Below, piece by piece: positions 1 to 64,000 of a stretch of 64,000 nt of DNA. The stretch is from Sandaracinus amylolyticus (GTDB lineage: Bacteria; Myxococcota_A; Polyangia; Polyangiales; Sandaracinaceae), in contig NZ_CP070225.1 in assembly GCF_021631985.1 (NCBI RefSeq), positions 5,518,001 through 5,582,000 of the forward strand, written 5' to 3'. How positions within the stretch are numbered: position 1 is the stretch's first letter; every line of letters begins with the position of its first letter. Position numbers and translations under genes: made by a program. A model generated the notes under the pieces. It did no database searches. It was not told the origin of the DNA and was given only the letters and a program-made list of their open reading frames with translations.

Positions 1-27
1 CGGACGCGCACGCGCCCGTGTAGAATC

Positions 28-1434
28 GTGGGCGTGGAAGCTCCTCACGACCTCGTCGTCCTGGGGTCTGGTCCAGCGGGTGAGAAGGGAGCGGTACAGG
101 CCGCGTACTTCGGTCATCGCGTCGTCGTGGTCGAGAAGGCGCCCGAGCCGGGGGGCGCGGCGGTCCACACCGGGACGCTCCCCAGCAAGACGCTTCGCGA
201 GACCGCGCTCTATCTCTCGGGGTTCCGCGCGCGCGACCTCTACGGCGTCTCGGTCCGGCTCGACGATCCCCACGCCGCCGTGCCGCGGCTGATCGCGCGC
301 AAGGACGCGATCGCCCGCCAAGAATCGGAGCGCATCCGCCACAACCTCGCGCGCCACGGCGTCGAGCTGGTCCGCGGAGAAGCGCGCTTCGTCGCGCCCC
401 ACACCGTCGAGGTGCGCACGCCCGAGGGCCCGCGGCGGATCGACGGCCGGTTCTTCCTGATCGCGACCGGCTCGTCCCCGCGGAACCCGCCGGACGTGCC
501 GATCCACGAGCCCGACGTCTACGACAGCGACGAGATCCTCGCGCTGAGCCACCTGCCGAAGTCGATGGTCGTGCTCGGCGCGGGCGTGATCGGGTGCGAG
601 TACGCGTGCATGTTCGCCGCGCTCGGCGTGCAGGTCGTGCTGGTCGAGGCGCGCACCCAGTTCCTGCCCTTCCTCGACCACGAGGTCGGGCGGCGGCTCG
701 AGAGCGCGATGCAGCACCTCGGCATCGAGATCCGCAAAGGACACCGGTGGGGCCGGATCCATCGCGCGGCGAACGGGCGGATCCTCTGTGACCTCGCCGA
801 TGGCTCGGTCCTCGAGAGCGAGACCCTGCTCTTCGCCGCAGGTCGCGTGGGGAGCACGGCAGGGCTCGGGCTCGAGCACGTCGGGCTCACCGCCGACGAT
901 CGCGGCGCGCTGAAGGTCGATCGCCACTACCGCACCGCCATGCCGCACGTCTACGCGGCGGGCGACGTGATCGGGTTCCCGGCGCTCGCGTCGACGTCGA
1001 TGGAGCAGGCGCGGGTCGCCGTCTGTCACGCGTTCGGGATCGACTACAAGCAGTCGATCGGGCCCATGCTGCCCTACGGCATCTACACGATCCCCGAGGT
1101 CAGCTGCGTCGGCGAGACCGAGGAGACCTGCCGGGAGCAGGGGATCGACTACGTGGTCGGCCGCGCGCTGTACCGCGAGAACGCGCGCGGACTGATCACC
1201 GGGGACCTCGAGGGCATGACCAAGCTGGTCGTGCACACCAAGACGCGGCGGCTGGTCGGGACCCACGTGATCGGCGAGCGCGCCTCCGAGCTGGTGCACA
1301 TCGGGCAGGCCGTGATGCACCTCGGCGGGACGATCGACACGTTCATCGAGATGGTCTTCAACTACCCGACGCTCTCCGAGTCGTTCAAGTACGCGGCCTA
1401 CAGCGCGCTCGGCGAGCTCGCGAAGCGACGCTGA
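28..1434 (+). CDS. sthA: Soluble (Si-specific) NAD(P)+ transhydrogenase
   Basis: Cytosolic flavoprotein that passes hydride between NADPH and NAD+, balancing the two pools. The 468-residue product has the N-terminal FAD dinucleotide motif GSGPAGEKGA near residue 13, a second Rossmann motif GAGVIGCEYA near residue 186, and an FAD-binding YAAGDVIG segment near residue 310. Where lipoamide dehydrogenases have a CxxxxC redox disulfide, this protein reads GTLPSKTLR, as SthA proteins do, which separates it from Lpd and glutathione reductase. The length matches E. coli SthA. Start is GTG at 28; translation could only be moved downstream at the cost of the FAD motif. It converges on the next gene with a 10-base gap. 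Strong call from motifs; cofactor preference is inferred from family. Confidence 0.9.
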   Translation: MGVEAPHDLVVLGSGPAGEKGAVQAAYFGHRVVVVEKAPEPGGAAVHTGTLPSKTLRETALYLSGFRARDLYGVSVRLDDPHAAVPRLIARKDAIARQESERIRHNLARHGVELVRGEARFVAPHTVEVRTPEGPRRIDGRFFLIATGSSPRNPPDVPIHEPDVYDSDEILALSHLPKSMVVLGAGVIGCEYACMFAALGVQVVLVEARTQFLPFLDHEVGRRLESAMQHLGIEIRKGHRWGRIHRAANGRILCDLADGSVLESETLLFAAGRVGSTAGLGLEHVGLTADDRGALKVDRHYRTAMPHVYAAGDVIGFPALASTSMEQARVAVCHAFGIDYKQSIGPMLPYGIYTIPEVSCVGETEETCREQGIDYVVGRALYRENARGLITGDLEGMTKLVVHTKTRRLVGTHVIGERASELVHIGQAVMHLGGTIDTFIEMVFNYPTLSESFKYAAYSALGELAKRR

Positions 1435-1444
1435 GCGCGAGCGA

Positions 1445-1957
1445 CTAACACTCCGCCGCGATCAGCCGCACCCCGAGCCGGTCGAGCACCGCGCCCACCG
1501 TCCACCCCGCCGGCGCCGATGCCCGGGCACCGGCGAGCGCGGCGTCGAGATCGAGCGACCAACCCGCGTGCTTCGCCTTCCGGGAGCAGAAGTCCCGGAG
1601 CTCCACCGCCCAGAGCCGGTCCGACTCGGCCGCCGTCACCAGCGCGCTCCACTCGGCCGCGTCGAAGACCACGGCGCCCGACTCGCGCTCACTCCGGACC
1701 ACCTCGGGCGACGTCGCGACCGAGACGATCCCGTCGTGACCCGGCACCTCGAGGCGCAGCGTGGCGGGCAGCGGGAGCGACGCGAGCAGGTGGGCAGGAA
1801 GGCTCCGCACCTCCGTCTCCCACACGCGATCCTCGCCCAGCCGCGGGCGCTCGATCCGGAGCAGCTTGGCGGCCCGGCGCGACCGACGGACCCGCGTCGG
1901 CTTCTGCAACTCTGCGGAATCGTGCTGGATCTCGAGCTTGCGTGCGGTGCTGGACAT
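1445..1957 (-). CDS. Hypothetical protein, 170 aa
   Basis: No family recognised. The product opens with a basic stretch (KPTRVRRSRRAAKLLR around residues 19-35), lacks a signal peptide or membrane segment, and has a C-terminal portion of ordinary mixed composition, consistent with a cytosolic soluble protein. ATG start at 1957. It is convergent with sthA and its 5' side faces a strongly folded intergenic region and the 42-bp repeat array, so its leader may be structured. The codon bias (G/C third positions) is in this frame rather than in the overlapping frames, which is the main reason to accept it. Confidence 0.65.
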   Translation of the reverse strand: MSSTARKLEIQHDSAELQKPTRVRRSRRAAKLLRIERPRLGEDRVWETEVRSLPAHLLASLPLPATLRLEVPGHDGIVSVATSPEVVRSERESGAVVFDAAEWSALVTAAESDRLWAVELRDFCSRKAKHAGWSLDLDAALAGARASAPAGWTVGAVLDRLGVRLIAAEC

Positions 1958-2019
1958 GGGGCTCGCCGTCTCCCGACACCCCCGATGACGCCCCGTCGAC
2001 GGGCCGACACCGGTGGTTC

Positions 2020-2110
2020 GTTCAGTGATGAGGCCCTGAACGGAGGCGGGGAGATGGCAGGCCCCGCGCTCCGTTCAGGCCTGCTCCCGACGCGGGAGCC
2101 ACCACTGAAC
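2020..2110. other. Nested inverted repeat upstream of the 1957 gene
   Basis: An 11-bp stem CCTGAACGGAG/CTCCGTTCAGG (2035-2045 with 2069-2079) continues inward through GCGGGG/CCCCGC with one bulge, giving about 17 pairs around a roughly 10-base loop. Outside it, GTTCAGTG(A)TG at 2020 can pair with CACCACTGAAC ending at 2110 with one mismatch. A run of six A residues lies at 2135-2140. The rest of 1958-2172 shows no gene. It could be a leader structure for the minus-strand gene at 1957, a terminator, or a degenerate mobile repeat; the sequence alone does not decide. Confidence 0.5.
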
Positions 2111-2172
2111 TGACGCACAGGACGGGGTCGGGCGAAAAAAGATCGCGGCGCCCCAGCGGAGGGGTCCCAGCC

Positions 2173-2484
2173 GATGGGTCCGACCCATCCGGATCGATTT
2201 CAAAATCGCCGGCGATGGGTCCGACCCATCCCACATCGATTTCAAAATCCGCGGCGATGGGTCCGACCCATCCCACGTCGACTTCAAAATCCCCGGCGAT
2301 GGGTCCGACCCATCCCTGGTCGACTTCAAACTCCATCGGCGATGGGTCCGACCCATCCCACGTCGACTGCAAACTCGCCGGCGATGGGTCCGACCCATCC
2401 CTGGTCGACTGCAAACTCGCCGGCGATGGGTCCGACCCATCCCTGGTCGACTGCAAACTCGCCGGCGATGGGTCCGACCCTTCA
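2173..2484. repeat. 42-bp tandem array, eight palindromic units
   Basis: The interrupted palindrome GATGGGTCCGACCCATC (8-bp arms around one base) recurs at 2173, 2214, 2256, 2298, 2341, 2383, 2425 and 2467, that is, every 41-43 bases; the last copy is degenerate and runs into the stop codon of the 2482 gene. The 24-25 base linkers are related to each other (TCGAnTnCAAAnTC then CCGGC), so this is a minisatellite, not a CRISPR. Its period is near a multiple of three, so several frames stay open across it and encode 14-residue repeats; I regard these as non-coding. It lies between two minus-strand genes. Confidence 0.9.
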
Positions 2485-2970
2485 GTCGCGCCACTTGCCG
2501 TGGCGCGTGAACATCTCGACGAGCGCGGCGTCGTCGTCGATCACCCGGGTCGGGATCGTTCCTCGCGCCGAGCCGCGCACCTCGAACCAGACGTAGCCCT
2601 TCCCGCGCCCGCCCGCGGTGATCGCGTCCCAGCCGAGCTGCGTCTCCTTCGCGCCGTCCGAGACCCCCACGCCCGACTCGTCGATGCGCACCCGCATCCG
2701 CTTCGACGCCGCGCCCTTGTCGCGCCGGGCCCGGAGCAGCGCGCGCACCAGGAGGAAAGGCCGCAGCAGCTGCCACATCCCGAGCACGATCGCGGCCATC
2801 CCGATGCCGCGGGCGGTCAGCTCGGTCGCGCCCTGCGACGTCTGGATGCCGAGCCCGATCAACACCAGCCCGGCGAGCCCGCGCACGATCGGGAGCGCCG
2901 GACGGCGGAAGTACTCGGCGAGCCAGGCGCGGCGGAACTCGTCGTCGGTGAGCTCGAACTCGTAGACCAC
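2482..2970 (-). CDS. YcxB-like membrane protein
   Basis: 162 residues. It begins with a short beta-type lead-in (VYEFELTDDEFRRAWL), has two hydrophobic segments at about residues 26-42 and 52-75, and ends in a soluble domain with repeating strand pattern (VRIDESGVGVSD, then TQLGWDAI, then GYVWFEV) that is characteristic of YcxB-like proteins, an uncharacterised bacterial family with two TM helices and a PH-like C-terminus. Start taken as GTG at 2970; no clear ribosome site is seen. It lies 51 bases downstream of the subtilisin lipoprotein gene on the same strand. Function unknown. Confidence 0.65.
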   Translation of the reverse strand: MVYEFELTDDEFRRAWLAEYFRRPALPIVRGLAGLVLIGLGIQTSQGATELTARGIGMAAIVLGMWQLLRPFLLVRALLRARRDKGAASKRMRVRIDESGVGVSDGAKETQLGWDAITAGGRGKGYVWFEVRGSARGTIPTRVIDDDAALVEMFTRHGKWRD

Positions 2971-3021
2971 GGAGGGAGCCTGCGGGCCGCCGGCGGCACG
3001 AGCCAGCCGGCGGCCTCTCGC

Positions 3022-4938
3022 TCAGCGCGCGCTGGCGACGCGCCCGGCGCGCGGGCGCTCGCGACGCACACGCTGGAGCGCGCGCTCCTCGTTCGCGATC
3101 ACCCCGCCGAAGGGCGCGGCGATCGCGTCGCCGGTGCCCAGCATGATCTCGATGGTGCGCGCCGGGGTCAGCGCGGGGTCGACCGAGATCATCTTCGCCG
3201 CGAGGTTCGCGGCGTTGGGCGAGGCCATCGACGTGCCCGAGAGCGGCACGTGCTCGCCGTTCGGGATCAGCGAATCGACCTCGACGCCGAAGTCGAAGAG
3301 GCGCACGCGATCCGGGCTCGAGTTCGTGAACGTCGCCCAGTTCCCGAAGCGGTCGACCGCGCCCACGACCAGCACGTTCGGCGCCTGGATCGACGCGGGC
3401 ACGTCGCCGTACTCGACGACGTCGCGGTTCGAGTTGCCCGCCGCGATCACGAAGAGCGTCTCGGGGCAGTGCTCGAAGATCCACTGCCAGTTGGCGCGAC
3501 GGCGCGCGTGGATCTCCGCGGCGCGGCGGCGGACCTGCTCGTCGTTCGTGTAGACGCCCGACTCGTGGCCGAGCTCGGCCTCGACGTAGTCCTGCGCGAA
3601 GCCGAGCGACGCGTTCACGACGCGCACGTGGTGGGTGTTGATGAAGCTCGCGATCGCCTCGACGTTCGCGCGCTCCGCCGCGAGCTCGGCGTCGGTCGGG
3701 CCGCGATGACGGTAGACCCGGGTCTCGCCCGCCCACGCGCTGCGGAACACCGCGACGCGCGCCTGGGGAAGGCCCTGCACCAGGATGCCCGCGACGTGCG
3801 TGCCGTGGGCCCACTCGCCGACCGCGTCGAGGTTCGACTCGAGCACCTCGAGGCTCGCGGCGTCGGTCGCGCTGCGCATGAGCGTCAGCACGCGCTGCGC
3901 GGCCTCGGTCGAGGCCATGCCCGCGCGCAGATCCATCACGCCCCGGAGGAACGGCGCGTACTGGGTGATCACCGCGGCGCCGGGGTCGTAGGTCAGGCCG
4001 GTCTGCGCGGCGTCGGGGTCCGCGACCACGCCGTGCACGTCGTCGACGAGCCCGTTGCCGTCGTCGTCCTGGCCGTTCGGCTGCTCGCCGGCGTTCGTGA
4101 AGAGCTGCTGCTCGAACAGGTTGCCCGCGGTGCCGGTGTCCCAGACGCCGACCAGCACGGGCTGCGCGTCGCGGGCGCGGGTGAGATCGACGGTGGAGAA
4201 GCGGTAGTCGCGGTCGGCGGGCCGCGCGTCGTGCGCGGTGCGGACGTTCGTGATCGCCTCGAGGTAGACCGGGCGGTTCGCCACCGCGTCGGCGAGCACG
4301 TGCGAGGTGAAGAGGTAGCTCGCCGCGGTCTCGAGGGTCAGGAGCTGCTGGCGCGTCTGCTCGAGCGACGCGTCGATCTGGGTGCGCTCCTGGTAGAGCT
4401 GGAAGACGACGGTCGACGCGCCGAAGCGGGCGCGCGGCAGCTCGTTCAGCACGGCCTCGACGGCGGCGCGCTGGGCCGCGGGGTCCTCGCCCGCCGAGCG
4501 GCGGGCGATCACCGAGAGCAGCGTGGTCCCGACGTACGCCATGTTGCGGTTGCGGGCCTTGGCGCGGACGAGGCGCACGGTCTGGGCCGCGCCATCGAGA
4601 TCGCCGGCCGCGAAGTCGGCGGCGGCGAGGTAGAGCATCTGCTCGCACACGCGATCGCCGAGCGCGGGCGCGCTCGCAGGATCGCGACGCCACGCCTGGA
4701 AGCCGTCGATCGCGAGCTCGGGATCGGCCTCGCGGATGCGGGAGACCGCGCCGGCGCGGACGCGATCGATCAGCTCTTCGTCGGTGATGCTGGCCCACGG
4801 CGACGCGGGAGCGGCCTCGGGGGCGGGCTCGGCCGTCGCGGTGGTGGGCGCGGGCTCGGTGAGGGTCGTCGGCGTGCTCGACGCGCCGCCACAGCCGGCG
4901 AGCCCGAGCACGAGGAGAAGTCGGAGGGTGCGACGCAT
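3022..4938 (-). CDS. Subtilisin-like (S8) serine protease lipoprotein
   Basis: Predicted secreted, lipid-anchored endopeptidase of 638 residues. The start at 4938 gives MRRTLRLLLVLGLAGCGG, a clean type II signal peptide with the lipobox LAGC; an upstream in-frame extension exists but would bury this signal. A Thr/Pro/Ala-rich linker follows, then a helical region of about 200 residues, then the S8 domain. Catalytic residues are visible: Asp in GVWDTGTAG (about residue 267), His in EWAHGTHVAG (about 377), and Ser in LSGTSMASPNA (about 569). The Asp-His interval is long and contains a DDDGNGLVDD segment that could bind calcium. A broad role in extracellular protein digestion is inferred. Confidence 0.88.
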   Translation of the reverse strand: MRRTLRLLLVLGLAGCGGASSTPTTLTEPAPTTATAEPAPEAAPASPWASITDEELIDRVRAGAVSRIREADPELAIDGFQAWRRDPASAPALGDRVCEQMLYLAAADFAAGDLDGAAQTVRLVRAKARNRNMAYVGTTLLSVIARRSAGEDPAAQRAAVEAVLNELPRARFGASTVVFQLYQERTQIDASLEQTRQQLLTLETAASYLFTSHVLADAVANRPVYLEAITNVRTAHDARPADRDYRFSTVDLTRARDAQPVLVGVWDTGTAGNLFEQQLFTNAGEQPNGQDDDGNGLVDDVHGVVADPDAAQTGLTYDPGAAVITQYAPFLRGVMDLRAGMASTEAAQRVLTLMRSATDAASLEVLESNLDAVGEWAHGTHVAGILVQGLPQARVAVFRSAWAGETRVYRHRGPTDAELAAERANVEAIASFINTHHVRVVNASLGFAQDYVEAELGHESGVYTNDEQVRRRAAEIHARRRANWQWIFEHCPETLFVIAAGNSNRDVVEYGDVPASIQAPNVLVVGAVDRFGNWATFTNSSPDRVRLFDFGVEVDSLIPNGEHVPLSGTSMASPNAANLAAKMISVDPALTPARTIEIMLGTGDAIAAPFGGVIANEERALQRVRRERPRAGRVASAR

Positions 4939-5140
4939 GTCTGCTGCTTCCTCGTTGTGAGTTTCGGGGCGCGCATTGGAGCACGGGACTCCGGCGCGTC
5001 CAAGGCCGCCGCGTCGCTGGCGGTCGACGTCGGGAGCGGGGCATACTCGGCCCGCTTTCGTTTTGAATGAGAGAGGACTTCTGCTCCGTCTGCGTACGAC
5101 ACGGGTGGCGGTGCAGGGTCCCAAGCGCCGGGGAGGCAGG

Positions 5141-6589
5141 ATGAGCTCGATGCGTGGAGCGCTGGCGACGATGGCGATCGCGAGCGCATTGCTCGGAGGC
5201 GTCGCGAACCGCGCCGACGCGCAGTACGTGATGCCGGGCGCGCCACCCCAGTACGGCGCGCTGCAGGTGCGCGGCGCGGTGGCGCCGGATCCGATGGTCG
5301 CGGACGGCGTGGCGGGCGGGCCGGTCTCGCTCTCGGGCGCGAACTCGAGCTGCCGCGGCTACGCGCAGGGCGCGCCGAACCACGTGATCATGGCGCAGAC
5401 GGGCCTGCGCTTCCTCGCGATCATGGTGAATTCGTCGTTCGACTCGACGCTGATGGTGCAGACGCCCGACGGGCAGGTGTACTGCAACGACGACACCGAC
5501 GGCCTGTTGCCGCGCGTGGAGATCAGCTCGCCGCCGGGCGCGATCCGGGTGTGGGTCGGCGCGTACTCGTCGAGCGGCGGCGGGCCGTACCGGCTCGGGC
5601 TCTCGAACACGCCGGGCATCCGCGCCCAGCAGCTCGGACCGCCGGGCAGCGGCGGAGGGGTGGTGGTCACGCCGCCCCCCGGGCGCCCGCCGGTGGTCGG
5701 CGGGATCACGCCGGGCGCGCCGCCGCTCTACGGCAACACCGGCGTGCGCCAGGGCTTCCAGCCCGACCCGGTCGTGATGACCGGCTCGGCGGGCGGTCCG
5801 CTCGACGCGAGCATGATCGACAGCAGCTGCCGTGGCTGGATCACGCCGCAGCCGAGCCACGTGATCGTGGCGCAGTCGGGCTTCCCGAACCTGCGCATGC
5901 TGGTCTCCGCGGGGCACGACACGACGCTGGTCGTGCAGTACCCGGACGGGCGCATCGCCTGCAACGACGACGGCGCGGGCTCGCTGAACCCGCTGCTCGA
6001 GGGGCCGACCGGGCCGGGGCCGATCCGGGTGTGGGTCGGCAGCTACTCGAGCGGTCGCGCCGGGCCGTACACGTTCGGCGTCACCGAGTACCCGCACATC
6101 CAGCCGGGGCACCTGGTCGGCGGTGGTGGTGGTGGGGTCGTGGTGACGCCGCCCCCGCAGCCTCCGCCCCAGCCGCCGCGCGGTGAGGTCACGATGGTGG
6201 ACCTGCAGCCGCGCATCCCGGTGACGCTCTTCGGGCCGGGGATGTCGGCGGCGACGTTCGCGGTGTGGAGCCCGCGTGGTGGGCCGCGCATCGAGATCAT
6301 GGTGACGCCGTCGGGGCCCTCGCTGAGCGTCTCGGCGCGGGTCGGGGGCAACGAGATCGCGCTGGGCACGGTGCCCCAGGAGATCGCGCGCGACGCGGTG
6401 GTCACGGTGACGCAGCAGCCGAACTCGACGCTGCTGGTGCGCGCGGAGCGTCCGCCGGACTCGCGTCGCTCCGATCCCGGCGCGCAGATGCTGCTCTCGG
6501 TGCGCTGGGATGCGCGCGCGGCGGTGCCGACGCTGGTCGACCAGTGGAGCGGGACGTTCGGCGATCGCGCGCCGCGCTGGGCGCGCTGA
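5141..6589 (+). CDS. Secreted protein with two pre-peptidase-like repeats
   Basis: 482 residues with an N-terminal signal peptide ending near ANRADAQ. Two homologous beta-rich units (about residues 36-165 and 205-335) share the landmarks PDP..(A)GGPV/L, SSCRG, HVI(M/V)AQ(S/T)G, a QTPDG/QYPDG turn, CNDD, and PGPIRVWVG.YSS, resembling the bacterial pre-peptidase C-terminal (PPC) fold found in exported proteins. Gly/Pro-rich linkers separate them, and a third distinct C-terminal domain follows. ATG at 5141 is preceded by GGGAGG at good spacing. It is divergent from the subtilisin gene with about 200 bases between. Function unknown; likely an extracellular binding or chaperone-like module. Confidence 0.75.
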   Translation: MSSMRGALATMAIASALLGGVANRADAQYVMPGAPPQYGALQVRGAVAPDPMVADGVAGGPVSLSGANSSCRGYAQGAPNHVIMAQTGLRFLAIMVNSSFDSTLMVQTPDGQVYCNDDTDGLLPRVEISSPPGAIRVWVGAYSSSGGGPYRLGLSNTPGIRAQQLGPPGSGGGVVVTPPPGRPPVVGGITPGAPPLYGNTGVRQGFQPDPVVMTGSAGGPLDASMIDSSCRGWITPQPSHVIVAQSGFPNLRMLVSAGHDTTLVVQYPDGRIACNDDGAGSLNPLLEGPTGPGPIRVWVGSYSSGRAGPYTFGVTEYPHIQPGHLVGGGGGGVVVTPPPQPPPQPPRGEVTMVDLQPRIPVTLFGPGMSAATFAVWSPRGGPRIEIMVTPSGPSLSVSARVGGNEIALGTVPQEIARDAVVTVTQQPNSTLLVRAERPPDSRRSDPGAQMLLSVRWDARAAVPTLVDQWSGTFGDRAPRWAR

Positions 6590-6690
6590 CGCCGCTCCAG
6601 CCCCGAGATCGGCTCGCCAGCTCCGGGCCCTCCGCCGGCGAGCACTCCAGTCGAGTCGGGGCCTATGACAGGTCGGGTGAGGACGGCGTG

Positions 6691-8043
6691 GTGAGCGATG
6701 CGGACGAGGGCGCCGGGCCCTCGGGGTCGTGGCTCTTCCACGCCGCGCTGATCGCGGGGGTGCTGCCGGTCCTGGGGGTGCCCATCGTGGCGCTCGCGAC
6801 CGCGGCGGCGTGGCGCTCGTCGCGCGGCGGGGACGCGCGGGAGCGGCGCTGGGCGAAGCGACTGAGCGGGCTCCTCGCGCTCGACGTGGTCGCGGCGCTG
6901 GTCGTGCTCGCGACCTCGCTCGGGATGCTCCCCGCGCCCGAGCAGGTGCTCGCGCCGAGCGACGGGCCGCGCATCGGGGTCGCGGTCGACGACGCCTACT
7001 CGGGCGAAGGGCTGCGGGTCGCGGAGGTGCTCGAGGGCTCGCCCGCGGACGGCGCGGGGATCGTCGGGGGCGACGTGCTGCTGCGCGCGGACGGCGCGCC
7101 GGTGGAGTCGCTCGAGGGGCTGCGCAGCGCGCTCGGCGCGGGCGATGGGACCGTCGCGATCGAGCTGCGTCGCGGCGACGCGATCGAGCGCGTCGAGGTG
7201 GTACCGGTGCACGGCGCGCTCGGTGCGCGCGAGCGATGTGGCGAGGTGCGCGCGGCCGATCTCGTGCCCGGGCTCGGGACGCTGGTGTCGTACGGCGTGG
7301 TGCTGATCGGCGCGCTCGTGCTCGCGTGGCTCGGATGGAAGCGCGGAGTGCGCGGAGGCGCGCGCACCGTCGTGCCGTTCGCGCTGATCCCGCCGCTCGG
7401 TGCGCTGGTGGGGACCGGGATCGCGATGCTCGCGTGCCGCTCCGGCGGCGAGGCGCTGGTGCTGGAGATCGCGCTCCTCGGGTCGGAGATCGTGCTCGTC
7501 GCGATGGCGGCGGGCGCGGTGTGGCTCGCGTCGCGCGGATGGGAGGGCGCGACGCCGACGCTCGATGGCGATCCTCCGATGCCGGTGCCGCGCGTCGTCG
7601 CGCTCGGCGTGATGTACGTCGCGACGTGGGTGCCGCGGGTGCTGGTGCTCGCGATGCCGCTCTTCGCGGCGGCGCGCACGCTCGGGGTCGAAGGCGGATC
7701 GGAGGCGCTCGGCGAGGTGCTGGGTGGAGATCGCGCGCCGATCGCGCTCTTGATGACGTTCGTCGCGGGCGCGCTGCTCGCACCGCTCGGCGAGGAGCTG
7801 CTCTTCCGCGGTCTCCTCGTGCCGTGGCTCGCGCGCGTGGTCACGCCGTGGAGCGCGATCGTGATCTCGGCGCTGCTCTTCGGCGCGCTGCACGATGCGC
7901 ACGGGATGGCGCGCATCGGGCCGATGACGATCGGGCTGGTGCTCGGATGGGCGCGGCTGCGCTCGGGCACGCTGATCGCGCCGATCGCGATCCACGCGAT
8001 CGTGAATTCGATCGCGCTGACGATCGGCTGGCTGACGAGCTAG
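6691..8043 (+). CDS. PDZ-containing CPBP family intramembrane protease
   Basis: 450 residues from GTG at 6691. Order: one or two TM helices (about 14-40 and 60-82), a PDZ-like domain (about 92-172: IGVAVDDAY, GSPADGAG, GGDVLLRADG), then a multi-spanning CPBP/Abi domain. The three CPBP signature motifs are present: EELLFRG near residue 368 (catalytic Glu pair and Arg), FGALHDAHG (His), and HAIVNS near the C-terminus. CPBP proteases cleave substrates in the membrane (CAAX processing, bacteriocin immunity or stress signalling); fusion to a PDZ domain suggests substrate selection by C-termini or site-2-like control. The physiological substrate is unknown. It is convergent, end to end, with the following di-heme gene. 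Confidence 0.85.
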   Translation: MSDADEGAGPSGSWLFHAALIAGVLPVLGVPIVALATAAAWRSSRGGDARERRWAKRLSGLLALDVVAALVVLATSLGMLPAPEQVLAPSDGPRIGVAVDDAYSGEGLRVAEVLEGSPADGAGIVGGDVLLRADGAPVESLEGLRSALGAGDGTVAIELRRGDAIERVEVVPVHGALGARERCGEVRAADLVPGLGTLVSYGVVLIGALVLAWLGWKRGVRGGARTVVPFALIPPLGALVGTGIAMLACRSGGEALVLEIALLGSEIVLVAMAAGAVWLASRGWEGATPTLDGDPPMPVPRVVALGVMYVATWVPRVLVLAMPLFAAARTLGVEGGSEALGEVLGGDRAPIALLMTFVAGALLAPLGEELLFRGLLVPWLARVVTPWSAIVISALLFGALHDAHGMARIGPMTIGLVLGWARLRSGTLIAPIAIHAIVNSIALTIGWLTS

Positions 8044-9546
8044 CTAGAGCGACTCGACGAACGACACGAGATCCGCGCGCTCGAGCTCGGTCAGCGACTC
8101 GAACCCGAGACGCGCCGCCGTCGCTTCACCGTCGTGCCAGAGCACCGCCTCCGCGACACCACGCGCTCGGCCGTCGTGGAGAAGGCGGACCTCACCGCCG
8201 ACCACGCCGAGCAGGCCGATTCCCCAGAGCGGCGCGGTCCGCCACTCACGACCGCTCGCATCGCCCTCGGCGCGTCCGTCCGCCAGGCGCTCCCCCATGT
8301 CGTGGAGGAGCAGATCCGTGTACGGCCAGATGCGCTGCCCCGCGAGCTCGGGCTCGACCGAGTCTCCGGTGACGAAGCTCGGACGGTGGCATCCGTCGCA
8401 GCCGACCGCGGCGAAGAGAACGCGGCCGCGCCGCACGGAGGGCGCCTCGGCGTCGCGCCGGGCGGGCACGCCGAGCAGTCGCACGTACGACGACGCGACC
8501 CGCAGGCGCGTCGCGGTGAGCTCGGGCGAGCCACCGCTCGCGGCCCCCAGACACGCCGCTTGCGACTCCGTGCACGCCTCGGTCGGGTGCACCGAGCTCG
8601 TGATGCCGAGGTCACCCGCGAAGGCGGCGGAGGTCTGCTCCTCGACGGTGGGCTGCCCCGCCTTCCAACCGAAACGACCGATTCGCAGGGCGTCGATCCA
8701 GCGGACACGCCCGGAGATGCCGTCCGCGTCGGCGTCGAGCTCGTCGGCGAGCGCGAGGAGGTCGTCCTCGTCGATCGCTTCGAGGAGCCCCTGCCCCACG
8801 AGCTGCTGCGCGATGCGCGGCGACAGCACCGCGCCTCCTGCGAGCGGGCCGTAGCCGAGCGACGCGATGTCGTAACGCGGCAGCGGCAACATCGCCTGCG
8901 TTCCGTCGGCGAGACGGTGCGAGACGAGCGACTCGAAGCGACGCGCGTGACCTTCGCCCGCGACGCCGGGGACGCCCAGCGGCTGCAGCTGGTCGCCGTA
9001 CGTGGGGTCGGGGCGACCGTCGGGTGTCCCGAGGCGCAGGAGCACGCCCGGGCGGTTCTCGTCGGGCGTGGCCGACGGCGCGCCACGTCCGTTCCGGACG
9101 TGGCACTCGATGCACGAGACCGCGTTGTAGACGGGGCCGAGCCCATCCGCTTCGGGGCGGCCCGGGGCGATCTCCCACTCGAGACGGAAGAACTGGAGGC
9201 CCGCCTCGAAATCGGCGCGTCGCGCGATGGTCAGGTTCGCGGCCTGCTGCAGGAACGCGCTCCCGTCGACGACGCTCGTCGTCGTGTCTCCGCCCGGCAG
9301 GAGCTCGCCTTCCTCGAGCGGAGGAAGTGCCGCGTCCAGCGAGGCGTCGTCGGACGCAGCGTCGACCAGGTGCGCATCCCACGGTGCGCCTCCATCGCCG
9401 AGCGCACCGTCCTGTGCTGCATCGGGACGCGCAGCGTCGAAGCCCGCGCCGGCATCGTCGCCGACGCCCGGCGCCGTCACCTCGCAGCCCGCGAGCACGA
9501 GCATCAGATGAAGGGCCGCGACCCTCGCTCCACGTGCTCCGGTCAT
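8044..9546 (-). CDS. Di-heme oxidoreductase (DUF1111/COG3488 type) lipoprotein
   Basis: 500 residues with lipobox LAGC near residue 19 and an Asp/Ala-rich linker, then a di-heme c-type domain. Two heme-c attachment motifs are visible: CIECH (about 150) and CDGCH (about 375), plus the conserved HDMG, LLHDGRA and WHDGEA segments of the family. Such proteins occur with imelysin-type iron-regulated proteins and are thought to handle redox chemistry at the surface. Here the partner is an RCC1 lipoprotein: the upstream gene's stop overlaps this ATG (ATGA at 9543-9546), so translation is coupled. The operon carries a Fur-type site, which supports iron control. The exact reaction is unknown. Confidence 0.85.
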   Translation of the reverse strand: MTGARGARVAALHLMLVLAGCEVTAPGVGDDAGAGFDAARPDAAQDGALGDGGAPWDAHLVDAASDDASLDAALPPLEEGELLPGGDTTTSVVDGSAFLQQAANLTIARRADFEAGLQFFRLEWEIAPGRPEADGLGPVYNAVSCIECHVRNGRGAPSATPDENRPGVLLRLGTPDGRPDPTYGDQLQPLGVPGVAGEGHARRFESLVSHRLADGTQAMLPLPRYDIASLGYGPLAGGAVLSPRIAQQLVGQGLLEAIDEDDLLALADELDADADGISGRVRWIDALRIGRFGWKAGQPTVEEQTSAAFAGDLGITSSVHPTEACTESQAACLGAASGGSPELTATRLRVASSYVRLLGVPARRDAEAPSVRRGRVLFAAVGCDGCHRPSFVTGDSVEPELAGQRIWPYTDLLLHDMGERLADGRAEGDASGREWRTAPLWGIGLLGVVGGEVRLLHDGRARGVAEAVLWHDGEATAARLGFESLTELERADLVSFVESL

Positions 9547-11453
9547 GGACGCGGATAGATGAGAACCGGGGCGCTGTAGGCCCACGCGTGGATCGCTCCG
9601 GCGAGGCCGAGCGAGCCCTGGAAGCTCCAGCCCCATCCGAGCACGTTTCCGGCGTCGGTGAGCGCGAACGTCGGCCCGCCGGCTCCGCCTTCCATCTCGA
9701 GGATGACGAACTCCGACGCCGGTCCGGGCGGCGCGACGCGGGTGGCGAGGGAGCGGCTCGCCAGGTCTCGCGAGCCATCGCCGAGGTACCCCATGCCGAG
9801 CTGACCGAGCCCGCCGAGGCCCCAGGCGTACGCGTCGCCCGAGCTCGTGACGGCGAGGCTGACGAAGCCGTCTGCCGCGACGCTCTCGACGTCGGTGAGC
9901 GGCACGACCGGCGACGCCGACACGAGGACCTGGGTCGGCGTGGTGACGGGGGTCGCGCCCGACGTGTCGTTGCCGATCTGCCCGTTGTTGTTGCGTCCCC
10001 AGGCCATCACGGTGCCGTCCGCGCGGAGAGCGAGGACGGTCGAGTTGCTGCTCGCGACCATCACGACGTCGGTGAGGCCGGGGACGAGCGTCGGCGTCGG
10101 GTGAGCGACGGTGTCGGCGGTTCCGTCGCCGAGGATGCCGTACTGGTTGTCGCCCCACGCCCAGACGGTGCCGTCGCTCCGGACGGCGAGCGAGTGCGTC
10201 GAGCCGGCCGCGACCTGGACGACGTCGGAGAGCCCCGGGATCGGGGCGGGGGTGAGCTGGTCGGCGTCGCCCGGGGTGGCGTAGCCGAGCGCACCGCGCG
10301 TGTTCTGGCCGAACGAGAGCACCGTCCCGTCGCCGAGGAGGACGAGCGAGTGGTTGAAGCCCGCAGCGACCGCGACCGCGCCCGAGATCCCGGGAACGAC
10401 GGTCGGCGTCCGGCGACACGGCGACGTCCCGGCCGACCCACAGTCGGTCTCGGCGGCGTAGCCGAGCTGACCGTCGCTGTTCGAGCCCCAGGTCAGCACG
10501 GCCCCGTCGTCGCGGAGCGCGATCATGAACGTCTGCCGAGTGACGACGGAGACGAGGCCGGACGCGCCGGCGGGCGTGTAACGGACCGGCAGCGAGGCGG
10601 CGGGGCCGTCGCCGTACGCCGACCCGTCGAGGGTCCCGTTGCCGAGCTGGCCCAGCTCGTTCCGCCCCCACGTGAAGAGCGTTCCTCCGTGGAGCAACGC
10701 GCCCTGCGAGTTCCCTCCCGAGAGCCGGTGCCCGAAATGGGCGGAGACCGTCGCACCGGCGGTCTGACCTTCCGCGTCGGTGGCGGTGACGACGATGGCG
10801 TTGACGCCGGGCGTCGGCACGAGCGTCACCGCGAAGCTGCCGTCGCTCTCGAGGGTGACGGGAGTCGCCGTGCCGTCGAGCGATACCTCGAGGCCGGTCA
10901 CTGCGACGTCGTCGGTCGCGGTGCCCGTCACGAGCAGCCGCCGGGCCGCGACGAACCCTGCGTCGCGCGGTGAAGTGATCGCGACTGCGGGCGGCTCGCT
11001 CCGCTTCGAGAAGGTCACCTCGTCCTCGGACCGATGACCGTGCTCGTCGACCGCGATCGCCCGGAGCGTGTGGGGGCCGGGGGACAGCGTCTCGACGCTC
11101 GCGGTGATCGTGCTCGCGCTCGAGGCGACGGCGATCTCCGCACCATCGAGCTCGAGGCGGAGCGTCGCCGTGACCTCGGAGGGCACCATCGCAGCCGAGA
11201 CGCCGAGCGGCAGCGTGTCGACCACCGATCCGTCGGCCGGCGAGGTGATGGCGACCTCGCCCGTCACCGGCGCGTCCGGCGGAACGTGCGCATCGACCGC
11301 GATGGACGAGTCGGGGGCGGGTGCCGCGTCGAGGGAGGGCTCGGCGTCCAGGCCGGCGTCGGTGACGTGTCCGGCGTCTGGATCGGCAACCGATGGGTCC
11401 GCACAGGCGATCGAGCAGGAGAACAAGAGCGGAAAGAACCGCGAACAACGCAT
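9543..11453 (-). CDS. RCC1-repeat beta-propeller lipoprotein
   Basis: 636 residues. The N-terminus has a short hydrophobic signal ending in a plausible lipobox (SIAC), then Asp/Ala/Pro-rich linker, then two Ig/Big-like beta domains (about 70-250: VAITSPADGSVV, VAITSPRDAGFV), then an RCC1 propeller with at least six blades marked by W(A/T)WGxNxxGQLG repeats. Blades in this family mediate protein or glycan binding. First gene of a two-gene operon with the di-heme protein, to which it is coupled by a 4-base overlap. A Fur-type box lies 19 bases upstream of the ATG at 11453. Likely anchored outside the inner membrane. Function is inferred as a surface scaffold or iron-responsive binding protein. 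Confidence 0.85.
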   Translation of the reverse strand: MRCSRFFPLLFSCSIACADPSVADPDAGHVTDAGLDAEPSLDAAPAPDSSIAVDAHVPPDAPVTGEVAITSPADGSVVDTLPLGVSAAMVPSEVTATLRLELDGAEIAVASSASTITASVETLSPGPHTLRAIAVDEHGHRSEDEVTFSKRSEPPAVAITSPRDAGFVAARRLLVTGTATDDVAVTGLEVSLDGTATPVTLESDGSFAVTLVPTPGVNAIVVTATDAEGQTAGATVSAHFGHRLSGGNSQGALLHGGTLFTWGRNELGQLGNGTLDGSAYGDGPAASLPVRYTPAGASGLVSVVTRQTFMIALRDDGAVLTWGSNSDGQLGYAAETDCGSAGTSPCRRTPTVVPGISGAVAVAAGFNHSLVLLGDGTVLSFGQNTRGALGYATPGDADQLTPAPIPGLSDVVQVAAGSTHSLAVRSDGTVWAWGDNQYGILGDGTADTVAHPTPTLVPGLTDVVMVASSNSTVLALRADGTVMAWGRNNNGQIGNDTSGATPVTTPTQVLVSASPVVPLTDVESVAADGFVSLAVTSSGDAYAWGLGGLGQLGMGYLGDGSRDLASRSLATRVAPPGPASEFVILEMEGGAGGPTFALTDAGNVLGWGWSFQGSLGLAGAIHAWAYSAPVLIYPRP

Positions 11454-11471
11454 GCGCGACGGCTACCACGG

Positions 11472-11486
11472 TGAGAATGATTGTCA
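11472..11486 (-). promoter_or_regulatory. Fur box before the RCC1/di-heme operon
   Basis: TGAGAATGATTGTCA matches 13 of 15 positions of the 7-1-7 Fur consensus TGATAATnATTATCA (counting the free centre as a match). It sits 19-33 bases before the ATG of the RCC1 gene in otherwise very G+C-rich DNA. The position suits repression by Fe-loaded Fur near the promoter. Match is seen directly; binding is inferred. Confidence 0.75.
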
Positions 11487-11564
11487 AAGTCGGCACTGAC
11501 GAACGTGTGAGCACACCCACCGTCGAGGGACGGAGAGCGCCATCGCCGGTCGTGCTCCGCGCGC

Positions 11565-12914
11565 CTAGAACGGCTCGGGCACGCAGGTGCCCGAGGCGCA
11601 GAGCAGCGGTGCGCAGCAGTCGGTGTCGACGACGCACGCGCCGCACGTGCCTCCGACGCACGCCTGGTTGCGGCAGTCGAGACAGCTCGTGCACTCGGGG
11701 CGCGTCGGCGGAGGACAGGGATCGGCGGCGCGCAGCACGCTCGTGTCGTAGTGGAGCGTGACCGGGCCCGACGCCGACACCCGACGCACGAACGCGCTGC
11801 CGTACACCTCGAGCTCGCCCGCCGCGACGAGCTCGGCGCGCGGCGCGTAGAGGTTGCCGCCGAAGAAGCCGTTGTCGGAGAGGCTCACGTTGCCCGCGCC
11901 GCCCACGTAGAGGCGCGCCTGCGCCGGACGCAGCGCGTCCCCGATGCGCAGCACGCGCATCGCGCCCACGTCGCCCGCGACGAACATGTCGATCTCCGCG
12001 CCCGGGCCCTCGAGGCGGACCGTGAACTCCCCGTTGAACGAGAGATCGCCCGCGATGAAGAGCGCGGTGCGCCCGGTGACGACGAGCGTGAGATCGCCCT
12101 CCCCCGCGACGCGCTCGAGGTAGAGGCGACCGCACGGGAGCGTGAGCGTCGCGTCGCCGGTGTAGCCGTCGAGCTCGCGCGGGTTGAAGCCCACGAGCGC
12201 GTCGTCGTTGTCGGTCGCGTGCGCCGCGACGAGCGCCGCGACGTCGAGCAGATCGTCGGGGTCGCAGGAGCAGGGCGGCGGCGTCGCGACCGGGACGCGT
12301 CGCTCCATGCCGAGCGTCGGCGGGAACGTCGTCTCGAGCGGTGCGCCCTCGGGCATGGTGAGCGTGCCGCCGACGCGCAGCGTGCGCGCGCGGAGCGACA
12401 CGTCGACGTACGCGTCGCGCCCGACGTCGAGCCCGTTGTCGCACGTGACCGCCGCGCCCGAGCGCAGGTCCGAGCCGATCGTGAGATCGGTGCTCGAGTG
12501 CACGCCGCCGAGCGTCCACAGCGCGCCCGAGACGTCGGCGCCCGCGTTGAACTCGATGCGCCCGTTGCTGCCGACCGATCCCGCGCGGCCCGCGCGATCC
12601 GAGGAGTACGGGCCGTCGGCGCTCGCGAACGAGTCGGTCGTGATCGGCGCCGCCGAGACCCAGCCCTCGCACGTGCAGAGCGCGAAGCGGAACGTCGCCT
12701 CGGCGAGCCCACCGCTGCAGAGCGGCAGGCCGCGATCCGACACCAGCACCGGCGGCCCCTCGCCCTCGCAGTAGCTCGGCAGCCTCGCGTCGACGGGCGC
12801 ATCGCGGGGCACGTTCGCGTCGAGGCCGCGCTGGTGCGCGACGATGTCGTCGACGGTGCACGCGCCGAGGAGCAGCGCGGCACCGAGAACAGCGAGGCAG
12901 GCGCGCGGGGTCAC
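11565..12914 (-). CDS. Cys-rich lipoprotein with beta-helix-like repeats
   Basis: 449 residues. Lipobox LGAC at residue 19. The central part is a run of short beta-strand repeats (LRVGGTLTMP, LFIAGDLSFNG, MFVAGDVGAM, LYVGGAGNVSL, GGNLYAPRAEL) typical of parallel beta-helix or adhesin-like proteins. The C-terminus has about twelve cysteines in CxxC spacing (CTSCLDCRNQACVGGTC and onward), a pattern shared by many myxobacterial surface proteins. GTG start at 12914 overlaps the stop of the upstream TPR gene by four bases, placing it third in the sigma operon. Likely an envelope target made together with the sigma factor. No enzymatic motif seen. Confidence 0.75.
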   Translation of the reverse strand: MTPRACLAVLGAALLLGACTVDDIVAHQRGLDANVPRDAPVDARLPSYCEGEGPPVLVSDRGLPLCSGGLAEATFRFALCTCEGWVSAAPITTDSFASADGPYSSDRAGRAGSVGSNGRIEFNAGADVSGALWTLGGVHSSTDLTIGSDLRSGAAVTCDNGLDVGRDAYVDVSLRARTLRVGGTLTMPEGAPLETTFPPTLGMERRVPVATPPPCSCDPDDLLDVAALVAAHATDNDDALVGFNPRELDGYTGDATLTLPCGRLYLERVAGEGDLTLVVTGRTALFIAGDLSFNGEFTVRLEGPGAEIDMFVAGDVGAMRVLRIGDALRPAQARLYVGGAGNVSLSDNGFFGGNLYAPRAELVAAGELEVYGSAFVRRVSASGPVTLHYDTSVLRAADPCPPPTRPECTSCLDCRNQACVGGTCGACVVDTDCCAPLLCASGTCVPEPF

Positions 12915-13756
12915 TCCCCCGAGGATTCCAGCTCGGCGAGCCTCGCGCGAGCCCTCGTCGCTGCAGGCGTGGTCGGATGGGCCGAGATCAGCGCGCGCAG
13001 GGTGTCGCGCTCGCCACGCTGATCGCCGAGACGGCGCAGCGCGCGGGCGATGCCCTCACGGGCCTCGGCGTCGAGCGGACCACCGGGACGGGCCGCGAGC
13101 GCACGACGGTAGAGGCGCAGCGCGCCGCGGGGATCGCGCAGGTGCGCGAGGCGCACGTCGCCCGCCGCGACCTGCGCGACGTACGCCGAGAACGAGTCGG
13201 GGTGCTCGCGCGGGACGCGCGCGTAGGTCGCCTCGGCCTCGCGCCAGCGCCCGGCGCTGCGCAGCGCGTTCGCCTCGGCGAGCAGATCGTCGGGGGTGCG
13301 CGGCGCAGGACGACGCCGCGAGGGCGCGTCGGCGCGCTCGTTCTCCTCGGGCTCCTCGACGACCGGCGGGGCCTCGATGGCGGGCTCCTCGGCCGGCTCG
13401 GGCGTGGGCTCCTCGATCGCCGGAGCGACCTCGTCGCGCGGCGACTCCTGCGGGAGCACCATCACGGGCTCCTCGCTGCCCTCGGGCTCGCGGGTCAGCA
13501 CGATCGTCATCGCCGCGACCGAGCCCACCGCGATCAGCGCGGAGATCGCCGCGACCAGGTACGCGAGCCGCACCGGCGCCGCGCTGCGCACCGGCGAGGG
13601 CGCGTGGATCGCGGGCGTGCCCTGCCACGCGTCGAGCGCGCCTGCGATCAGCGCCGCGCTCTGCGCGGGCGTGATGCGCCGCGCCGGGCCGGCCTCGTCG
13701 TCGAGCACCAGGCCGAGCTGTGCTGCGAGGGCGTCGTCGAATTCGTCGTGGCTCAT
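12911..13756 (-). CDS. Membrane TPR protein, putative anti-sigma regulator
   Basis: 281 residues: an N-terminal cytosolic helical region of about 62 residues, a single TM helix (about 64-87), a Glu/Pro-rich stalk (about 90-150), and C-terminal TPR-like helices (about 165-275). The order matches single-pass regulators that hold an ECF sigma at the membrane, and the gene sits directly behind the sigma gene with an ATGA overlap (13753-13756). No ZAS zinc motif is present, so assignment as anti-sigma is from architecture and context only. The FecR-type protein encoded at 37238-38296 has the same TM-plus-TPR plan. Confidence 0.65.
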   Translation of the reverse strand: MSHDEFDDALAAQLGLVLDDEAGPARRITPAQSAALIAGALDAWQGTPAIHAPSPVRSAAPVRLAYLVAAISALIAVGSVAAMTIVLTREPEGSEEPVMVLPQESPRDEVAPAIEEPTPEPAEEPAIEAPPVVEEPEENERADAPSRRRPAPRTPDDLLAEANALRSAGRWREAEATYARVPREHPDSFSAYVAQVAAGDVRLAHLRDPRGALRLYRRALAARPGGPLDAEAREGIARALRRLGDQRGERDTLRALISAHPTTPAATRARARLAELESSGE

Positions 13757-14328
13757 GATGCTTCTCCCCCCACGCCCATCCCCTCACGGAGCTTCTTCAT
13801 GCCGAGCCGCAGTCGGCTGCGCGCCGTCTCGAAGGGCACCCCGAGCGTCTCTGCGAGCTCGGGGGCACTGAGACCGACGACGTGATGCAGGACCACGGCT
13901 TCGCGCTGTTCGTCGGGCAGCGCGTCGAGCAGGCGCGCGACATCGCGGCGCTGCACGTAGGTGTCGGGCGGCGCGTCGGGATCGCGCACCGCACGGAGAT
14001 CGGGAGCGTGGCGCTCGCGCGCGCCGGCCTCGGCGCGGCGGCGACGCAGGTGCGCCATCGTGGTGCGCACCGTGATGCGATCGGCCCACGCGCGGAGCGA
14101 GCCCTCGCCGCGGTAGCCGTGCAGCGCGTGCAGGATCGCGATCAGCGACTGCTGCGCCATGTCGTCGACGTCGGCGTCCCCGCGCACGAGGTAACGCACC
14201 AGGTTGCGGACGCGCGGGAGGAGCTCGGAGAGGAGCTCCTGCGCCGCGCGGCGATCGCCGGACGCGGCGGCCGCGATCCGCGGATCGGGCGCTTCGGACT
14301 GCTCGGGGATGCGCTCCGCCACGCTCAC
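13753..14328 (-). CDS. RNA polymerase sigma factor, ECF (sigma-70) family
   Basis: 191 residues with sigma region 2 at about 25-90 (AAQELLSELLPRVRNLVRYL, DVDDMAQQSLIAILHAL, then GSLRAWADRITVRTTMAHLRR) and region 4 at about 130-185 (LLDALPDEQREAVVLHHVVG, then SAPELAETLGVPFETARSRL). It would direct RNA polymerase to promoters of an envelope regulon. First gene of an overlapping three-gene operon; the divergent gene at 14347 is separated by only about 18 bases, so both starts share one short control region. GTG at 14328 chosen; another GTG six bases downstream is possible. Confidence 0.88.
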   Translation of the reverse strand: MSVAERIPEQSEAPDPRIAAAASGDRRAAQELLSELLPRVRNLVRYLVRGDADVDDMAQQSLIAILHALHGYRGEGSLRAWADRITVRTTMAHLRRRRAEAGARERHAPDLRAVRDPDAPPDTYVQRRDVARLLDALPDEQREAVVLHHVVGLSAPELAETLGVPFETARSRLRLGMKKLREGMGVGGEAS

Positions 14329-14346
14329 GAGGGTACAGTGGCGGGC

Positions 14347-15435
14347 GTGGTTTCGATCGGGTCACGGCAGTCCCGCAGGCGCTCGGATCGTTCCTTCGGC
14401 CGCGAAGCTCGTGTTCTCGCTGGGTTGGCGATCGTGGCCCTCGCGGTCGTCACGATGGCCGGACCGGCGGACGCGCAGGAGGTGCGGCGCGCGGTGCTCC
14501 TCGGGCACATCGAGCCACGGCTCCTCGGACGGGTGCGCGGGCAGACCGGCGATCTGCCCTGGACGATCGATCGCGTGGAGAACGGCGCGGGTGATTTCGA
14601 GCGCGCGCTGGCGATCGGACGCGCGCGGCGCGCCCAGGTCGTCGTGTGGTTCACGCGCGAGGGCAACGCGATCGTGGTGAGCGTCGCGGAGGTCGACGAG
14701 CGCCGGCTCTTCGCGCGCAGCATCCAGGCGCCGACCGGCGAGGCGTCGGCGGCGCTCGAGGCGGCAGCGCTGGTGGTGCGGGGCGCGCTCTCGGATCTCG
14801 CGCAAGGCGGTCACGTCGGCATCGTGATGCCCGCGCCTCCGCCGGTGGTGGTGGAGCCGGAGCCGGAGGTGCCGGTGGTGCCGCCACCGCGCGAAGAGCC
14901 CGACGCGCGGCTGCTGGTCTCGCTCGGCGCGGCGATCGCGATCGACGGCGAGGCGCCGCGCGCGCACATCGGCCCGGCGGCGCGCATCGCGGTCGACGTC
15001 GGCATCGTGGAGCTCGCGGTCGAAGGGCGCAGCGGCGTGCAGGAGGACCTCGATCGGGACGCGCTGACGGTGCTGGTCACGCGCTTCGCGGCGCGCGCGG
15101 GCGCGGCGATCGAGCTGATCGACGACGGCGAGTGGCGCGCGACGATCGGCGCCGGGATCGGCATCGCGGGGCACCTGCGCTCGACCGACGTGCGCGACGA
15201 CTCGCTCGAGCCCACGAGCCCGTCGACGGTCGCGACGTTCCTCGCGACCGGTGAGGTGCGCGGACAGTGGTTCCCGGGCGCGGGGCCGGTGGGGCTCGAT
15301 CTCGCGATCGGCGCGGACGTGCTCGCGATCGCGCCGCGCTTCGTGGTGCAGCTCGCCGACGGGCTCGAGGTGCTGCACGCGCCGTGGTCGGTGCAGCCCA
15401 CGGTCTCGCTCGGGCTCGTGATCCGCGCGCCCTAG
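14347..15435 (+). CDS. Exported OMP-like protein divergent from sigma operon
   Basis: About 362 residues. After a basic N-terminus comes a signal-type hydrophobic segment ending ADAQ (about residue 40). The first mature domain has alternating strands and helices, then a Pro/Glu/Val linker (PPPVVVEPEPEVPVVPPP), then an amphipathic beta-rich C-terminal domain (RLLVSLGAAIAIDG, HIGPAARIAVDVGI, VSLGLVIRAP) that resembles a small outer-membrane barrel. The protein encoded at 36159-37241 has the same three-part plan, and both are tied to ECF sigma genes. GTG at 14347 used; GTG at 14338 is equally possible. Role unknown. Confidence 0.7.
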   Translation: MVSIGSRQSRRRSDRSFGREARVLAGLAIVALAVVTMAGPADAQEVRRAVLLGHIEPRLLGRVRGQTGDLPWTIDRVENGAGDFERALAIGRARRAQVVVWFTREGNAIVVSVAEVDERRLFARSIQAPTGEASAALEAAALVVRGALSDLAQGGHVGIVMPAPPPVVVEPEPEVPVVPPPREEPDARLLVSLGAAIAIDGEAPRAHIGPAARIAVDVGIVELAVEGRSGVQEDLDRDALTVLVTRFAARAGAAIELIDDGEWRATIGAGIGIAGHLRSTDVRDDSLEPTSPSTVATFLATGEVRGQWFPGAGPVGLDLAIGADVLAIAPRFVVQLADGLEVLHAPWSVQPTVSLGLVIRAP

Positions 15436-15451
15436 TGCTGCTGCCCGGAAC

Positions 15452-15499
15452 GAACGGCCGGGCGGCAGTACGAGGAGAAACCCGGAACGAAGTTCCGGG
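15452..15499. terminator. Twin hairpins between convergent genes
   Basis: Two G+C-rich hairpins follow the 15435 stop: one around CCCGG-AACGAACGG-CCGGG, and a perfect 8-bp stem CCCGGAAC-GAA-GTTCCGGG at 15481-15499. They lie between genes ending at 15435 (+) and 15508 (-), where a bidirectional terminator is expected. No T-run follows, so function is inferred from position and shape. Confidence 0.5.
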
Positions 15500-15507
15500 C
15501 AGAGGTG

Positions 15508-15753
15508 CTAGCGGCGGCGATCGGCGCGGAGCTCGGCGATCGCGAGGCGCAGCACGGTGCGCTCGCTCGCGTCGGGATGGCGGCGGCGCATGCGATCGAC
15601 GAGGCGCTCGGCGACCTCGGCGTCGTGGGTCATGCGGCGGAGCTGATCGCGCAGCTCGACGACGCTCCGCGCGCGGGGACGCGGCGGGCGGGCGAGCACG
15701 TAGAGCACCGCGCACGCGACGACGGCGAGCGCGACGGCGACGAGGAGCTGCAC
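15508..15753 (-). CDS. Small single-pass membrane protein, 81 aa
   Basis: GTG start at 15753. An N-terminal TM helix (LLVAVALAVVACAVLYVL, residues 3-20) is followed by a basic stretch and a helical cytosolic tail with heptad-like charge pattern (VELRDQLRRMTHDAEVAERL). It follows the heme oxygenase gene on the same strand with a 41-base gap, so could be the third gene of that operon. No family recognised. Accepted mainly for its coherent membrane topology and absence of a better reading on the other strand. Confidence 0.5.
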   Translation of the reverse strand: MQLLVAVALAVVACAVLYVLARPPRPRARSVVELRDQLRRMTHDAEVAERLVDRMRRRHPDASERTVLRLAIAELRADRRR

Positions 15754-15794
15754 GTCGCCACCCTACGCGACTCCGGCGCCGACCCTTCCGCGGC

Positions 15795-16445
15795 TCACGA
15801 ACGTCGCGTCGGGACCAGCGCCCTCGGCGGCGGCCTGGTGTGCTCGAGGTCGTCGAAGAGCGCGTCCACGAGCTCCCGATGCAGCAGGAACGCGCGGCGC
15901 GCCTCCTCGACGACGACGTCGTGGTGCGTGCGCGGGACCGCATCGAGGTACGCGCGCAGCTCGTCCTTGTAGGCCGCGCGATCCGCGATGCCGGGGAACG
16001 CGAAGTACGCGGGGTCGAGCCCGGGCGGGAGTCGGAACAGGCGAGGCGCGAGACGCCCCACGACCGCACCGCCCGAGAGGTCGGCGAAGTAGCGCACGTA
16101 GAAGTGCCCGAGCAGCGCGATCGGCTCGTCGTGCGCCACGAGCCGGACGCGCGCGGCGTAGCCGTTCGGCGCGGAGGAAGGCGGGCGGCCGAGGGCAGCG
16201 AGGTCGGCGCGGAGCGCGGCGAGCCGGTGGAGCTCTGGGCGATCGAACGCGCGCAGCAGCGGCTCGGCGCTGGTGGCGAGCGACGTCTCGAGCGCCTCGT
16301 AGACGGGCTCCATCCGCACGAGGCCGAGCGCGTACGCGTGCGCATCGAGGCGGCCGGCGAAGAACGCGCGCGCGAGGCGCGTGGCCTCCGCGAGGACGTG
16401 CTCGCGACGGGTCTCGGAGCGCAACCTCGCGGAGAGCGTCGTCAC
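15795..16445 (-). CDS. hmuO: Heme oxygenase (biliverdin-producing)
   Basis: Cytosolic enzyme that opens heme to biliverdin, CO and Fe2+ for iron acquisition. 216 residues from GTG at 16445. The proximal heme ligand is His16 in SETRREHVLAEA, and the distal-helix signature is seen as HFYVRYFADLSGGAVVG (about 120-136), with the paired glycines that contact heme. C-terminal YKDELRAYLDAV fits the last helices. The start overlaps the stop of the upstream small gene (GTGA at 16442-16445), so the two are translationally coupled. A Fur-type site lies before that first gene, which suits iron-repressed heme use. No heme receptor or transporter gene is seen nearby. Confidence 0.88.
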   Translation of the reverse strand: MTTLSARLRSETRREHVLAEATRLARAFFAGRLDAHAYALGLVRMEPVYEALETSLATSAEPLLRAFDRPELHRLAALRADLAALGRPPSSAPNGYAARVRLVAHDEPIALLGHFYVRYFADLSGGAVVGRLAPRLFRLPPGLDPAYFAFPGIADRAAYKDELRAYLDAVPRTHHDVVVEEARRAFLLHRELVDALFDDLEHTRPPPRALVPTRRS

Positions 16446-16663
16446 GCGGTCCCCCGGATGCCCTCGCGGTGGCCGATCCCGCGGGTCGCGAGGGCCCGAC
16501 GCGCGGCGGACATCGTGTCGTGCACCGTCCGGAAGGCTCGCTCGTCGAGGCGCACCGAGACGAAGCCGACGTGGAGCGTGAGCCCGCCGCACTCGGTGCA
16601 TCGCTGGACGGAGAACGCGCCCTCGGAGGCGAGCGTCTCGTAGTGGCACGGAGCGCTCGTCAC
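16442..16663 (-). CDS. Small Cys protein coupled to heme oxygenase, 73 aa
   Basis: 73 residues with a CxxC-type pair (CTECG at about 22-26) plus Cys6 in PCHYETL, followed by beta-like LTLHVGFVSVRL and a basic C-terminal helix. A compact metal-binding or redox fold is plausible; the layout recalls small DUF6686-like proteins, but I cannot confirm this. It is the first gene after the Fur-type box and overlaps the heme oxygenase start by four bases, so it probably acts with that enzyme, for example as an iron, heme or electron handler. Function unknown. Confidence 0.7.
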   Translation of the reverse strand: MTSAPCHYETLASEGAFSVQRCTECGGLTLHVGFVSVRLDERAFRTVHDTMSAARRALATRGIGHREGIRGTA

Positions 16664-16732
16664 GGCGCCTCCCGACGACGGAGCGAGCGATGGAGATGGG
16701 AGCGAAGCACCATCCGCTTCGTCTACCAGAGC

Positions 16733-16747
16733 TGATAACGATTCTCA
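16733..16747. promoter_or_regulatory. Fur box in the heme oxygenase/GFA intergenic region
   Basis: TGATAACGATTCTCA matches 13 of 15 positions of TGATAATnATTATCA. It lies 70 bases before the ATG of the 73-aa gene at 16663 (minus) and 112 bases before the GFA gene at 16859 (plus). Iron-dependent repression of the heme oxygenase operon is the likely function; an effect on the GFA gene is possible. Confidence 0.75.
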
Positions 16748-16858
16748 ATGTCGCACGAAGCGAACGGCCGCTCGCGACCGACCAAACCTGACAGAAGGCT
16801 GACATCGGTTGAGGTACACCTTCACTTCGTGGGCGACGGCGCCTGCGGAGGAGACCCG

Positions 16859-17290
16859 ATGACGGACGTGCAGAAGGCGGCAGGGACCAAGAGCTACGTG
16901 GGCGGATGTCACTGCGGCGCGGTGCGCTTCGAGGTGGCGCTCGACCTGAGCCAACCGCTCAGCCGCTGCAACTGCTCGATCTGCGCGAAAGTCGCGCAGA
17001 CCGGGACGAACGTGAAGCCCGCCGCGTTCCGCCTGACGAGCGGCTCGGGCGCGCTGAGCGAGTACCGCTGGGGCGAGGTCGGCGCGCGCTACTTCTGCAA
17101 GCTGTGCGGCATCCACGTCTACGGCGCGGGCCACCTCGAGTACCTCGGCGGCGACTTCGTGTCGGTGAACTGCAACACGCTCGACGACGTCGACCCGAAC
17201 CACGACGTGAAGGTGATCTACTTCGACGGCCGCCACGACAACTGGATGGCGGGCCCGCGCGAGACGCCGTGGCCGATCCACACGCGCTGA
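16859..17290 (+). CDS. GFA/CENP-V domain zinc protein
   Basis: 143 residues. The Mss4-like zinc sites are clear: GGCHCGAVRFEV, CNCSICAK and CKLCGIHVYG supply the cysteines expected for the two zinc positions of glutathione-dependent formaldehyde-activating (GFA) family proteins. Most members have no proven formaldehyde-glutathione activity, so the safe call is the fold. ATG at 16859 is preceded by GGAGGAG at 6-7 bases, which decides the start over an upstream in-frame ATG at 16748. Divergent from the heme oxygenase operon, with a Fur-type site in between. Confidence 0.88.
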   Translation: MTDVQKAAGTKSYVGGCHCGAVRFEVALDLSQPLSRCNCSICAKVAQTGTNVKPAAFRLTSGSGALSEYRWGEVGARYFCKLCGIHVYGAGHLEYLGGDFVSVNCNTLDDVDPNHDVKVIYFDGRHDNWMAGPRETPWPIHTR

Positions 17291-17293
17291 GCG

Positions 17294-17992
17294 TCAGAGG
17301 CAGTGGATGACGAAGCGGTGCGACGAGCACGCGGTGTCGATGTCCGCGTGCTCGTCGTGCGCATTCGGCCCGAGGCAGTGCCCGATGGGCTCGTTCCACG
17401 TCGCCCCCGGCGCGAGCTCGGTGTAGCCGCCGCCATACGAGAGCCAGACGTCGATCGCGTAGTCGCGCGAGCGATTGCGCCAGCAGAAGTACGCAGTCTG
17501 CCCGGCAGGAATCGTGATCTCGCGCGGCGAGACCGACATCACGCAGGTATTCGAGACGTCGATGTCGACGCAATACCGCATCTCGGCGGGAGTGCCGGAA
17601 TCGGGAGGGCCCGAGTCGACGATTGCGCCTGCGTCGACGATCGCCGCACCGGAGTCGGCGGCGCCACCAGAGTCGGTCGCAGCACCGGAGTCGACTGCGA
17701 CGCTCGAGTCGATGAGCGCGCCACCATCGAGGACGACGCCCGAGTCGAACGCGCCAGCATCGAGCGCTCCGGAGTCCGTCGCTGCGTCCACGCTCGCGTC
17801 ACCCGACCAGACGCCCCCGTCGCGCGGTGGGTCGCAGAGCCACTCCATCTCGCGCTCTCCGTCCCAGCACACATAGCGATCGACCATGAGCTCGCCGCGC
17901 AAGCAGCGTCGTCCGAGCTCCGCGCAGTCCGCTTCGCGCTCGTTGCACGCGCCGACCACGAGCAGCGCGAAGATCGCGACCACGTCGCGCAT
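17294..17992 (-). CDS. Lipoprotein with Asp/Ser/Gly linker and beta C-domain
   Basis: 232 residues from ATG at 17992 (an ATG at 18019 would add nine). Lipobox VGAC at residue 15. A low-complexity linker of repeated DSGA/VDSG units spans about residues 60-135, a spacer typical of this genome's lipoproteins. The C-terminal domain (about 140-232) has five cysteines and a beta pattern (RYCVDIDVSNTCVMSVSP, then FCWRNRSRDYAIDVWLSY). It ends three bases from the convergent GFA gene stop. A cupredoxin-like fold is possible from the strand pattern, but no copper site is certain. Function unknown. Confidence 0.7.
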   Translation of the reverse strand: MRDVVAIFALLVVGACNEREADCAELGRRCLRGELMVDRYVCWDGEREMEWLCDPPRDGGVWSGDASVDAATDSGALDAGAFDSGVVLDGGALIDSSVAVDSGAATDSGGAADSGAAIVDAGAIVDSGPPDSGTPAEMRYCVDIDVSNTCVMSVSPREITIPAGQTAYFCWRNRSRDYAIDVWLSYGGGYTELAPGATWNEPIGHCLGPNAHDEHADIDTACSSHRFVIHCL

Positions 17993-18396
17993 CGGGTTTC
18001 TGCGAACCGGCACGGTCATAGGCGGCGCCGACACGAGTATCACGCCACTCGGGGCGAGTGCGAAGCAGAGCCCGACCGATCGGGGCGAGTGCGCAGCAGA
18101 GCCCGAACCGCGAGCGCCTGGGCCGCGGCGAAGCGCGGACCAGCCGCGAGCCACTCCACCCTCACCCCTCGAGCCGGCAGAACCGCGGTACCGGGCGTGG
18201 GGTGGTGGGTCCGACGCCCTCGTGCGACGGGGGCTCGCAGACGTCGACCACAGACTGATCGCAGCATCGAGGCAGAGCGCGAAGCGCGCGCCGCGATGCG
18301 CCCACCGCTGCCCAACGCTCTCACCCTCTCGTCCAGCAGCCCGCGAGCACCCAGGGTGGCGGACCCACCACCCCGCGCCTCTCGCCGAAGCGCTGC
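17993..18396. repeat. 404-base gene-free stretch with short repeats
   Basis: No gene is credible here. Two near-identical 27-base direct copies lie at 18049-18075 and 18080-18106 (31-base step, one mismatch in most of their length). A 15-base inverted repeat, GGGGTGGTGGGTCCG at 18199-18213 and its exact complement at 18360-18374, brackets 146 bases. The rest is G+C-rich and unremarkable. The inverted pair could be the ends of a small non-autonomous element or a long cruciform; no target-site duplication is obvious. Confidence 0.5.
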
Positions 18397-19515
18397 CTAG
18401 AAGCTGAACCGCCGGATCGACACGTTCATCAGCAGCCCGATCCCCACCATGCTGACGAGCACGCTCGACCCGCCATAGGAGAACAGCGGCAGCGTGATCC
18501 CGACCACCGGCAAGAGCCCGCACACCATCCCGAGGTTGATCACGGTGTGCCAGAAGAAGAACGCGCTGACGCCGACCGCGATGACCGCGCCGAAGCGATC
18601 CTTCGCGGTGCTCGCGACCTTCAGGCCCCAGAGGATCAGGAACACGTAGAGACCGAAGAGCAGCATCACGCCGAGGAAGCCGTGCTCCTCGGCCCACACC
18701 GAGAACGGGAAGTCGGAGTGCTGATCGGGCAGGAAGTGGTGCTGGTTCTGGGTGCCCTGCATGAAGCCCTTGCCCCAGAAGCCACCGCTGCCGATCGCGA
18801 CCATCGACTGATAGGTGTGCCAGCCGTCGCCCAGGATGTCGGGGTTCTCTCCGAACATCATGTCGAAGTACGAGAGGAAGCGACCGCGCTGGTACTCCTC
18901 GAGGCCCACGAGCCAGATGACCGGCGCGCTCAGCACGAACGCCATCACGAGCGTGAAGAGCGAACGCAGCTTCAGGTTCGTGAGCATCATGATGCTCGTG
19001 AAGATGAACGCGCACATGAGCGCGGTGCCGAGATCGGGCTGACGCAGGATCAGCAGCATCGGCACCCCGAGGATGATCCCGGGGATCACGAGATCCTTGA
19101 GCGTGCGTCCTTCGGTCTTCGGATCGTTGTGCAGGTACTTCGCGAGCGCGACGATGAGGAACATCTTCATCAGCTCGCTCGGCTGGAGCGAGAACGCGCC
19201 GATGCGGATCCATCGTTGCGAGCCGCGCACCTCTGGCGCGAGCAGGAAGACGAGGATCAGCAGCACGATCCCCGCGCCGTACGCGAACCATGCGAAGCGC
19301 TCGAAGTGCCGGTAGTCGATCGCGACGATCAGCACCGCCACGCCGGCGCCCAGCGTGAGCCAGTAGATCTGCTGGATGTAGAGCTCGGAGAGCGCCGCGC
19401 GCGCCGCGCTGGTCGCGGAGTAGAGGTTCGTGACGCCGATCACCGACAACGCGGCGACCGCCACGAAGAGCGGCCAGTCGAACTGATCGCGAAACCCCTT
19501 ACCCAGCGTCGCCAT
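18397..19515 (-). CDS. rodA: Rod-shape SEDS glycosyltransferase RodA
   Basis: Integral inner-membrane peptidoglycan polymerase of the elongasome. 372 residues, about ten TM helices, with SEDS family landmarks: GSQRWI, PSELMKMF, LRQPDLGTAL (polymerase Asp region), GGFWGKGFMQGTQ, LPDQHSDFPFSVWAEEHGFLG, and the closing LPLFSYGGSSVL. Length and motifs fit RodA rather than FtsW, and the adjoining gene is its cognate PBP2, three bases upstream. Last gene of the mreC-mreD-mrdA-rodA cluster. Confidence 0.95.
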   Translation of the reverse strand: MATLGKGFRDQFDWPLFVAVAALSVIGVTNLYSATSAARAALSELYIQQIYWLTLGAGVAVLIVAIDYRHFERFAWFAYGAGIVLLILVFLLAPEVRGSQRWIRIGAFSLQPSELMKMFLIVALAKYLHNDPKTEGRTLKDLVIPGIILGVPMLLILRQPDLGTALMCAFIFTSIMMLTNLKLRSLFTLVMAFVLSAPVIWLVGLEEYQRGRFLSYFDMMFGENPDILGDGWHTYQSMVAIGSGGFWGKGFMQGTQNQHHFLPDQHSDFPFSVWAEEHGFLGVMLLFGLYVFLILWGLKVASTAKDRFGAVIAVGVSAFFFWHTVINLGMVCGLLPVVGITLPLFSYGGSSVLVSMVGIGLLMNVSIRRFSF

Positions 19516-19518
19516 GAA

Positions 19519-21408
19519 TCAACGTGCTCCGACCGCGGGCACGCCCACGCTCGCGGTGACGGTCTGCTCTCGACCGCCGAGGTACTCCTGGAGGATGCGG
19601 ATCGCGATCGGCGCGGCCTGTCGACCGCCCGCGCCGCCGTGCTCGACGAGCACCACGATCGCGACCTCCGGGTGATCCGCCGGCGCGAACCCCGCGAACC
19701 ACGCGTGCGGTCGGTTGAGGTACCACGCGCGATCGGGATCGATGTCGTGGCGCGCCCGCTCGCTGACCTGCGCGGTGCCGGTCTTGCCCGCGACGATCAC
19801 ACCGCCGTCGATGCGCGCGTCGTACGCGGTGCCGCCCTGATCGTTGACCGCGCCGTAGAGCGAGTCGACGACGTACTCGAGGTGATCGCGATCGACGTGC
19901 ACGCGACGGCGCACGCGCGGCTGGAACTCCTCGACGATCGATCCGTCCGGTGAGCTCACGGTCTCGACGAGCTGCGGCACGTAGAGCGTGCCGCCGTTCG
20001 CGATCGCCGCGTACGACATCGCGAGCTGCAGCAGCGTCACGCGGGTGTCGCCCTGACCGATCGCGGTGTTCAGCGCGTAGCCGGCGCGCCAGTGCTGATC
20101 GCCGCGCTCGTACCACTCGCGCGTCGGGATGAAGCCCGACGCCTCGGTGTTGATGCCGACGCCGCTGCGGCGACCGAGCCCGAAGTCCTGCGCGACCCGC
20201 GCGAGGCGATCGAGGCCGACCTGCTGCGCGAGCACGTAGAAGTAGACGTTGCACGAGTGGACCATCGCCTCGCGCATGTCCATCTCGCCGTGCTGCGCGG
20301 TGCAGCGGAAGCGCGTGCGGCCGAGGGTGTACGCGCCGAAGCACTCGACACGCGCGGCGGGATCGACGAGCTGATCCTGGAGCGCGGCGATCGCGGTGAT
20401 CGGCTTGAACGTCGAGCCCGGGAAGTAGCTCTCGTAGATCGTGCGATCGATGAGCGGGCGGAACGATCGCGGGTCGCGCATCTCGGCGTAGCGATCGCGG
20501 CTCATGCCGCTCGTGAGCTCGTTGAGGTCGTAGCTCGGCTTGCTGAAGAGCGCGCGCACGGCGCCGGTGTTCACGTCGACGACGACGACGGCACCGCTCG
20601 GATGGCCACGGAACGCGCGCTCCGCGATGCGCATCAGATCCATGTCGAGCGTGAGCGTCATGTCGCGCCCGGGCACCGGATCCACGCGCGTCGGGCGTCC
20701 GTCCTCGATGGCGACGCCCTCCATGATGCGACCGCGCGCATCGACGGGGACGCGGCGATAGCCGCGACGGCCGCGCAGGAAGCTCTCCCACGCGCGCTCG
20801 ACGCCGCTTCGTCCGATGCGATCGCCGAGGCGATATCCGGCGGGGCGCAGCTCGTCGAGCTCCTCGGCGGTGAGCTCGTTGAGATAGCCGATCGCGTGCG
20901 CGCCGAGGTGCTCGTAGGGGTACGTGCGGAGCGGCGAGACCACGACGTCGATCGCGGGGAGATCGAGCTCGTGGGTCTCGAGCGACGCGAGCTGATCGCG
21001 GCGCACGTCGGTGAAGAAGCGGATCTGGTGCGCGAGCCGGTGCTCGGGGACGTTCGCGAGGCGGCGCTCGAACTCGGCGCGCTCCTCCGCGGTGAGCCCC
21101 ATGAGCTCGACGATGCGCTCGACGTCGCCCTCGCGGAGCAGTCGCGGCGTGACGTAGACGTCGTACGCCGGGCGGTTGGTGACGACGATGCGCCCGGTGC
21201 GATCGCGGATCACGCCGCGCGTGGCGGGCAGCGTGAGCGTCTTGGTGATGTTCTCGCGCGCGATCGCGCCGTAGTGATCGTGCTCGACGACCTGCAGCTG
21301 GAACGCGCGGCCGAGCAGGAACGTGAACGCGCAGATGACGAAGAGCGCCATCCACTTGTAGCGCTTGCGGAACTCGCCGACCTCGCGACGTACGCTGAGG
21401 AGGTTCAT
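19519..21408 (-). CDS. mrdA: Penicillin-binding protein 2 (elongation transpeptidase)
   Basis: 629 residues. One N-terminal TM helix (about 20-40), a dimerisation/pedestal domain with RGVIRDRTGRIV, and a class B transpeptidase domain. Active-site motifs: STFK with nucleophile Ser near residue 332, SCN in MVHSCNVYFYV, and KTGTAQ. The enzyme cross-links peptidoglycan made by RodA during side-wall growth. Its start overlaps the mreD stop (ATGA at 21405-21408), and rodA begins three bases after its stop, so the cluster is one operon. Confidence 0.95.
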   Translation of the reverse strand: MNLLSVRREVGEFRKRYKWMALFVICAFTFLLGRAFQLQVVEHDHYGAIARENITKTLTLPATRGVIRDRTGRIVVTNRPAYDVYVTPRLLREGDVERIVELMGLTAEERAEFERRLANVPEHRLAHQIRFFTDVRRDQLASLETHELDLPAIDVVVSPLRTYPYEHLGAHAIGYLNELTAEELDELRPAGYRLGDRIGRSGVERAWESFLRGRRGYRRVPVDARGRIMEGVAIEDGRPTRVDPVPGRDMTLTLDMDLMRIAERAFRGHPSGAVVVVDVNTGAVRALFSKPSYDLNELTSGMSRDRYAEMRDPRSFRPLIDRTIYESYFPGSTFKPITAIAALQDQLVDPAARVECFGAYTLGRTRFRCTAQHGEMDMREAMVHSCNVYFYVLAQQVGLDRLARVAQDFGLGRRSGVGINTEASGFIPTREWYERGDQHWRAGYALNTAIGQGDTRVTLLQLAMSYAAIANGGTLYVPQLVETVSSPDGSIVEEFQPRVRRRVHVDRDHLEYVVDSLYGAVNDQGGTAYDARIDGGVIVAGKTGTAQVSERARHDIDPDRAWYLNRPHAWFAGFAPADHPEVAIVVLVEHGGAGGRQAAPIAIRILQEYLGGREQTVTASVGVPAVGAR

Positions 21409-22028
21409 TCGGCGGGCGCTCCTTCTGCGGCGTCGCGGCGGCGGGTCTCGAGCGCGTCGAGGCGGCGCATCGTCGCGAAGATCGCGGGCGCGACCACCGC
21501 GGTCGCGAGCGCCGATCCGAGCATCGTCGTGACCGTGCCGACGACACTGCCGACGCGCGGCGCGTCGTCGCCGGCGCGCGACGTGAAGAGCGCGACGAGA
21601 TCACCGGCGAGGCCGCTCGCGGGCATCTCGAGCGGGAACGGATCGGGCGGAGAGAAAATGGCACGCAGTGCCAGGATCGTTCCGCCCGCGAGGATCGACG
21701 CGACGAACACCAGCGCGATCTGGAAGAGCGAGCCGCGCAGGAAGAGCCGGATGCCGGCGCCGCGCGCGACCATGAACGTCGCGACGAGGACGAACGTCGA
21801 GAGCCCGAGCGGCGAGCCGCAGAACGCGTCGAGCAGGTAGCCGAGGATGAACGAGAGCGCGGCGCCGCGGAGCAGACCGACGTCGGGCTGTACGCCGAGG
21901 AAGATCACCATCGGCAGCACGAGGTTCGGCGTGAACGGATGCAGCGACACGCGCGCCGCGAGCGAGGCCTGCAGCACGAGCAGGAGGAACCCGAACGCGA
22001 GGATCGCTCCGTTGGCGAAGAAGCGCAT
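21405..22028 (-). CDS. mreD: Rod shape-determining protein MreD
   Basis: 207 residues with five or six hydrophobic segments (first at 5-27), a charged C-terminal tail, and the small polar turn motifs GYLLDAFCGSPLGLS typical of MreD. Inner-membrane component linking MreC to the synthases. Identification leans on position between mreC (12 bases upstream) and mrdA (4-base overlap), as MreD is poorly conserved. Confidence 0.88.
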   Translation of the reverse strand: MRFFANGAILAFGFLLLVLQASLAARVSLHPFTPNLVLPMVIFLGVQPDVGLLRGAALSFILGYLLDAFCGSPLGLSTFVLVATFMVARGAGIRLFLRGSLFQIALVFVASILAGGTILALRAIFSPPDPFPLEMPASGLAGDLVALFTSRAGDDAPRVGSVVGTVTTMLGSALATAVVAPAIFATMRRLDALETRRRDAAEGAPAE

Positions 22029-22040
22029 CGCCTCGTGTCC

Positions 22041-22940
22041 TCAGAGCTCCGCCGAGCGGGCGCGCGCATCGCCCTCGTCCTCGCCCTGCGCGGGCGCGAG
22101 GCTCTGCTCGCGCGAGCCCTCGGTCAGCACGAGCACTTCCTCGAGGCTCGAGAAGTCGACGGCCGGCGTGACCTCGACCTCCTGCCAGAGCCCGAACTCC
22201 TGGCGCACGATGCGCGTCACGCGACCGACGAGGATCGACGCCGGGAAGCGCTGACCGAGGCCGCTCGTGTGCACGAGATCGCCGACGCGCACCGCGTCCT
22301 CGCGGCCGAGGTACTGGATGCGCGCCATGTAGCGCTCGCTCTCGCCGGTGCCGCGGAGCATGCCGCGCGCGCCGGTGCGCTGGACCGTCACGTCGACCGC
22401 GCTCGTGCGATCGACGACGAGCAGCACGTCGCAGTAGCGACCGAACGTGCGGCGCACCTGGCCCACGAGGCCCTGCGCGGCGACGACTGGCATGCCGGGC
22501 CGCACGTGATCCCGCTCGCCGCGATCGATCTCGATGCGCGTGACGCGGAAGAAGGGCGAGACGTCCTTGCCGATCACCTGCGCGGCGAGCACCTCGCCGC
22601 CGAGGCGCTCGCGCAGCTGGAGCAGCGAGCGGAGGCGACGGTTCTCGATGCCCTGCGACGCGAGGCGATGTCGCTCTTCCTCGAGGCGCGCGACCTGGGC
22701 GCGGAGGCGGTCGTTCTCCTCGCGGACCTCGACGAGATAGACGTAGTCCTCGAAGACCTCGGAGGTCCATCGGGCGGCGGTCGCCGCGACCGACTGGAAG
22801 TTCGAAGTGAGCCCGAGGATCCACTCGTCGACGGAATTGATGCGCGCGGGATCGCGCAGGTGCGCGCTGAGGACGAAGAACGGGAGCGCCAGCAGCACGA
22901 AGCTGATGATCCCGTCGCGCACGCGCTTGATCTGGTTCAC
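22041..22940 (-). CDS. mreC: Cell shape-determining protein MreC
   Basis: 299 residues from GTG at 22940. N-terminal TM helix (about 11-28), a coiled coil (about 75-100: EENDRLRAQVARLEEERHRL), then the periplasmic beta-domain with VIGKDVSPFFRVTRIEIDRG and GMPVVAAQGLVGQV, both diagnostic for MreC. Bridges cytoplasmic MreB filaments to PBP2. First gene of the elongation cluster; a separate mreB lies about 17 kb away. Confidence 0.93.
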   Translation of the reverse strand: MNQIKRVRDGIISFVLLALPFFVLSAHLRDPARINSVDEWILGLTSNFQSVAATAARWTSEVFEDYVYLVEVREENDRLRAQVARLEEERHRLASQGIENRRLRSLLQLRERLGGEVLAAQVIGKDVSPFFRVTRIEIDRGERDHVRPGMPVVAAQGLVGQVRRTFGRYCDVLLVVDRTSAVDVTVQRTGARGMLRGTGESERYMARIQYLGREDAVRVGDLVHTSGLGQRFPASILVGRVTRIVRQEFGLWQEVEVTPAVDFSSLEEVLVLTEGSREQSLAPAQGEDEGDARARSAEL

Positions 22941-23069
22941 GGCACCGTCTCGCCAGGGCCTGCCCCCGAGCGGGGCCGGAGCGACCGGACGGTGTAACCG
23001 ACGGGCGGGGGGGGCGCCAATCCCGCAGGACGAGGCGCCAAGAGGGTCGCCGTGCGTGCCGTCACGCGA

Positions 23070-24926
23070 TCAGATGGGAATCACGCGGAGATCGAGGCCC
23101 GCGGGGTAGGCGTAGGAGGTGTAGAGGCCCAGACCGTACGCCATCACGCCCACCGGCGTGGCCGCGCGCACCTCGTGCGTGCCGCCGGACACCGGCACGG
23201 TCGCGATCTCGCGATCACCGACGGTCGTCCACGTCGCTTCGATGGTGCGGCCGTCGAGCGTGATCGGCTCGTCGGGCTCGCGCGAGATCACGAGATACGA
23301 CTGGCCGTTCACGACCGGCGTGTACGACGACGGCGTGATGAAGACGTAGTCGCGCCGGAACTGCTCGGTCGGCACGAGGTGCGTCATCGACGGGTCGCCG
23401 CGCTCGAGCGGCGGGTCGGTGATGTTCTGGCCGACCGAGAGCTGCACGACCTGGATCGGACGGCTCGCGGTGATCGACACCGGGTGATCGAACGTCACCT
23501 CGATCCACTCGCCGGCGTCGAGCGACGCATCGTCGAGGTGCACGTCGGGCGTGATCGCCACGTCGGTGCCGTCGTGCGCGGCGATGATGCGCAGCGTGTT
23601 CGGCACGTCGGTGTCGGGATCGCGCATCGGCATCGTCTGGTAGCTGCGGCCCCAGGTCTCGACCGGCGCGAGCGTCGTCTCGAGGTGATCGCAGGCGCCG
23701 ACGTCGTACGGCACGTACGCGCAGACGTGGCCGCCGAAGACCGAGATCGGGCGATCGCTCGTCACGCGCGAGCCGGTGAGGTCGTACTCGTCCTCGCGGC
23801 ACGCGCCCGCGACGATCTCGGGCTCGGGGCTGTAGTCGTGGAACACCGGGCGCTCGGGGCCGCACTCGGGCGGCACCGCGGCCGCGACCTGCGCGACCTC
23901 GCCGCGCGCGAGCGTGAAGCGGATCGTCCCGCCGCGCGCGGTGGCGGGCCAGCGACCGCCGGAGTCGGCGGCGACGTGCGCACCGACGACGATCTCGACG
24001 TTCGTCGGCTCGCTCGAGGTGCCGACGATCGCGACGTAGCCGGGGGTGCGGTAGTAGACGCGATCGCCGTCGAAGGTGGTGCCGACCGTCGAGATCGGGA
24101 CGTACGACGCAGCGACGTGATCGCGGCCGAGCACGTGCGAGGGCAGCAGCAGCGACGCGTCGTTGCTGAAGGAGTTGCGAGCCAGCCGCGAGTAGTGGAA
24201 CGGGTTGAACTGCGAGACGATCACCGGGCGCGACGAGATCAGCCGGTACGCGCCGTCGGCGGTGGTCACGCTCTCCCAGTCGTTGGGATCGATCGGGAAC
24301 GACACGCCGTCGACCCAGGGCAGCGGGATCTCGGTGAGGCCTCCGGGAGGAACGCGCTCGCGCGCGACGAGGCGCGGGCCGCGCGTGATCGTCACGTCGG
24401 CGGGCGCGGAGCTCGGGTTCGCGACGACCACGCGGAAGTCGAACGCGTCCCGCTCGAGCTCGGTCGTGTTCGCGAGCGGGACCGGCCAGTACTCGCAGCC
24501 GACGTTGGAGCGCACGGCCTCGGCGAGACCGCACGCGTCGTCGCAGAGACCCGAGCCGCCGCACGCGACGCCCCACTCGGAGCAGTCGCGCACCGGCAGC
24601 CATCGATGGTCTTCGTCGCAGCGGAGCGAGACGTCGCCGTCGCAGCGGAACGAGCCGGGGATGCACTCGATGCAGCCCGTCGCGGGATCGCAGCCGCCTT
24701 CGCAGAGCTCTTCGTCGGTGCGCGAGTGGCCGTCGGCGCCGCAGACGTAGTGCACGTAGCCGAAGCAGCCGGGCGCATCGGGCTCGCAGGTGAAGCCTGC
24801 GTCGATGGGCCCGGTGTCGGGCGGCGGAGCATCGGCGCCCGCGTCGCGGCTCGGGAGGAGCGGGCCGTCGTCGACGACGCACGCGGACGTGACGAGCGAG
24901 AGCAGAAGACAAGCGAGACGACGCAT
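23070..24926 (-). CDS. IgGFc-binding-type lipoprotein, cassette copy B
   Basis: 618 residues from ATG at 24926. Lipobox TSAC near residue 16 and a short Asp/Pro linker. A Cys-rich segment (about 45-150, with CDEDHRW, CSEWG and CGGSG) precedes a long beta-rich IgGFc_binding-like domain marked by VVANPSSAPADVTITRG, SQFNPFHYS, SNDASLLLPSHVLGR, and QNITDPPLERGDPSM. In other organisms this domain is found in large mucin-like or adhesive extracellular proteins; IgG binding itself is not implied. Third gene of cassette B, and close paralogue of the gene at 29660. Likely displayed at the cell surface. Confidence 0.82.
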   Translation of the reverse strand: MRRLACLLLSLVTSACVVDDGPLLPSRDAGADAPPPDTGPIDAGFTCEPDAPGCFGYVHYVCGADGHSRTDEELCEGGCDPATGCIECIPGSFRCDGDVSLRCDEDHRWLPVRDCSEWGVACGGSGLCDDACGLAEAVRSNVGCEYWPVPLANTTELERDAFDFRVVVANPSSAPADVTITRGPRLVARERVPPGGLTEIPLPWVDGVSFPIDPNDWESVTTADGAYRLISSRPVIVSQFNPFHYSRLARNSFSNDASLLLPSHVLGRDHVAASYVPISTVGTTFDGDRVYYRTPGYVAIVGTSSEPTNVEIVVGAHVAADSGGRWPATARGGTIRFTLARGEVAQVAAAVPPECGPERPVFHDYSPEPEIVAGACREDEYDLTGSRVTSDRPISVFGGHVCAYVPYDVGACDHLETTLAPVETWGRSYQTMPMRDPDTDVPNTLRIIAAHDGTDVAITPDVHLDDASLDAGEWIEVTFDHPVSITASRPIQVVQLSVGQNITDPPLERGDPSMTHLVPTEQFRRDYVFITPSSYTPVVNGQSYLVISREPDEPITLDGRTIEATWTTVGDREIATVPVSGGTHEVRAATPVGVMAYGLGLYTSYAYPAGLDLRVIPI

Positions 24927-25032
24927 GGGGACCTCTCCTCGAGCTCGATCGAGATGGCGAGGGCGTGCACGAGCCGACGCGGCGCTCGGGTTCACCGGTT
25001 GGCTTCGCGCGCGAGAGCAAGCGGGGCTGGGG

Positions 25033-25083
25033 CCCCGATCCGGCTTTGCCGGTCGGGGGGAGGGGTCTTCCAAGACCCCTCCC
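25033..25083 (-). terminator. Paired hairpins between cassette-B genes
   Basis: Two adjacent stems: CCCCGA..CCGGC-TTT-GCCGG-TCGGGG (25033-25058) and a 12-bp perfect arm pair GGGAGGGGTCTT/AAGACCCCTCCC (25058-25083) with almost no loop. They lie seven bases after the stop of the TolB-like gene and before the IgGFc gene, so may attenuate transcription or protect the mRNA end. No T-run follows on the minus strand, so a full terminator is not certain. Confidence 0.55.
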
Positions 25084-25089
25084 GCAAGC

Positions 25090-27126
25090 TCAGATCGGCG
25101 GGACGTATCCGCAGACGCCGAGGTTGCACTCGAGGCCGCTGCAGCAGTCGGCGGCGGTCTCGCACGACTCGCCGCCACGACGGCAGACGCTCGGCGGCTG
25201 GCAGGTGAGCACGTCGGGCATCGAGGGATCGCTCGCCGCGCACTCGCCCGAGCAGCACTCGCTCGAGGTGCTGCACGACTCGCCCTGCCCGCGGCACCCG
25301 GTCGGTGCCCAGAGCGCGGCGATGTCGTCGGCGCGCGTGTCCTGACCCGGCAGCCAGTACGGCGGCGAGCTCGGATCTTCGCCGCGCTCGACGAGCGCGG
25401 GATCGATCGCGGTCACCCAGAGCTGACGACGACCGGTGTCGCGCGTGCCCGCGTACGCATTGCCGTAGTCCTGGCGCGAGTAGAACGCGAGCCAGTAGAG
25501 GCGCGTGCCGTCGGCTTCTTCGGTGACGAAGGGCGAGAAGACGGGCCAGAACGCGTCGACCTGGCCCTCGACGCCCATGCCGCGCTCGAGGCGGATCGGA
25601 GCGCCGCCCTCACGCGAGACGACGTAGAGCGCGGCGCGCGGAGGCTCGGCGCCGAATTCGGTCGCGGAGACCGAGCTCGCGCCGTGCGCGAACGCGAGGA
25701 AGCGCGAGTCGGGCGACCACGTCGGGCGCGAGTCGGTCGAGCCGCCCTCGGACGACTCGGAGAGGGACGCGCCCTCGTGCACGATGCGCGGCGCACCGAG
25801 CGCGTCGTCGCCCTCGATCGGCGCGACGACGATGGTCGTCGGCGCGCGCGTGCCCCGCGGACCGTCACCGCCGCCCTGCATCCACGCGACCCACGCGCCG
25901 TCGGCCGACCACGCGGGATAGCCTGCGTCGCCCTCGGGCAGGCCCGTTGCGGACGTCGGCAGGCCGGTCGCGCCGTCGAGCATCACGAGGCGCGACACGC
26001 CGCTCGCCTCGGTGCCCTCGGCGCGGCTCGCGAGGATGCGCGCGCCGTCGGGTCGGAACGCGAGGAAGTGATACGAGGGCTCGAAGGGCCCGAGCAGGTC
26101 GGGCGGAGGCGCGGTGCTGCTCGCGGTGTCGACGATCGTGGTCGCCCACGTCGCGGCGCGCGAGTCGAGCGTCGATGCGAGGCGGCGGCCGTCGTGCGAG
26201 AGCGAGTGGCAGCCGACGCATGCGCCGCTCTCGGTGCCGAACACGCTCGCGCGCGCACCGGTCGCCGCGTCGAGGCGGAACACGTCACTCGACTGCGGAT
26301 CGGGGCGGACCTGCCAGTAGTAGACGGTGCCGTAGAGGCCGTCCTCGCTGAGCCAGACGCGCACCGGCTGACCGAGGAACACCGTGGTGCCGCCCGACGC
26401 GACGCGATCGACGCGCAGCTCGAGCTCTTCGCCGCGCGCGCTGTCCGCGATGGTGCGCCACGTCTCGCGATCGCTCGCCCAGCTCGACGTGAAGCCACGA
26501 CCGCTGTCGTACGCGTACGCGCGCACCGTCGCGTACGGCGTCGAGAGCACGATGCGGTACGCGTCGTCGGCGCCGCCGCGCGGGAGCGGGTCCCACTGCA
26601 CGACGGGAGGAGCGACGTTGTTCGGCATGCGCGCGCCGTCGAGCGGGTACTCGAGCAGCACGCTCTCGAAGGGATCCTCCGCCTCGGGGAGATCGAAGCG
26701 ATCAGGCACGCTCGGCGGCACGCTGGGATCGAGCGGCGCGTCGCGCTCGATCAGCACACGCACCGTCGCGCGACCTTCGATCGTGGCGATCGCGCCGGGC
26801 GCGCGCGCGACGACCTCGACGACACCTCCGGCGCGCCCGTCCGCGGTGAACACGCCGCTCGCGTCGACCGCGCCGATGCGGTCGTGGGTGAGCCGCCACG
26901 ACTCGGGCGTCACCTCGATCATCTCGCCGTCGAGCGTGCGCGCGTAGGCGCGGAAGCTCGCGGTGGGCGTCGCGCCCTCGATGCTCGTGAGCTCCACCTC
27001 GGCGGGCTCGAGCACGAGGCTCGCGGTCTGCAGGCCGCCGTCGGGCTCGCCCATCGGCGTCTCGCCGGTCGTGCACGCGGCGAGCGCGAGCGCCACGCCG
27101 AGCGACATCGAGAGTCTCGTCGTCAT
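25090..27126 (-). CDS. TolB-like propeller lipoprotein with one c-type heme site, copy B
   Basis: 678 residues. Lipobox LAAC near residue 18. A Big-like beta domain (about 30-125), a second beta region with FGTVYYW-type strands, then a heme-c attachment motif CVGCH (about residue 303) followed by LSHDGRRLA, and a WD40/TolB-like propeller (FRPDGARILAS, WSADGAWVAWM, WSPDSRFLAFAHG). The C-terminus is a Cys-rich knot with CCSGEC and CCSGLECNLGVCG. The start overlaps the stop of the propeller gene by one base (TGATG), so the pair is translationally coupled. A secreted redox or sensing role is inferred from the heme motif. Paralogue of the gene at 31634. Confidence 0.82.
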   Translation of the reverse strand: MTTRLSMSLGVALALAACTTGETPMGEPDGGLQTASLVLEPAEVELTSIEGATPTASFRAYARTLDGEMIEVTPESWRLTHDRIGAVDASGVFTADGRAGGVVEVVARAPGAIATIEGRATVRVLIERDAPLDPSVPPSVPDRFDLPEAEDPFESVLLEYPLDGARMPNNVAPPVVQWDPLPRGGADDAYRIVLSTPYATVRAYAYDSGRGFTSSWASDRETWRTIADSARGEELELRVDRVASGGTTVFLGQPVRVWLSEDGLYGTVYYWQVRPDPQSSDVFRLDAATGARASVFGTESGACVGCHSLSHDGRRLASTLDSRAATWATTIVDTASSTAPPPDLLGPFEPSYHFLAFRPDGARILASRAEGTEASGVSRLVMLDGATGLPTSATGLPEGDAGYPAWSADGAWVAWMQGGGDGPRGTRAPTTIVVAPIEGDDALGAPRIVHEGASLSESSEGGSTDSRPTWSPDSRFLAFAHGASSVSATEFGAEPPRAALYVVSREGGAPIRLERGMGVEGQVDAFWPVFSPFVTEEADGTRLYWLAFYSRQDYGNAYAGTRDTGRRQLWVTAIDPALVERGEDPSSPPYWLPGQDTRADDIAALWAPTGCRGQGESCSTSSECCSGECAASDPSMPDVLTCQPPSVCRRGGESCETAADCCSGLECNLGVCGYVPPI

Positions 27127-29525
27127 CACTCGCCCGCTCCGAATGCGAAGTGTGCGAGGCCCACGCTCGGTCCCGTGCCCGCGCGCGCGAACCCGCCGCC
27201 CACGTAGAGGCCGTCGTCCATCACGACGAGGCCGTGCACGATGTCGCTCACGCCACCTTCGAAGCCGCGCCACGTGGTGCCGTCGAAGACGCCCACCGAC
27301 TCGTTCGGCTCTCCCGGCGTGATGCTGAACGTGCCGCCCGCGTAGAGGTGATCGCCGTACGCGTGGAGCGAGTACGCCGCGCGTCCCGAGTGGTCGGGCG
27401 CGTTGCGGCTCGAGAGCCCTGCACCGAGGTTCTCCCACGCGGTGCCGTTCCACGCGGCGACGGCCTCGATCGGCGCGGCGCCGCTGTTGTGGATCGTGCC
27501 GCCCGCGACGAGGCGGTCGCGCCACCACGCGAGCGACCACACCACCTCGAAGGGCCGCGCGAGCCCGTCGCCGAGCGCGTGCCACGCCTCGCCGTCCCAG
27601 CGCGCGACGTTCGTGACGTCGAGCTCGCCCGCGCGCGCGAACGATCCCGCGACGTAGAGATCGCCGGTCGCGGCGTCGCGCGCGATCGCATAGATGGCCG
27701 CCGCGTTGGGCTCTTCGGCCCACTCGAACTGCCAGCCGACGAGGCCGGGGATCGCGGTCCACGACTCGCCGTCCCACACCGCGAGGCCGCTCGCGGGCGT
27801 GCTCCCACCGACCTCGGTGAAGTCACCGCCGACGAAGAGCAGATCGGGATCGTCCGCGCCTTCGCCGAGCACGTGCAGCAGCGCGCGCACCGGGCCGTTG
27901 GTGCCGCCGCCGACCTCGCTCCACCGCGCGCCGTCCCACGCGGCCAGGTTCGCGAATTCGGTGCCGGTGTTGTTGTCGCGGAACTCGCCGCCGGCGTACA
28001 CGCGCGCGCCGTCGGTCGTCGCCTCGATCGCGTTCACCACGCCGAGCAGGCCGCGGCCGAGCGTCTCGAACCCGCCCTCGCGCGTGTAGCGCGCGATGTT
28101 GTCCGCGCGGACGTCGCCGACGTACTCGAACTCTCCGCCGATGTAGAGCGCGCACGTGCCGACGCGATCCATCGCGAACACGTTGCCGGCGACGCCCTCG
28201 GTCCGCTCACCCGGCGTGCGCAGCGACGACCAGTACGTGCCGTCGTAGCGCACGACGTGCGACGCGCGCGTGCTGCCCGCGTGCGTGAAGAGCCCGCCGA
28301 AGTACACGCTGCCGTCGGGCCCGGCCGCGACGAACCAGACGTTCTCGTCGATCGAGAAGCCGACGTCCTTCCAGAGGCCACCGATGTCGTGCCAGCGCGC
28401 TCCGTCCCAGCGCGCGACGTGCGGCGTGGCGAGCGTCTCGTAGCCGCCGGCCCAGTCGAACGCGCCGCCGACGTAGAGCCCGTGATCGACGATCGCGACA
28501 CCGCGCACGAGCCCCGGGCCGCCGAAGAGATCGGACACGCCGTTGCCGATCAGCTCCCAGTGATCGCCGGCCCAGCGCGCGATGCTCCCTTCGTTCGCCA
28601 GCTCGCCCAACTCGCCTCGCGTCGTGAGCGCGAAGCTGCCGCCCGCGATCAACGTCACGCCGTCGCGATCGCGCACCAGCTGGTTCACCACGAAGTGCGG
28701 CATCGGCAAGCTGCGCGCGCTCCACGCGGTGCCGTTCCAGCAGGCGACCGAGCGCGCCTCGATCGCGCCGAGCGTGCTGAACGCGCCGCCCACGCAGACG
28801 TCGTCGAGCGCGCGCGCGGAGATCGTCTCGACGCCCTGATCGGGCGTGAAGCCCTCCCACGCGCTCCACGTCGTGCCGTCGAGACGCGCGAGATAGGTCG
28901 CGTCGACGCCGCCGATGCGCGTGAAGTGGCCGGCCGCGATCAGCGTGGACCCGACGATCGCGAGATCGACGATCGCGCCCTCGCTCGCCGCGACCTCGGT
29001 CCACGAGGAGCCGTCCCAGCGCGAGAGGCGCGTGTTCTCCCACTCGCTCGGAGGCGTCCACGCGGCCCACACGGTCGAGCCCTCGACCGCGAGCGCGCGG
29101 ACCTGCCCTTCGAGGCCGTCACCGAGCGCGCGCCAGCCACCGGCCGCGGTCCACACCGCGACGTTGTTCGCGGGCGCGTATCCGGCCGCGTCGAAGGTGC
29201 CCGCGATGTAGACCTCGCCGCTCGGGCCGAACGCGATCTCGCTCACGTTCGGGAGGTCGCCGCCGACGCCCGGCACCGCGAAGCGATTCTCCCACTCGCC
29301 CTGCGTCGGATCGGCCGGCGCGTCCGGCTCGATCTCGATGCACGGCGGACCGGAGTCGACGCGCGGCGGACCGCCGTCCCCTCCGTCGGGCACGGGAGGC
29401 TGCGCATCGAGGAGCTGCGCATCGCTCGTCACGCCGCCATCGCGGTCGGAGAGCAGCGGACCGTCGTTGCACGCGGAGAGCGCGACGACGGCGGTGAAGG
29501 AAAGCAAAGAGCGAACGAGCGTCAT
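27126..29525 (-). CDS. Repeat beta-propeller lipoprotein, copy B
   Basis: 799 residues. Lipobox LSAC near residue 19, Asp/Pro/Gly linker to about residue 65, then some fourteen or more repeats of about 45-50 residues with the core (V/I)ARWDGxxWxxLGxG...V.AL, alternating with LYVGGxFxxAG strands. This is a kelch/galactose-oxidase-like or delta-60-like propeller surface. No catalytic residues recognised. First gene of cassette B, preceded by the shared ECF-type promoter element and followed with a one-base overlap by the TolB-like gene. Close paralogue of the gene at 33720. Confidence 0.82.
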   Translation of the reverse strand: MTLVRSLLSFTAVVALSACNDGPLLSDRDGGVTSDAQLLDAQPPVPDGGDGGPPRVDSGPPCIEIEPDAPADPTQGEWENRFAVPGVGGDLPNVSEIAFGPSGEVYIAGTFDAAGYAPANNVAVWTAAGGWRALGDGLEGQVRALAVEGSTVWAAWTPPSEWENTRLSRWDGSSWTEVAASEGAIVDLAIVGSTLIAAGHFTRIGGVDATYLARLDGTTWSAWEGFTPDQGVETISARALDDVCVGGAFSTLGAIEARSVACWNGTAWSARSLPMPHFVVNQLVRDRDGVTLIAGGSFALTTRGELGELANEGSIARWAGDHWELIGNGVSDLFGGPGLVRGVAIVDHGLYVGGAFDWAGGYETLATPHVARWDGARWHDIGGLWKDVGFSIDENVWFVAAGPDGSVYFGGLFTHAGSTRASHVVRYDGTYWSSLRTPGERTEGVAGNVFAMDRVGTCALYIGGEFEYVGDVRADNIARYTREGGFETLGRGLLGVVNAIEATTDGARVYAGGEFRDNNTGTEFANLAAWDGARWSEVGGGTNGPVRALLHVLGEGADDPDLLFVGGDFTEVGGSTPASGLAVWDGESWTAIPGLVGWQFEWAEEPNAAAIYAIARDAATGDLYVAGSFARAGELDVTNVARWDGEAWHALGDGLARPFEVVWSLAWWRDRLVAGGTIHNSGAAPIEAVAAWNGTAWENLGAGLSSRNAPDHSGRAAYSLHAYGDHLYAGGTFSITPGEPNESVGVFDGTTWRGFEGGVSDIVHGLVVMDDGLYVGGGFARAGTGPSVGLAHFAFGAGE

Positions 29526-29558
29526 CGGGATGCCGTCTCCTCGCGAGTCGTGATGGGG

Positions 29559-29584
29559 TGACGGACACCGGACGCGACCGGCTC
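29559..29584 (-). promoter_or_regulatory. ECF-type promoter element, cassette B
   Basis: On the minus strand GAGCC (29584-29580), 16 bases, then CGTCA (29563-29559), 33 bases before the ATG at 29525. Spacing and -10 CGTC are those of ECF sigma promoters. The same element with the same spacing lies before cassette A and, with GCGCA at -10, before the ECF sigma gene at 38883. Function inferred from the three-way match. Confidence 0.65.
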
Positions 29585-29592
29585 AGAAATGT

Positions 29593-29619
29593 GAAAAGAG
29601 CGGCGCGATGCGCCGCTCT
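29593..29619 (-). terminator. Rho-independent terminator after cassette A
   Basis: Read on the minus strand, a 10-bp perfect stem AGAGCGGCGC/GCGCCGCTCT with a 3-base loop (29619-29597) is followed by TTTT. It lies 40 bases after the stop of the IgGFc gene at 29660 and before the promoter of cassette B, so it separates the two transcripts. Confidence 0.8.
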
Positions 29620-29659
29620 CTCCATGCACACCGGTCGCGCGATCACGCGCGCGAATCGA

Positions 29660-31540
29660 TCAGATCGGGATGATGCGAAGGTCGAGGCCCGCGGGATACG
29701 CGTACGACGTGTAGAGGCCGAGGCCGTACGCGATCAGACCGACGGGCGACGCCGCGGTGAGGCGGTGGTTGCCCGCGGGCACCGGGACGATGGCGAGCTC
29801 TCGATCACCGACGCGCGTCCACTCCGCCTCGAGCGCGCGTCCGTCGAGCGTGATCTCCGCGCTCGGCTCGCGCGAGATCAGGAGATACGACTGACCTCGC
29901 GCGAGCGGCGCGTACGACGAGGGCATCGCGAACACGTAGTCGCGGCGGTACTGCTCCTCGGGCACCAGCGTCGTCATGCCGGGGTCGCCGCGCTCGAGCG
30001 GCGGATCGGTGATGTTCTGGCCGACGAGGAGCTGCGCGACCTGCACCGGGAGCGACGAGGTGATGATCATCGCCTGATCGAACTCGAGCTCGACGTGCTC
30101 GCCCGCGTCGAGCGTGACCTCGCCGCCGCTGCGCGGCGGAGGATCGAGCGTGACGGTCGTCCCGTCGTGCGCGGCGGTGATGCGCAGCAGGTTCGCGATC
30201 GTCGTCTCGGGGTCGCGCATCGGCATCGTCGAGAAGCGCTTGCCCCACGTCTCCACGGGCGCGAGCTGCGTCTCGAGGTGATCGCACGCGACGATGTCGT
30301 ACGGGATGTTCGTGCACGTGTGGCCGCCGAACACCGCGACCGGTCGATCGCTGTGCACGCGCGAGCCCGTGAGGTCGAACTGCTCCTCGCGGCAGTACGC
30401 CGTGACGCGCGGCTCGTCCTCTTCGACGTCGTGGAAGCCGGGGCGATCGGGCGCACAGACCGGCGGCACCGCGGCCGCGATCTGCGCGACCTCGCCGCGC
30501 GCGAGCGTGAAGCGGATGGTGCCACCGCGCGCCGTCGCCTCCCAGCGTCCGCCCGCGTCGGCGGCGACGTCGCCCGCGACCTCGATCTCGACCGCGGTGG
30601 GCTCCGCGGAGACGCCGACCACCGCGAGGTAACCGGGATAGCGCGCGCTGTCGGCGGGATATTCGTCGGTGGGATCGAAGTCGTCGCTGATCGAGAAGGG
30701 CACGTACGAGGTGCCGACGTGCTCGCGGCCGAGCACGTGCGCGGGCAGCAGCAGCGACGCGTCGTTGGTGAACGAGTAGTCGGCCACCGCCGACGCGTAG
30801 TGGAACGGGTTGAACTGCGTGACGATCACCGGCACCGACGAGGTGAGGCGGTACGCGCCGTCGGCGGTGACGACGCTCTCCCAGTCGTTGCTCGCGAAGG
30901 GGAACGACACGCCCTCGATCCACGGCAGCGTGATCTCGGCGACCCCGCCGGGCGTGACCTGCCGCGTCTCGATCACGCGACCCGCGCGCGAGATCGAGAC
31001 CGTCGCGCGCGTGCTGCCGGGGTTCGCGACGACGACGCGGAAGTCGTACGCGCGCGAGTTGAGCTCACGGATGTTCGCGAGCGGGACCGGCCAGTACTCG
31101 CAGCCGACGTTGGAGCGCACCGCCTCGGCGAGGCCGCAGGCGTCGTCGCAGATGCCCGAACCGCCGCACGCCGAGCCCCACTCGCTGCAGTCGCGCACCG
31201 GCTGCCAGCGGTGATCCTCGTCGCAGCGCGTCGACACCGTTCCGTCGCAGCGGAACGAGCCGGGCACGCACTCGATGCAGCCCATCGCGGGATCGCAGCC
31301 GCCCTCGCAGACCTGCTCGTCCTCGCGCGACGCGCCGTCGTCGCCGCACACGTAGTGCACGTACCCGAAGCACCCGGGCGCATCGGGCGTGCACGAGAAG
31401 CCCGCGTCGATCGGGCCGCCGTCGGGCATCTCCGCGTCGACGCCGGAGTCGCGCATCGGCAGGAGCGGACCCTCCTCGACGACGCACCCGGACGTCACGA
31501 GCGAGAGCGCGATCGAGAGCAGAGGAGCGAGACGACGCAT
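29660..31540 (-). CDS. IgGFc-binding-type lipoprotein, cassette copy A
   Basis: 626 residues from ATG at 31540. Lipobox TSGC near residue 18. Same order as copy B: Cys-rich segment with CDEDHRW, CSEWGSACGGSGICDD, then the long IgGFc_binding-like beta domain with QFNPFHY, FTNDASLLLPAHVLGREHV, QNITDPPLERGDPGM and the shared closing GLGLYTSYAYPAGLDLR. Most residues match copy B by eye, with insertions in the middle (the DDFDPTDEYPADSARY segment). A small 5' extension to 31555 is possible but would precede the signal peptide. Third gene of cassette A, ending 40 bases before a good terminator. Confidence 0.82.
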   Translation of the reverse strand: MRRLAPLLSIALSLVTSGCVVEEGPLLPMRDSGVDAEMPDGGPIDAGFSCTPDAPGCFGYVHYVCGDDGASREDEQVCEGGCDPAMGCIECVPGSFRCDGTVSTRCDEDHRWQPVRDCSEWGSACGGSGICDDACGLAEAVRSNVGCEYWPVPLANIRELNSRAYDFRVVVANPGSTRATVSISRAGRVIETRQVTPGGVAEITLPWIEGVSFPFASNDWESVVTADGAYRLTSSVPVIVTQFNPFHYASAVADYSFTNDASLLLPAHVLGREHVGTSYVPFSISDDFDPTDEYPADSARYPGYLAVVGVSAEPTAVEIEVAGDVAADAGGRWEATARGGTIRFTLARGEVAQIAAAVPPVCAPDRPGFHDVEEDEPRVTAYCREEQFDLTGSRVHSDRPVAVFGGHTCTNIPYDIVACDHLETQLAPVETWGKRFSTMPMRDPETTIANLLRITAAHDGTTVTLDPPPRSGGEVTLDAGEHVELEFDQAMIITSSLPVQVAQLLVGQNITDPPLERGDPGMTTLVPEEQYRRDYVFAMPSSYAPLARGQSYLLISREPSAEITLDGRALEAEWTRVGDRELAIVPVPAGNHRLTAASPVGLIAYGLGLYTSYAYPAGLDLRIIPI

Positions 31541-31570
31541 GGGGACCTCACGCAACGAGGCTCGAAGAGA

Positions 31571-31608
31571 GGACGTGCACGAGCGCGCGCACCGGCACGT
31601 GCACGTCC
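31571..31608 (-). other. Intercistronic hairpin in cassette A
   Basis: GGACGTGCAC (31571-31580) and GTGCACGTCC (31599-31608) form a 10-bp perfect stem with an 18-base loop, in the 93-base gap between the TolB-like and IgGFc genes. Copy B has unrelated hairpins at the equivalent place, so a structure there may be selected though its sequence is not. Confidence 0.45.
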
Positions 31609-31633
31609 GCGGAAGCGAAGAACGAGATGCGGA

Positions 31634-33694
31634 TCAAATCGGAGGGACGTATCCGCAGACGCCGAGGTTGCACTCGAGGCCGCCGCAGCAGTCGCTCGCG
31701 TCCTCGCACGACTCGCCCGAGCGGCGGCACACCGTCGGCGGGCGGCACGTGAGCACGTCGGGCATCGAGGGATCCGCCGCGGCGCACTCCCCGGAGCAGC
31801 ACTCCGACGAGGTGCTGCACGACTCGTCGCGACCGCGGCAGCTCGTCGGCGCCCAGAGCGCCGCGATGTCGTCGGCATGCGTGTCCTGGCCGGTGAGCCA
31901 GTACGGCGGCGAGCTCGGATCCTCGCCGCGCTCCGCGGCCTCGGGATCGATCGCCATGACCCAGAGCTGGCGCCGCGACGTGCCCGCCGTTCCGGCGCGC
32001 GCGTTCCCGAAGTCCTGGCGCGAGTAGAACGCGAGCCAGAAGAGCCGCGAGCCATCGCGCTCCTCGGTCACGAAGGGCGAGAACACGGGCCAGAACGCGT
32101 CCACGGGACCGCCCTCGCCCATGCCGCGCACGAGGCGGATCGGCGTGCCGCCGTCGCGCGACGCGAGATAGAGCGACGCGGTCGGAGGCTCGGCGTCGAA
32201 CTGCACCGAGGACACCGAGCTCGTGCCGTGCGCGAACGCGAGGAAGCGCGAGTCGGGCGACCACGTCGGGCGTGAGTCCGTGCTCCCGCCCTCGGGCGCC
32301 GACGCGAGGCTCGCGCCCTCGTGCACGACGCTCGACGCGCCGAACGCATCGCCCTCGCCGACCTCGCTCACGAGGATGCGCGTCGCGTTGCGCGTCCCGC
32401 TCGGGCCGTCGCTGCCGCCGTCCATCCACGCGACGCGCGCGCCGTCGGGCGACCACGTCGGATATCCGGCCTGACCGGTGGGCAGCCCCGTCGCCGCGAT
32501 CTCGGCGCCGGTCGCTCCGTCGAGCAAGAAGAGCGCGGTCACGTCGCGCGTCGCGGGCGCGAGCGGACGGCTCGCGAGGATGCGCGTCGCGTCGGGCGAG
32601 AACGCCATGAAGTGATAGGCCGGCGTGAACGGGCCCATCACGTCGGGCGGCGGCGCGCTCGCGCTCGTCGTGTCGACGACCGCGGTCGTCCACTGCACGG
32701 CGCGCGAGTCGAGCGTCGCCGAGAGCTGACGCCCGTCGTGCGAGAGCGCGTGACAGCCGACGCAGCCACCCGACTCGGTGCCGAACACGCTCTGTCGCGT
32801 GCCGCTCGCCGCATCGAGACGAAGCACGTCGCTGCCCTGCGGATCGACGCGCACCTGCCAGTAGTAGACGGTGCCGAAGACGCCGTCCTCGCTGAGCCAG
32901 ACGGTCACCGGCGTGCCGCGCACGACCTCGCTGCCGCCGCTCGGGATGCGATCGACACGCAGCGTGACCTCCTCGCCGAGCGCGCTGTCCGCGACGACGC
33001 GCCACGTGTTGCGATCGATCGGATAGCTCGCGCGGAACGTGCGGCCGTCGTCGTAGGCGTACGCGCGCACCATCGCGTGCGGCGTCTCGATCACCACGCG
33101 GAACGCATCGCCCGCCTGCGCGAACGGCTCCCACTGCAGCTCGGGCGCGCCGACGTTGTTCGGCATGCGCGCGCCCTCGAGCGGATAGAGCAGCGCGGGC
33201 GACTCGAAGGGCTCTTCGACCTCGGGCAGCGTGTCGAACCGATCGGGCACCGTGGGCGGCACCGTCGGATCGAGCGGCACCGAGAGCGTGAGGCGCACGC
33301 GGATCGTCGCGTGCCCGACGACCGGCGCAATGACACCGGGCACGCGCGCAGTGACCTGCACCGCGCCGCCGGCGCGCCCGCTCGCCGTGAACGTGCCGTG
33401 CTCGTCGATCGCGCCGATGCGATCGTGCGAGAGCGTCCAGCTCTCCGGCGACACCTCGACGCGCTCGCCCTGCACCGTGCGCGCGAACGCGCGCAGCGTG
33501 ACGGTCGGCATCGATCCGTCGGCGCTCAGGAGCTCGGCCTCGGCCGGATCCAGCTCGAGCGAGACGACCTCGTTGCCGCCGTCGGTGGTGTCGGGCGGGT
33601 CGTCGCCGCGCTCGGTGCACGCGCCTCCTCCCAGAGAGCTCAGCGCGAGCGCCAGCAGCGCGAGCCACGGCGCGTGTCTCGAGAGGGGAGTCAT
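31634..33694 (-). CDS. TolB-like propeller lipoprotein with one c-type heme site, copy A
   Basis: 686 residues from ATG at 33694 (longer in-frame versions lose the signal peptide). Lipobox GGAC near residue 25. Domain order as in copy B: Big-like beta domain, GTVYYWQV strands, heme-c motif CVGCH with the following ALSHDGRQLS, TolB-like propeller repeats (FSPDATRILAS, WSPDGARVAWM, WSPDSRFLAFAHG), and the terminal Cys knot. Conservation of CxxCH in both paralogues argues that the heme matters. It begins 25 bases after the propeller gene stop, whereas copy B overlaps by one base. Confidence 0.82.
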   Translation of the reverse strand: MTPLSRHAPWLALLALALSSLGGGACTERGDDPPDTTDGGNEVVSLELDPAEAELLSADGSMPTVTLRAFARTVQGERVEVSPESWTLSHDRIGAIDEHGTFTASGRAGGAVQVTARVPGVIAPVVGHATIRVRLTLSVPLDPTVPPTVPDRFDTLPEVEEPFESPALLYPLEGARMPNNVGAPELQWEPFAQAGDAFRVVIETPHAMVRAYAYDDGRTFRASYPIDRNTWRVVADSALGEEVTLRVDRIPSGGSEVVRGTPVTVWLSEDGVFGTVYYWQVRVDPQGSDVLRLDAASGTRQSVFGTESGGCVGCHALSHDGRQLSATLDSRAVQWTTAVVDTTSASAPPPDVMGPFTPAYHFMAFSPDATRILASRPLAPATRDVTALFLLDGATGAEIAATGLPTGQAGYPTWSPDGARVAWMDGGSDGPSGTRNATRILVSEVGEGDAFGASSVVHEGASLASAPEGGSTDSRPTWSPDSRFLAFAHGTSSVSSVQFDAEPPTASLYLASRDGGTPIRLVRGMGEGGPVDAFWPVFSPFVTEERDGSRLFWLAFYSRQDFGNARAGTAGTSRRQLWVMAIDPEAAERGEDPSSPPYWLTGQDTHADDIAALWAPTSCRGRDESCSTSSECCSGECAAADPSMPDVLTCRPPTVCRRSGESCEDASDCCGGLECNLGVCGYVPPI

Positions 33695-33719
33695 CACTGC
33701 GTGCTCCTCTTCTGCGTCT

Positions 33720-36104
33720 TCAGGGCGCGAACCGCCAGAGCGACAGCCCGACCGAGGGGGAGGTGCCGGTGCGGTCGAAGGTGCCACCGACGTACACGCC
33801 CTCGTCCATCCCGACGAGCGCCTCGACGATGTCGCTCGCGCCCTCGCCGAGCGGCGTCCACGTCGTGCCGTCGTAGACCGCGACGTGCGTGCCCTCGCCC
33901 TCGCCGAACTGCATGCTGCCGCCGACGTAGAGCGCGCTGCCGACCGCCTCGACCGCGACGACGTGCGGGAAGCCCTCGAGCGGGATCGGTCCGACCGCCT
34001 CCCACGCGGTGCCGTTCCACGCCGCGACGCGGCCGACCGTCGTCTCGCCGCTGCTCTCGAACGTGCCCACCGCGACGAGGCGACCGTTCCAGAACGCCAG
34101 CGCGTTCGGGTGCTCGGAGATGCGCCCCAGGCCGTCGCCGTAGGCGTGCCACGCCTCGCCGTCCCAGCGCGCGATGTTGTTCACCACGAGCCCGTCGGGC
34201 CCCGCGGTGCGGAACGCGCCCGCGACGATCAGATCGCCGCTCTCGGGGTCGCGGAGGATCGCGCGCACCGAGGTGCCCGCGCGCTCTTCACCGGTCGGAT
34301 CCCAGTCGTACGGATAGCCTTCGAAGCCGCCGCCGATCGCCGTCCAGACCTCGCCGTTCCACATCGCGAGGTCCTCCGCGGGCACCTCACCGGCGTTGTC
34401 GAAGTCGCCGCCGACGTAGATCAGCTCCTGCGCATCGGGCGAGTCCGCCGGGACGCTCTCGAGCGCGCTCACCTCGCCGTCGACGCTGCCGCCCAGCGGG
34501 CGCCACTCCGACGCGTCCCAGAGCGCGACGTTGCGGAAGACGGTGCCGCTCTCGTCGGAGAACGCGCCGCCCGCGACGACGCGACCCTCACCGAGCACCT
34601 CGATCTCGAGCACGCTGCCGACCACGCCGTCGCCGAGCGCCTGGTAGCCACCCTCGCGTGTGTAGCGCGCGATGTTGTTCGCGCGGATCGGCCCGGCGTA
34701 GGTGAACGTGCCGCCGACGTAGATCGCGCACGACGCCTCGCGCTCGAGCACCGCGACCGAGCCCGCGACGCCCTCGTACTCCTCGTCGGGCGTGCGCAGC
34801 GCCGACCAGTACGTCCCGTCGAAGCGCACGACGTGCGAGACGGTGACGCTGTCCGAGCGCGTGAAGAGGCCGCCGAAGTAGACGCTGCCGTCGGGGCCCG
34901 CGCCGACCATGTAGACGTTGTCGCTGCCGCCGATGAAGCCGACCTCGGCGTAGACGCCGCCGATGTCGTCCCACTCGCCCTCGCGCCAGCGCGCGACCGC
35001 GTTGACCGGGCGCGGCTCCGCCGCGTCGATCGCGCGGAACGCACCGCCCACGTACATGCCGCTCGGCGCGAACGCGACGCCACGCACCGACTTGGTGCTT
35101 CCCGGCCCGAACTCGCTCATCACGCCGCGGCCGATCAGCTCCCAGCGATCGCCGACCCAGCGCGCGATGCTGCCGCCGTTCGTGCCGGTGTCGTCGAGCA
35201 TGAAGTCGCCCGCGCCCACCAGCGATCCGTCGGCGGGATCACGCTGCAGATCGTAGAAGCCGATGTAGTGCTCGAAGGGGAGCGGACGCGCCTGCCACGC
35301 GGTGCCGTTCCAGCACGCCGCGCCGCGCGACGCGACGACACCGAGCGTCGAGAAGCTGCCGCCGATGCACACGTCGTTCAGCGACGTCGCGGAGATCGCC
35401 TGCACGGTTCCGTCGGGCGCGAGGCCCGCGTAGCCGGTCCACGTGGTGCCGTCGAAGCGCGCGAGCCCCGCGACGTCCACGCCGCCGATCTGCGTGAACC
35501 CACCCGCGGCGAGGAGCGTCGTGCCGACGAACACGATCTCCTCGATCGAGCCGGTGCTCTCGGCGACGGTCGTCCACGCCGTGCCGTTCCAGCGCGCGAT
35601 GCGCGTCGCTTCCCAGCCGTCGTCCGGCGCGTACGCCGCGTGGACGGTCCCGTCGGTCGCGACCGCGATCGAGCGCACACGGCCGCTCAGTCCCTCGCCC
35701 ATCGGGCGCCAGCCGGTCGCGCCGTCCCACGCCGCGATGTTGCGCGCGGCCTGATAGCCGGCCGTCGTGAACTCGCCACCGATGTAGACGGTGCCGTCGG
35801 CGCCGAAGCCGATCGAGTTCACGTTCGGCAGGTCGCCGCCGACGCCGGGATTCGCGTAGCCCGGCTCCCACGCGCCCGCAGTGGGGTCCGCCGGGAACTC
35901 GGGCTCGCGCGTCGCGCACGCCGGTCCGCCGTCGACCGGAGGCGGGCCCGCGTCACCACGGCCGCCGTCGACGTCCGGCACGTGCGCGTCGGGCGTCGAC
36001 GCATCGCCGGCACCGCCGTCACGGTCCGAGAGCACGGGGTCGCTGCCGCACGCACACAGCGCGAGCGCGATCGACACGGAAACGAAGCGTCGAGTGAACG
36101 TCAT
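33720..36104 (-). CDS. Repeat beta-propeller lipoprotein, copy A
   Basis: 794 residues. Lipobox LCAC near residue 19, Asp/Pro/Gly linker, then the same series of ARWDGxxW...LYVGG repeats as in copy B. Ribosome site GAGGAG lies 10-15 bases before ATG 36104. First gene of cassette A. The ECF-type promoter element is 31 bases upstream and overlaps the stop codon of the OMP gene before it. Likely a surface-exposed binding scaffold; no enzyme motif. Confidence 0.82.
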   Translation of the reverse strand: MTFTRRFVSVSIALALCACGSDPVLSDRDGGAGDASTPDAHVPDVDGGRGDAGPPPVDGGPACATREPEFPADPTAGAWEPGYANPGVGGDLPNVNSIGFGADGTVYIGGEFTTAGYQAARNIAAWDGATGWRPMGEGLSGRVRSIAVATDGTVHAAYAPDDGWEATRIARWNGTAWTTVAESTGSIEEIVFVGTTLLAAGGFTQIGGVDVAGLARFDGTTWTGYAGLAPDGTVQAISATSLNDVCIGGSFSTLGVVASRGAACWNGTAWQARPLPFEHYIGFYDLQRDPADGSLVGAGDFMLDDTGTNGGSIARWVGDRWELIGRGVMSEFGPGSTKSVRGVAFAPSGMYVGGAFRAIDAAEPRPVNAVARWREGEWDDIGGVYAEVGFIGGSDNVYMVGAGPDGSVYFGGLFTRSDSVTVSHVVRFDGTYWSALRTPDEEYEGVAGSVAVLEREASCAIYVGGTFTYAGPIRANNIARYTREGGYQALGDGVVGSVLEIEVLGEGRVVAGGAFSDESGTVFRNVALWDASEWRPLGGSVDGEVSALESVPADSPDAQELIYVGGDFDNAGEVPAEDLAMWNGEVWTAIGGGFEGYPYDWDPTGEERAGTSVRAILRDPESGDLIVAGAFRTAGPDGLVVNNIARWDGEAWHAYGDGLGRISEHPNALAFWNGRLVAVGTFESSGETTVGRVAAWNGTAWEAVGPIPLEGFPHVVAVEAVGSALYVGGSMQFGEGEGTHVAVYDGTTWTPLGEGASDIVEALVGMDEGVYVGGTFDRTGTSPSVGLSLWRFAP

Positions 36105-36134
36105 CGGTGCGGGCTCCTCGGGGTCGTGATGGAG

Positions 36135-36160
36135 TGACGCGCACCGCTCGAGACCGGCTC
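36135..36160 (-). promoter_or_regulatory. ECF-type promoter element, cassette A
   Basis: On the minus strand GAGCC (36160-36156), 16 bases, CGTCA (36139-36135), 31 bases before ATG 36104. The -35 element overlaps the TGA stop of the 36159 OMP gene, so cassette A can be transcribed both by readthrough from the sigma operon and from its own promoter. Confidence 0.65.
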
Positions 36161-37241
36161 AGAATTGTGAAGGCGTGATGGCGACCCGGAGCGCCGCCGC
36201 GAAGAAGGGCCCTCCGACGATCACCGGAGGCTCTTCGGTCACCTCTCCATCGGGCGCGAACGCGATGACGCCAAGCCCGAGCGGGACCGAGATCACCACC
36301 GGACCGAGGCGGAGCGAAGGCGCGACCTCGAGCTGCGCCTCGGCCGCGATCGCGATGGTCGTGCCGCCCTCGACGTCCGGGGAGGCAGGCCGACCTTCGA
36401 GCACGAGCAGGTCGCCCGACACCCACACGCCGAGATCGGCGAAGAGCGGCCCGAGGCTCGGCGTGCGCCACGCCGCGCCGATGCCGAGGATGCCCGCGTA
36501 CACGTCGATGTCACCGCGCGTGCGCGAGGTGCGCGCGAACTCGGTCGCGATGCGCAGCCCGGCGACGATCGAGTCGTCGATCACGATCGCGCCGCGCAGC
36601 CCGGCGCTCGCGGTCGCGAGGTGCTCGCCGTCGAGGCGAAGGCGGGTGCCGCCCTCGAGCGAGATCTCGGCATCGATGCGCGGCGGAGGCGGCGGCGTCG
36701 GTGGCTCGACCGCCGGCGGCGCGACGACCACGGGCGCGGGCGGCGGCGGCTCGACCACGGGCTCCTGCGGCGGGGCCGCGGTCTGCGCTTCTTCGATCGC
36801 ACCGCGCGCGATGCGCTCTGCTTCTTCGGCGCCCGGCGCGCCCTCGACCACCGCATCGCCGTCGATCAGCAGCTCGAGCCACGACGTCAGGAAGAGCTGC
36901 GCGATCGCCAGCGCGAGCACGCGCTCGCGATCGGCGCTCGGCCACACGATCGTCCGCGCGACGCTCTTGTCGGTGATCGGATCGGTGATCTCGATCCGCA
37001 CGCGATCGCCGGTGCATCCGAGCAGCACCACCGGCGTCGACACCTCGCGCCACGCGAGGGTCACGTCGGCGAGCTCGACCTCGAGCAGGCGCTGCACCTC
37101 CGCGAGATCGACCTCGCTGCAGGAAGGCGCAGCGATCGTCAGATCGGCACGCGCGCGCGCCGGCCCGATCGTCCACGCGGCGAGCACGAGCGCCGCGCCC
37201 ACGACGGGACTGCAACGCCACGCCTCACGAGGTCCGATCAC
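36159..37241 (-). CDS. OMP-like exported protein of the sigma-FecR operon
   Basis: 360 residues from GTG at 37241, overlapping the FecR stop by four bases. Signal peptide ending ARARA (about residue 33). An N-terminal mature domain with two Cys (SCSEVDL and LLGCTGD) resembles TolB N-domain-like folds and includes ITDPITDKSVARTI. A long Pro/Val linker (about 165-205) leads to an amphipathic beta-rich C-terminus (IDAEISLEGGTRLRLDG and onward) that looks like a small outer-membrane barrel. The plan matches the protein encoded at 14347-15435. Possibly the envelope output or sensor partner of the sigma system. Confidence 0.72.
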   Translation of the reverse strand: MIGPREAWRCSPVVGAALVLAAWTIGPARARADLTIAAPSCSEVDLAEVQRLLEVELADVTLAWREVSTPVVLLGCTGDRVRIEITDPITDKSVARTIVWPSADRERVLALAIAQLFLTSWLELLIDGDAVVEGAPGAEEAERIARGAIEEAQTAAPPQEPVVEPPPPAPVVVAPPAVEPPTPPPPPRIDAEISLEGGTRLRLDGEHLATASAGLRGAIVIDDSIVAGLRIATEFARTSRTRGDIDVYAGILGIGAAWRTPSLGPLFADLGVWVSGDLLVLEGRPASPDVEGGTTIAIAAEAQLEVAPSLRLGPVVISVPLGLGVIAFAPDGEVTEEPPVIVGGPFFAAALRVAITPSQF

Positions 37242-38296
37242 TCGGCCAAGTGACGCACACGTTCTGCGTAGAGGCCAGAGGGGTGCAGCTCGAGATAACG
37301 CTGCGCCGCCACGCGCGCCCGCTCGCGACGGCCCGCGGCCGACCACGAGACCGCCGCCTCGGCGAGCGCATCCTCGGCGAGCGCACCGTGCGGCGCGCGC
37401 GCGAACGCCGCCTCGAACGCCTCCGCCGCGGCCGCATCGCGCGCCCGCGCGCGCTCCACACGACCGAGCGTGAAGAACGCGGTCGCGACCCGCGGATCGC
37501 GCGGCTCCGCCGTCGTCGCCGCCCGCAGCGCGCGCGCCGCGTCGTCGAGACGTCCGGCGCGCCGCGCCTCGTCGGCCTGCGCGAGCAGCGCCTCGATGCT
37601 CTCGCGGCGCGCCGGGCGCGGCGCACGCTCGATCGACGACGTCTCGGGCTCGGGCTCGATCGCCTCGATCACCGGCTCGGGCGCGACCTCCGGCTCCACG
37701 ACGGGCTCGTCGGCGCGCATCCGCACCCGCAGCGCCTCGCCGGCGCCGAGCATGCTCGCGTCGTCGCCCCGCGCGACCTCGACGCGCCCTTCCTCGACCT
37801 CGACCTCCACGTCGAGCTCGCCGCGCCGCACGACGAACTGCGTGCCGCGCACCCGCACCTCGACGTCCTCGAGCACCACGACGAACGAGCGCTCGGGGCG
37901 ATGGCTCACGACGTAGCGCGCCTCGCCCGCGAGCTGCGCGATGCGCACCGCGCCCTCCGACTCCGACTCCACGCGCACGTCCGCCGACGACGCGAGGAAC
38001 ACCTCGGATCCATCGCGCAGCGACAAGCGCGCCGGGCGCGACGTGCCCGCCTCGCCCTCGACCGCGACCGTCGCGATCGCATCCCCGCGCGAAGGCTGGG
38101 CCGCCGGGCGCAACCACACGAGCGCCAGCGCCGCCGCGACCGCCACGCCCGCACCGAACGCGATCCCGACGCGCGCGCGACGACGCCGCGCCGCGCCTTC
38201 TCCTCGCGCTGCGAGCACGCGCGTCAGCACGCGCCGCTCCCGCAGCTCGTCCCAGTCCGGCTCGGCGCGCCGTGCCTGCTCGAGGTCGACGCTCAT
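37238..38296 (-). CDS. FecR-domain membrane regulator with TPR tail
   Basis: 352 residues from ATG at 38296. Cytosolic N-terminus of about 40 residues, one TM helix (about 42-62), FecR-like beta domain (about 75-175: SLRDGSEVFLASSADVRV, LAGEARYVV, VRVRGTQFVVRRGELDVEV), Glu/Pro stalk, then TPR-like helices (about 230-350). FecR proteins relay an outer signal to a cognate ECF sigma; here the partner is the upstream sigma gene, joined by ATGA overlap (38293-38296). Anti-sigma activity is inferred. Confidence 0.85.
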   Translation of the reverse strand: MSVDLEQARRAEPDWDELRERRVLTRVLAARGEGAARRRRARVGIAFGAGVAVAAALALVWLRPAAQPSRGDAIATVAVEGEAGTSRPARLSLRDGSEVFLASSADVRVESESEGAVRIAQLAGEARYVVSHRPERSFVVVLEDVEVRVRGTQFVVRRGELDVEVEVEEGRVEVARGDDASMLGAGEALRVRMRADEPVVEPEVAPEPVIEAIEPEPETSSIERAPRPARRESIEALLAQADEARRAGRLDDAARALRAATTAEPRDPRVATAFFTLGRVERARARDAAAAEAFEAAFARAPHGALAEDALAEAAVSWSAAGRRERARVAAQRYLELHPSGLYAERVRHLAE

Positions 38297-38883
38297 TCGC
38301 GGCCTCCCGCGCCCACCACGTAGCCCCGCTTCGCGAGCAGCGCCGCTGCTTCCGCGATCCTGCGCTTCACCGTCGCCAGCGACACGCCGCAATGCTCCGC
38401 CACCTCGGGCAGCGTCAGCCCCTCGACGTGATGCAGCGTCCAGGGAACGCGCCGCTCGATCGAGAGCATCGCGAGCGCCTGATAGAGCGCGTACGCCTCG
38501 CCCTCGACCTCCGGCGAGACCGAGCGAGGCTCGGTGCGCCCGAAGATCCCGGCGAGCCAGCGCTGTCGCTGCCGCCGTCCGAGCCGGCGCGCCACCTTCC
38601 GCACCGCGATCGTCACGAGCCAGGCCCGCAACGTGGCGCCCTCCTTCAGCCCGGCGAGCCCCTCCGACGCCGCGACGAAGGTCTCCTGCACCACGTCGTC
38701 GAGCTCTCCGTCGTCGCCCATGAGCCGGTACACCACGCCCGCCACGTAGCGGGCGTGCTTGCGATAGATCGCGGTGAAGGCGCGCTCGTCACCCCCCGCG
38801 GCGCGCGCGGCGAGCGTGGCGTCGTCCTCGGGGACGGCGGCGATCTTGGCGGCGGCAGCGCTCATGGGATCGGAGTCGCTCAT
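38293..38883 (-). CDS. ECF RNA polymerase sigma factor of the cassette regulon
   Basis: About 196 residues from ATG at 38883 (another ATG at 38865 is possible and would suit the promoter position better). Region 2: ERAFTAIYRKHARYVAGVVY, DDVVQETFVAASEGL, ATLRAWLVTIAVRKVARRL. Region 4: ERRVPWTLHHVEGLTLPEVA, then SLATVKRRIAEAAALL. First gene of an overlapping operon with fecR-like and OMP genes. The GAGCC-N16-GCGCA element sits right before the start, suggesting self-activation. Confidence 0.9.
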   Translation of the reverse strand: MSDSDPMSAAAAKIAAVPEDDATLAARAAGGDERAFTAIYRKHARYVAGVVYRLMGDDGELDDVVQETFVAASEGLAGLKEGATLRAWLVTIAVRKVARRLGRRQRQRWLAGIFGRTEPRSVSPEVEGEAYALYQALAMLSIERRVPWTLHHVEGLTLPEVAEHCGVSLATVKRRIAEAAALLAKRGYVVGAGGRE

Positions 38884-38887
38884 GGAG

Positions 38888-38913
38888 TGCGCGCGACCCA
38901 CCCCGAACGGCTC
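38888..38913 (-). promoter_or_regulatory. ECF-type promoter element before the sigma gene
   Basis: On the minus strand GAGCC (38913-38909), 16 bases, GCGCA (38892-38888). Aligned without gaps with the two cassette elements it also shares GGT in the spacer and CACTCCAT just after. If active from ATG 38883 the message would be leaderless; from ATG 38865 it would have a short leader. Confidence 0.55.
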
Positions 38914-38976
38914 AACTCTTTTCCGACCGCCACCCGGAAGACCCTGCAGCGCTCCGCCCACCCCGGCAATGCCCCG

Positions 38977-39573
38977 TCAGCGCAGCGCGTCGCGGGCCGA
39001 GACCGTCAGCACCTCGGGCTCGACCCGCGGCTTCTTGGTGCGGGCATCGAAGAACGGCGACGGTGTCGCACCTCGTGCGAGGGCTGCGCGCGCGAGCATC
39101 GCGAGGGTCCGCACGATCGTCCCGACGCGCACCGTGGGCGCGGCGCCCTCGGGCAGCCCGCCGATCGCGAAGCGCCCCATCAGCCCGGCGATCGGCGCGC
39201 CGAGCACCTCGTTCCGGGTCCGCTCGTCGCCGATGCACCGGTGCACCATCCCGACGAACGGCGTGCTCGCCGAGGCCATCGTGTTCGCGATCGGCGTGCG
39301 GCAGCAGCGCGCGTACCACCGGATCATCCCGCGATCCGAGAGCCGCATGCACACGAGCTCGCTCTCGCCCTCGGTGATCCGCACCAGCGACGGCCGGGTC
39401 TGCCAGAGGTCGGTGCCGCCGCGTGCGTCGAGCACGTCGTCGCGCCCGAGGAAGCGCCCGTAGGCCTGGCAGTCGTCGCAATAACAGACGACGCGCTGGC
39501 CACCGCCGGGGACGAGCTCGATGCGGCCGCGCAGCTGGCCGCAGGCACAACGGATCGGGAGTGTCTCGCTCAT
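38977..39573 (-). CDS. GFA-like zinc protein (DUF6151 type)
   Basis: 198 residues. N-terminal CACGQLRG and CYCDDCQAYGRFLG are GFA/Mss4-style zinc motifs; a later RCCRTPIANT supplies the remaining cysteines. The long C-terminal helical part (SPFFDARTKKPRVEPEVLT) goes beyond the usual GFA length and fits the DUF6151 group. Cytosolic. ATG at 39573 chosen because the zinc site begins eight residues later; a much longer in-frame reading has no such signal. Reaction unknown. Confidence 0.82.
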   Translation of the reverse strand: MSETLPIRCACGQLRGRIELVPGGGQRVVCYCDDCQAYGRFLGRDDVLDARGGTDLWQTRPSLVRITEGESELVCMRLSDRGMIRWYARCCRTPIANTMASASTPFVGMVHRCIGDERTRNEVLGAPIAGLMGRFAIGGLPEGAAPTVRVGTIVRTLAMLARAALARGATPSPFFDARTKKPRVEPEVLTVSARDALR

Positions 39574-39613
39574 GGGAGCGAGCCCTACCTCCGGCGCGAA
39601 CCTCCGTCGAGGC

Positions 39614-40192
39614 TCAGCGCGGCTCGTCGGCGCTGGCCCAACCGAGCACGAGCGGCGCGTCGGCTTCGCACTCGCGATCGAGATCGCCCGTCGCGAGGCC
39701 ATGACCGCGCGCGAGCCGCACCGCGGCGCACAGCTGCTCGCCGGGCATCTCGTCGAGGTACAGGCGCAGCACGCCCTCGTCCTCGACCACTTCGAATTCC
39801 CCGGAGAGATCGGCCACTTCCTCGCCCGGCGCGCCGCGCCAGAGCTGGAACGCGAACGCGCCGTTCGCGTCCTCGACCTCGTTCGGCACGTACTCCTCGC
39901 CGAGGCAGAGCACACGGCGCGACGTACCGGCCGGCGCAGTCGCCCAGCACCCGACGATCTCGAGCTCGGTCGTCTCGCTCGGCGCGCCGCAGACTTCCTC
40001 GCACTCGGTGCACTCGACGTCCGAGCCACCGCTCGCCGTCTCGCGGCACGCGTCGATGCGCTCGCTCCCGAACAGCGAGACGACGATTGGATCGGGCGTG
40101 TCACACGCGTCGGCCGCGCGGTCGCACGGAGACGGATCACACGCCGACAGGAGCGCGAGCGCCGCGAGGCGCACCGACGGACGAATCTTCAT
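39614..40192 (-). CDS. Small Cys-rich lipoprotein, 192 aa
   Basis: ATG at 40192. Lipobox LSAC at about residue 18, followed by Asp at +2, which in enterobacteria would retain it in the inner membrane (the rule is not proven here). About ten cysteines, with CTECEEVC near residue 68, and alternating strands (FAFQLWRGAPG, EFEVVEDEGVLRLYLDEM) suggest a compact disulfide-bonded beta domain. No family recognised. The first copy of the about 100-bp structured repeat abuts its start, so it may carry this element in its leader. Confidence 0.68.
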   Translation of the reverse strand: MKIRPSVRLAALALLSACDPSPCDRAADACDTPDPIVVSLFGSERIDACRETASGGSDVECTECEEVCGAPSETTELEIVGCWATAPAGTSRRVLCLGEEYVPNEVEDANGAFAFQLWRGAPGEEVADLSGEFEVVEDEGVLRLYLDEMPGEQLCAAVRLARGHGLATGDLDRECEADAPLVLGWASADEPR

Positions 40193-40195
40193 TGC

Positions 40196-41521
<1,326 letters not shown>

Positions 41522-41678
41522 CTAGGGGGTGGACAGCTCGCGATCGATCCGTCACCCTCGTCCGCCTGCATCAACTTTGGTCCTCTTCGCTCTTCGAATC
41601 GAGACGCTGACTTCAGCTCGCCTGGCTTTCTCCCGAGTCACCCAAGGACCGCCCCTTCGAGGGGTTCAGAGGCCCGAC

Positions 41679-42791
41679 ATGCACTCGACGCGACGCCCTC
41701 CGCCTCTACCTCCGAGGCGAGACGCCGCGGTGGCTTCCGCGAGCGCCGCCAACGGCGCAGAAGCCACGAAAGCTGGTCCCACGTCTGCACACGTCGCGGC
41801 TCCGCCGCGCACGGCGTCGCAGCCCGCTCCGTCGAGCGCAGCCGCGCGCGCGGTGCCGCCGCTGCCGCCCAGCGCGCGCATCGCGCGACCCGCGGGCCCG
41901 CCGCCGGTGCCGAAATCGCCGCGGCCCGACGACACCACGCTGGTGCGCCCGAAGGCGCCGCGTCCGCCGGCGCGGAAGCCCGCGACCGAGCCGCCGAGCT
42001 CGCCCTCGATCGATGCGCGCGCCGAGCTCGCCGCCGCGCTCGATTCGCTCGAGGCGAAGGTCGCCGCGCCGCTCGCAGAAGAAGAGAGCAGCGAGGCGCG
42101 CGCCCGCGAGGCCCACGAGCTCGTCGAGGCCGCCAAGAGCGGCGATCCCCGCGCGTTCGAGGCGCTGGTGAAGCGCTATCGCCACCGCATCTTCGCGCTC
42201 GCCCTCCACATGACGGGCAGCCCGAGCGACGCCGACGACATCACGCAGGACGCGTTCGTGCGCGCCTACCGCAACATCGATCGCTTCGAGGGCCGCAGCG
42301 AGTTCTTCACGTGGCTCTACCGCATCGCGCTGAACCGGGCGCTGAACGTCCGTCGCGATCGCAACCGCCGCCGCACCGCGGACCTCGACGATCCGCGCGT
42401 CACCGTCGCGGTGGCCGTCGACTCGGGCGGTGATCCGCACCGCGCGCTCGAGCTGCGCCAGACCTACGTCTATCTCGTGCGCGCGTTCGATCGTCTCTCG
42501 CCGCTGCTGAAGACGACGGTCGCGCTGACGATGATGCAGGGCCTCAGCTATCCCGAGGCCGCGGTCGTCCTCGAGACCACCGAGGGCACCATCGCCTGGC
42601 GCATCCACGAGGCGCGCAAGCAGATGCGCAACGCGCTCGACGCGATGTTCAAGGATCCCTCGGCGCTCCGTCCCGCGGAGCTCGAGCGGGCACGCAAGGC
42701 GGCCGCAGAAGCGCGCGCGAAGGGCGAGGCCGAGGCCCAGCCGCCGCCCGCGCTCGAGATGGCGCTCGCGCTGCTCGCTCCGTCGGTGTGA
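41679..42791 (+). CDS. Sigma-70 family sigma factor with long Pro-rich N-terminus
   Basis: 370 residues from ATG at 41679 (an upstream ATG at 41529 is less likely). The first 140 or so residues are Pro/Ala/Arg-rich and disordered-looking. Region 2 follows (PRAFEALVKRYRHRIFALAL, SDADDITQDAFVRAYRNIDR, FEGRSEFFTWLYRIALNRAL), then region 4 (LSPLLKTTVALTMMQGLSYP, then TTEGTIAWRIHEARKQM). ECF type 2/4 arrangement plus a short C-terminal helix. Divergent from mreB. The extension may dock regulators. Confidence 0.88.
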   Translation: MHSTRRPPPLPPRRDAAVASASAANGAEATKAGPTSAHVAAPPRTASQPAPSSAAARAVPPLPPSARIARPAGPPPVPKSPRPDDTTLVRPKAPRPPARKPATEPPSSPSIDARAELAAALDSLEAKVAAPLAEEESSEARAREAHELVEAAKSGDPRAFEALVKRYRHRIFALALHMTGSPSDADDITQDAFVRAYRNIDRFEGRSEFFTWLYRIALNRALNVRRDRNRRRTADLDDPRVTVAVAVDSGGDPHRALELRQTYVYLVRAFDRLSPLLKTTVALTMMQGLSYPEAAVVLETTEGTIAWRIHEARKQMRNALDAMFKDPSALRPAELERARKAAAEARAKGEAEAQPPPALEMALALLAPSV

Positions 42792-42795
42792 TCGC

Positions 42796-42843
42796 GCGCG
42801 TCGGGGATCCCCCCGACACGCGCCGATTAACCCTCTATTAATC
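42796..42843. promoter_or_regulatory. Terminator-like hairpin plus A/T-rich dyad
   Basis: TCGGGG-ATCC-CCCCGA with outer G/C pairs (42796-42823) follows the sigma gene stop by five bases and fits a terminator stem. Two bases further, GATTAA-N7-TTAATC (42825-42843) is an A/T-rich inverted repeat that stands out in this genome and lies 48 bases before the next ATG; it could be an operator or part of a promoter. Confidence 0.5.
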
Positions 42844-42890
42844 ACCGCGCGGCCCTCCCAGAGCGCAGCCTCTGCGTCGGGGAGGTGTCG

Positions 42891-43670
42891 ATGCGGTCTC
42901 GGGTCCCGATGCACGACGGCGCAGCGCTGGTTGGCTCGCCGCCCGAGGGTGGCGAGGTGAACCTCGAGGCCGCGGTGCTGGACGCGCTCGAGGGTGTGAT
43001 GTCGCCCGCCACCGCGATGCGCGTGGTGCTCACCGCGCTGCGTTACGCCGAGCGCGCCGCCCTCCCCCGCGATCCCGAGGCGATGTCGCGCTTCGTGATC
43101 GGACCGCTGCGCGAGGCCGTCGAGGAGTCGATCGGCTCGGTCGCGTACGACGCGGTGTCCGATCGGCTCTCGCCGCTCCTGCTCATGGCGAGCAGCGGCG
43201 TGCGCCCGCGCCACCGCACGTGGCGAGAGGAGAGCGGCGTCGTGAACGTCGAGAAGGCGCGCGAGCGCGAGACCATCCGCCCTCCCCGCGGCGTGGACTC
43301 GATGCTCGTCGTCACGCGCGACCCCGCGTTCGTCGAGCGCATGCGCGCCGCGACCACCGACACCATCGAGGTCGCGCCGGTGGAGCGCGCGATCGATCTC
43401 GTCACGCGCTCGCAGCGCGCGTACGCGTCGGGGCTCGCGGTCATCGCGATCGTCGACGCGCTGCTGCCCTCGGTCGACCTCGCGACCATCGCCGCGCTGG
43501 CGACGCGCCCCGACGCGCCCTTCGACGTGGTGCTGGTCGGCGCGACCGGCGGTCAGCTGCGACGCATCCGCTACCAGATCGCGGCGAGCCATCGCTGGGT
43601 CGCGTGCGAGATCGAGCACGCCGCCGACATCGCGGTGCGCGAGCTCGCGCGGGTGCGCGCGGCGGGCTGA
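42891..43670 (+). CDS. Hypothetical two-part protein, 259 aa
   Basis: ATG 42891 is preceded by GGGGAGG at 6 bases, which decides the start over GTG 42885. Residues about 20-100 are helical; residues about 130-255 alternate strand and helix (SMLVVTRDPAFVERMRAA, LAVIAIVDALLPSVDLATIA, FDVVLVGATGG), like a receiver or Rossmann-type fold without a clear phospho-acceptor context. No family recognised. It lies between a sigma gene and an AarF kinase gene, all on plus strand, but the gaps do not prove an operon. Confidence 0.72.
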   Translation: MRSRVPMHDGAALVGSPPEGGEVNLEAAVLDALEGVMSPATAMRVVLTALRYAERAALPRDPEAMSRFVIGPLREAVEESIGSVAYDAVSDRLSPLLLMASSGVRPRHRTWREESGVVNVEKARERETIRPPRGVDSMLVVTRDPAFVERMRAATTDTIEVAPVERAIDLVTRSQRAYASGLAVIAIVDALLPSVDLATIAALATRPDAPFDVVLVGATGGQLRRIRYQIAASHRWVACEIEHAADIAVRELARVRAAG

Positions 43671-43716
43671 TCGAGCGCCCGTCGCGATCCGGCGTGCACG
43701 GCCCCATACTCCCGAT

Positions 43717-45039
43717 GTGCTGAAGCGCGCCTGGTTGTTGGTCTCTCGCGCCCTGATCGCGTCGCTGACGCTCTTGCCGATCTGGCTCGCCTACGTCGTC
43801 CCGTTCGTGCGGATGCGACGCGGCGCCACGATCCCGAGCGAGCGATGGAGGGCGCTGCACGAGAAGCACGCGCCGCGCTTCTACCGCCTCGCGGTGCGGA
43901 TGCGCGGCGGGCTCATCAAGGTCGGGCAGATCCTGTCGACGCGCGTCGACATCCTGCCCGTCGAGTGGACCAGCACGCTCAGCGGTCTGCAGGATCGCGT
44001 CGATCCGCTGCCGTGGATCGAGCTGGAGCCGCACGTGCGGCGCGCGTACGGGCGCTCGCCGCACGAGCTCTTCGAGTCGATCGACACCCAGCCCACCGCC
44101 GCCGCGAGCTTCGGCCAGGTGCACAAGGCGGTCACGCCCGACGGCGAGCGCGTCGCGCTGAAGATCCGCTATCCGGACGCCGAGGCGAAGCTCGCGGCCG
44201 ACATGTTCACGCTGCGCATGATGCTGCCGCTCTTCTCGGTGTTCGTGCCGCAGATGTCGCTGCGGCCGATCTTCGAGGAGGTGCGGCGCGCGCTCTTCAC
44301 CGAGCTCGACTACGAGCAGGAGGCGCGCTTCACGCAGACCGTGCACGAGAACTTCAAGGAGGTTCCGCGCATCCACGTGCCGCGCGTGCTCACCGAGTAC
44401 ACGCGGCGCGACGTCATCTGCACCACGTGGTTCGAGGGCAAGAAGATCATCGACCCCACGCTGCTGGCGGACCCGCGCATGGATCGGCGCGCGCTGCTCG
44501 AGCTCGTGATCGAGGCGTGGGTGAAGATGATGTACGTCGACGGCGTGTTCCAGAGCGACCCGCACCCCGGGAACCTGCTCGCGCGCATCGGCGAGGACGG
44601 ACAGCCCGAGGTCTGCATCGTCGACTTCGGTCAGGTGAAGATCCTGACGCGCGCGTTCCACCAGACGCTGGTGCGCAGCGTGATGAGCTTCGTGACCCAC
44701 GACGTCGACGGGTTCGCGCAGACGCTCAGCGAGCTCGGGCTCTTCGCCGAGAAGGACATCCCGCGCGTGAAGCCGCTGCTCGAGAAGATCCTCGGGCGCT
44801 ACGCGACGATGACGCCCGAGCAGACGCAGGCGATGGACTTCACGTGGGTGCGCGAGGAAGTGCTCTCGCAGATCTCGTCGGTGCGAGGGATCGTGATCCC
44901 GCAGGAGCTCGTGCTCTACGGCCGCACGTTCGCGCTGCTCGCGGGCCTCTCGCGCTCGATCGATCCGACGGTCGACGCGTTCGCGCTCGCGAAGCCGCAC
45001 TTCCTGCGCGCGATGCTCGCCGGTGGCCCGCCGGCCTGA
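43717..45039 (+). CDS. AarF/UbiB (ABC1) family kinase-like protein
   Basis: 440 residues from GTG at 43717. N-terminal hydrophobic helix (about 8-30), then the atypical-kinase core: KxGQ motif in LIKVGQILSTR, Ala-rich loop AAASFGQVHKA, lysine in VALKIRYP, catalytic-type DPHPGNLL, and metal-binding VDFGQV. UbiB proteins support ubiquinone or isoprenoid lipid handling using a non-protein-kinase ATPase activity. No ubi gene is nearby, so the lipid partner is unknown. Membrane associated. The lack of a C-terminal TM pair sets it apart from E. coli UbiB. Confidence 0.88.
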   Translation: MLKRAWLLVSRALIASLTLLPIWLAYVVPFVRMRRGATIPSERWRALHEKHAPRFYRLAVRMRGGLIKVGQILSTRVDILPVEWTSTLSGLQDRVDPLPWIELEPHVRRAYGRSPHELFESIDTQPTAAASFGQVHKAVTPDGERVALKIRYPDAEAKLAADMFTLRMMLPLFSVFVPQMSLRPIFEEVRRALFTELDYEQEARFTQTVHENFKEVPRIHVPRVLTEYTRRDVICTTWFEGKKIIDPTLLADPRMDRRALLELVIEAWVKMMYVDGVFQSDPHPGNLLARIGEDGQPEVCIVDFGQVKILTRAFHQTLVRSVMSFVTHDVDGFAQTLSELGLFAEKDIPRVKPLLEKILGRYATMTPEQTQAMDFTWVREEVLSQISSVRGIVIPQELVLYGRTFALLAGLSRSIDPTVDAFALAKPHFLRAMLAGGPPA

Positions 45040-45043
45040 GGGG

Positions 45044-45649
45044 TCACGCGCGACGTCGCGCTGCGATCATCAGCAGTGCGAGTGTGGCGACGACGAGCGA
45101 TGGCGACGCGCGACCCGTACCGACGGCGCAGCTCGCGCATCCGGCTGCGCCCGCTCGTTGCCGCCGAGCGATTCGCGCGTCCCACTCGCGCATCCGCTCG
45201 TCGACGGCGGCTCGCTCCGTCGCCAGCACCTCTTCGGTGCACGGGTCCTCACGCGCGGCCACGTCATCCGGCAGCCCCTCCACGTGCGTGCAGTGCGTCA
45301 CGTGGCGCTGCTGCGGATCACGCAGGAACACGCGAACGAGCGTTCCGACGGGCCAGGCCCGATCGAGATCGCAGCTCGTGGCGCCACCGACGGTCATGAG
45401 CACGATGTCTGCGAGCGTGCCCTGGATGACCTGGATCACCCGGATGCGCATGCGCCACTGCGGCTGCCATTCATCACGCGCCTCGAGCGACTCGACCGCC
45501 TCCACCACCCCGGTGAACCCGACCTCCGCGCGCTCGCACGCAGACGCGAGCGGATAGCGCTCGTGCACACAGCTGCACGCAGCCGCGACGCTCGGCGCCC
45601 CGGCGATTCCGACGACGAAAGCAAGCGCCGGCAGCGCGCTCCGATTCAC
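45044..45649 (-). CDS. NTR/TIMP-like secreted protein with MYXO-CTERM-like tail
   Basis: 201 residues from GTG at 45649. Signal peptide (about 1-25), mature start ACSCVHERY resembling the Cys-x-Cys opening of netrin/TIMP-like domains, further Cys in ACERAEV, TSCDLD, HCTHVEG and DPCTEEV. The C-terminus has GCASC, a hydrophobic helix of about 17 residues and an RRR tail, the layout of the myxobacterial MYXO-CTERM sorting signal. Likely exported and surface-anchored. Metalloprotease inhibition is possible from the fold but unproven. Confidence 0.75.
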   Translation of the reverse strand: MNRSALPALAFVVGIAGAPSVAAACSCVHERYPLASACERAEVGFTGVVEAVESLEARDEWQPQWRMRIRVIQVIQGTLADIVLMTVGGATSCDLDRAWPVGTLVRVFLRDPQQRHVTHCTHVEGLPDDVAAREDPCTEEVLATERAAVDERMREWDARIARRQRAGAAGCASCAVGTGRASPSLVVATLALLMIAARRRA

Positions 45650-45672
45650 CCGCTGAGCGTATCGCGTTCGGA

Positions 45673-46278
45673 TCAGCGCGCGGGCGGCGCGTAGTGACGG
45701 GTCGGCAGCGGGCGGTCGTCGAAGCCGAGGCCGCGACCGACGGGCTGCACCGAGCGCAGCACGATCTCGCGCTGCTCCGCGCCCGCGAGCTCTTCGATGA
45801 GCCAGCCGACGAGATCGATCGCGGCGAGACAGCCCGCCGCCGTCGCGACGTGGCCCTGCTGCACGAAGGGCTCTTCGACGACGTCGACGTCCATCGCAGC
45901 GAGGCGCTCGCGCTGGGTCGGATAGGTCGTCGCGCGAGCGCCGCGCAAGAAGCCCTTGGCGGCGAGCACCAGCGCGCCCGAGCACATCGAGCCGATGCGC
46001 TGGCGCGAAGGATCGAGCGCGAGCGCGTCGAGCCATGCGGGCTCGAGCAGCTTCGCGCGCAGGCCGGGGCCGCTCGCGATCACCACCGCGTCGGCGCGCG
46101 ACGCGTCGTCGAGCGTGCCGTGCGTCGCGATCGGCAGCCCCGCGATCGACGTGACCGTCTTCGCGTCGGCGACGATGCGCACGCGCCAGCCGGGCGCATC
46201 GACGCGGTTGAGCAGATCCCACGGAAGGAAGACGTCGACGTCGGTGAAGCCGTCGAACGCGACGATGGCGATCTCCAT
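45673..46278 (-). CDS. DJ-1/PfpI family protein
   Basis: 201 residues. Flavodoxin-like core beginning EIAIVAFDGFTDVDVFLPW, with the nucleophile-elbow Cys99 in RIGSMCSGALVLA and an Asp/Glu at the expected early strand (FDGFTDVDV). Cytosolic glutamine-amidotransferase-like fold; family roles include glyoxalase, isonitrile hydratase and redox sensing. The region after the elbow (TTYPTQRERLAAM, TAAGCLAAIDL) fits the isonitrile hydratase/transcription-regulator subgroup. Start ATG 46278. Confidence 0.87.
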   Translation of the reverse strand: MEIAIVAFDGFTDVDVFLPWDLLNRVDAPGWRVRIVADAKTVTSIAGLPIATHGTLDDASRADAVVIASGPGLRAKLLEPAWLDALALDPSRQRIGSMCSGALVLAAKGFLRGARATTYPTQRERLAAMDVDVVEEPFVQQGHVATAAGCLAAIDLVGWLIEELAGAEQREIVLRSVQPVGRGLGFDDRPLPTRHYAPPAR

Positions 46279-46395
46279 GCGAGCAGCGGTAGCACGCGCG
46301 CGATCGCGCGCAGCGAGCCAGCGGTGCGATGACGTCGAGCCAGCTCCATGCGCGGACCTCGACAACGCGCGCGCCCGCTGTGCACCCTCGCGCGC

Positions 46396-46929
46396 ATGCC
46401 CATCCTCTACGGTGCGCTCGCGGTGATCGGCTTCGGCGTCGCGGCGGTGCTCGCGCTCGCGTCGCGCAAACCTTCGTCGTTCCGCGTCGAGCGCAAGAAG
46501 CTCATCGCGGCGAGGCCCGACGCGATCTTCCCGAAGCTCGACGACTTCCGGCGTTGGACCGAGTGGTCGCCGTGGGAGAAGCTCGACCCCGAGCTGCAGC
46601 GCACGTACGGCGGCTCCGACCGCGGCGTCGGCGCGAGCTACGCGTGGAAGGGCAACAACAAGGCGGGCGAGGGCCGCATGGAGATCGTCGAGAGCAAGCC
46701 GAGCGAGCGCCTCGCGCTGAAGCTCGAGTTCATCAAGCCGTTCCCGGCGACGAACACGACGATCTTCACGCTCACGCCGAGCGGTGAGGGCACCGAGGTG
46801 TCGTGGACGATGGAGGGCGAGAACACGTTCATGGGCAAGGTGTTCTCGGTCTTCACCGACATGGATCAGATGATCGGCAAGGACTTCGAGCAAGGCCTCG
46901 AGAACCTCGAGCGCGCCGCTCGCGGCTGA
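46396..46929 (+). CDS. SRPBCC (START/polyketide cyclase) family protein
   Basis: 177 residues from ATG 46396. One N-terminal hydrophobic helix (LYGALAVIGFGVAAVLALA), then the helix-grip domain: VERKKLIAARPDAIFPKLDD, FRRWTEWSPWEKLDPELQ, YAWKGNNKAGEGRMEIVE, and a long C-terminal helix. Family members bind hydrophobic ligands in a central pocket. Membrane-tethered. Ligand unknown. A longer in-frame start at 46348 adds a basic stretch and is less likely. Confidence 0.85.
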   Translation: MPILYGALAVIGFGVAAVLALASRKPSSFRVERKKLIAARPDAIFPKLDDFRRWTEWSPWEKLDPELQRTYGGSDRGVGASYAWKGNNKAGEGRMEIVESKPSERLALKLEFIKPFPATNTTIFTLTPSGEGTEVSWTMEGENTFMGKVFSVFTDMDQMIGKDFEQGLENLERAARG

Positions 46930-46957
46930 GCCTCCGAGGAGAGCAGGAGATCCGGGC

Positions 46958-47149
46958 CCTCTGAGGAGAGCAGGAGGGTTAGGAAGACCACGTCGATGGG
47001 CCTTCCTGCCGACTCACCGAGCGACAGCTTCGCTCCCTCGGATTTCCGGGCCTCTGAGGAGGGCAGGAGGGTTAGGAAGGCCACGTCGATGGGTCTTCCT
47101 GCCGGCTCACCGAGCAACGAAGGCCTCGAACGAGATTTCTTCGTTCGAG
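46958..47149. repeat. 68-bp direct repeats and a 9-bp hairpin, intergenic
   Basis: In the 372-base gap between convergent genes, 68-base copies at 46958-47025 and 47051-47118 differ at only a few positions; a partial third copy begins near 46931. Each contains AGGAAG(A/G)CC...GGG(C/T)CTTCCT arms around ACGTCGAT. A separate perfect 9-bp hairpin CTCGAACGA/TCGTTCGAG lies at 47125-47149. Two copies of CGCCGTGGT followed by pyrimidine-rich DNA occur near 47187 and 47271. No gene is credible in this gap. Confidence 0.75.
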
Positions 47150-47301
47150 CGCTGCGCGCGAATGGGCGTTGCACCACACGCACTGCGCCGTGGTCTTCCT
47201 TCTCCTCCTGCTTTCCTTAGAAATTCCGAAAAGAGCTCGGCGCGACGAGTCGAGTCCCACCACGGACACACGCCGTGGTGTTCCTCTCCTTTCCCGCGCT
47301 C

Positions 47302-48102
47302 CTAATGCTCGCTCGTGACCGAGACGTACGCGACGTCGCGCAGCTGATCGGCGAGGTCGCGGGACATGCGGTGGGGGCGCCACGGGCTGCGGCGCGGATC
47401 GTCGTGCGCGATGGTCGCGTAGAGCACCGCCGCCGCGAGGAACGTCCCGTTGGGGCTCGGGTGCGCGCCGTCGCTGCGATAGAGATCGGGATCGCGCAGC
47501 CGCTGTTGTGCGAGCAGGAACGCGCGGCCTGCGGGCGCGAGATCGGCGTCGATGTCCCGCGCGAGCTGGAGGTAGCACTCGCTCACGCGCGCTTGCATGT
47601 CGACCGGGCTCTCCGCGATGTGCGGCACGTCGCGACGACGGCGGTACGCGCCCGAGCGCGGCGAGCGCGCCCACGTCTCGAAGAGCACCGAGCGCGCGCC
47701 GATGCGATCGATCTCGCCGTCGAAGAGGCGCGCGTAGCCCTCGAACTCGTCGCGGTGCTGAAGCGCGGTGAGCGAGTGGCCCTGCAGCACGACGTGCGTG
47801 AAGCCGCCCTGCGCGAGCGCGTGGCGCGTCTCGTCGACGTACCAGTGGCGCTGCAGATCCCAGCCCGGGTTCGCGATCTTCGTGACGCGGAACGGCGCGG
47901 TGTCGGGGATCGTCTCGGCGATGCGCCGCACCATGTACGGCAGGTTGTTCGAGCGTGTGTAGCTGTTGCCGATGAACAGCACGTGGATCGGCTGCGCGCG
48001 CGGGATGCCGGCGCGTAGCCGCGCGGCTGCGGGCGATGCGAGGACCACGAGCACGAGCGCGAGCGAAGAGAGCGCGAGCGCGAGACGCGACCGGTGGGGC
48101 AC
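47302..48102 (-). CDS. Exported SGNH/GDSL-type hydrolase
   Basis: 266 residues from GTG at 48102. Signal peptide (about 1-28), then FIGNSYTRSNNLP as block I with the nucleophile Ser of SGNH folds in the GNS variant, VVLQGHS (block III-like), and SDGAHPSPNGTFLAA carrying the catalytic Asp/His pair. The GNSYT form fits the DUF4886-like branch. Substrate unknown; esterase on carbohydrate or lipid esters is plausible. Periplasmic or secreted. Confidence 0.83.
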   Translation of the reverse strand: MPHRSRLALALSSLALVLVVLASPAAARLRAGIPRAQPIHVLFIGNSYTRSNNLPYMVRRIAETIPDTAPFRVTKIANPGWDLQRHWYVDETRHALAQGGFTHVVLQGHSLTALQHRDEFEGYARLFDGEIDRIGARSVLFETWARSPRSGAYRRRRDVPHIAESPVDMQARVSECYLQLARDIDADLAPAGRAFLLAQQRLRDPDLYRSDGAHPSPNGTFLAAAVLYATIAHDDPRRSPWRPHRMSRDLADQLRDVAYVSVTSEH

Positions 48103-48174
48103 GGCGGGCCTCCGTGGACTCCAACACTGTCGCTCAGAAACGGACTTGTTGCCAGAATTCCGATGCGATTCCGG

Positions 48175-48993
48175 CTATTCGGCCGGCGAATCGAGGTTCG
48201 ATCGGGGTTCTGCGCCCACCAAGAGGGACGTGACGTCGTCGAACGCCACGCGACAGGGCGGTCCGGCCGCGAAGAGATAGCGCGCGATGCGACGATCGCG
48301 GCCGTAGAGCATCGCGGTCGACGAGACGGTTCCGTACTCGGGCAGGTGGATGCAGAGCGCCTGGAGCTCGCGCAGCACCTCGCGCGGGAACCGCGACGTC
48401 GCCTCGGGGATCGCGGCGTCGTCGGGCTTGTCGTGATCGGCGAGGACACGCAGGAGCGCGGGCTCGATCTGGCTCGCGCACATCGCGTCGTGGGCGCGCG
48501 CCTCGGCACGCGCGATCTTCGGGAACTCGGGCGAGCCGAGGCGATCGTTGGGCAGCACGATCACCCCGGGCGCCACGCGCTCGATCTCGATCGCATCGCG
48601 ATCGTCGCGCGCATAGGCGACCCGCACGTCGCCGGGCACACCGAAGATCAGGTTGAACGCGTTGTACGCGCGCGCATCGAGGGTGCGCAGGAACGCCTCG
48701 ACCTCGCTCGGATCGCGCAGCGCGAGCGCGCGCAGCACCACGTCGCCGCGCGATCGGCGGGTGCGATCGGGCGCCTCCGAGCCGCGCTGGTTGGTCAGCC
48801 CGACGAAGAGCCCGAGCGCGTTGGCGCCCATCCAGGTGCCGCCCGAGACGAGATCGACCCCGCCGATCGCGCGCGGGTCCTCGTGCAGGACCCGCGGAGC
48901 GCTCGATGCGCGCGCGTGCCACTCGTCTCGGTTCGCGACGATCGCGAGCGGATGATCGGGGAGCACGTCGTGCAGGACGACGATGGTGCACAT
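48175..48993 (-). CDS. NRDE family protein (TANGO2-like)
   Basis: 272 residues. Starts MCTIVV, giving the Ntn-type Cys2 expected in this family, followed by IVANRDEWHAR with the NRDE motif, GGTWMGAN and LTNQRG. The ATG at 48993 is preferred over one nine bases upstream because Cys2 should be N-terminal. Human TANGO2 is implicated in heme and lipid handling; bacterial roles are uncertain. Cytosolic. Confidence 0.87.
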   Translation of the reverse strand: MCTIVVLHDVLPDHPLAIVANRDEWHARASSAPRVLHEDPRAIGGVDLVSGGTWMGANALGLFVGLTNQRGSEAPDRTRRSRGDVVLRALALRDPSEVEAFLRTLDARAYNAFNLIFGVPGDVRVAYARDDRDAIEIERVAPGVIVLPNDRLGSPEFPKIARAEARAHDAMCASQIEPALLRVLADHDKPDDAAIPEATSRFPREVLRELQALCIHLPEYGTVSSTAMLYGRDRRIARYLFAAGPPCRVAFDDVTSLLVGAEPRSNLDSPAE

Positions 48994-49033
48994 CGCGCGC
49001 ATCGTATCGCTCGAGCGCGCGACGGGCCCGTGA

Positions 49034-50926
49034 TCACAGCGTCTGCAGGTACGCGACGAGATCGTCGATCTGCGCCTCGCTCAGATGGCTGGTGCGACCG
49101 TGCGTGTCGCCGCCGCCGCAGCTGCCGAAGCGATCGCGCAGCGTGGGCGCGCAGCCGTCGTGCATGTACGGCGCGCGGTAGGCGATGCCGAGCAGCGTCG
49201 GGACCTGCAGCGCCTTGCCGGTGCCGACGTCGACGGTCGCGCTGTTGGTGAGCGCGCTGCCGGTGTGGCAGGTCGCGCAGCCGACCGTCGCGTCGTGGAA
49301 GAGCGTGCGGCCGCGCTCGACCTGATCGGCATCGGTGACCGAGGGGCGCGGCAGCGCGGGCAGCGTGTCCATCCACCCGCCGAACGCGCCGATCTCGCGC
49401 TCGTCGAACACCTCGCCGCCCATGCGCCCCACGAACACGTTGTGCACGAGGTCGCGGAACTCCGTCATGTCGCCGTCCCAGTGGAACGGCGCGGTGTCGA
49501 GCAGCCCGCCGCGCATCGTCTGGGTGCGGCGCGGGCCGATGCCCGCGAAGCGCCAGGTGCGCGCGTCGTCGCCGCCCTCGGGATGACACGACGCGCACGC
49601 GAGGCCGCCGCCCGCCGCCGAGTGGAAGAGCATGTGGCCGGTGTCGAACGTGTCGTCGCCCGCGAGCTCGACGACCGGACCGACGAGCACGTCGGGATCG
49701 CGCGCCTCGAAGAGCACGCGCGAGGGCGCACGCGTCTGCGCCACGACGCGACCGTCGGGCAGGAAGAGGACCGCGATCGCGGCGCCGACGTCGTCGAGGC
49801 GCGGCAAGCTCCCGTTGGTGCAGCGCGGCGTCTCCGAGGAGGTCGTCGCCGCGGTGCGCGAATAGACGAGCACGTCGCCGCTCGAGCGCGTGATGGTCGC
49901 GATGCCACCGTTGCGCGGGTACGCGTTCGCCGGGGCGGCGACCGCGATGCGCAGCCCGTCGTGCGAGACCGCGACGTCGACGCCGAGCACCACACCGCCC
50001 AGCGGATCGCCGCTGCGCATCTCGCCCGACGTGAGCTCGGAGACCGACGTGTGCACGATCGCGCCGCCGCAGCCACCTCCGCCGTAGCCGCCCTCCGGCA
50101 CGAACTCCGCGGAGAGCGCGCGCTGGTGGAGCACCATGATGCCGAGACCGCTCGAGATCGCGCGCCACGCGACCGCGGGCTGGAACGGACCGGGCGCGGT
50201 GACGCGCATCGGGATCAGGCTCTCGCTCGGGATCTCGCTCGGCACCGCGTCGGACACGATCGCGCCCGCCGCGTCGAGCCGCAGCAGGTGCGCAGTGCGG
50301 AAGGTGGTGACGTAGAGATCGCTGCCGTCGACGACCACGTCGCGCAGATCGTCCGCGACGTGCACGCGGCGCGTGGGCTCGCCGCCCGACGCGGGGAGAG
50401 ACACCAGCGTGCCCTCGGTGCACGCGACGTGGAGGCTGTCGTCGCTCGCGCGGAACGCGATGCCGCGCGGCACCGCGCACACCGCACGGCGCGCGATCAG
50501 CGTGCCGCTCGCGAGATCGACGTCGGCGATCGCGCCCGCGCTGCGCAGCACGACGTGGGCGCGACCGGCGCCGTCGATCACCACGCGGCCCGGCTCGTCG
50601 CCCTCGGTGAGCTCGATCGTGTGGCGCAAGGTGGCGTTCTCGACGTCGACGATCGAGATCGTGTCGAGCTCGGGATCCGCGGCGACGATCAACGATCCGT
50701 CGCGGCTCAGTGCGAGCGTGCCGCCCGAGATCGGCGGCGGTGGCTCCGCAGCCTGGATGATCGTGCCGCCGTCGAAGCCCGGCGGCGGCGGGACGCCGGC
50801 GTCGGCGCGCGGGGTGTCGATCGGCGGTGTGGTCGGCATCGGGCGCGCCGGCCCGTCCTCGTTCCTCGCGCAGGCCGCGAGACCGGTGAGCGCGACCGCG
50901 ATCGCGACTGTCCTCGTGCGCATCAT
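49034..50926 (-). CDS. c-type cytochrome (CcpA/MauG-like) propeller lipoprotein
   Basis: About 630 residues. Ribosome site GGAGGAGGGG lies 3-12 bases before ATG 50926. Lipobox LAAC near residue 19. A seven-blade-like YVTN propeller occupies about 60-410 (GTLALSRDGSLIVAADPELD, VAVSHDGLRIAVAAP). Two heme-c motifs follow: CASCH (about 454) and CATCH (about 559), with the conserved HDG and TLLGIAYRAPYMHDG of the di-heme peroxidase group. Likely exported di-heme enzyme or electron carrier. No obvious partner gene. Confidence 0.85.
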   Translation of the reverse strand: MMRTRTVAIAVALTGLAACARNEDGPARPMPTTPPIDTPRADAGVPPPPGFDGGTIIQAAEPPPPISGGTLALSRDGSLIVAADPELDTISIVDVENATLRHTIELTEGDEPGRVVIDGAGRAHVVLRSAGAIADVDLASGTLIARRAVCAVPRGIAFRASDDSLHVACTEGTLVSLPASGGEPTRRVHVADDLRDVVVDGSDLYVTTFRTAHLLRLDAAGAIVSDAVPSEIPSESLIPMRVTAPGPFQPAVAWRAISSGLGIMVLHQRALSAEFVPEGGYGGGGCGGAIVHTSVSELTSGEMRSGDPLGGVVLGVDVAVSHDGLRIAVAAPANAYPRNGGIATITRSSGDVLVYSRTAATTSSETPRCTNGSLPRLDDVGAAIAVLFLPDGRVVAQTRAPSRVLFEARDPDVLVGPVVELAGDDTFDTGHMLFHSAAGGGLACASCHPEGGDDARTWRFAGIGPRRTQTMRGGLLDTAPFHWDGDMTEFRDLVHNVFVGRMGGEVFDEREIGAFGGWMDTLPALPRPSVTDADQVERGRTLFHDATVGCATCHTGSALTNSATVDVGTGKALQVPTLLGIAYRAPYMHDGCAPTLRDRFGSCGGGDTHGRTSHLSEAQIDDLVAYLQTL

Positions 50927-51088
50927 CGTCCCCTCCTCCACGGGCGCGGCGCGCCCGCGCGTTCGAGGGTACTCCGAGAACGTGACGCGTGGGCTCGGGG
51001 TCGATCAGGATGCGCGCCGCGGGTCGTGGATCGTTGGAGCTCATACCATCGGGGAATCGCGAGCGGGCGAGGTCGCGTTCGAGCCGCG

Positions 51089-53248
51089 ATGCGCGCGGCC
51101 GTGCTCACGTTCGTCGTGGTGATGTCGATGACCGCGGTCGCCCGCGCGCAAGAGGTGCCGGAGGCGGCGCGACCGATCGCGGCGATGGTCCGACGCGGCG
51201 ACGAGGCGGGCGCGCTCGCCGCGCTGCGCGCCCTGCCCGAGGCCACACGCGCGCACGCTGCGCTGCGCTACCTCGAGGGGCGCCTCGCCGAGCGGACCGG
51301 CGCGATCGACGCGGCGATCGAGGCGCTCGGGCGCGCCGAGGGAGACGCGCTGCCCACGGCGATCGTGCGCGATGCGCAGGGCCGCCGGGCGCGACTGCTC
51401 GCGCGGCGTGGGCGCTGCGACGAGGCCGAGGCCCAGCTCGCGACGCTCGATCGTCTCGACGCGATCGAGCGCGCGGTGCGCGCCGAGTGCGCGCTGGTGC
51501 GCGGTGATCTCGCGGCCGCCGAGGCCCAGCTCGGGCGCGAGGCGAGCGCGGACGAGCGCGACGTCGACGCGTTCGCGCTGCGCATGGCGCTCGCCGAGGC
51601 CCAGGCGCGCGCGGGGAATCGCGATCGCGCACGAGACACGCTGCGCGCGCTCTGGCTCGAGCGACCCGAGCATCCCGACGCGCAGCACGCCGCCGACGCG
51701 TACGTCGCGATCGCGGGCAGCGCGATCGAGCCGAGCGTCGAGGAGCGCGTCGATCGCGCGGAGCGGCTCTCGCGTGCGCTCCTGCACGACGATGCGGTGC
51801 GCATGCTCGAGGGTGTCGCGCGACCGCGGGATCGCGCGCTCGCCGCGCGTCTCCTGCACGTGCGCGGCATGGCGCTCTTCCAGTCGCGCCACGCCTACGC
51901 CGAGGCCGCGGAGGTGCTGACCCAATCCGCGGCGCTGCCGAGCTCGACCGCGACTGCCGATGCGTTCCACGCCGCGCGCGCGCGCTCGCGGGCGGGCGAC
52001 GATGCCGGTGCGATCCGCGCGTACCGCGCGCTGGTGCGGCGCGCGCCGCGGAGCGACGAAGCCGCGGAGGCGGACTACCTCGCGGCGTGGCTCGAGCTGC
52101 GCCTCGGTCGTCGCACCGGCACCCGCGCGATGGAGCGCTTCGTCGCCGGACCGCGCGCGGCGACCGCTCCGCGGCTCGCCCGCGAAGGTGCGTGGCAGCT
52201 CGCGATCGATGCGTTCCGGCGCGCCCGCGATCGGCGCGCGTATCTCCGTGCGGCGGCGCGCTTCGAGGCGTACGCGCGGATGGATGCGGACGTGCTGGTG
52301 CGCGGCCGCGGGACCTACTGGCGCGCGCGCGCGCTCGCCGAAGGGGGGGATCGCGCCGGCGCGATCGCGGCGTATCGACAGGCGCTGCACGTCGAGCCGC
52401 TGCACTGGTACGCGCTGCTCGCGCGACAGCGCCTGATCGCGATGGGCGAAGAGCCGGGCTCGCCGTTCGCGCGCGAGGCCCGCGACGAGAGCGCGGAGAG
52501 CACGAGCATCACGCTGCCCGCAGACGTCTCGCTCCTGCTCGCGCTCGGCCTCGATCGCGACGCGCGCGAGCGGCTGCGATCGCAGGAGCGCACGCTGCGC
52601 GCCCAGGGCGATCTGCATGCCGTGGCCGACGCGTTCGTGCGCATCGGCGACGCGAACCGCGCGTACCGGCTGACCGCGCAGCACGAAGCGCTCGCGCGCC
52701 CGGCGCTGCGCGGCGAGCGTTGGGTGTGGGACGCCGCGTATCCGCGCGCGTTCGAGAGCGCGGTGGGCGAAGCGGCGCGCGCGCAGGGCCTCGAGCCCGA
52801 GCTGCTCTGGGGCATCATGCGTCAGGAGAGCGCGTACGACCCCGATGCGCTCTCGTACGCCGACGCCATCGGCCTTTTGCAGATGTTGCCCTCGACCGCC
52901 TCGCGCGTGGCGCGCGGGCTCGGCGTGCGCTTCGAGCGCGAGATGCTCTTCGTGCCCGAGTGGAACGCGCGGCTCGGTGCCGCGTACGTGCGCGGGCTCG
53001 TCGATGCGCACGGCGTGCCGCTCTGCTTCGCCGCGTTCAACGCGGGGGGCCATCGCGTGCAGGAGTGGCTGGCGCGCGCGGGCGAGCGCGGTGTGGAATT
53101 GGATCTCTTCGTCGAGGAGATCCCGTTCGATCAGACGCGCAACTACGTGCGGCGCGTGACCACGCACTACGCGCACTACCTCTACCTGCGTGATCCGTCG
53201 CGCGGGTGGCCGGCGCTCGAGCTCCCGGAGCGCGTCGCCCCGCGCTGA
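51089..53248 (+). CDS. Soluble lytic murein transglycosylase (SLT type)
   Basis: 719 residues from ATG 51089; a much longer open frame upstream lies antisense to the cytochrome gene and is not accepted. Signal peptide (about 1-21), a superhelical TPR-like region (about 25-540) like the E. coli Slt70 U-domain, and a C-terminal lysozyme-like domain with catalytic Glu near residue 580 in IMRQESAYDPDAL, GLLQMLPSTA, and FNAGGHRVQEW. Cleaves glycan strands in the periplasm to 1,6-anhydro products. Divergent from the 50926 gene. Confidence 0.92.
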   Translation: MRAAVLTFVVVMSMTAVARAQEVPEAARPIAAMVRRGDEAGALAALRALPEATRAHAALRYLEGRLAERTGAIDAAIEALGRAEGDALPTAIVRDAQGRRARLLARRGRCDEAEAQLATLDRLDAIERAVRAECALVRGDLAAAEAQLGREASADERDVDAFALRMALAEAQARAGNRDRARDTLRALWLERPEHPDAQHAADAYVAIAGSAIEPSVEERVDRAERLSRALLHDDAVRMLEGVARPRDRALAARLLHVRGMALFQSRHAYAEAAEVLTQSAALPSSTATADAFHAARARSRAGDDAGAIRAYRALVRRAPRSDEAAEADYLAAWLELRLGRRTGTRAMERFVAGPRAATAPRLAREGAWQLAIDAFRRARDRRAYLRAAARFEAYARMDADVLVRGRGTYWRARALAEGGDRAGAIAAYRQALHVEPLHWYALLARQRLIAMGEEPGSPFAREARDESAESTSITLPADVSLLLALGLDRDARERLRSQERTLRAQGDLHAVADAFVRIGDANRAYRLTAQHEALARPALRGERWVWDAAYPRAFESAVGEAARAQGLEPELLWGIMRQESAYDPDALSYADAIGLLQMLPSTASRVARGLGVRFEREMLFVPEWNARLGAAYVRGLVDAHGVPLCFAAFNAGGHRVQEWLARAGERGVELDLFVEEIPFDQTRNYVRRVTTHYAHYLYLRDPSRGWPALELPERVAPR

Positions 53249-53305
53249 CGCGCATCGCCTCGTTCCCTCACGTGGCACCCGCGATGCAGCGCGCGATGCG
53301 CCGAC

Positions 53306-54142
53306 ATGATCCGCAGCAAGGACGGCACGAAGATCTTCACCCGCGCGTGGCGGCCCACCGGTCCTGCGCGCGCCGTGGTCGTGCTGGTGCACGGCTTCAA
53401 GGCACACGGCGGGCTCTACGAGTGGACCGGCACCCAGCTCGCGAAGCGCGGCTTCGCGGCGTACGCGCTCGATCTGCGCGGGCACGGTCGCTCCGAGGGC
53501 GCTCGGCTCTGGGTCGAGTCGTTCCAGAAGTACCTCGACGACGTCGACGCGGTGGTGTCGATGGCGCGCGGGCGCGAGCCCGGTCTTCCGATCTTCGTGC
53601 TGGGCCACAGCGCGGGCGGCGTCATCTCGTGCGGCTACGTGCTCGAGCACCAGGACGAGCTCGCGGGCTTCGTCTGCGAGAGCTTCGCGCACGAGATCCC
53701 CGCGCCCGACGTCGCGCTCACGCTCATCAAGGGCCTCGATCGCATCGCGCCGGGCCTGCACCTCTTGAAACTCGAGGACGAGGGCTTCTCGCGCGACCCC
53801 GAGTTCGTCGCGCGCATGAAGAGCGATCCGCTGATCGAGCGCCAGGGCTATCCCGCGCACAGCGTCGCGGAGCTCGTGCGCGCCGACGAGCGCCTCAAGA
53901 AGGGCGACTTCACCGAGATCACCCTGCCGATCCTGGTGATCCACGGCACCGCGGATCGTGTGACCAGGCCGAGCGGCAGCCAGCGCTTCGAGCAGATGGC
54001 CGGCTCGCGCGACAAGACGCTGATCCTCTACGACGGCCACTACCACGACCTGCTGAACGACGTCGGCCGCGAGCAGGTGCTCGACGACGTCGTGTCGTGG
54101 ATCGTCGCGCACATCCCGAGGAGCGTGGTGACGACGGTCTGA
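53306..54142 (+). CDS. Alpha/beta hydrolase, monoacylglycerol lipase-like
   Basis: 278 residues. VLVHGFKAHGGLY (oxyanion region), LDLRGHGRSEGAR, nucleophile elbow GHSAGG near residue 102, a C-terminal Asp in HGTADRVTRPSG and His in DGHYHDLLN: a complete catalytic triad. The RGHGRSEG motif fits the serine aminopeptidase/monoglyceride lipase S33-like group. Cytosolic, no signal. Substrate unproven. Confidence 0.9.
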   Translation: MIRSKDGTKIFTRAWRPTGPARAVVVLVHGFKAHGGLYEWTGTQLAKRGFAAYALDLRGHGRSEGARLWVESFQKYLDDVDAVVSMARGREPGLPIFVLGHSAGGVISCGYVLEHQDELAGFVCESFAHEIPAPDVALTLIKGLDRIAPGLHLLKLEDEGFSRDPEFVARMKSDPLIERQGYPAHSVAELVRADERLKKGDFTEITLPILVIHGTADRVTRPSGSQRFEQMAGSRDKTLILYDGHYHDLLNDVGREQVLDDVVSWIVAHIPRSVVTTV

Positions 54143-54144
54143 CC

Positions 54145-55245
54145 TCACGCGCCGGGCGAGAGCTCGCGTGCCGGGTACGGTGCTCCGGGAGGGCGCTCCA
54201 GCCGGGCGCCGAGCTCGCGCACCAGCGCGAGGAGCTCGGCCTCGACCTCCGCCGCGGTCGAGACGATCGGCACCTCGACCACGACGTCCGCGAACGATGC
54301 TCGCGGCAGGGGGCGCGCGAACGACGCGAGGCGTCGAACGTCTTCGACCGGCAGGTGCCTCTGGTGCCACGCGGGCAGCCAGCGGATCCGCAGGCGCGTC
54401 CATGGACCCTCGTCGTCGCGCTCGAATTGCACGCGCAGCGACCAGCAATCGTAGAGCTCGAGCGTGCGGAGCGCCGGAGAGCGCACGCGGTCGGGCACCG
54501 TGAGCAGCGCGGCGAGCGCGCGCCCGAAGTAGCGATCGCCGATCCCGACGTCGAGCTCGAGCTCGGGCAGCTCGCCGCGCGCTCCCGCCGGTCCGTCGAG
54601 GAGCCAGTCGATCGTGCGCCGCGTGTCGATCGGCGAGTCGGCCTGCAGCGCGACGCGCAAGCGGCGCAGGCCCGGCAGACCGGGAAAGCTCGTGGCCAGG
54701 GGCGCGTCGGCGTCACGCCAGTCGGAGAAGACGAGCGTGTCGAGCCGCAGCGCAGGTCCGCGCCACTCCGCGAGCGCTGCGAGCGAGCTCGCGGTGTCGA
54801 CGCTCACCACCCGGACCGATCGGTGGAGTGGCCCCGAGAGGATCTCGCGCAGGAGCGGTGCGCCCACCACGTACGAGGAGCGGAGCGTGCGCACCGTCGC
54901 CCATTCGGGCGCGGCGACGACCTCGGCGGAATCGCGGAGCGCTTCGACGGCCTCGGCCTCGAAGAACGTGCATTCGTGGAAGAAGCCCGCGAGGAACACC
55001 GCGCCGAGTGGGGAGACGATCGTCGATGCAGCGCCGACCCACGTACGCCAGTGCGCGCGCAGCAGGCTCTTCTCTTCCTCGCTCGGCCAGCCACCGCGCT
55101 CCAGGCGGTCGAGCTGGAGCGCGACGAACCGGCCGTGCGGATCGCCCGCGACGGCGGCGTACGCACGGCGCGCCTCGATCGCGAGATCGCCGCGCGCGGC
55201 CGCCTCGCGGATCTCGTCGAGCAGCTGCGCGTGCGTCGTTCCCAC
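54145..55245 (-). CDS. Protein with TIGR02996-like N-terminus
   Basis: 366 residues from GTG 55245. The opening part includes AVAGDPHGRFVALQLDRL, resembling the repeat-companion domain TIGR02996 (GDPrGeFi.lQ), found in myxobacteria and planctomycetes beside leucine-rich or similar repeats. The rest alternates strands and helices in repeat-like units (PALRLDTLVFSDW, GLRRLRVALQA, ALRTLELYDCWSLRVQF) like a degenerate LRR. No catalytic motif. It starts 12 bases after the Doc-like gene on the same strand, so is likely cotranscribed. Confidence 0.75.
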   Translation of the reverse strand: MGTTHAQLLDEIREAAARGDLAIEARRAYAAVAGDPHGRFVALQLDRLERGGWPSEEEKSLLRAHWRTWVGAASTIVSPLGAVFLAGFFHECTFFEAEAVEALRDSAEVVAAPEWATVRTLRSSYVVGAPLLREILSGPLHRSVRVVSVDTASSLAALAEWRGPALRLDTLVFSDWRDADAPLATSFPGLPGLRRLRVALQADSPIDTRRTIDWLLDGPAGARGELPELELDVGIGDRYFGRALAALLTVPDRVRSPALRTLELYDCWSLRVQFERDDEGPWTRLRIRWLPAWHQRHLPVEDVRRLASFARPLPRASFADVVVEVPIVSTAAEVEAELLALVRELGARLERPPGAPYPARELSPGA

Positions 55246-55257
55246 GTCGACCTCGCT

Positions 55258-55674
55258 TCAGCGCGGATCCCAGGCGGCGAGACGACCGGGCTCGACGAGC
55301 CACGCGAGCACGTCGGCCGCGCCGAGCTTCTTGTTCGAGACCGCGAGCACGAGCTCCGCCGCGTCCTCGGGTGTCGCGACGATCCGGAGCCCAGCCGCGT
55401 GGAGCTGCTCGTTCATCGTCGCCCACGCGACCCGCTTCGAGCCGTCGACGAAGCACTGGCTCTGCGCGAAGTACACGAGGAGGTGGACCGCGACGCTCAG
55501 CACGTCGGGCTCCTCGCCCTCGTCGCACGCGTAGAGCGCGGCGGTGAGCGCGCCCTCGATCTTCGCGTCGACGCACCCGCGCTCGCGCTCGCCGGGGAGC
55601 CCGCCCCAGCGCGCGATGATCTTCGCGTGGAGGTCCCAGACGCGCGCCGGCGCGATCAGCTCGTCGGCGGTCAC
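55258..55674 (-). CDS. Doc/Fic-family protein with degenerate motif
   Basis: 138 residues from GTG at 55674. Helical Doc-like fold with HLLVYFAQSQCFVDGSKRVA in the place of the Fic loop HxFxDGN(K)R: the catalytic His is Gln, Pro is Cys and Asn is Ser. Doc enzymes phosphorylate EF-Tu; loss of the His suggests little or no normal activity. Start overlaps the stop of the 91-aa gene (GTGA, 55671-55674), the usual toxin-antitoxin layout. May be an inactive homologue, a changed-activity enzyme, or a decayed TA module. Confidence 0.72.
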   Translation of the reverse strand: MTADELIAPARVWDLHAKIIARWGGLPGERERGCVDAKIEGALTAALYACDEGEEPDVLSVAVHLLVYFAQSQCFVDGSKRVAWATMNEQLHAAGLRIVATPEDAAELVLAVSNKKLGAADVLAWLVEPGRLAAWDPR

Positions 55675-55946
55675 TTCGCGAGCTCCGCGAACGTGTCGGC
55701 CCACGTCTCCGAGATCGCGTCCCAGCGCTGCTCGGGCGTGCCTCCGAGCGGCGCGTCGACGGGATCGATGCGCACGAGGCGCGGCGGATCGACGTCGAGG
55801 ACCATCACGCGCACCGGCTGGGCACGCAGCGCGGATGCGCGCTCGAGCAGCTCCGGTGTCGCGACGAACGTGCGGTGCTCGAGACGCAGCGAGACCGCGT
55901 CGACCGCTTCGATCTCGCCGATGACCGTGACGATGCGCGCGCCCAT
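55671..55946 (-). CDS. Small protein, putative Doc-partner (antitoxin position)
   Basis: 91 residues from ATG 55946. Strand-rich start (GARIVTVIGEIEAVDAVSLR), a helix (TPELLERASALRAQ), and VRVMVLDVDPPRLVRIDPVD, then an amphipathic tail (QRWDAISETWADTFAELAK). AbrB/Phd-like identification is not secure. Its stop overlaps the Doc-like start, suggesting an antitoxin role by position only. The reading may be joined to the ORF upstream by a frameshift (see 55805-56197). Confidence 0.55.
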   Translation of the reverse strand: MGARIVTVIGEIEAVDAVSLRLEHRTFVATPELLERASALRAQPVRVMVLDVDPPRLVRIDPVDAPLGGTPEQRWDAISETWADTFAELAK

Positions 55947-56197
55947 CGTGTCGCGTGATAGTCGATCAACCGCCGCGCTGCATGCTCGCCCACCGTCGCT
56001 CCGTCGAGCAGCTCCATCGCGTAGTCGAGGAGCCGCTGTCTGCGCATCGGCTCCCAGACGAAGCTCGCGACGACCATCGCGACCGGATGGATCAGCGCGG
56101 CGGTCGTCATCGGGAGCGCGTGCTTGCGATAGGGCCGCGGCGCGACGGTGGTCGCGGCGAGCACCGCGACGCAGGTGAGCCCGTAGGGGCTGTACAT
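55805..56197 (-). pseudogene. Possible N-terminal fragment split by frameshift
   Basis: From ATG 56197 the frame encodes a plausible helical and hydrophobic segment (YSPYGLTCVAVLAATTVAP, then TTAALIHPVAMVVASFVWEP, then RLLDYAMELLDGATVGEHAA), but from about 55960 on the translation turns Ser/Arg-rich like a shadow of the 55671 gene. This suggests one gene whose reading changes frame near 55950, or two overlapping genes. A frameshift is a guess, to be settled by reads or homologues. Confidence 0.35.
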
Positions 56198-56309
56198 CCG
56201 TCGGCGACGACTCGCGTGCACGGTGCCGAACGCCCGCGAGGTGGCGCCTCGTCACTGAACCACCGTCGACCACCCCGTCGAGGCGGTTGCCGGCCATCGA
56301 ACCACGGAC

Positions 56310-56524
56310 GACCACCTCGACGCGGTGGTCGCTCGTGGTTCGATGGCCCGAGACCACCTCGACGAGGCGCCTCGCCGTGGTCCGGAGTGCGACGGACCAC
56401 CTCGACGAGGCACCTCGCCGTGGTCTGGAGGGCGCGAGACCACCTCCGCGAGGTGGTCGGCCGTGGTTCGGAGGCGTCGCGACCACCTCGCGAGGCATCG
56501 CCGCGTGGTTCGGTGTGCGCGCGG
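56310..56524. repeat. 43-bp imperfect tandem array, five units
   Basis: Units begin with GACCACCTC at 56310, 56352, 56395, 56438 and 56481 and end in CGTGGT(C/T)(C/T)GG, so GACCAC and GTGGTC can pair across each unit. Unit 2 encloses the 12-base palindrome CGAGGCGCCTCG. Degenerate related sequence extends from about 56247 to 56560. Long frames are open on both strands through it, but I regard them as non-coding. It fills most of the gap 56198-56624. Confidence 0.8.
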
Positions 56525-56624
56525 CGCCACGCAACGGCGGTCGCGAGTGGTCGAGACCAGGGCCACGCGCCGCGAGCGTCTCGCGAGCGCTCCCGACCAC
56601 CGAGATCCCGAGGAGAAACGAGCG

Positions 56625-57398
56625 ATGGCCCTGAAGCGACTGAGCACCGAGAACATGGCGACCCTGGGCGCCGACCTGACCCGCCGCGGATCGCCCGAGC
56701 GCATCGCCATCGAAGCGGTGCCCGCCGCCGCGGCGCTGCTCCCCGACATCGAGGCAGCCCACCGCGGGCTGATCGAGTCGCAGCCGATCACCAACGCCGC
56801 CGTCACGAAGCTCACGGCGCAGCTCCACGCCGACGACGTCGTCCACGACGAGCTCGTGCACGCGATGTACGGACGCCTCGAGTCGGAGCGTCGGTTCGCG
56901 CAGGCCGACGACGAGCGCGCGAAGTACACGCAGCTGCGCGACCGCCTCTTCCCCACCGGCGCCGCGGTCGTGAACCTGTCGTGGACCGAGCAGGGTGGTG
57001 AGGCGAAGCTCCGCGCGGGGCGCGTGAGCGAGAGCGACGAGCGACTGCTCGCGAAGCTCGAGATCCACGACGGCACGACGCTGCTCGACCGGTATCGGGC
57101 GCTGCAGCAGGTCGCGACGAGCATCGACGCGAACGAGAAGTCGCGCGCGGCGATGGTCGCCGAGACGATCACCGGCTCGAGCACGGTGAAGGCGCGCAAC
57201 CAGTGGATTCGCGTCATCAACGCGCTCGCGATGGTGCTCGCCGCGACGGGCACCGACGAGGCGCCGATCCTCGGACGCGTGCGCGCGCTCGAGGCGAGGG
57301 CCGAGGGCCGCGGCGGCGTGCCGAGCGAGCCCGAGGGGCCCGGCGTCGAACCGATCGATCCGGCGACGCCTGCGCCGGTCGAGCCGAGCGCGGACTGA
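56625..57398 (+). CDS. Hypothetical helical protein, 257 aa
   Basis: ATG 56625 is preceded by GAGGAG. The frame opens much further upstream through the repeat array, but this start is the natural one. Largely helical, with charged coiled-coil-like stretches (ADDERAKYTQLRDRLF, SESDERLLAKLEIHDG, LDRYRALQQVATSID) and a Pro/Glu-rich C-tail. No signal peptide or membrane segment. No family recognised. Followed by a very strong hairpin terminator. Confidence 0.72.
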   Translation: MALKRLSTENMATLGADLTRRGSPERIAIEAVPAAAALLPDIEAAHRGLIESQPITNAAVTKLTAQLHADDVVHDELVHAMYGRLESERRFAQADDERAKYTQLRDRLFPTGAAVVNLSWTEQGGEAKLRAGRVSESDERLLAKLEIHDGTTLLDRYRALQQVATSIDANEKSRAAMVAETITGSSTVKARNQWIRVINALAMVLAATGTDEAPILGRVRALEARAEGRGGVPSEPEGPGVEPIDPATPAPVEPSAD

Positions 57399-57417
57399 GC
57401 GCGAGCCAGGGGCACGA

Positions 57418-57453
57418 GACGAGGGCCAGCACGGTGACGTGCTGGCCCTCGTC
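57418..57453. terminator. Strong hairpin between convergent genes
   Basis: A 15-bp perfect stem (57418-57432 with 57439-57453; arms around GAGGGCCAGCAC and its complement) with a 6-base loop GGTGAC. Sits between 57398 (+) and 57463 (-). T-tract is weak on both sides, yet stem strength and location fit a bidirectional terminator. Confidence 0.75.
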
Positions 57454-57462
57454 GTCTTGCGC

Positions 57463-57981
57463 TCAAGCGCGGAGCGGGCGCGACATCAACGTCAGCGGGA
57501 ACCCGACGTCGCCGGGCAGCGCGACCACGTGCACGCCGCGCTCGACGTAGCCCGCGCCGCGATAGAGCCCGAGCCCGCTGTGGGTCGCGACCAGGTACGC
57601 GGTGTCGAAGCCCGCATCGCGGATCGCGCGCTCCGCGCGCTCCAGAAGCGCACGTCCGAGCCCTCGGCGCGTGTGCTCGGGCGCGACGAACATCGCGCGC
57701 ACCTCGGCGCGCGGCACCGGGAGATCCGCGCCCTTCACGGTCGGCACCCGCGCGCTCCATCCGCCGCACGCCGCGAGCTCGCCGTCGATCTCGGCGACGA
57801 AGTACGTGCCGTCCTCGACCAGCGCGGGGTCGACCCGGATCGCCACGCCGAGCGCGGCCTCGATCACCTCGGGCGCGTAGCTGCGCGCCGCGAGCGCGCG
57901 CCAGGAGCGCGCGACCAGCGCTCGGAGCGCGTCGAGCTCGCTCGTCCGCGCCGTTCGGAGCATCGGGACGTCGTTCGGCAT
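57463..57981 (-). CDS. GNAT family N-acetyltransferase
   Basis: 172 residues from ATG 57981 (ATG 57963 also possible). GNAT landmarks: AEVRAMFVAPEHTRRGLGRA is motif A with the R/Q-x-x-G-x-G/A acetyl-CoA loop, ERAIRDAGFDTAYLVATHSG, and LYRGAGYVERG motif B. Transfers acetyl to an unknown amine. Divergent from an XRE-cupin regulator with shared operator-like repeats, so probably controlled by it. Confidence 0.88.
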   Translation of the reverse strand: MPNDVPMLRTARTSELDALRALVARSWRALAARSYAPEVIEAALGVAIRVDPALVEDGTYFVAEIDGELAACGGWSARVPTVKGADLPVPRAEVRAMFVAPEHTRRGLGRALLERAERAIRDAGFDTAYLVATHSGLGLYRGAGYVERGVHVVALPGDVGFPLTLMSRPLRA

Positions 57982-57994
57982 ACCAGCCTCTCGT

Positions 57995-58047
57995 TCCAGT
58001 TTACTGGAGCGTTCGGTATGGGCAACGATCGTCCGGTATAACGAACG
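57995..58047. promoter_or_regulatory. Operator-like dyads in the GNAT/XRE divergent region
   Basis: TCCAGT-TT-ACTGGA is a perfect dyad at 57995-58008. Further right, near-identical TTCGGTAT (58012-58019) and TCCGGTAT (58032-58039) are spaced by 20 bases, two helical turns, and CGTTCG...CGAACG (58010-58047) form an outer inverted pair. TATAAC (58037-58042) could be a -10 for the regulator. Position suits binding by the XRE protein encoded next door. Confidence 0.55.
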
Positions 58048-58048
58048 G

Positions 58049-58606
58049 GTGCAGGAACCGACCTCCGTCCGCGCCCACCTCGGCGCCGCGCTGCGCCGCG
58101 CGCGCGAGGCCAAGGGGCTCACCGTGTCCGAGCTCGCGCGTCGCTCGGGCATCGCGAAGGCCACGCTCTCCGAGCTCGAGGCGGGCCGCGCGAACCCGAC
58201 GCTCGAGACGCTGTGGGCGCTCGCGGTGCCGCTCGAGGTCTCGCTCGGCGAGCTCGTCGATCCGCCCGCGCCCTCGATGACCGTGGTGCGCGCGACCGAG
58301 GGCACGAAGGTGCGCGGCGTCGCGGTGGTGGGCCGATTGATCGACGCCTTCGAGAGCGGCGGGATGCGCTGCGAGATGTTCGAAGCGGAGGTGCTGCAGA
58401 AGCGCCAGGAGTCGCCGGCGCACGCGCGCGGCGTGGTCGAGCACCTCGTGTGCACGTCGGGTCGGCTGCGCGTCGGACCGGTCGATGCGCCGGTCGATCT
58501 CGGACCGGGCGACTACGTGCGGATGAGCCCGACGTGGCCGCACGTCTATCAAGGCCTGCGTCGCGGCACCCGCATGGTGCTGCTCATGCAGTTCCCGTCG
58601 CGGTGA
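58049..58606 (+). CDS. XRE-cupin transcriptional regulator
   Basis: 185 residues from GTG 58049. N-terminal helix-turn-helix (about 8-65: LRRAREAKGLTVSELARRSG, GIAKATLSELEAGRANPTLE) and a C-terminal cupin domain (about 100-182: GVVEHLVCTSGRLRVGP, LGPGDYVRMSPTWPHVYQGL). Proteins of this design sense small molecules and repress neighbours. Starts right beside its likely operators and a divergent GNAT gene. Its stop overlaps a possible GTG start of the next gene at 58603. Confidence 0.9.
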   Translation: MQEPTSVRAHLGAALRRAREAKGLTVSELARRSGIAKATLSELEAGRANPTLETLWALAVPLEVSLGELVDPPAPSMTVVRATEGTKVRGVAVVGRLIDAFESGGMRCEMFEAEVLQKRQESPAHARGVVEHLVCTSGRLRVGPVDAPVDLGPGDYVRMSPTWPHVYQGLRRGTRMVLLMQFPSR

Positions 58607-58611
58607 GCACG

Positions 58612-59388
58612 ATGACCTACTTCGCCGATCTCACGCCGTACGAGTACTTCGCCTTCCATCCGATCGGCTGGCCACCCAGCGGACCGCTCGGCACGTGCGG
58701 CGAGGATCTCTTCGCGCGATCGGCGGATCCGCAATTCGTCTACTCGGACCCCGAGGTGAACGTCGGCTGGCTCGATGCTGCGCACCCATTCGCGACCGCG
58801 CAGCCCGATCCGCGCTTCGTCGGATTGCTCGCGATGATGTGCGACTCGCGCGAGCACCGTGTCCACCAGACCCGCGGCTATCCGCCGTGTCCGTTCTGCG
58901 ATCTGTGGACGTCGGTCGCGTCCGCCGAGATCCGGGTGCAAGGCGATGGCGTCGTCTACGCCGCACCGACATTGATCGCGCACTACGTCGGCGCGCATCA
59001 TTACACGCCGCCTCGAGGCTTCGTCGAGGCGGTGCTCCGGAGTGAGGGCGCGAGCGCGACGACCGGCGGTGCGCCGCGGCCCGTGCCCGACGAGCTCCTG
59101 CGACGCGAGCCGATCGACTGGCGCACCGTCGACGCTCACGTACGCACGTACGTGAGAGGCGACCTCGTGCTGCGCGAGCTCGAGATCGAGCCGGTCCCCG
59201 ACGGCATGCGCGTGTGGGCTCGCGTCGATTGCTCGATCACGCCGTTCGCGATCGACGGTGTGATCCCGGACTGGGCGTGTTTGCGCACCGATCAGGTCGC
59301 GTATGGGATCTGGACGATGATCTTCGCGCGCGAGCAGGACCTCGGGACCTACCGGTTCCACTCTCAGCTCATGCTGCGTCGCCGCTGA
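58612..59388 (+). CDS. Hypothetical protein (DUF7919-like)
   Basis: 258 residues from ATG 58612; GTG 58603 overlapping the XRE stop (GTGA) would add three. Opening TYFADLTPYEYFAFHPIGWP is a distinct conserved-looking block; RGYPPCPFCDLW and Cys elsewhere could bind a metal. C-terminal half is beta-rich (VWARVDCSITPFAIDGVIPD). Not exported. Cotranscribed with the XRE regulator by spacing. The DUF name is from memory of the opening block. Confidence 0.72.
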   Translation: MTYFADLTPYEYFAFHPIGWPPSGPLGTCGEDLFARSADPQFVYSDPEVNVGWLDAAHPFATAQPDPRFVGLLAMMCDSREHRVHQTRGYPPCPFCDLWTSVASAEIRVQGDGVVYAAPTLIAHYVGAHHYTPPRGFVEAVLRSEGASATTGGAPRPVPDELLRREPIDWRTVDAHVRTYVRGDLVLRELEIEPVPDGMRVWARVDCSITPFAIDGVIPDWACLRTDQVAYGIWTMIFAREQDLGTYRFHSQLMLRRR

Positions 59389-60216
59389 TCACCAGTCCGA
59401 CATCTCCACCGCGACCGAGTCGCGCTCTCGCTCTGGAGCGCGATCCTCCAGCAGCGTGCGCAGGCTCGTGCGCATGCGCTCGATGCTCTCCGCGAGCGAG
59501 CGCAGCTCGGCCGCGCCCGCGACCGGCACCGTCTTGTGCAGGTTGCCGAGGCTCATCTCCTCTGCCGCCTCGCGCAGCTTCTCGAGCGGCGCGGTGACAC
59601 CGGAGCGCACCCAGCGCACCAGGAGCAGCGTGAGCACGAGGCTCGCGAGCAACGCGACGCCCTGGATCACGAAGAGCTCGCTCACCTTCGCCTCGGCCTC
59701 GCGCTGCAGCAGCGTGACCGCGGTGTCCATCTCGCCGAGCAGCTCGGTCTCGAGCGTGGTGATCGTCTCGATGCCGGCGCGCCGCGCCTCGGGCGTGCCC
59801 TCGAGGATCGACTGCGCTGCGTGGCGGTACGAAGCGTAGAGATGACGCACCACCTCGAGCCTGCGCGCGACCGTGCGCGACGCCGGAGGACAATCGCGGA
59901 ACGACGCGAGCTGCAGGTCGATCGGCGCCGGTCCGCCGCTCGCGAGCGCGTCGAGCGTCGTCTCGAACACCCGCATCGTCGTGCGCACGCGCTGTCGCGC
60001 GTCGGCCGCGTCCGCGCCCGCATCGGCGCGCGCCGCGTACGTCATCAGCTGGTGCGTCATGCGCTGCGTGAGCATCCGCTGCCGCCCCGAGAGGTTCACG
60101 ACGAGCCCGTCGTCGTGCTGCCGTCGCAAGAGGAACACCGTCGCGGTGACGACCACCGCGAGCAAGAGGACGTAGGTCGCGAAGCTCCACGCGAGCCGAG
60201 AGCCGACGTGCGTCAT
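59389..60216 (-). CDS. PilJ/NarX-type sensor protein without output domain
   Basis: 275 residues from ATG 60216, overlapping the upstream stop (ATGA). First TM (about 10-30), periplasmic helical domain with NLSGRQRMLTQRMTHQLM, the PilJ-type signature, second TM (about 180-200), then a HAMP-like linker (RSGVTAPLEKLREAAEEMSL). The protein stops soon after HAMP with only a helix, so there is no kinase, cyclase or MCP signalling domain. It may signal through the gene product encoded just upstream. Inner membrane. Confidence 0.85.
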   Translation of the reverse strand: MTHVGSRLAWSFATYVLLLAVVVTATVFLLRRQHDDGLVVNLSGRQRMLTQRMTHQLMTYAARADAGADAADARQRVRTTMRVFETTLDALASGGPAPIDLQLASFRDCPPASRTVARRLEVVRHLYASYRHAAQSILEGTPEARRAGIETITTLETELLGEMDTAVTLLQREAEAKVSELFVIQGVALLASLVLTLLLVRWVRSGVTAPLEKLREAAEEMSLGNLHKTVPVAGAAELRSLAESIERMRTSLRTLLEDRAPERERDSVAVEMSDW

Positions 60217-60674
60217 TCGTCCTCCTCCATGAATCGCTCGCGTGACGCAGGGATCGGGATGCGCGCCGCGAGGCGCTCGATCAGCGCGCTCAGCGCGGGC
60301 TCGGTGATGCGGCTCGGCGTCACGCCCATCGCGCGCAGCTCGCCCTCGAACACCGGCTTCGCCGCGGGGCCCACGACGCGCACGAACCGCTCGTAGAGCG
60401 CGCGCACGCGATTCACGTGCACGTATGCGGTCGGAGGTGCGCTCGGTGGTGGCGGAGGCTCGATCACCTCCTCGATCGCCGCATCGAGCGCGGGATCGTC
60501 GGTCCACGTCACGAGCGTGAGCAGCGGCTGCTCCTCGGGCCGCATGCGCACCTGCGAGCGCTCGGACTCGGCGCGTCGACGCTCGGTCGCGAGGAGCGTC
60601 GGATCCGTCGTCCAACGCAGCGTGTCCTCGTCGCCGTCGTCGCCGTCCGTGGGATCGCGCGAAGACATCGCCAT
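60213..60674 (-). CDS. Acidic helical protein coupled to the PilJ-type sensor
   Basis: 153 residues from ATG 60674 (a longer in-frame start at 60755 exists). N-terminus Asp/Glu-rich, then EEVIEPPPPPSAPP linker, then a helical C-terminal domain (AYVHVNRVRALYERFVRVVG, ITEPALSALIERLAARIP). No motif for known function. Overlap with the sensor suggests a cytosolic partner, perhaps the missing output. Confidence 0.6.
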   Translation of the reverse strand: MAMSSRDPTDGDDGDEDTLRWTTDPTLLATERRRAESERSQVRMRPEEQPLLTLVTWTDDPALDAAIEEVIEPPPPPSAPPTAYVHVNRVRALYERFVRVVGPAAKPVFEGELRAMGVTPSRITEPALSALIERLAARIPIPASRERFMEEDE

Positions 60675-60764
60675 GTCGTCCCCGACCCGCCGCGCTGCCC
60701 ACCCCGAGCGCGGCTCGACGAGACGCGGTCTAGCCGTGCTCGCTCGGAGCGACAACGACGATCA

Positions 60765-60812
60765 CGGGGAAACCCCGGCAATTTACGGCTCGGCAACCTC
60801 CCGGATGCCGAG
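60765..60812 (+). other. Two-hairpin leader before the sulfite-oxidase-like gene
   Basis: CGGGG-AAA-CCCCG (60765-60777) and CTCGGCA-N10-TGCCGAG (60789-60812) lie 78-125 bases before ATG 60890. The second carries CGGCAACCTCC, recalling the GGCAACC core of SAM-I/SAM-IV riboswitches, though the rest of that fold is not evident. Could be a leader structure or an unrelated terminator. Confidence 0.35.
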
Positions 60813-60889
60813 CTCCGCGCGAGCGAGCGATGACGTCATTGCGTGCTCGGACCGCGCACCCATATGGCGCCCGGCGCAGGAGGAGAGCG

Positions 60890-61495
60890 ATGGCCACCCG
60901 CGGATTCCGCCGTAAGCAACCCGCCGCCGCGGCGGGTCGCAGTCCTCCGGGCCAGTACGTCACCCCTGACTTCCCGGTGCTCTCGGCGGGGCCGACGCCT
61001 CGAGTGAACCTCGCGACGTGGAGCTTCGCCATCGAAGATCCCGATGGACGCGAGCTCTATCGCTGCACCTGGGACGAGCTGCGCGCGCTGACCGCCAGCG
61101 AAGTGGTCGTCGACATCCACTGCGTCACGAAGTGGTCGAAGCTCGACACCCGCTGGAAGGGAGTCTCCTTCGACACGCTCTTGCGCGCAGCGGGCGTCGA
61201 GCCCCCCACCGATTACGCAATGGCGTTCTGCGATGGTGGCTATACGACGAACCTGTCAGTCGCCGATCTACGCACTGACAACGTGCTCATCGCATACGAG
61301 TACGACGGTGCACCGCTGGCGGCACAGCACGGCGGCCCCGTCCGCCTGCTCGTACCGCATCTTTATTTCTGGAAGTCCGCCAAGTGGGTGCGCGGATTCC
61401 GATTCATGAAGACGAACCAGCCCGGCTTCTGGGAGACACACGGCTATCACCTCCGCGGCGACCCCTGGAAAGAGCAGCGGTACCAAGGTGACTGA
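60890..61495 (+). CDS. Sulfite-oxidase-like molybdopterin oxidoreductase
   Basis: 201 residues from ATG 60890, preceded by GGAGGAGAG. SUOX-fold Moco domain: WSFAIEDPDGRELYRCTWDE, then VDIHCVTKWSKLDTRWKG with the Cys that ligates molybdenum, FCDGGYTTNLSV, GGPVRLLVPHLYFWKSAKW. No heme or dimerisation domain, so like the YuiH branch. Cytosolic (no Tat signal). First gene of an overlapping operon with a flavin reductase and DUF6510 protein. Natural substrate unknown. Confidence 0.9.
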   Translation: MATRGFRRKQPAAAAGRSPPGQYVTPDFPVLSAGPTPRVNLATWSFAIEDPDGRELYRCTWDELRALTASEVVVDIHCVTKWSKLDTRWKGVSFDTLLRAAGVEPPTDYAMAFCDGGYTTNLSVADLRTDNVLIAYEYDGAPLAAQHGGPVRLLVPHLYFWKSAKWVRGFRFMKTNQPGFWETHGYHLRGDPWKEQRYQGD

Positions 61496-62246
61496 AGGCG
61501 CGGACAGCGGTCCTCGCCTGGTCTGGCGTGAAGCCGAGGTGCTCGCAGTCGTCGCCGAGACCGCCAGTGCTCGCAGCATCACCTTGCGAGTGCCCGACTG
61601 GCCCGGACACGCGGCAGGACAGCACGTCGATGTCAGGCTGACTGCCGACGACGGCTATCAGGCCCAGCGCAGCTACTCCATCGCTTCGCCGCCCGAGCAG
61701 GCGGACATCGTGCTCACCGTGGAGCGGGTCGAGGACGGCGAGGTGTCGTCGTACTTGACCGAGGAGACGCGCCCCGGCGATCGCCTCGAGCTGCGGGGAC
61801 CGATCGGCGGCTATTTCACCTGGACTGGCACCTTGCCGGGGCCGCTCCAGCTCGTGGGCGGGGGCTCGGGGATCGTCCCGCTCATGGCCATGCTCCGGCA
61901 TCGCGCGAACGAGCGCACGCGGCCCGCCGCGCGACTGCTCTCGTCGTGGCGCACCCGCGACGCGATCATCTATCGCGACGAGCTCGAGCGATTGGCGTCC
62001 GACGATCCGCAGCTCGCAGTCGTCCACACGCTCACTCGCGAGTCGCCGCCCGGCTGGTCGGGGCCGCGCGGACGGATCGATGCCGACATGCTGCGAGCGT
62101 TCGCCTACGCGCCGGAGCAGCAACCGCGACTCTACGTCTGCGGGCCGACTCCCTTCGTCGAGGCAGTGGCCGACGCACTGGTGCAGCTCGGCCACGCTCC
62201 GGAGTGCATCAAGACCGAGCGATTCGGACCGACGGGAGACCGGTGA
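61488..62246 (+). CDS. FAD/NAD(P)-binding ferredoxin-reductase-like protein
   Basis: 252 residues from GTG 61488, overlapping the upstream stop by 8 bases. FAD motif QRSYSIASPPEQ (RxYS), GGGSGIVPLMAM for the NAD(P) Rossmann part, YVCGPTPFVEAV near the end. No 2Fe-2S domain. Likely supplies or accepts electrons for the Moco enzyme. The same three-gene set is known from actinobacteria, which supports the pairing. Confidence 0.9.
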   Translation: MTEGADSGPRLVWREAEVLAVVAETASARSITLRVPDWPGHAAGQHVDVRLTADDGYQAQRSYSIASPPEQADIVLTVERVEDGEVSSYLTEETRPGDRLELRGPIGGYFTWTGTLPGPLQLVGGGSGIVPLMAMLRHRANERTRPAARLLSSWRTRDAIIYRDELERLASDDPQLAVVHTLTRESPPGWSGPRGRIDADMLRAFAYAPEQQPRLYVCGPTPFVEAVADALVQLGHAPECIKTERFGPTGDR

Positions 62247-62542
62247 TGGAACGAACGACTGACGATCTCCGGCTCGATGGGAACGCGGCGGCTGGGCTCC
62301 TCGGAGAGATCTTCGCGTTCGAGACCACCACCGCGATCACGATCTGCAGCGGGTGCGATCGGGCGTCACCGGTCGGGACGCTCGTGCTCTATGGCCAGCA
62401 CATGGGGGCCGTGCTTCGGTGTCCGGGTTGCGGCCAGGTCATGATGGTCGTGACGAGGCCCCACGGAGAGTGGTGGCTCGACCTGCGTGGCGTGAGGATC
62501 ATGCGCGTCGCGGCCGGTCCTTCGCGGGACCAGGCTCGCTGA
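62246..62542 (+). CDS. DUF6510-type zinc-ribbon protein
   Basis: 98 residues from ATG 62246, overlapping the previous stop by one base (TGATG). Two CxxC pairs, ICSGCDRAS and LRCPGCGQVM, form a zinc ribbon. Conserved third partner of the sulfite-oxidase-like operon; possibly a structural or electron-handling accessory. Confidence 0.82.
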   Translation: MERTTDDLRLDGNAAAGLLGEIFAFETTTAITICSGCDRASPVGTLVLYGQHMGAVLRCPGCGQVMMVVTRPHGEWWLDLRGVRIMRVAAGPSRDQAR

Positions 62543-62549
62543 GCGACGA

Positions 62550-63611
<1,062 letters not shown>

Positions 63612-63656
63612 GATGCTCGCGACGCTATCACCGGCATCAGGGGGACGGCTGAGAGC

Positions 63657-64000
63657 ATGCGCACCGATCGAACCTTCGTGTGCACCCACTGCCGCGTGCG
63701 CTCGTGGCCGGTCCGTCGATGCCCGGCGTGCGGCGAGACGAAGTCGCTCGTCGATCTCGAGGAGCAGCCGGACGCGATCGCGCGCGGTCCGCGCATCCCG
63801 TCGAGCGAGCCGCCGAGCGGCGCGGCGCTCACGACGATGCTCGGCGGCGCGGGCCTGCTCGGGTCGATGGTCGCGCTCGGGGTCGGCGCGATCGTGGTGA
63901 GCGAGGTCGGGTTCTTCCTCTCGATCCCGCTCGTGGTGATCGGCGCGATGAAGCTGAAGGCCTCGCCCGACGCGCCGCCCGGCGATCTGCGCTACCGCGT
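63657..64000 (+). CDS. Zinc-ribbon membrane protein, truncated by window edge
   Basis: Open to the end of the window (at least 114 residues). ATG 63657. N-terminal CTHC and CPAC zinc ribbon (residues 9-12 and 22-25), an acidic/Pro linker, and two adjoining hydrophobic segments (about 60-80 and 83-97). Small zinc-ribbon plus TM proteins of this kind are widespread and uncharacterised. Divergent from the dehydrogenase gene. Confidence 0.7.
   Translation, partial: MRTDRTFVCTHCRVRSWPVRRCPACGETKSLVDLEEQPDAIARGPRIPSSEPPSGAALTTMLGGAGLLGSMVALGVGAIVVSEVGFFLSIPLVVIGAMKLKASPDAPPGDLRYR

Follow-up and report, generated by a model that had tools for sequence, protein, structure and literature searches.

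Enzymes of the DUF1111 family occur widely and are often under iron control; we know of no established substrate for them. The 64,000-nucleotide stretch of Sandaracinus amylolyticus DNA analysed here (the window) contains a DUF1111 gene coupled to an RCC1 lipoprotein gene behind a Fur-type box, and an initial annotation had read this arrangement as a variant surface iron-acquisition or redox system. Is the pair such a system, or a chance assembly of neighbours? The locus has the following features.

8045-11566: whole cassette, both genes and the box, missing in sister species G008
8044-9546, minus strand: DUF1111/DHOR open reading frame, 500 aa, di-heme c-type oxidoreductase
8386-8400, minus strand: second heme-binding motif, CDGCH
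9100-9114, minus strand: first heme-binding motif, CIECH
9543-11453, minus strand: RCC1 lipoprotein open reading frame, 636 aa; its N-terminus carries a signal peptide and a candidate lipobox Cys (residue 13 or 17)
9543-9546, minus strand: ATGA stop/start overlap of the RCC1 and DUF1111 frames
9567-9635, minus strand: C-terminal signature WGWSFQGSLG...WAYSAP, residues 607-629, marking the DUF1111-linked RCC1 subfamily
10743-10991, minus strand: Ig-like domain (Big_7/Glucodextran_B), residues 155-237, between anchor and propeller
11472-11486: Fur-type operator TGAGAATGATTGTCA, matching 12 of the 12 specified letters of TGAnAATnATTnTCA
16733-16747: second Fur-like box, TGATAACGATTCTCA, before a 73-aa open reading frame and a heme oxygenase gene

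Pfam searches bore out both protein identities given in the initial annotation. The DUF1111 product matched DHOR (PF06537; E 3.4e-79, 267 bits against a curated cut-off of 22), contains two CxxCH motifs and has a lipobox, LAGC, with Cys at residue 21. The partner matched the RCC1-like domain (E 5.6e-69) and Ig-like Big_7/Glucodextran_B, and is built in the order anchor, Asp/Ala/Pro-rich linker, Ig-like domain(s), RCC1 repeats. Pfam also placed an Ig-like domain in each of the four further first RCC1 partners that were scanned. BLIP-II is among the solved-structure relatives of the RCC1 protein. A solved-structure search with the single DUF1111 sequence returned no match, and a profile search returned a weak match to cytochrome c551 peroxidase (E 0.003). 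We take DUF1111 to be related to the di-heme peroxidase/MauG group.

The box lies directly before the RCC1 gene, 18 nt from its ATG, and the two genes overlap by four bases, both as originally described. The next same-strand gene upstream of the box ends at 11565, and the gene layout of the window reveals no convincing plus-strand gene beyond the box; the box can thus serve the RCC1-DUF1111 pair only. A TTGACA overlapping it on the coding strand is a possible −35 element. The cassette contains no TonB receptor. In the sister species both the cassette and the box are missing, and the flanks, 92-93% identical to those of the present genome, lie 7 bp apart. The 3.5-kb cassette, box included, is a clean presence/absence unit, and the difference between the two genomes is compatible with either gain or loss. 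The cassette was not found in other sampled members of the family. Assignment of the box to a neighbouring gene was rejected on the grounds of gene layout and of the joint absence of box and pair from the sister genome.

At up to two mismatches, TGANAATNATTNTCA has two matches in the window, against 0.06 expected. In the whole genome (10.96 Mb) 10 sites were found at up to one mismatch, with none for the reversed-pattern control, and 21 at up to two mismatches, with two for the control. Most of the genomic sites adjoin iron genes. Four boxes lie by genes for a siderophore NRPS, a class III aminotransferase and a siderophore-interacting protein (SIP); other boxed genes include FeoB, PepSY_TM, the heme oxygenase and a set composed of HmuY with a delta-60 lipoprotein, imelysin and HTTM; boxes with two mismatches precede an imelysin-DUF1111-imelysin-HTTM operon and TonB. 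A few sites (e.g. 941548, 9010170 and 10386957) have no obvious iron gene nearby. The genome encodes a Fur homologue (PF01475, E 1.1e-38), and the promoter of the pair matches, at the level of the Fur consensus, an operator class common to known iron genes of the same genome. A chance box was considered and rejected, given the window and genome counts against their controls and the recurrence of boxes at pair loci. Fur would be expected to bind here.

Several other loci of this genome deserve mention in their own right. The second box of the window, a 73-aa Cys-containing open reading frame (16442-16663, minus strand), which overlaps the heme oxygenase start, and the heme oxygenase region (15795-16663, minus strand) are likely to form an iron-regulated heme-degradation operon. 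The Fur-boxed HmuY, delta-60-repeat lipoprotein, imelysin and HTTM genes (L019, G000:C1:331000-344000, local 4698-11138) adjoin a TonB-receptor-like gene carrying two further boxes; the delta-60-repeat protein is probably another propeller-type lipoprotein in an iron operon. Near Fur-like boxes at three loci (L294, L292 and L023) lie four mutually homologous lipoproteins, two of them adjoining PepSY_TM proteins; their match to DUF4374/XusB structures is weak (E about 0.05), and they are possibly xenosiderophore systems. At about 2020-2520 of the window a peptide, xSTxDGSDPSP, is repeated in open reading frames of both strands, a pattern suggestive of a short intergenic array of tandem DNA repeats.

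The initial annotation proposed a search for the pair elsewhere and regarded non-recurrence, together with no iron response, as grounds for abandoning its reading. The DUF1111 protein was searched against bacterial genomes and 377 Myxococcota genomes, and neighbours were mapped. At 17 loci in Myxococcota an RCC1 gene immediately precedes a DUF1111 gene in the same orientation, with RCC1 first in every one: the present locus, Hyalangium versicolor, a Myxococcaceae MAG and 14 others from the 377-genome sample. The pair recurs, and that objection fails. Hyalangium versicolor has the same ATGA overlap, with the box 21 bp before the start. Such an overlap is possible at 12 of the 17 loci, and the remainder have an in-frame start no more than 14 nt from the RCC1 stop. 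An extra RCC1 gene lies between the first one and DUF1111 in five genomes (G345, G372, G374, G299 and G066) and, it appears, in the MAG as well.

A Fur-like box with at most two mismatches stands upstream of 14 of the 16 assessable RCC1 loci (12 of 14, plus L212 and L213), of 32 of 59 imelysin-type DUF1111 loci (54%) and of one of 25 DUF1111 genes with neither partner, while control windows of the same loci contain one in about 1-4%; these box statistics, like those for partners, count kin genomes separately (close kin are G345, G372, G374 and G299, and G022 and G042). The exceptions among RCC1 loci at this threshold are L172 and L184; the box upstream of L037 is a poor match.

RCC1 proteins are plentiful in this genome (84 matched stretches), and a chance RCC1 neighbour was considered for that reason. 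The linked proteins, however, end in a characteristic way: WGW[SN]xxGS[LF]G...W[ASP][YF]xxP terminates 16 of the 17 first RCC1 partners, and W607, W609 and W624 are invariant in all 16 aligned linked proteins. Among 25 other RCC1 proteins of the same genome none has the full signature and none the W[ASP][YF]xxP part, while WGW[SN] alone occurs in four. A scan of the 377 genomes with a DNA pattern for the signature gave 10 matches, all at pair loci, and is an under-count, since the pattern misses AGY serine codons. The second RCC1 genes of five to six loci are without the signature. By these sequence criteria the DUF1111-linked RCC1 proteins are a subfamily of their own. The chance-neighbour explanation was rejected, given the 17 loci and a subfamily confined to them. 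The present locus has a signature-type RCC1 gene directly 5′ of DUF1111 on the same strand, the arrangement by which we define the module.

The annotation's statement that DUF1111 usually travels with imelysin was upheld: imelysins neighbour 64 of 106 Myxococcota copies and DUF1111 at most Pseudomonas loci. No imelysin (PF09375) gene was found in the cassette, nor adjoining DUF1111 at any of the 17 RCC1 loci. In a tree of the 106 Myxococcota DUF1111 proteins, all RCC1-linked members lie outside the clade of imelysin-linked proteins (support 96) and none inside it, a placement compatible with one origin of the RCC1 association or with several. They were more clustered than in any of 500 shuffles. 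Distances among RCC1 proteins correlate with those among their DUF1111 partners (Spearman 0.58, Mantel p 0.0002, 12 non-redundant pairs), and shared descent contributes to this correlation. The two CxxCH motifs and the same invariant His and Trp are retained in RCC1-linked and imelysin-linked DUF1111 proteins alike, so that the chemistry is probably the same in both modules while the partner differs.

An imelysin module is also present in 14 of the 15 surveyed carriers of the RCC1-DUF1111 pair, and the canonical one sits elsewhere in the present genome; the two modules therefore coexist. Simple replacement of imelysin by RCC1 was rejected on this ground. The variant with an RCC1 partner proposed by the initial annotation stands in a refined form, as a parallel, phylogenetically separate module beside the imelysin version and not a single-genome swap. 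Myxococcota imelysin-DUF1111-imelysin operons regularly terminate in an HTTM protein (L024, local 8572-9885, and many other imelysin loci), which, where scanned, has a vitamin-K-dependent gamma-carboxylase-like lumenal domain. Among the DUF1111 proteins of the present genome is one of 758 aa (L025, local 4798-7071) that has no partner gene and bears an additional cytochrome c domain at its N-terminus.

Taken from the box, its regulon context, the coupling, the recurrence, the RCC1 subfamily and the conserved heme motifs, all of them features of sequence, a reasonably probable reading is that of a Fur-repressed, translationally coupled two-gene operon making a surface iron module parallel to the imelysin version. 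Under iron limitation Fur would be released from the box and the pair expressed. The RCC1 propeller of an outer-membrane lipoprotein, extended on its linker and Ig-like domain, would capture an iron-bearing ligand, for which a ferric chelate, a siderophore and heme are candidates; the lipid-anchored di-heme enzyme would then carry out a redox reaction on the bound iron or on its partner, so that iron could be passed on. The propeller would occupy the place that imelysin has in the genome's imelysin-DUF1111-imelysin-HTTM operon. Surface location, ligand and direction of electron flow we infer, as we do the function of the pair in iron acquisition or redox chemistry; no ligand site was identifiable. 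A second, independent partner family, equally Fur-linked and co-inherited, would permit a useful comparison, as any feature common to RCC1 propellers and imelysins should indicate the DUF1111 reaction.

Other readings were weighed against the iron module. DUF1111 might oxidise an RCC1 residue (W609, W624 or Y626) and so form or adjust a metal site, as CorB and SACCP are proposed to do for the copper-binding CorA and MopE, where the logic of a metal-repressed operon for a surface metal-binding protein and a di-heme enzyme is the same (PMC3912023). The invariant Trp residues, the absence of W[ASP][YF]xxP from the 25 unlinked proteins and the weak cytochrome c551 peroxidase match fit such maturation, but the Trp residues may merely close the propeller, the second RCC1 genes are without the signature, and imelysins are DUF1111 partners too; we consider it unlikely. 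In a more specific form the propeller would be the protein substrate of DUF1111, with oxidation of a conserved C-terminal Trp/Tyr forming, after translation, a site for iron or a ferric chelate. That version is distinctly unlikely; if true, it would place the pair beside the CorA/MopE copper systems as their iron equivalent and could explain the role of DUF1111 beside imelysins as well.

Alternatively, DUF1111 could be a periplasmic or surface peroxidase made at low iron, with RCC1 as a docking or electron-donor scaffold. In the portions of PMC7567364 covered here, H2O2 induces the Leptospira interrogans genes LIMLP_07150/07145 (log2FC about 5 and 2.2), apparently the same gene pair, as well as the imelysin-DUF1111 operon, and the pair is not among the iron-limited genes, which makes a role in peroxide defence possible. 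A perRA perRB double mutant likewise shows raised expression of the Leptospira imelysin-DUF1111 operon (PMC8638851). Nevertheless, the operator is of the class common to iron-uptake genes in the present genome and its relatives, and partnerless DUF1111 proteins, equally able as peroxidases, are almost never boxed; we regard peroxide defence as quite improbable. The box could also be real and the pair merely expressed under iron starvation, with RCC1 binding another protein in adhesion or recognition. The abundance of RCC1 proteins in the genome agrees with this, as does the relationship to BLIP-II, a secreted bacterial RCC1-fold protein that binds another protein. The strict pairing with a di-heme redox enzyme, together with an RCC1 subfamily found only there, makes it very improbable.

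The Fur-regulated imelysin/DUF1111 operons PA4370-4373 of Pseudomonas aeruginosa and VC1264-1266 (PMC3143127) resemble the present pair in the di-heme family with both CxxCH motifs and conserved His/Trp, in the Fur box and in lipoprotein partners. They differ from it in that the partner here is an RCC1 propeller, sometimes two, in an operon without imelysin or HTTM, and the DUF1111 protein lies outside the imelysin-linked clade. PMC3143127 equates EfeB with DUF1111; the abstract of PMC3577903 describes EfeB as a DyP-family peroxidase, and the equation is for this reason not adopted.

XusB of the Bacteroides XusABC system (DUF4374), a seven-bladed propeller lipoprotein of solved structure that binds ferric siderophores (PMC13142918), is likewise a surface propeller lipoprotein and is induced by iron limitation. 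It belongs to another propeller family, and its partners, a TonB transporter and a PepSY protein, do not include DUF1111; neither a DUF4374 profile match nor such adjacent genes were found at the present locus. The methanotroph CorA-CorB and MopE-SACCP pairs likewise combine a surface metal-binding protein and a di-heme c-type enzyme in a metal-repressed operon (PMC3912023), but the metal is copper, the partner fold is unrelated, and CorB/SACCP are cytochrome c peroxidase/MauG-like and not established as DUF1111.

As far as the covered portions of PMC7567364 describe it, the Leptospira pair LIMLP_07150-LIMLP_07145 has a five-repeat RCC1 gene directly 5′ of a thiol oxidoreductase with two cytochrome c domains, is predicted to be bicistronic and coexists with an imelysin operon. 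There it is reported as peroxide- and host-induced only, with no Fur link or family drawn; host-adapted cells, too, show increased expression of the rcc1 gene (PMC3953431). The present results suggest an iron context for this operon, so far presented in those portions as a peroxide-response and host-induced one. On balance the iron model is the best supported, peroxide defence and partner maturation being its rivals, and the RCC1-DUF1111 pair would represent a second version of a known, poorly understood iron-uptake module.

Follow-up and report, generated by a model that had tools for sequence, protein, structure and literature searches.

We suggest that three adjacent genes of Sandaracinus amylolyticus, SIG, FECR and OMP, probably encode a trans-envelope signalling system of the FecI/FecR type which lacks a TonB receptor and has as its output propeller lipoproteins expressed from a shared promoter. 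What is new is evidence pointing to regulation, in the form of a promoter-like element shared by linked and remote loci.

The nine-gene block

The window, the whole stretch of 64,000 nucleotides that was analysed, includes a block of nine ORFs, all on the minus strand and with GC3 of coding type. In gene order these are given below, followed by two flanking genes of the same insertion.

38293-38883, minus strand: SIG, ECF sigma factor of 196 aa (Sigma70_r2 4.8e-14, Sigma70_r4_2 1.7e-10; sigma70-ECF 63 bits, cut-off 43)
37238-38296, minus strand: FECR, anti-sigma-like, with a cytosolic N-terminus of about 42 aa containing EPDWDELRERRVL, one TM segment, a periplasmic FecR domain (7.9e-13) and TPR (TPR_16 3.4e-5)
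36159-37202, minus strand: OMP, predicted N-terminal b-a-b-b-b-a periplasmic domain containing two near-invariant Cys, and 8-stranded barrel (model pLDDT 86; OmpA and NspA matches)
33720-36104, minus strand: PROP1, Rax2/DUF5122 beta-propeller lipoprotein (Pfam)
31634-33694, minus strand: HEME1, Ig-like and TolB-type propeller lipoprotein with CVGCH (residues 311-315) and a Cys-rich tail (Pfam PD40)
29660-31540, minus strand: IGG1, IgGFc_binding lipoprotein (Pfam 1.6e-73)
27126-29525, minus strand: PROP2, propeller lipoprotein (Pfam Rax2/DUF5122)
25090-27108, minus strand: HEME2, TolB-propeller lipoprotein with CVGCH and a Cys-rich tail (Pfam PD40)
23070-24926, minus strand: IGG2, IgGFc_binding lipoprotein (Pfam 1.3e-73)
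38977-39573, minus strand: flanking DUF6151 (GFA-like) gene, kept in the sister species
39614-40192, minus strand: flanking small lipoprotein-like gene, kept in the sister species

The original prediction of nine consecutive minus-strand genes is borne out by the ORFs, their GC3, the Pfam matches and the identical gene order in a second (sister) species, which retains the entire block. The block is situated in the interval from mreB to mreC, and in a third genome of the genus, which lacks it, these two genes adjoin.

SIG has sigma regions 2 and 4 only, as the ECF class requires. The promoter element described below begins at 38914, which places the start of SIG no higher than 38883, and the second ATG, at 38868, may be the true start. 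Hydropathy and Pfam give FECR only about 42 cytosolic residues, then a single TM segment and the periplasmic FecR domain, and in the proteins encoded beside SIG the motif EPxWDxLREQRVL is conserved at the N-terminus just ahead of the TM segment. Adjacency of an ECF sigma gene and a FecR-domain gene recurs in many genomes, and FECR would appear to act as the anti-sigma factor of SIG.

A shared promoter-like element

SIG, PROP1 and PROP2 are each preceded by a promoter-like element, TGAGCY-N16-SGNCAC, and there is a terminator-like hairpin between the cassette 1 genes and the cassette 2 element.

38887-38914, minus strand: SIG element, TGAGCC-N16-GCGCAC, conserved in the sister species (L097 11725+)
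36134-36161, minus strand: cassette 1 element, TGAGCC-N16-CGTCAC, the shared spaced motif; its TGA doubles as the OMP stop codon
29558-29585, minus strand: cassette 2 element, TGAGCC-N16-CGTCAC, the shared spaced motif
29595-29625, minus strand: intrinsic-terminator-like hairpin between the cassettes, GAGCGGCGC-ATC-GCGCCGCTC-TTTT (z -5.25), conserved in the sister species (z -6.14)

In both species the element is also found upstream of two distant PROP loci and a gene for a trypsin-like lipoprotein, that of PROP4 having a weaker -10 (CGCGAC), and SIG and PROP genes of a distant family carry it too. The original prediction had the lipoproteins as apparent targets of the sigma factor, and the finding of one spaced element at all of these sites agrees with it.

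The core TGAGC[CT]GNTC is present within 200 bp upstream of 10/19 PROP and 8/33 SIG genes and only 3/756 other genes, while for IGG, HEME, OMP and FECR genes the count in the same interval is 0/71. The enrichment at PROP is highly significant (Fisher 1.3e-15) and stays so when the discovery sites and their orthologs are left out (1.4e-9). With the half-sites exactly 16 nt apart 14/17 matches precede a gene, and at other spacings at most 2 do. The looser pattern, with a gap of 13-16 nt, occurs 16 times in this genome and the reversed control 15 times, so a plain genome-wide excess is rejected and it is only position, spacing and conservation that argue for the element. Several strict matches were discarded as coding, for example those at 6.65 Mb (MSRSRFF codons) and 0.317 Mb.

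It could be that independent lipoprotein genes have simply ended up next to a sigma operon between mreB and mreC, functionally unconnected with it. The HEME and IGG families are indeed common and mostly unlinked, and the block is absent from the third genome of the genus, but the order is kept in two species, PROP-HEME-IGG neighbourhoods occur in other genera too, and chance is made unlikely by the promoter that linked and remote loci have in common. We consider this explanation very improbable.

A further question is which sigma factor reads the element. Counting SIG-FECR-OMP, this genome has about ten triads of the kind, others of which head RCC1-propeller or Big_5 lipoproteins, and as several of the paralogous triads have the TGAGCCG half-site, and several have TGAGCCGTTC, in front of the sigma gene, some of the sites could be read by a sigma factor other than SIG. 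The element might then be used by a paralogous sigma factor, or by several with overlapping specificity, with SIG controlling only its own operon. However it is mainly at SIG, PROP and the trypsin-like lipoprotein gene that the complete element, with the spacer and SGNCAC, is found. Linked SIG and PROP genes share it in the f4 genomes, and the core is at every PROP gene of the four genomes with this sigma clade and is missing from all 5 PROP loci checked where the clade is lacking. We therefore regard use by a paralog as decidedly unlikely, and the distribution of the element suggests SIG as its probable reader.

The outer membrane protein and known systems

OMP has no Pfam match. Its predicted fold is an 8-stranded barrel like those of OmpA and NspA plus a periplasmic domain for which no relative was identified, and Foldseek with OMP gave only barrel matches, with no function. 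It is thus not a TonB-dependent receptor with plug and signalling domain, and the module may resemble classical cell-surface signalling but is not an example of it.

The nearest parallels are FecI-FecR-FecA for ferric citrate in E. coli, and FpvI/FpvR/FpvA and PupI/PupR/PupB of Pseudomonas. As here, these have an ECF sigma factor encoded beside a single-TM, N-in FecR protein, a barrel with an N-terminal periplasmic domain, and a surface output. They differ in that the barrel here has 8 strands and there is no TonB-dependent receptor, that FECR has a short cytosolic segment and a C-terminal TPR, and that SIG is apparently autoregulated with lipoproteins, several of them remote, as its targets. 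The same gene order is seen in the RCC1-propeller triads of other Myxococcota (L113, L114 and L132, in the same sigma clade as SIG) and of this genome (L134, in the sister clade), in which a propeller lipoprotein gene is again fourth and several have the TGAGCCG half-site before the sigma gene. However they have RCC1 repeats in place of the Rax2/DUF5122 propeller, and no HEME or IGG.

YbgF/BamD-type TPRs work in envelope assembly, and the C-terminus of FECR resembles them. This raises the possibility that OMP takes part in assembly or export of lipoproteins at the outer membrane, with FECR/TPR sensing export load and the products feeding back on SIG, making the system a checkpoint and not a receptor. 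As this would lead one to expect, OMP is followed directly by the lipoprotein cassette at this locus and at G053 and G068, and by RCC1 or Big_5 lipoproteins elsewhere among the triads. However the predicted OmpA-like barrel has no pore for folded lipoproteins, and no OMP gene accompanies PROP at the remote loci. We think a checkpoint unlikely and, going by the model, favour OMP as a sensor of an envelope or surface cue.

The lipoprotein families

The original prediction also included a tandem duplication of the cassette. HEME1 and HEME2 are sisters in the trees (support 100/100), as are IGG1 and IGG2 (100/99), and for these it holds. PROP1, however, tends toward the remote PROP4 (92/91), and the trees neither establish nor reject monophyly of PROP1 and PROP2 (p-AU 0.09), so we do not retain a single ancient three-gene duplication. 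The copies are old, as copy 1 and copy 2 have 69% (HEME), 70% (IGG) and 54% (PROP) identity and the genes of the two species 85-94%.

The reading of the three lipoproteins as one system is only partly supported, and a system dedicated to the three is not supported. Relatives of HEME and IGG are present in 93/145 and 111/145 genomes of the order, those of PROP and OMP in only 22 and 28, and in most cases HEME and IGG are linked neither to each other nor to the sigma gene. Independent occurrence of the families was named beforehand as grounds for refuting the original prediction, and for HEME and IGG it is largely what is seen. What stays linked is SIG-FECR-OMP with one propeller lipoprotein, as in another family (L099, L100), and on gene content this is the conserved unit. 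The PROP-HEME-IGG trios of other genera have no sigma gene alongside and no element upstream of PROP. A scan of 84,980 genomes with the PROP alignment kept 80 loci, for the most part propellers of a generic kind from Planctomycetes and Hymenobacter; L167-L169 match loci already in the comparison set and the others were of little use.

The CxxCH motif of HEME1 and HEME2 is invariant in 14/14 relatives and the genome has three Cytochrom_C_asm matches, and thus HEME has two of the features looked for in a c-type cytochrome, the motif in an exported protein and maturation genes in the genome. Going by the invariant motif, heme may be covalently attached. Foldseek with HEME gave only TolB/propeller matches, with no function. 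Other CxxCH PD40/TolB-like lipoproteins share the TolB-type propeller, lipobox, single invariant CxxCH and Cys-rich tail, but here HEME is sigma-linked and present as two tandem copies, each lying between a PROP and an IGG gene. Similarly IGG is like other myxobacterial IgGFc_binding (PF17517) proteins in its full-length domain match, lipoprotein signal and Cys-rich N-terminus, whereas most relatives in the order are unlinked to PROP, HEME or a sigma gene. The literature searched had nothing on the function of IgGFc-type, propeller or CxxCH lipoproteins in these bacteria, and nothing useful on FecR in myxobacteria or IgGFc-binding in myxobacteria.

Proposed mechanism and significance

We propose that the short cytosolic segment of FECR would hold SIG at the inner membrane, with its FecR and TPR domains extending into the periplasm, where OMP is the most likely partner to report the cue. 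Once freed, SIG would transcribe its own operon and the PROP-HEME-IGG cassettes from TGAGCY-N16-SGNCAC promoters, and further targets would be at least one remote PROP-IGG operon, another remote PROP gene and the trypsin-like lipoprotein gene. The output would be a coat of surface-anchored propeller lipoproteins, one member being c-type cytochrome-like, with a probable role in binding or processing material outside the cell. The sequence itself gives the genes, their order and conservation, the element with its enrichment by position, the hairpin and the predicted folds. From these we infer the anti-sigma role of FECR, the sensor role of OMP, reading of the element by SIG, heme attachment and surface display, as well as signal, function and ecological role.

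More tentatively, and with rather less than even confidence, we raise the possibility of an undescribed class of Myxococcota signalling systems, with about ten ECF/FecR-TPR/small-OMP copies per genome that use no TonB energy and whose OMP has a periplasmic domain devoted to the purpose, each driving its own type of large surface lipoprotein to give switchable surface coats.

A list of gene neighbours has become a defined and directly testable proposed regulon, for which promoters, distant targets and an outer membrane partner outside the TonB class are specified. It appears that, in two myxobacteria from soil, several sets of surface-anchored proteins encoded at scattered chromosomal sites are switched on by a sigma factor under membrane control, from copies of one precisely spaced promoter. 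If this is correct, it would show a way in which the numerous surface lipoproteins of myxobacteria may be controlled, and one sigma factor with about six promoters would provide a simple test of the roles of the IgGFc-type, propeller and CxxCH lipoproteins.

The nine genes and their products

The nine consecutive minus-strand genes originally predicted are confirmed, as their composition is of coding type, the domains are as expected, and a home-made caller based on codon usage recovered the same nine. They encode SIG (an ECF sigma factor), FECR (a FecR/TPR anti-sigma-like protein), OMP (an OmpA-like barrel protein) and two cassettes, each of PROP (a Rax2/DUF5122 propeller), HEME (a TolB propeller) and IGG (IgGFc_binding), and lie, within the window at 5518001-5582000, on a chromosome of 10,754,065 bases in a 10.96-Mb genome. 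All six cassette proteins begin with a lipobox-like signal, that of HEME1 being atypical. OMP has no match in Pfam or NCBIfam. Its AlphaFold2 model (pLDDT 86) has an N-terminal b-a-b-b-b-a domain, in which two cysteines are near-invariant, and a barrel of 8 strands for which the top PDB matches are OmpA and NspA. HEME proteins have an Ig-like N-terminal part, the propeller and a Cys-rich tail. Their CxxCH is invariant across 14 relatives, with identity down to 26%, and covalent heme attachment is possible, since the genome has three Cytochrom_C_asm matches.

A promoter-like element shared by SIG and PROP genes

Side-by-side reading gave TGAGCCGKTC-N15-CACYCC at equal spacing upstream of SIG, PROP1 and PROP2. 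Written as -35 and -10 this is TGAGCY-N16-SGNCAC, the -10 of SIG being GCGCAC. The core, TGAGC[CT]GNTC, is upstream of all four PROP genes both here and in the sister species G012 (10,327,335 bases), two of the four being millions of bases away; the PROP gene at 10.21 Mb has the core but CGCGAC as its -10. In G053 and G068 the core precedes both SIG and PROP. Over the fetched loci it is upstream of 10/19 PROP and 8/33 SIG genes (Fisher 1.3e-15 and 5.8e-10), as against 0/71 IGG, HEME, OMP and FECR genes and 3/756 others, and the PROP enrichment is still 1.4e-9 when the discovery sites and their orthologs are removed. When the half-sites are 16 bases apart, 14 of the 17 matches are located just upstream of a gene; for other spacings from 10 to 23 the number is at most 2. 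The element was not found at PROP genes of genomes without the sigma clade of the window (L101-L104, L106).

For a looser pattern, a genus-wide scan returned 16 sites in this genome and 15 for the reversed control, and the count therefore proves nothing. The scan sites common to the two species and just before genes are those of SIG, PROP1, PROP2, PROP3 and a Trypsin_2 lipoprotein at 0.72 Mb. For the last (L277 5006-6580, minus strand; L279 6334-7929, plus strand) the distance from element to gene is 45 bp in both species. PROP4, the gene with the CGCGAC -10, is directly preceded by another protease-like lipoprotein (Trypsin, L109 12105-13199). The remaining strict matches were set aside because they fall in coding sequence, have no gene just downstream or are not conserved. 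The one exception (L262, L271) overlaps a stop codon in both species, that of a peroxiredoxin-like gene, and the next gene is about 200 bases further on.

Within the block, the OMP stop codon supplies the TGA of the PROP1 element. Between IGG1 and the PROP2 element, a strong hairpin with TTTT after it is kept in both species (z -5.25 and -6.14), so that cassette 2 is probably a transcription unit of its own; the automatic terminator scan required five T and skipped it. The -10 of SIG ends just three bases 5' of the annotated ATG (window 38868-38914), also in G012, and the SIG mRNA would thus be either leaderless or translated from the second ATG (38868).

Location between mreB and mreC

In G012 the order is that of the window: mreB, a lipoprotein-like gene, DUF6151, SIG, FECR, OMP, PROP1, HEME1, IGG1, PROP2, HEME2, IGG2, mreC, mreD, mrdA and rodA. 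The mre operon is thus split in two species, with about 17.5 kb (window 22940-40406) parting mreB from mreC-mreD-mrdA-rodA. G030, the third genome of the genus, has no cassette between mreB and mreC, which are about 126 bases apart, and the block was therefore either inserted into this gap or lost from it. By eye, a TTGGCG-N17-TACA-like stretch 5' of mreC is present with and without the cassette, and mreCD-mrdA-rodA may for this reason retain their own promoter. A dispersed repeat of about 80-110 bases, often in tandem arrays with a period of about 90 bases, was matched 51 times in this genome (one match being on a small contig), 64 times in G012 and not at all in G030. Two tandem copies (window 40200-40405) occupy the gap from mreB to its neighbouring gene; G012 has none at that spot.

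Paralogs in the two cassettes are 54-70% identical, as against 85-94% for orthologs between the species, which places the duplication before the species split on sequence identity. In the tree HEME1 and HEME2 are sisters, as are IGG1 and IGG2; there is no firm sister grouping of PROP1 and PROP2.

Occurrence of the families and other sigma modules

Among 145 genomes of the order, relatives of OMP were found in 28, PROP in 22, HEME in 93 and IGG in 111. SIG-FECR-OMP-PROP recurs in two genomes of another family (L099, L100) without HEME or IGG, and PROP, HEME and IGG occur together without this sigma in G041, G002, G036 and G083. A PROP and IGG pair is also present at a remote 7.54-Mb locus of this genome and its G012 counterpart (L110, L112). 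PROP is therefore tied both to the sigma module and to the other two lipoproteins, whereas HEME and IGG mostly occur independently.

The SIG of the window falls in a clade of eight (support 100/99), of which the other members head PROP (G053, G068) or RCC1-propeller lipoproteins (G007, G015, G080), apart from one on a short contig (G066). The sigmas of L115, L116 and L142 form a separate clade, at loci with 1200-residue Big_5 lipoproteins. This genome has 17 FecR matches, about 10 of them in SIG-FECR-OMP-type triads. The triad is thus a general device with varying cargo, propeller lipoproteins being the theme in the SIG clade. The Big_5-type triads of this genome (L115 7856-19999, L116 1096-11563, L142 5403-15771), with sigmas of one clade, lie beside pairs of Big_5-repeat lipoproteins. 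After the triads at L133 7157-11689 and L136 5394-9538 come cytochrome c or MauG-type di-heme proteins, so that redox proteins may be a repeated type of cargo of FecR sigmas. The L140 triad (4483-8919) has, before its sigma gene and co-oriented with it, a gene for an SBBP beta-propeller with TGAGCCGTTC upstream, one more type of propeller that is linked to these sigmas.

Proposed signalling

FECR has about 42 cytosolic residues, one TM segment, and then the FecR and TPR parts; its cytosolic part carries an EPxWDxLREQRVL motif that is kept beside related sigmas. By analogy with FecI/FecR, as reviewed in PMC9249621, SIG would be held or loaded by the cytosolic part, and reception of a signal would fall to the periplasmic part. 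The SIG-FECR-OMP module would work like FecI/FecR, but the SIG operon encodes no TonB receptor, OMP being its sole outer-membrane candidate, and we therefore class it as a variant of FecI/FecR signalling. We would guess that at the cell surface the lipoproteins bind or process material from outside the cell, and that one type among them is redox-active if HEME really carries heme. The earlier interpretation is partly supported, weakened as to a unit of three lipoproteins and strengthened by the shared element, and the putative regulon that this outlines is the strong new result.
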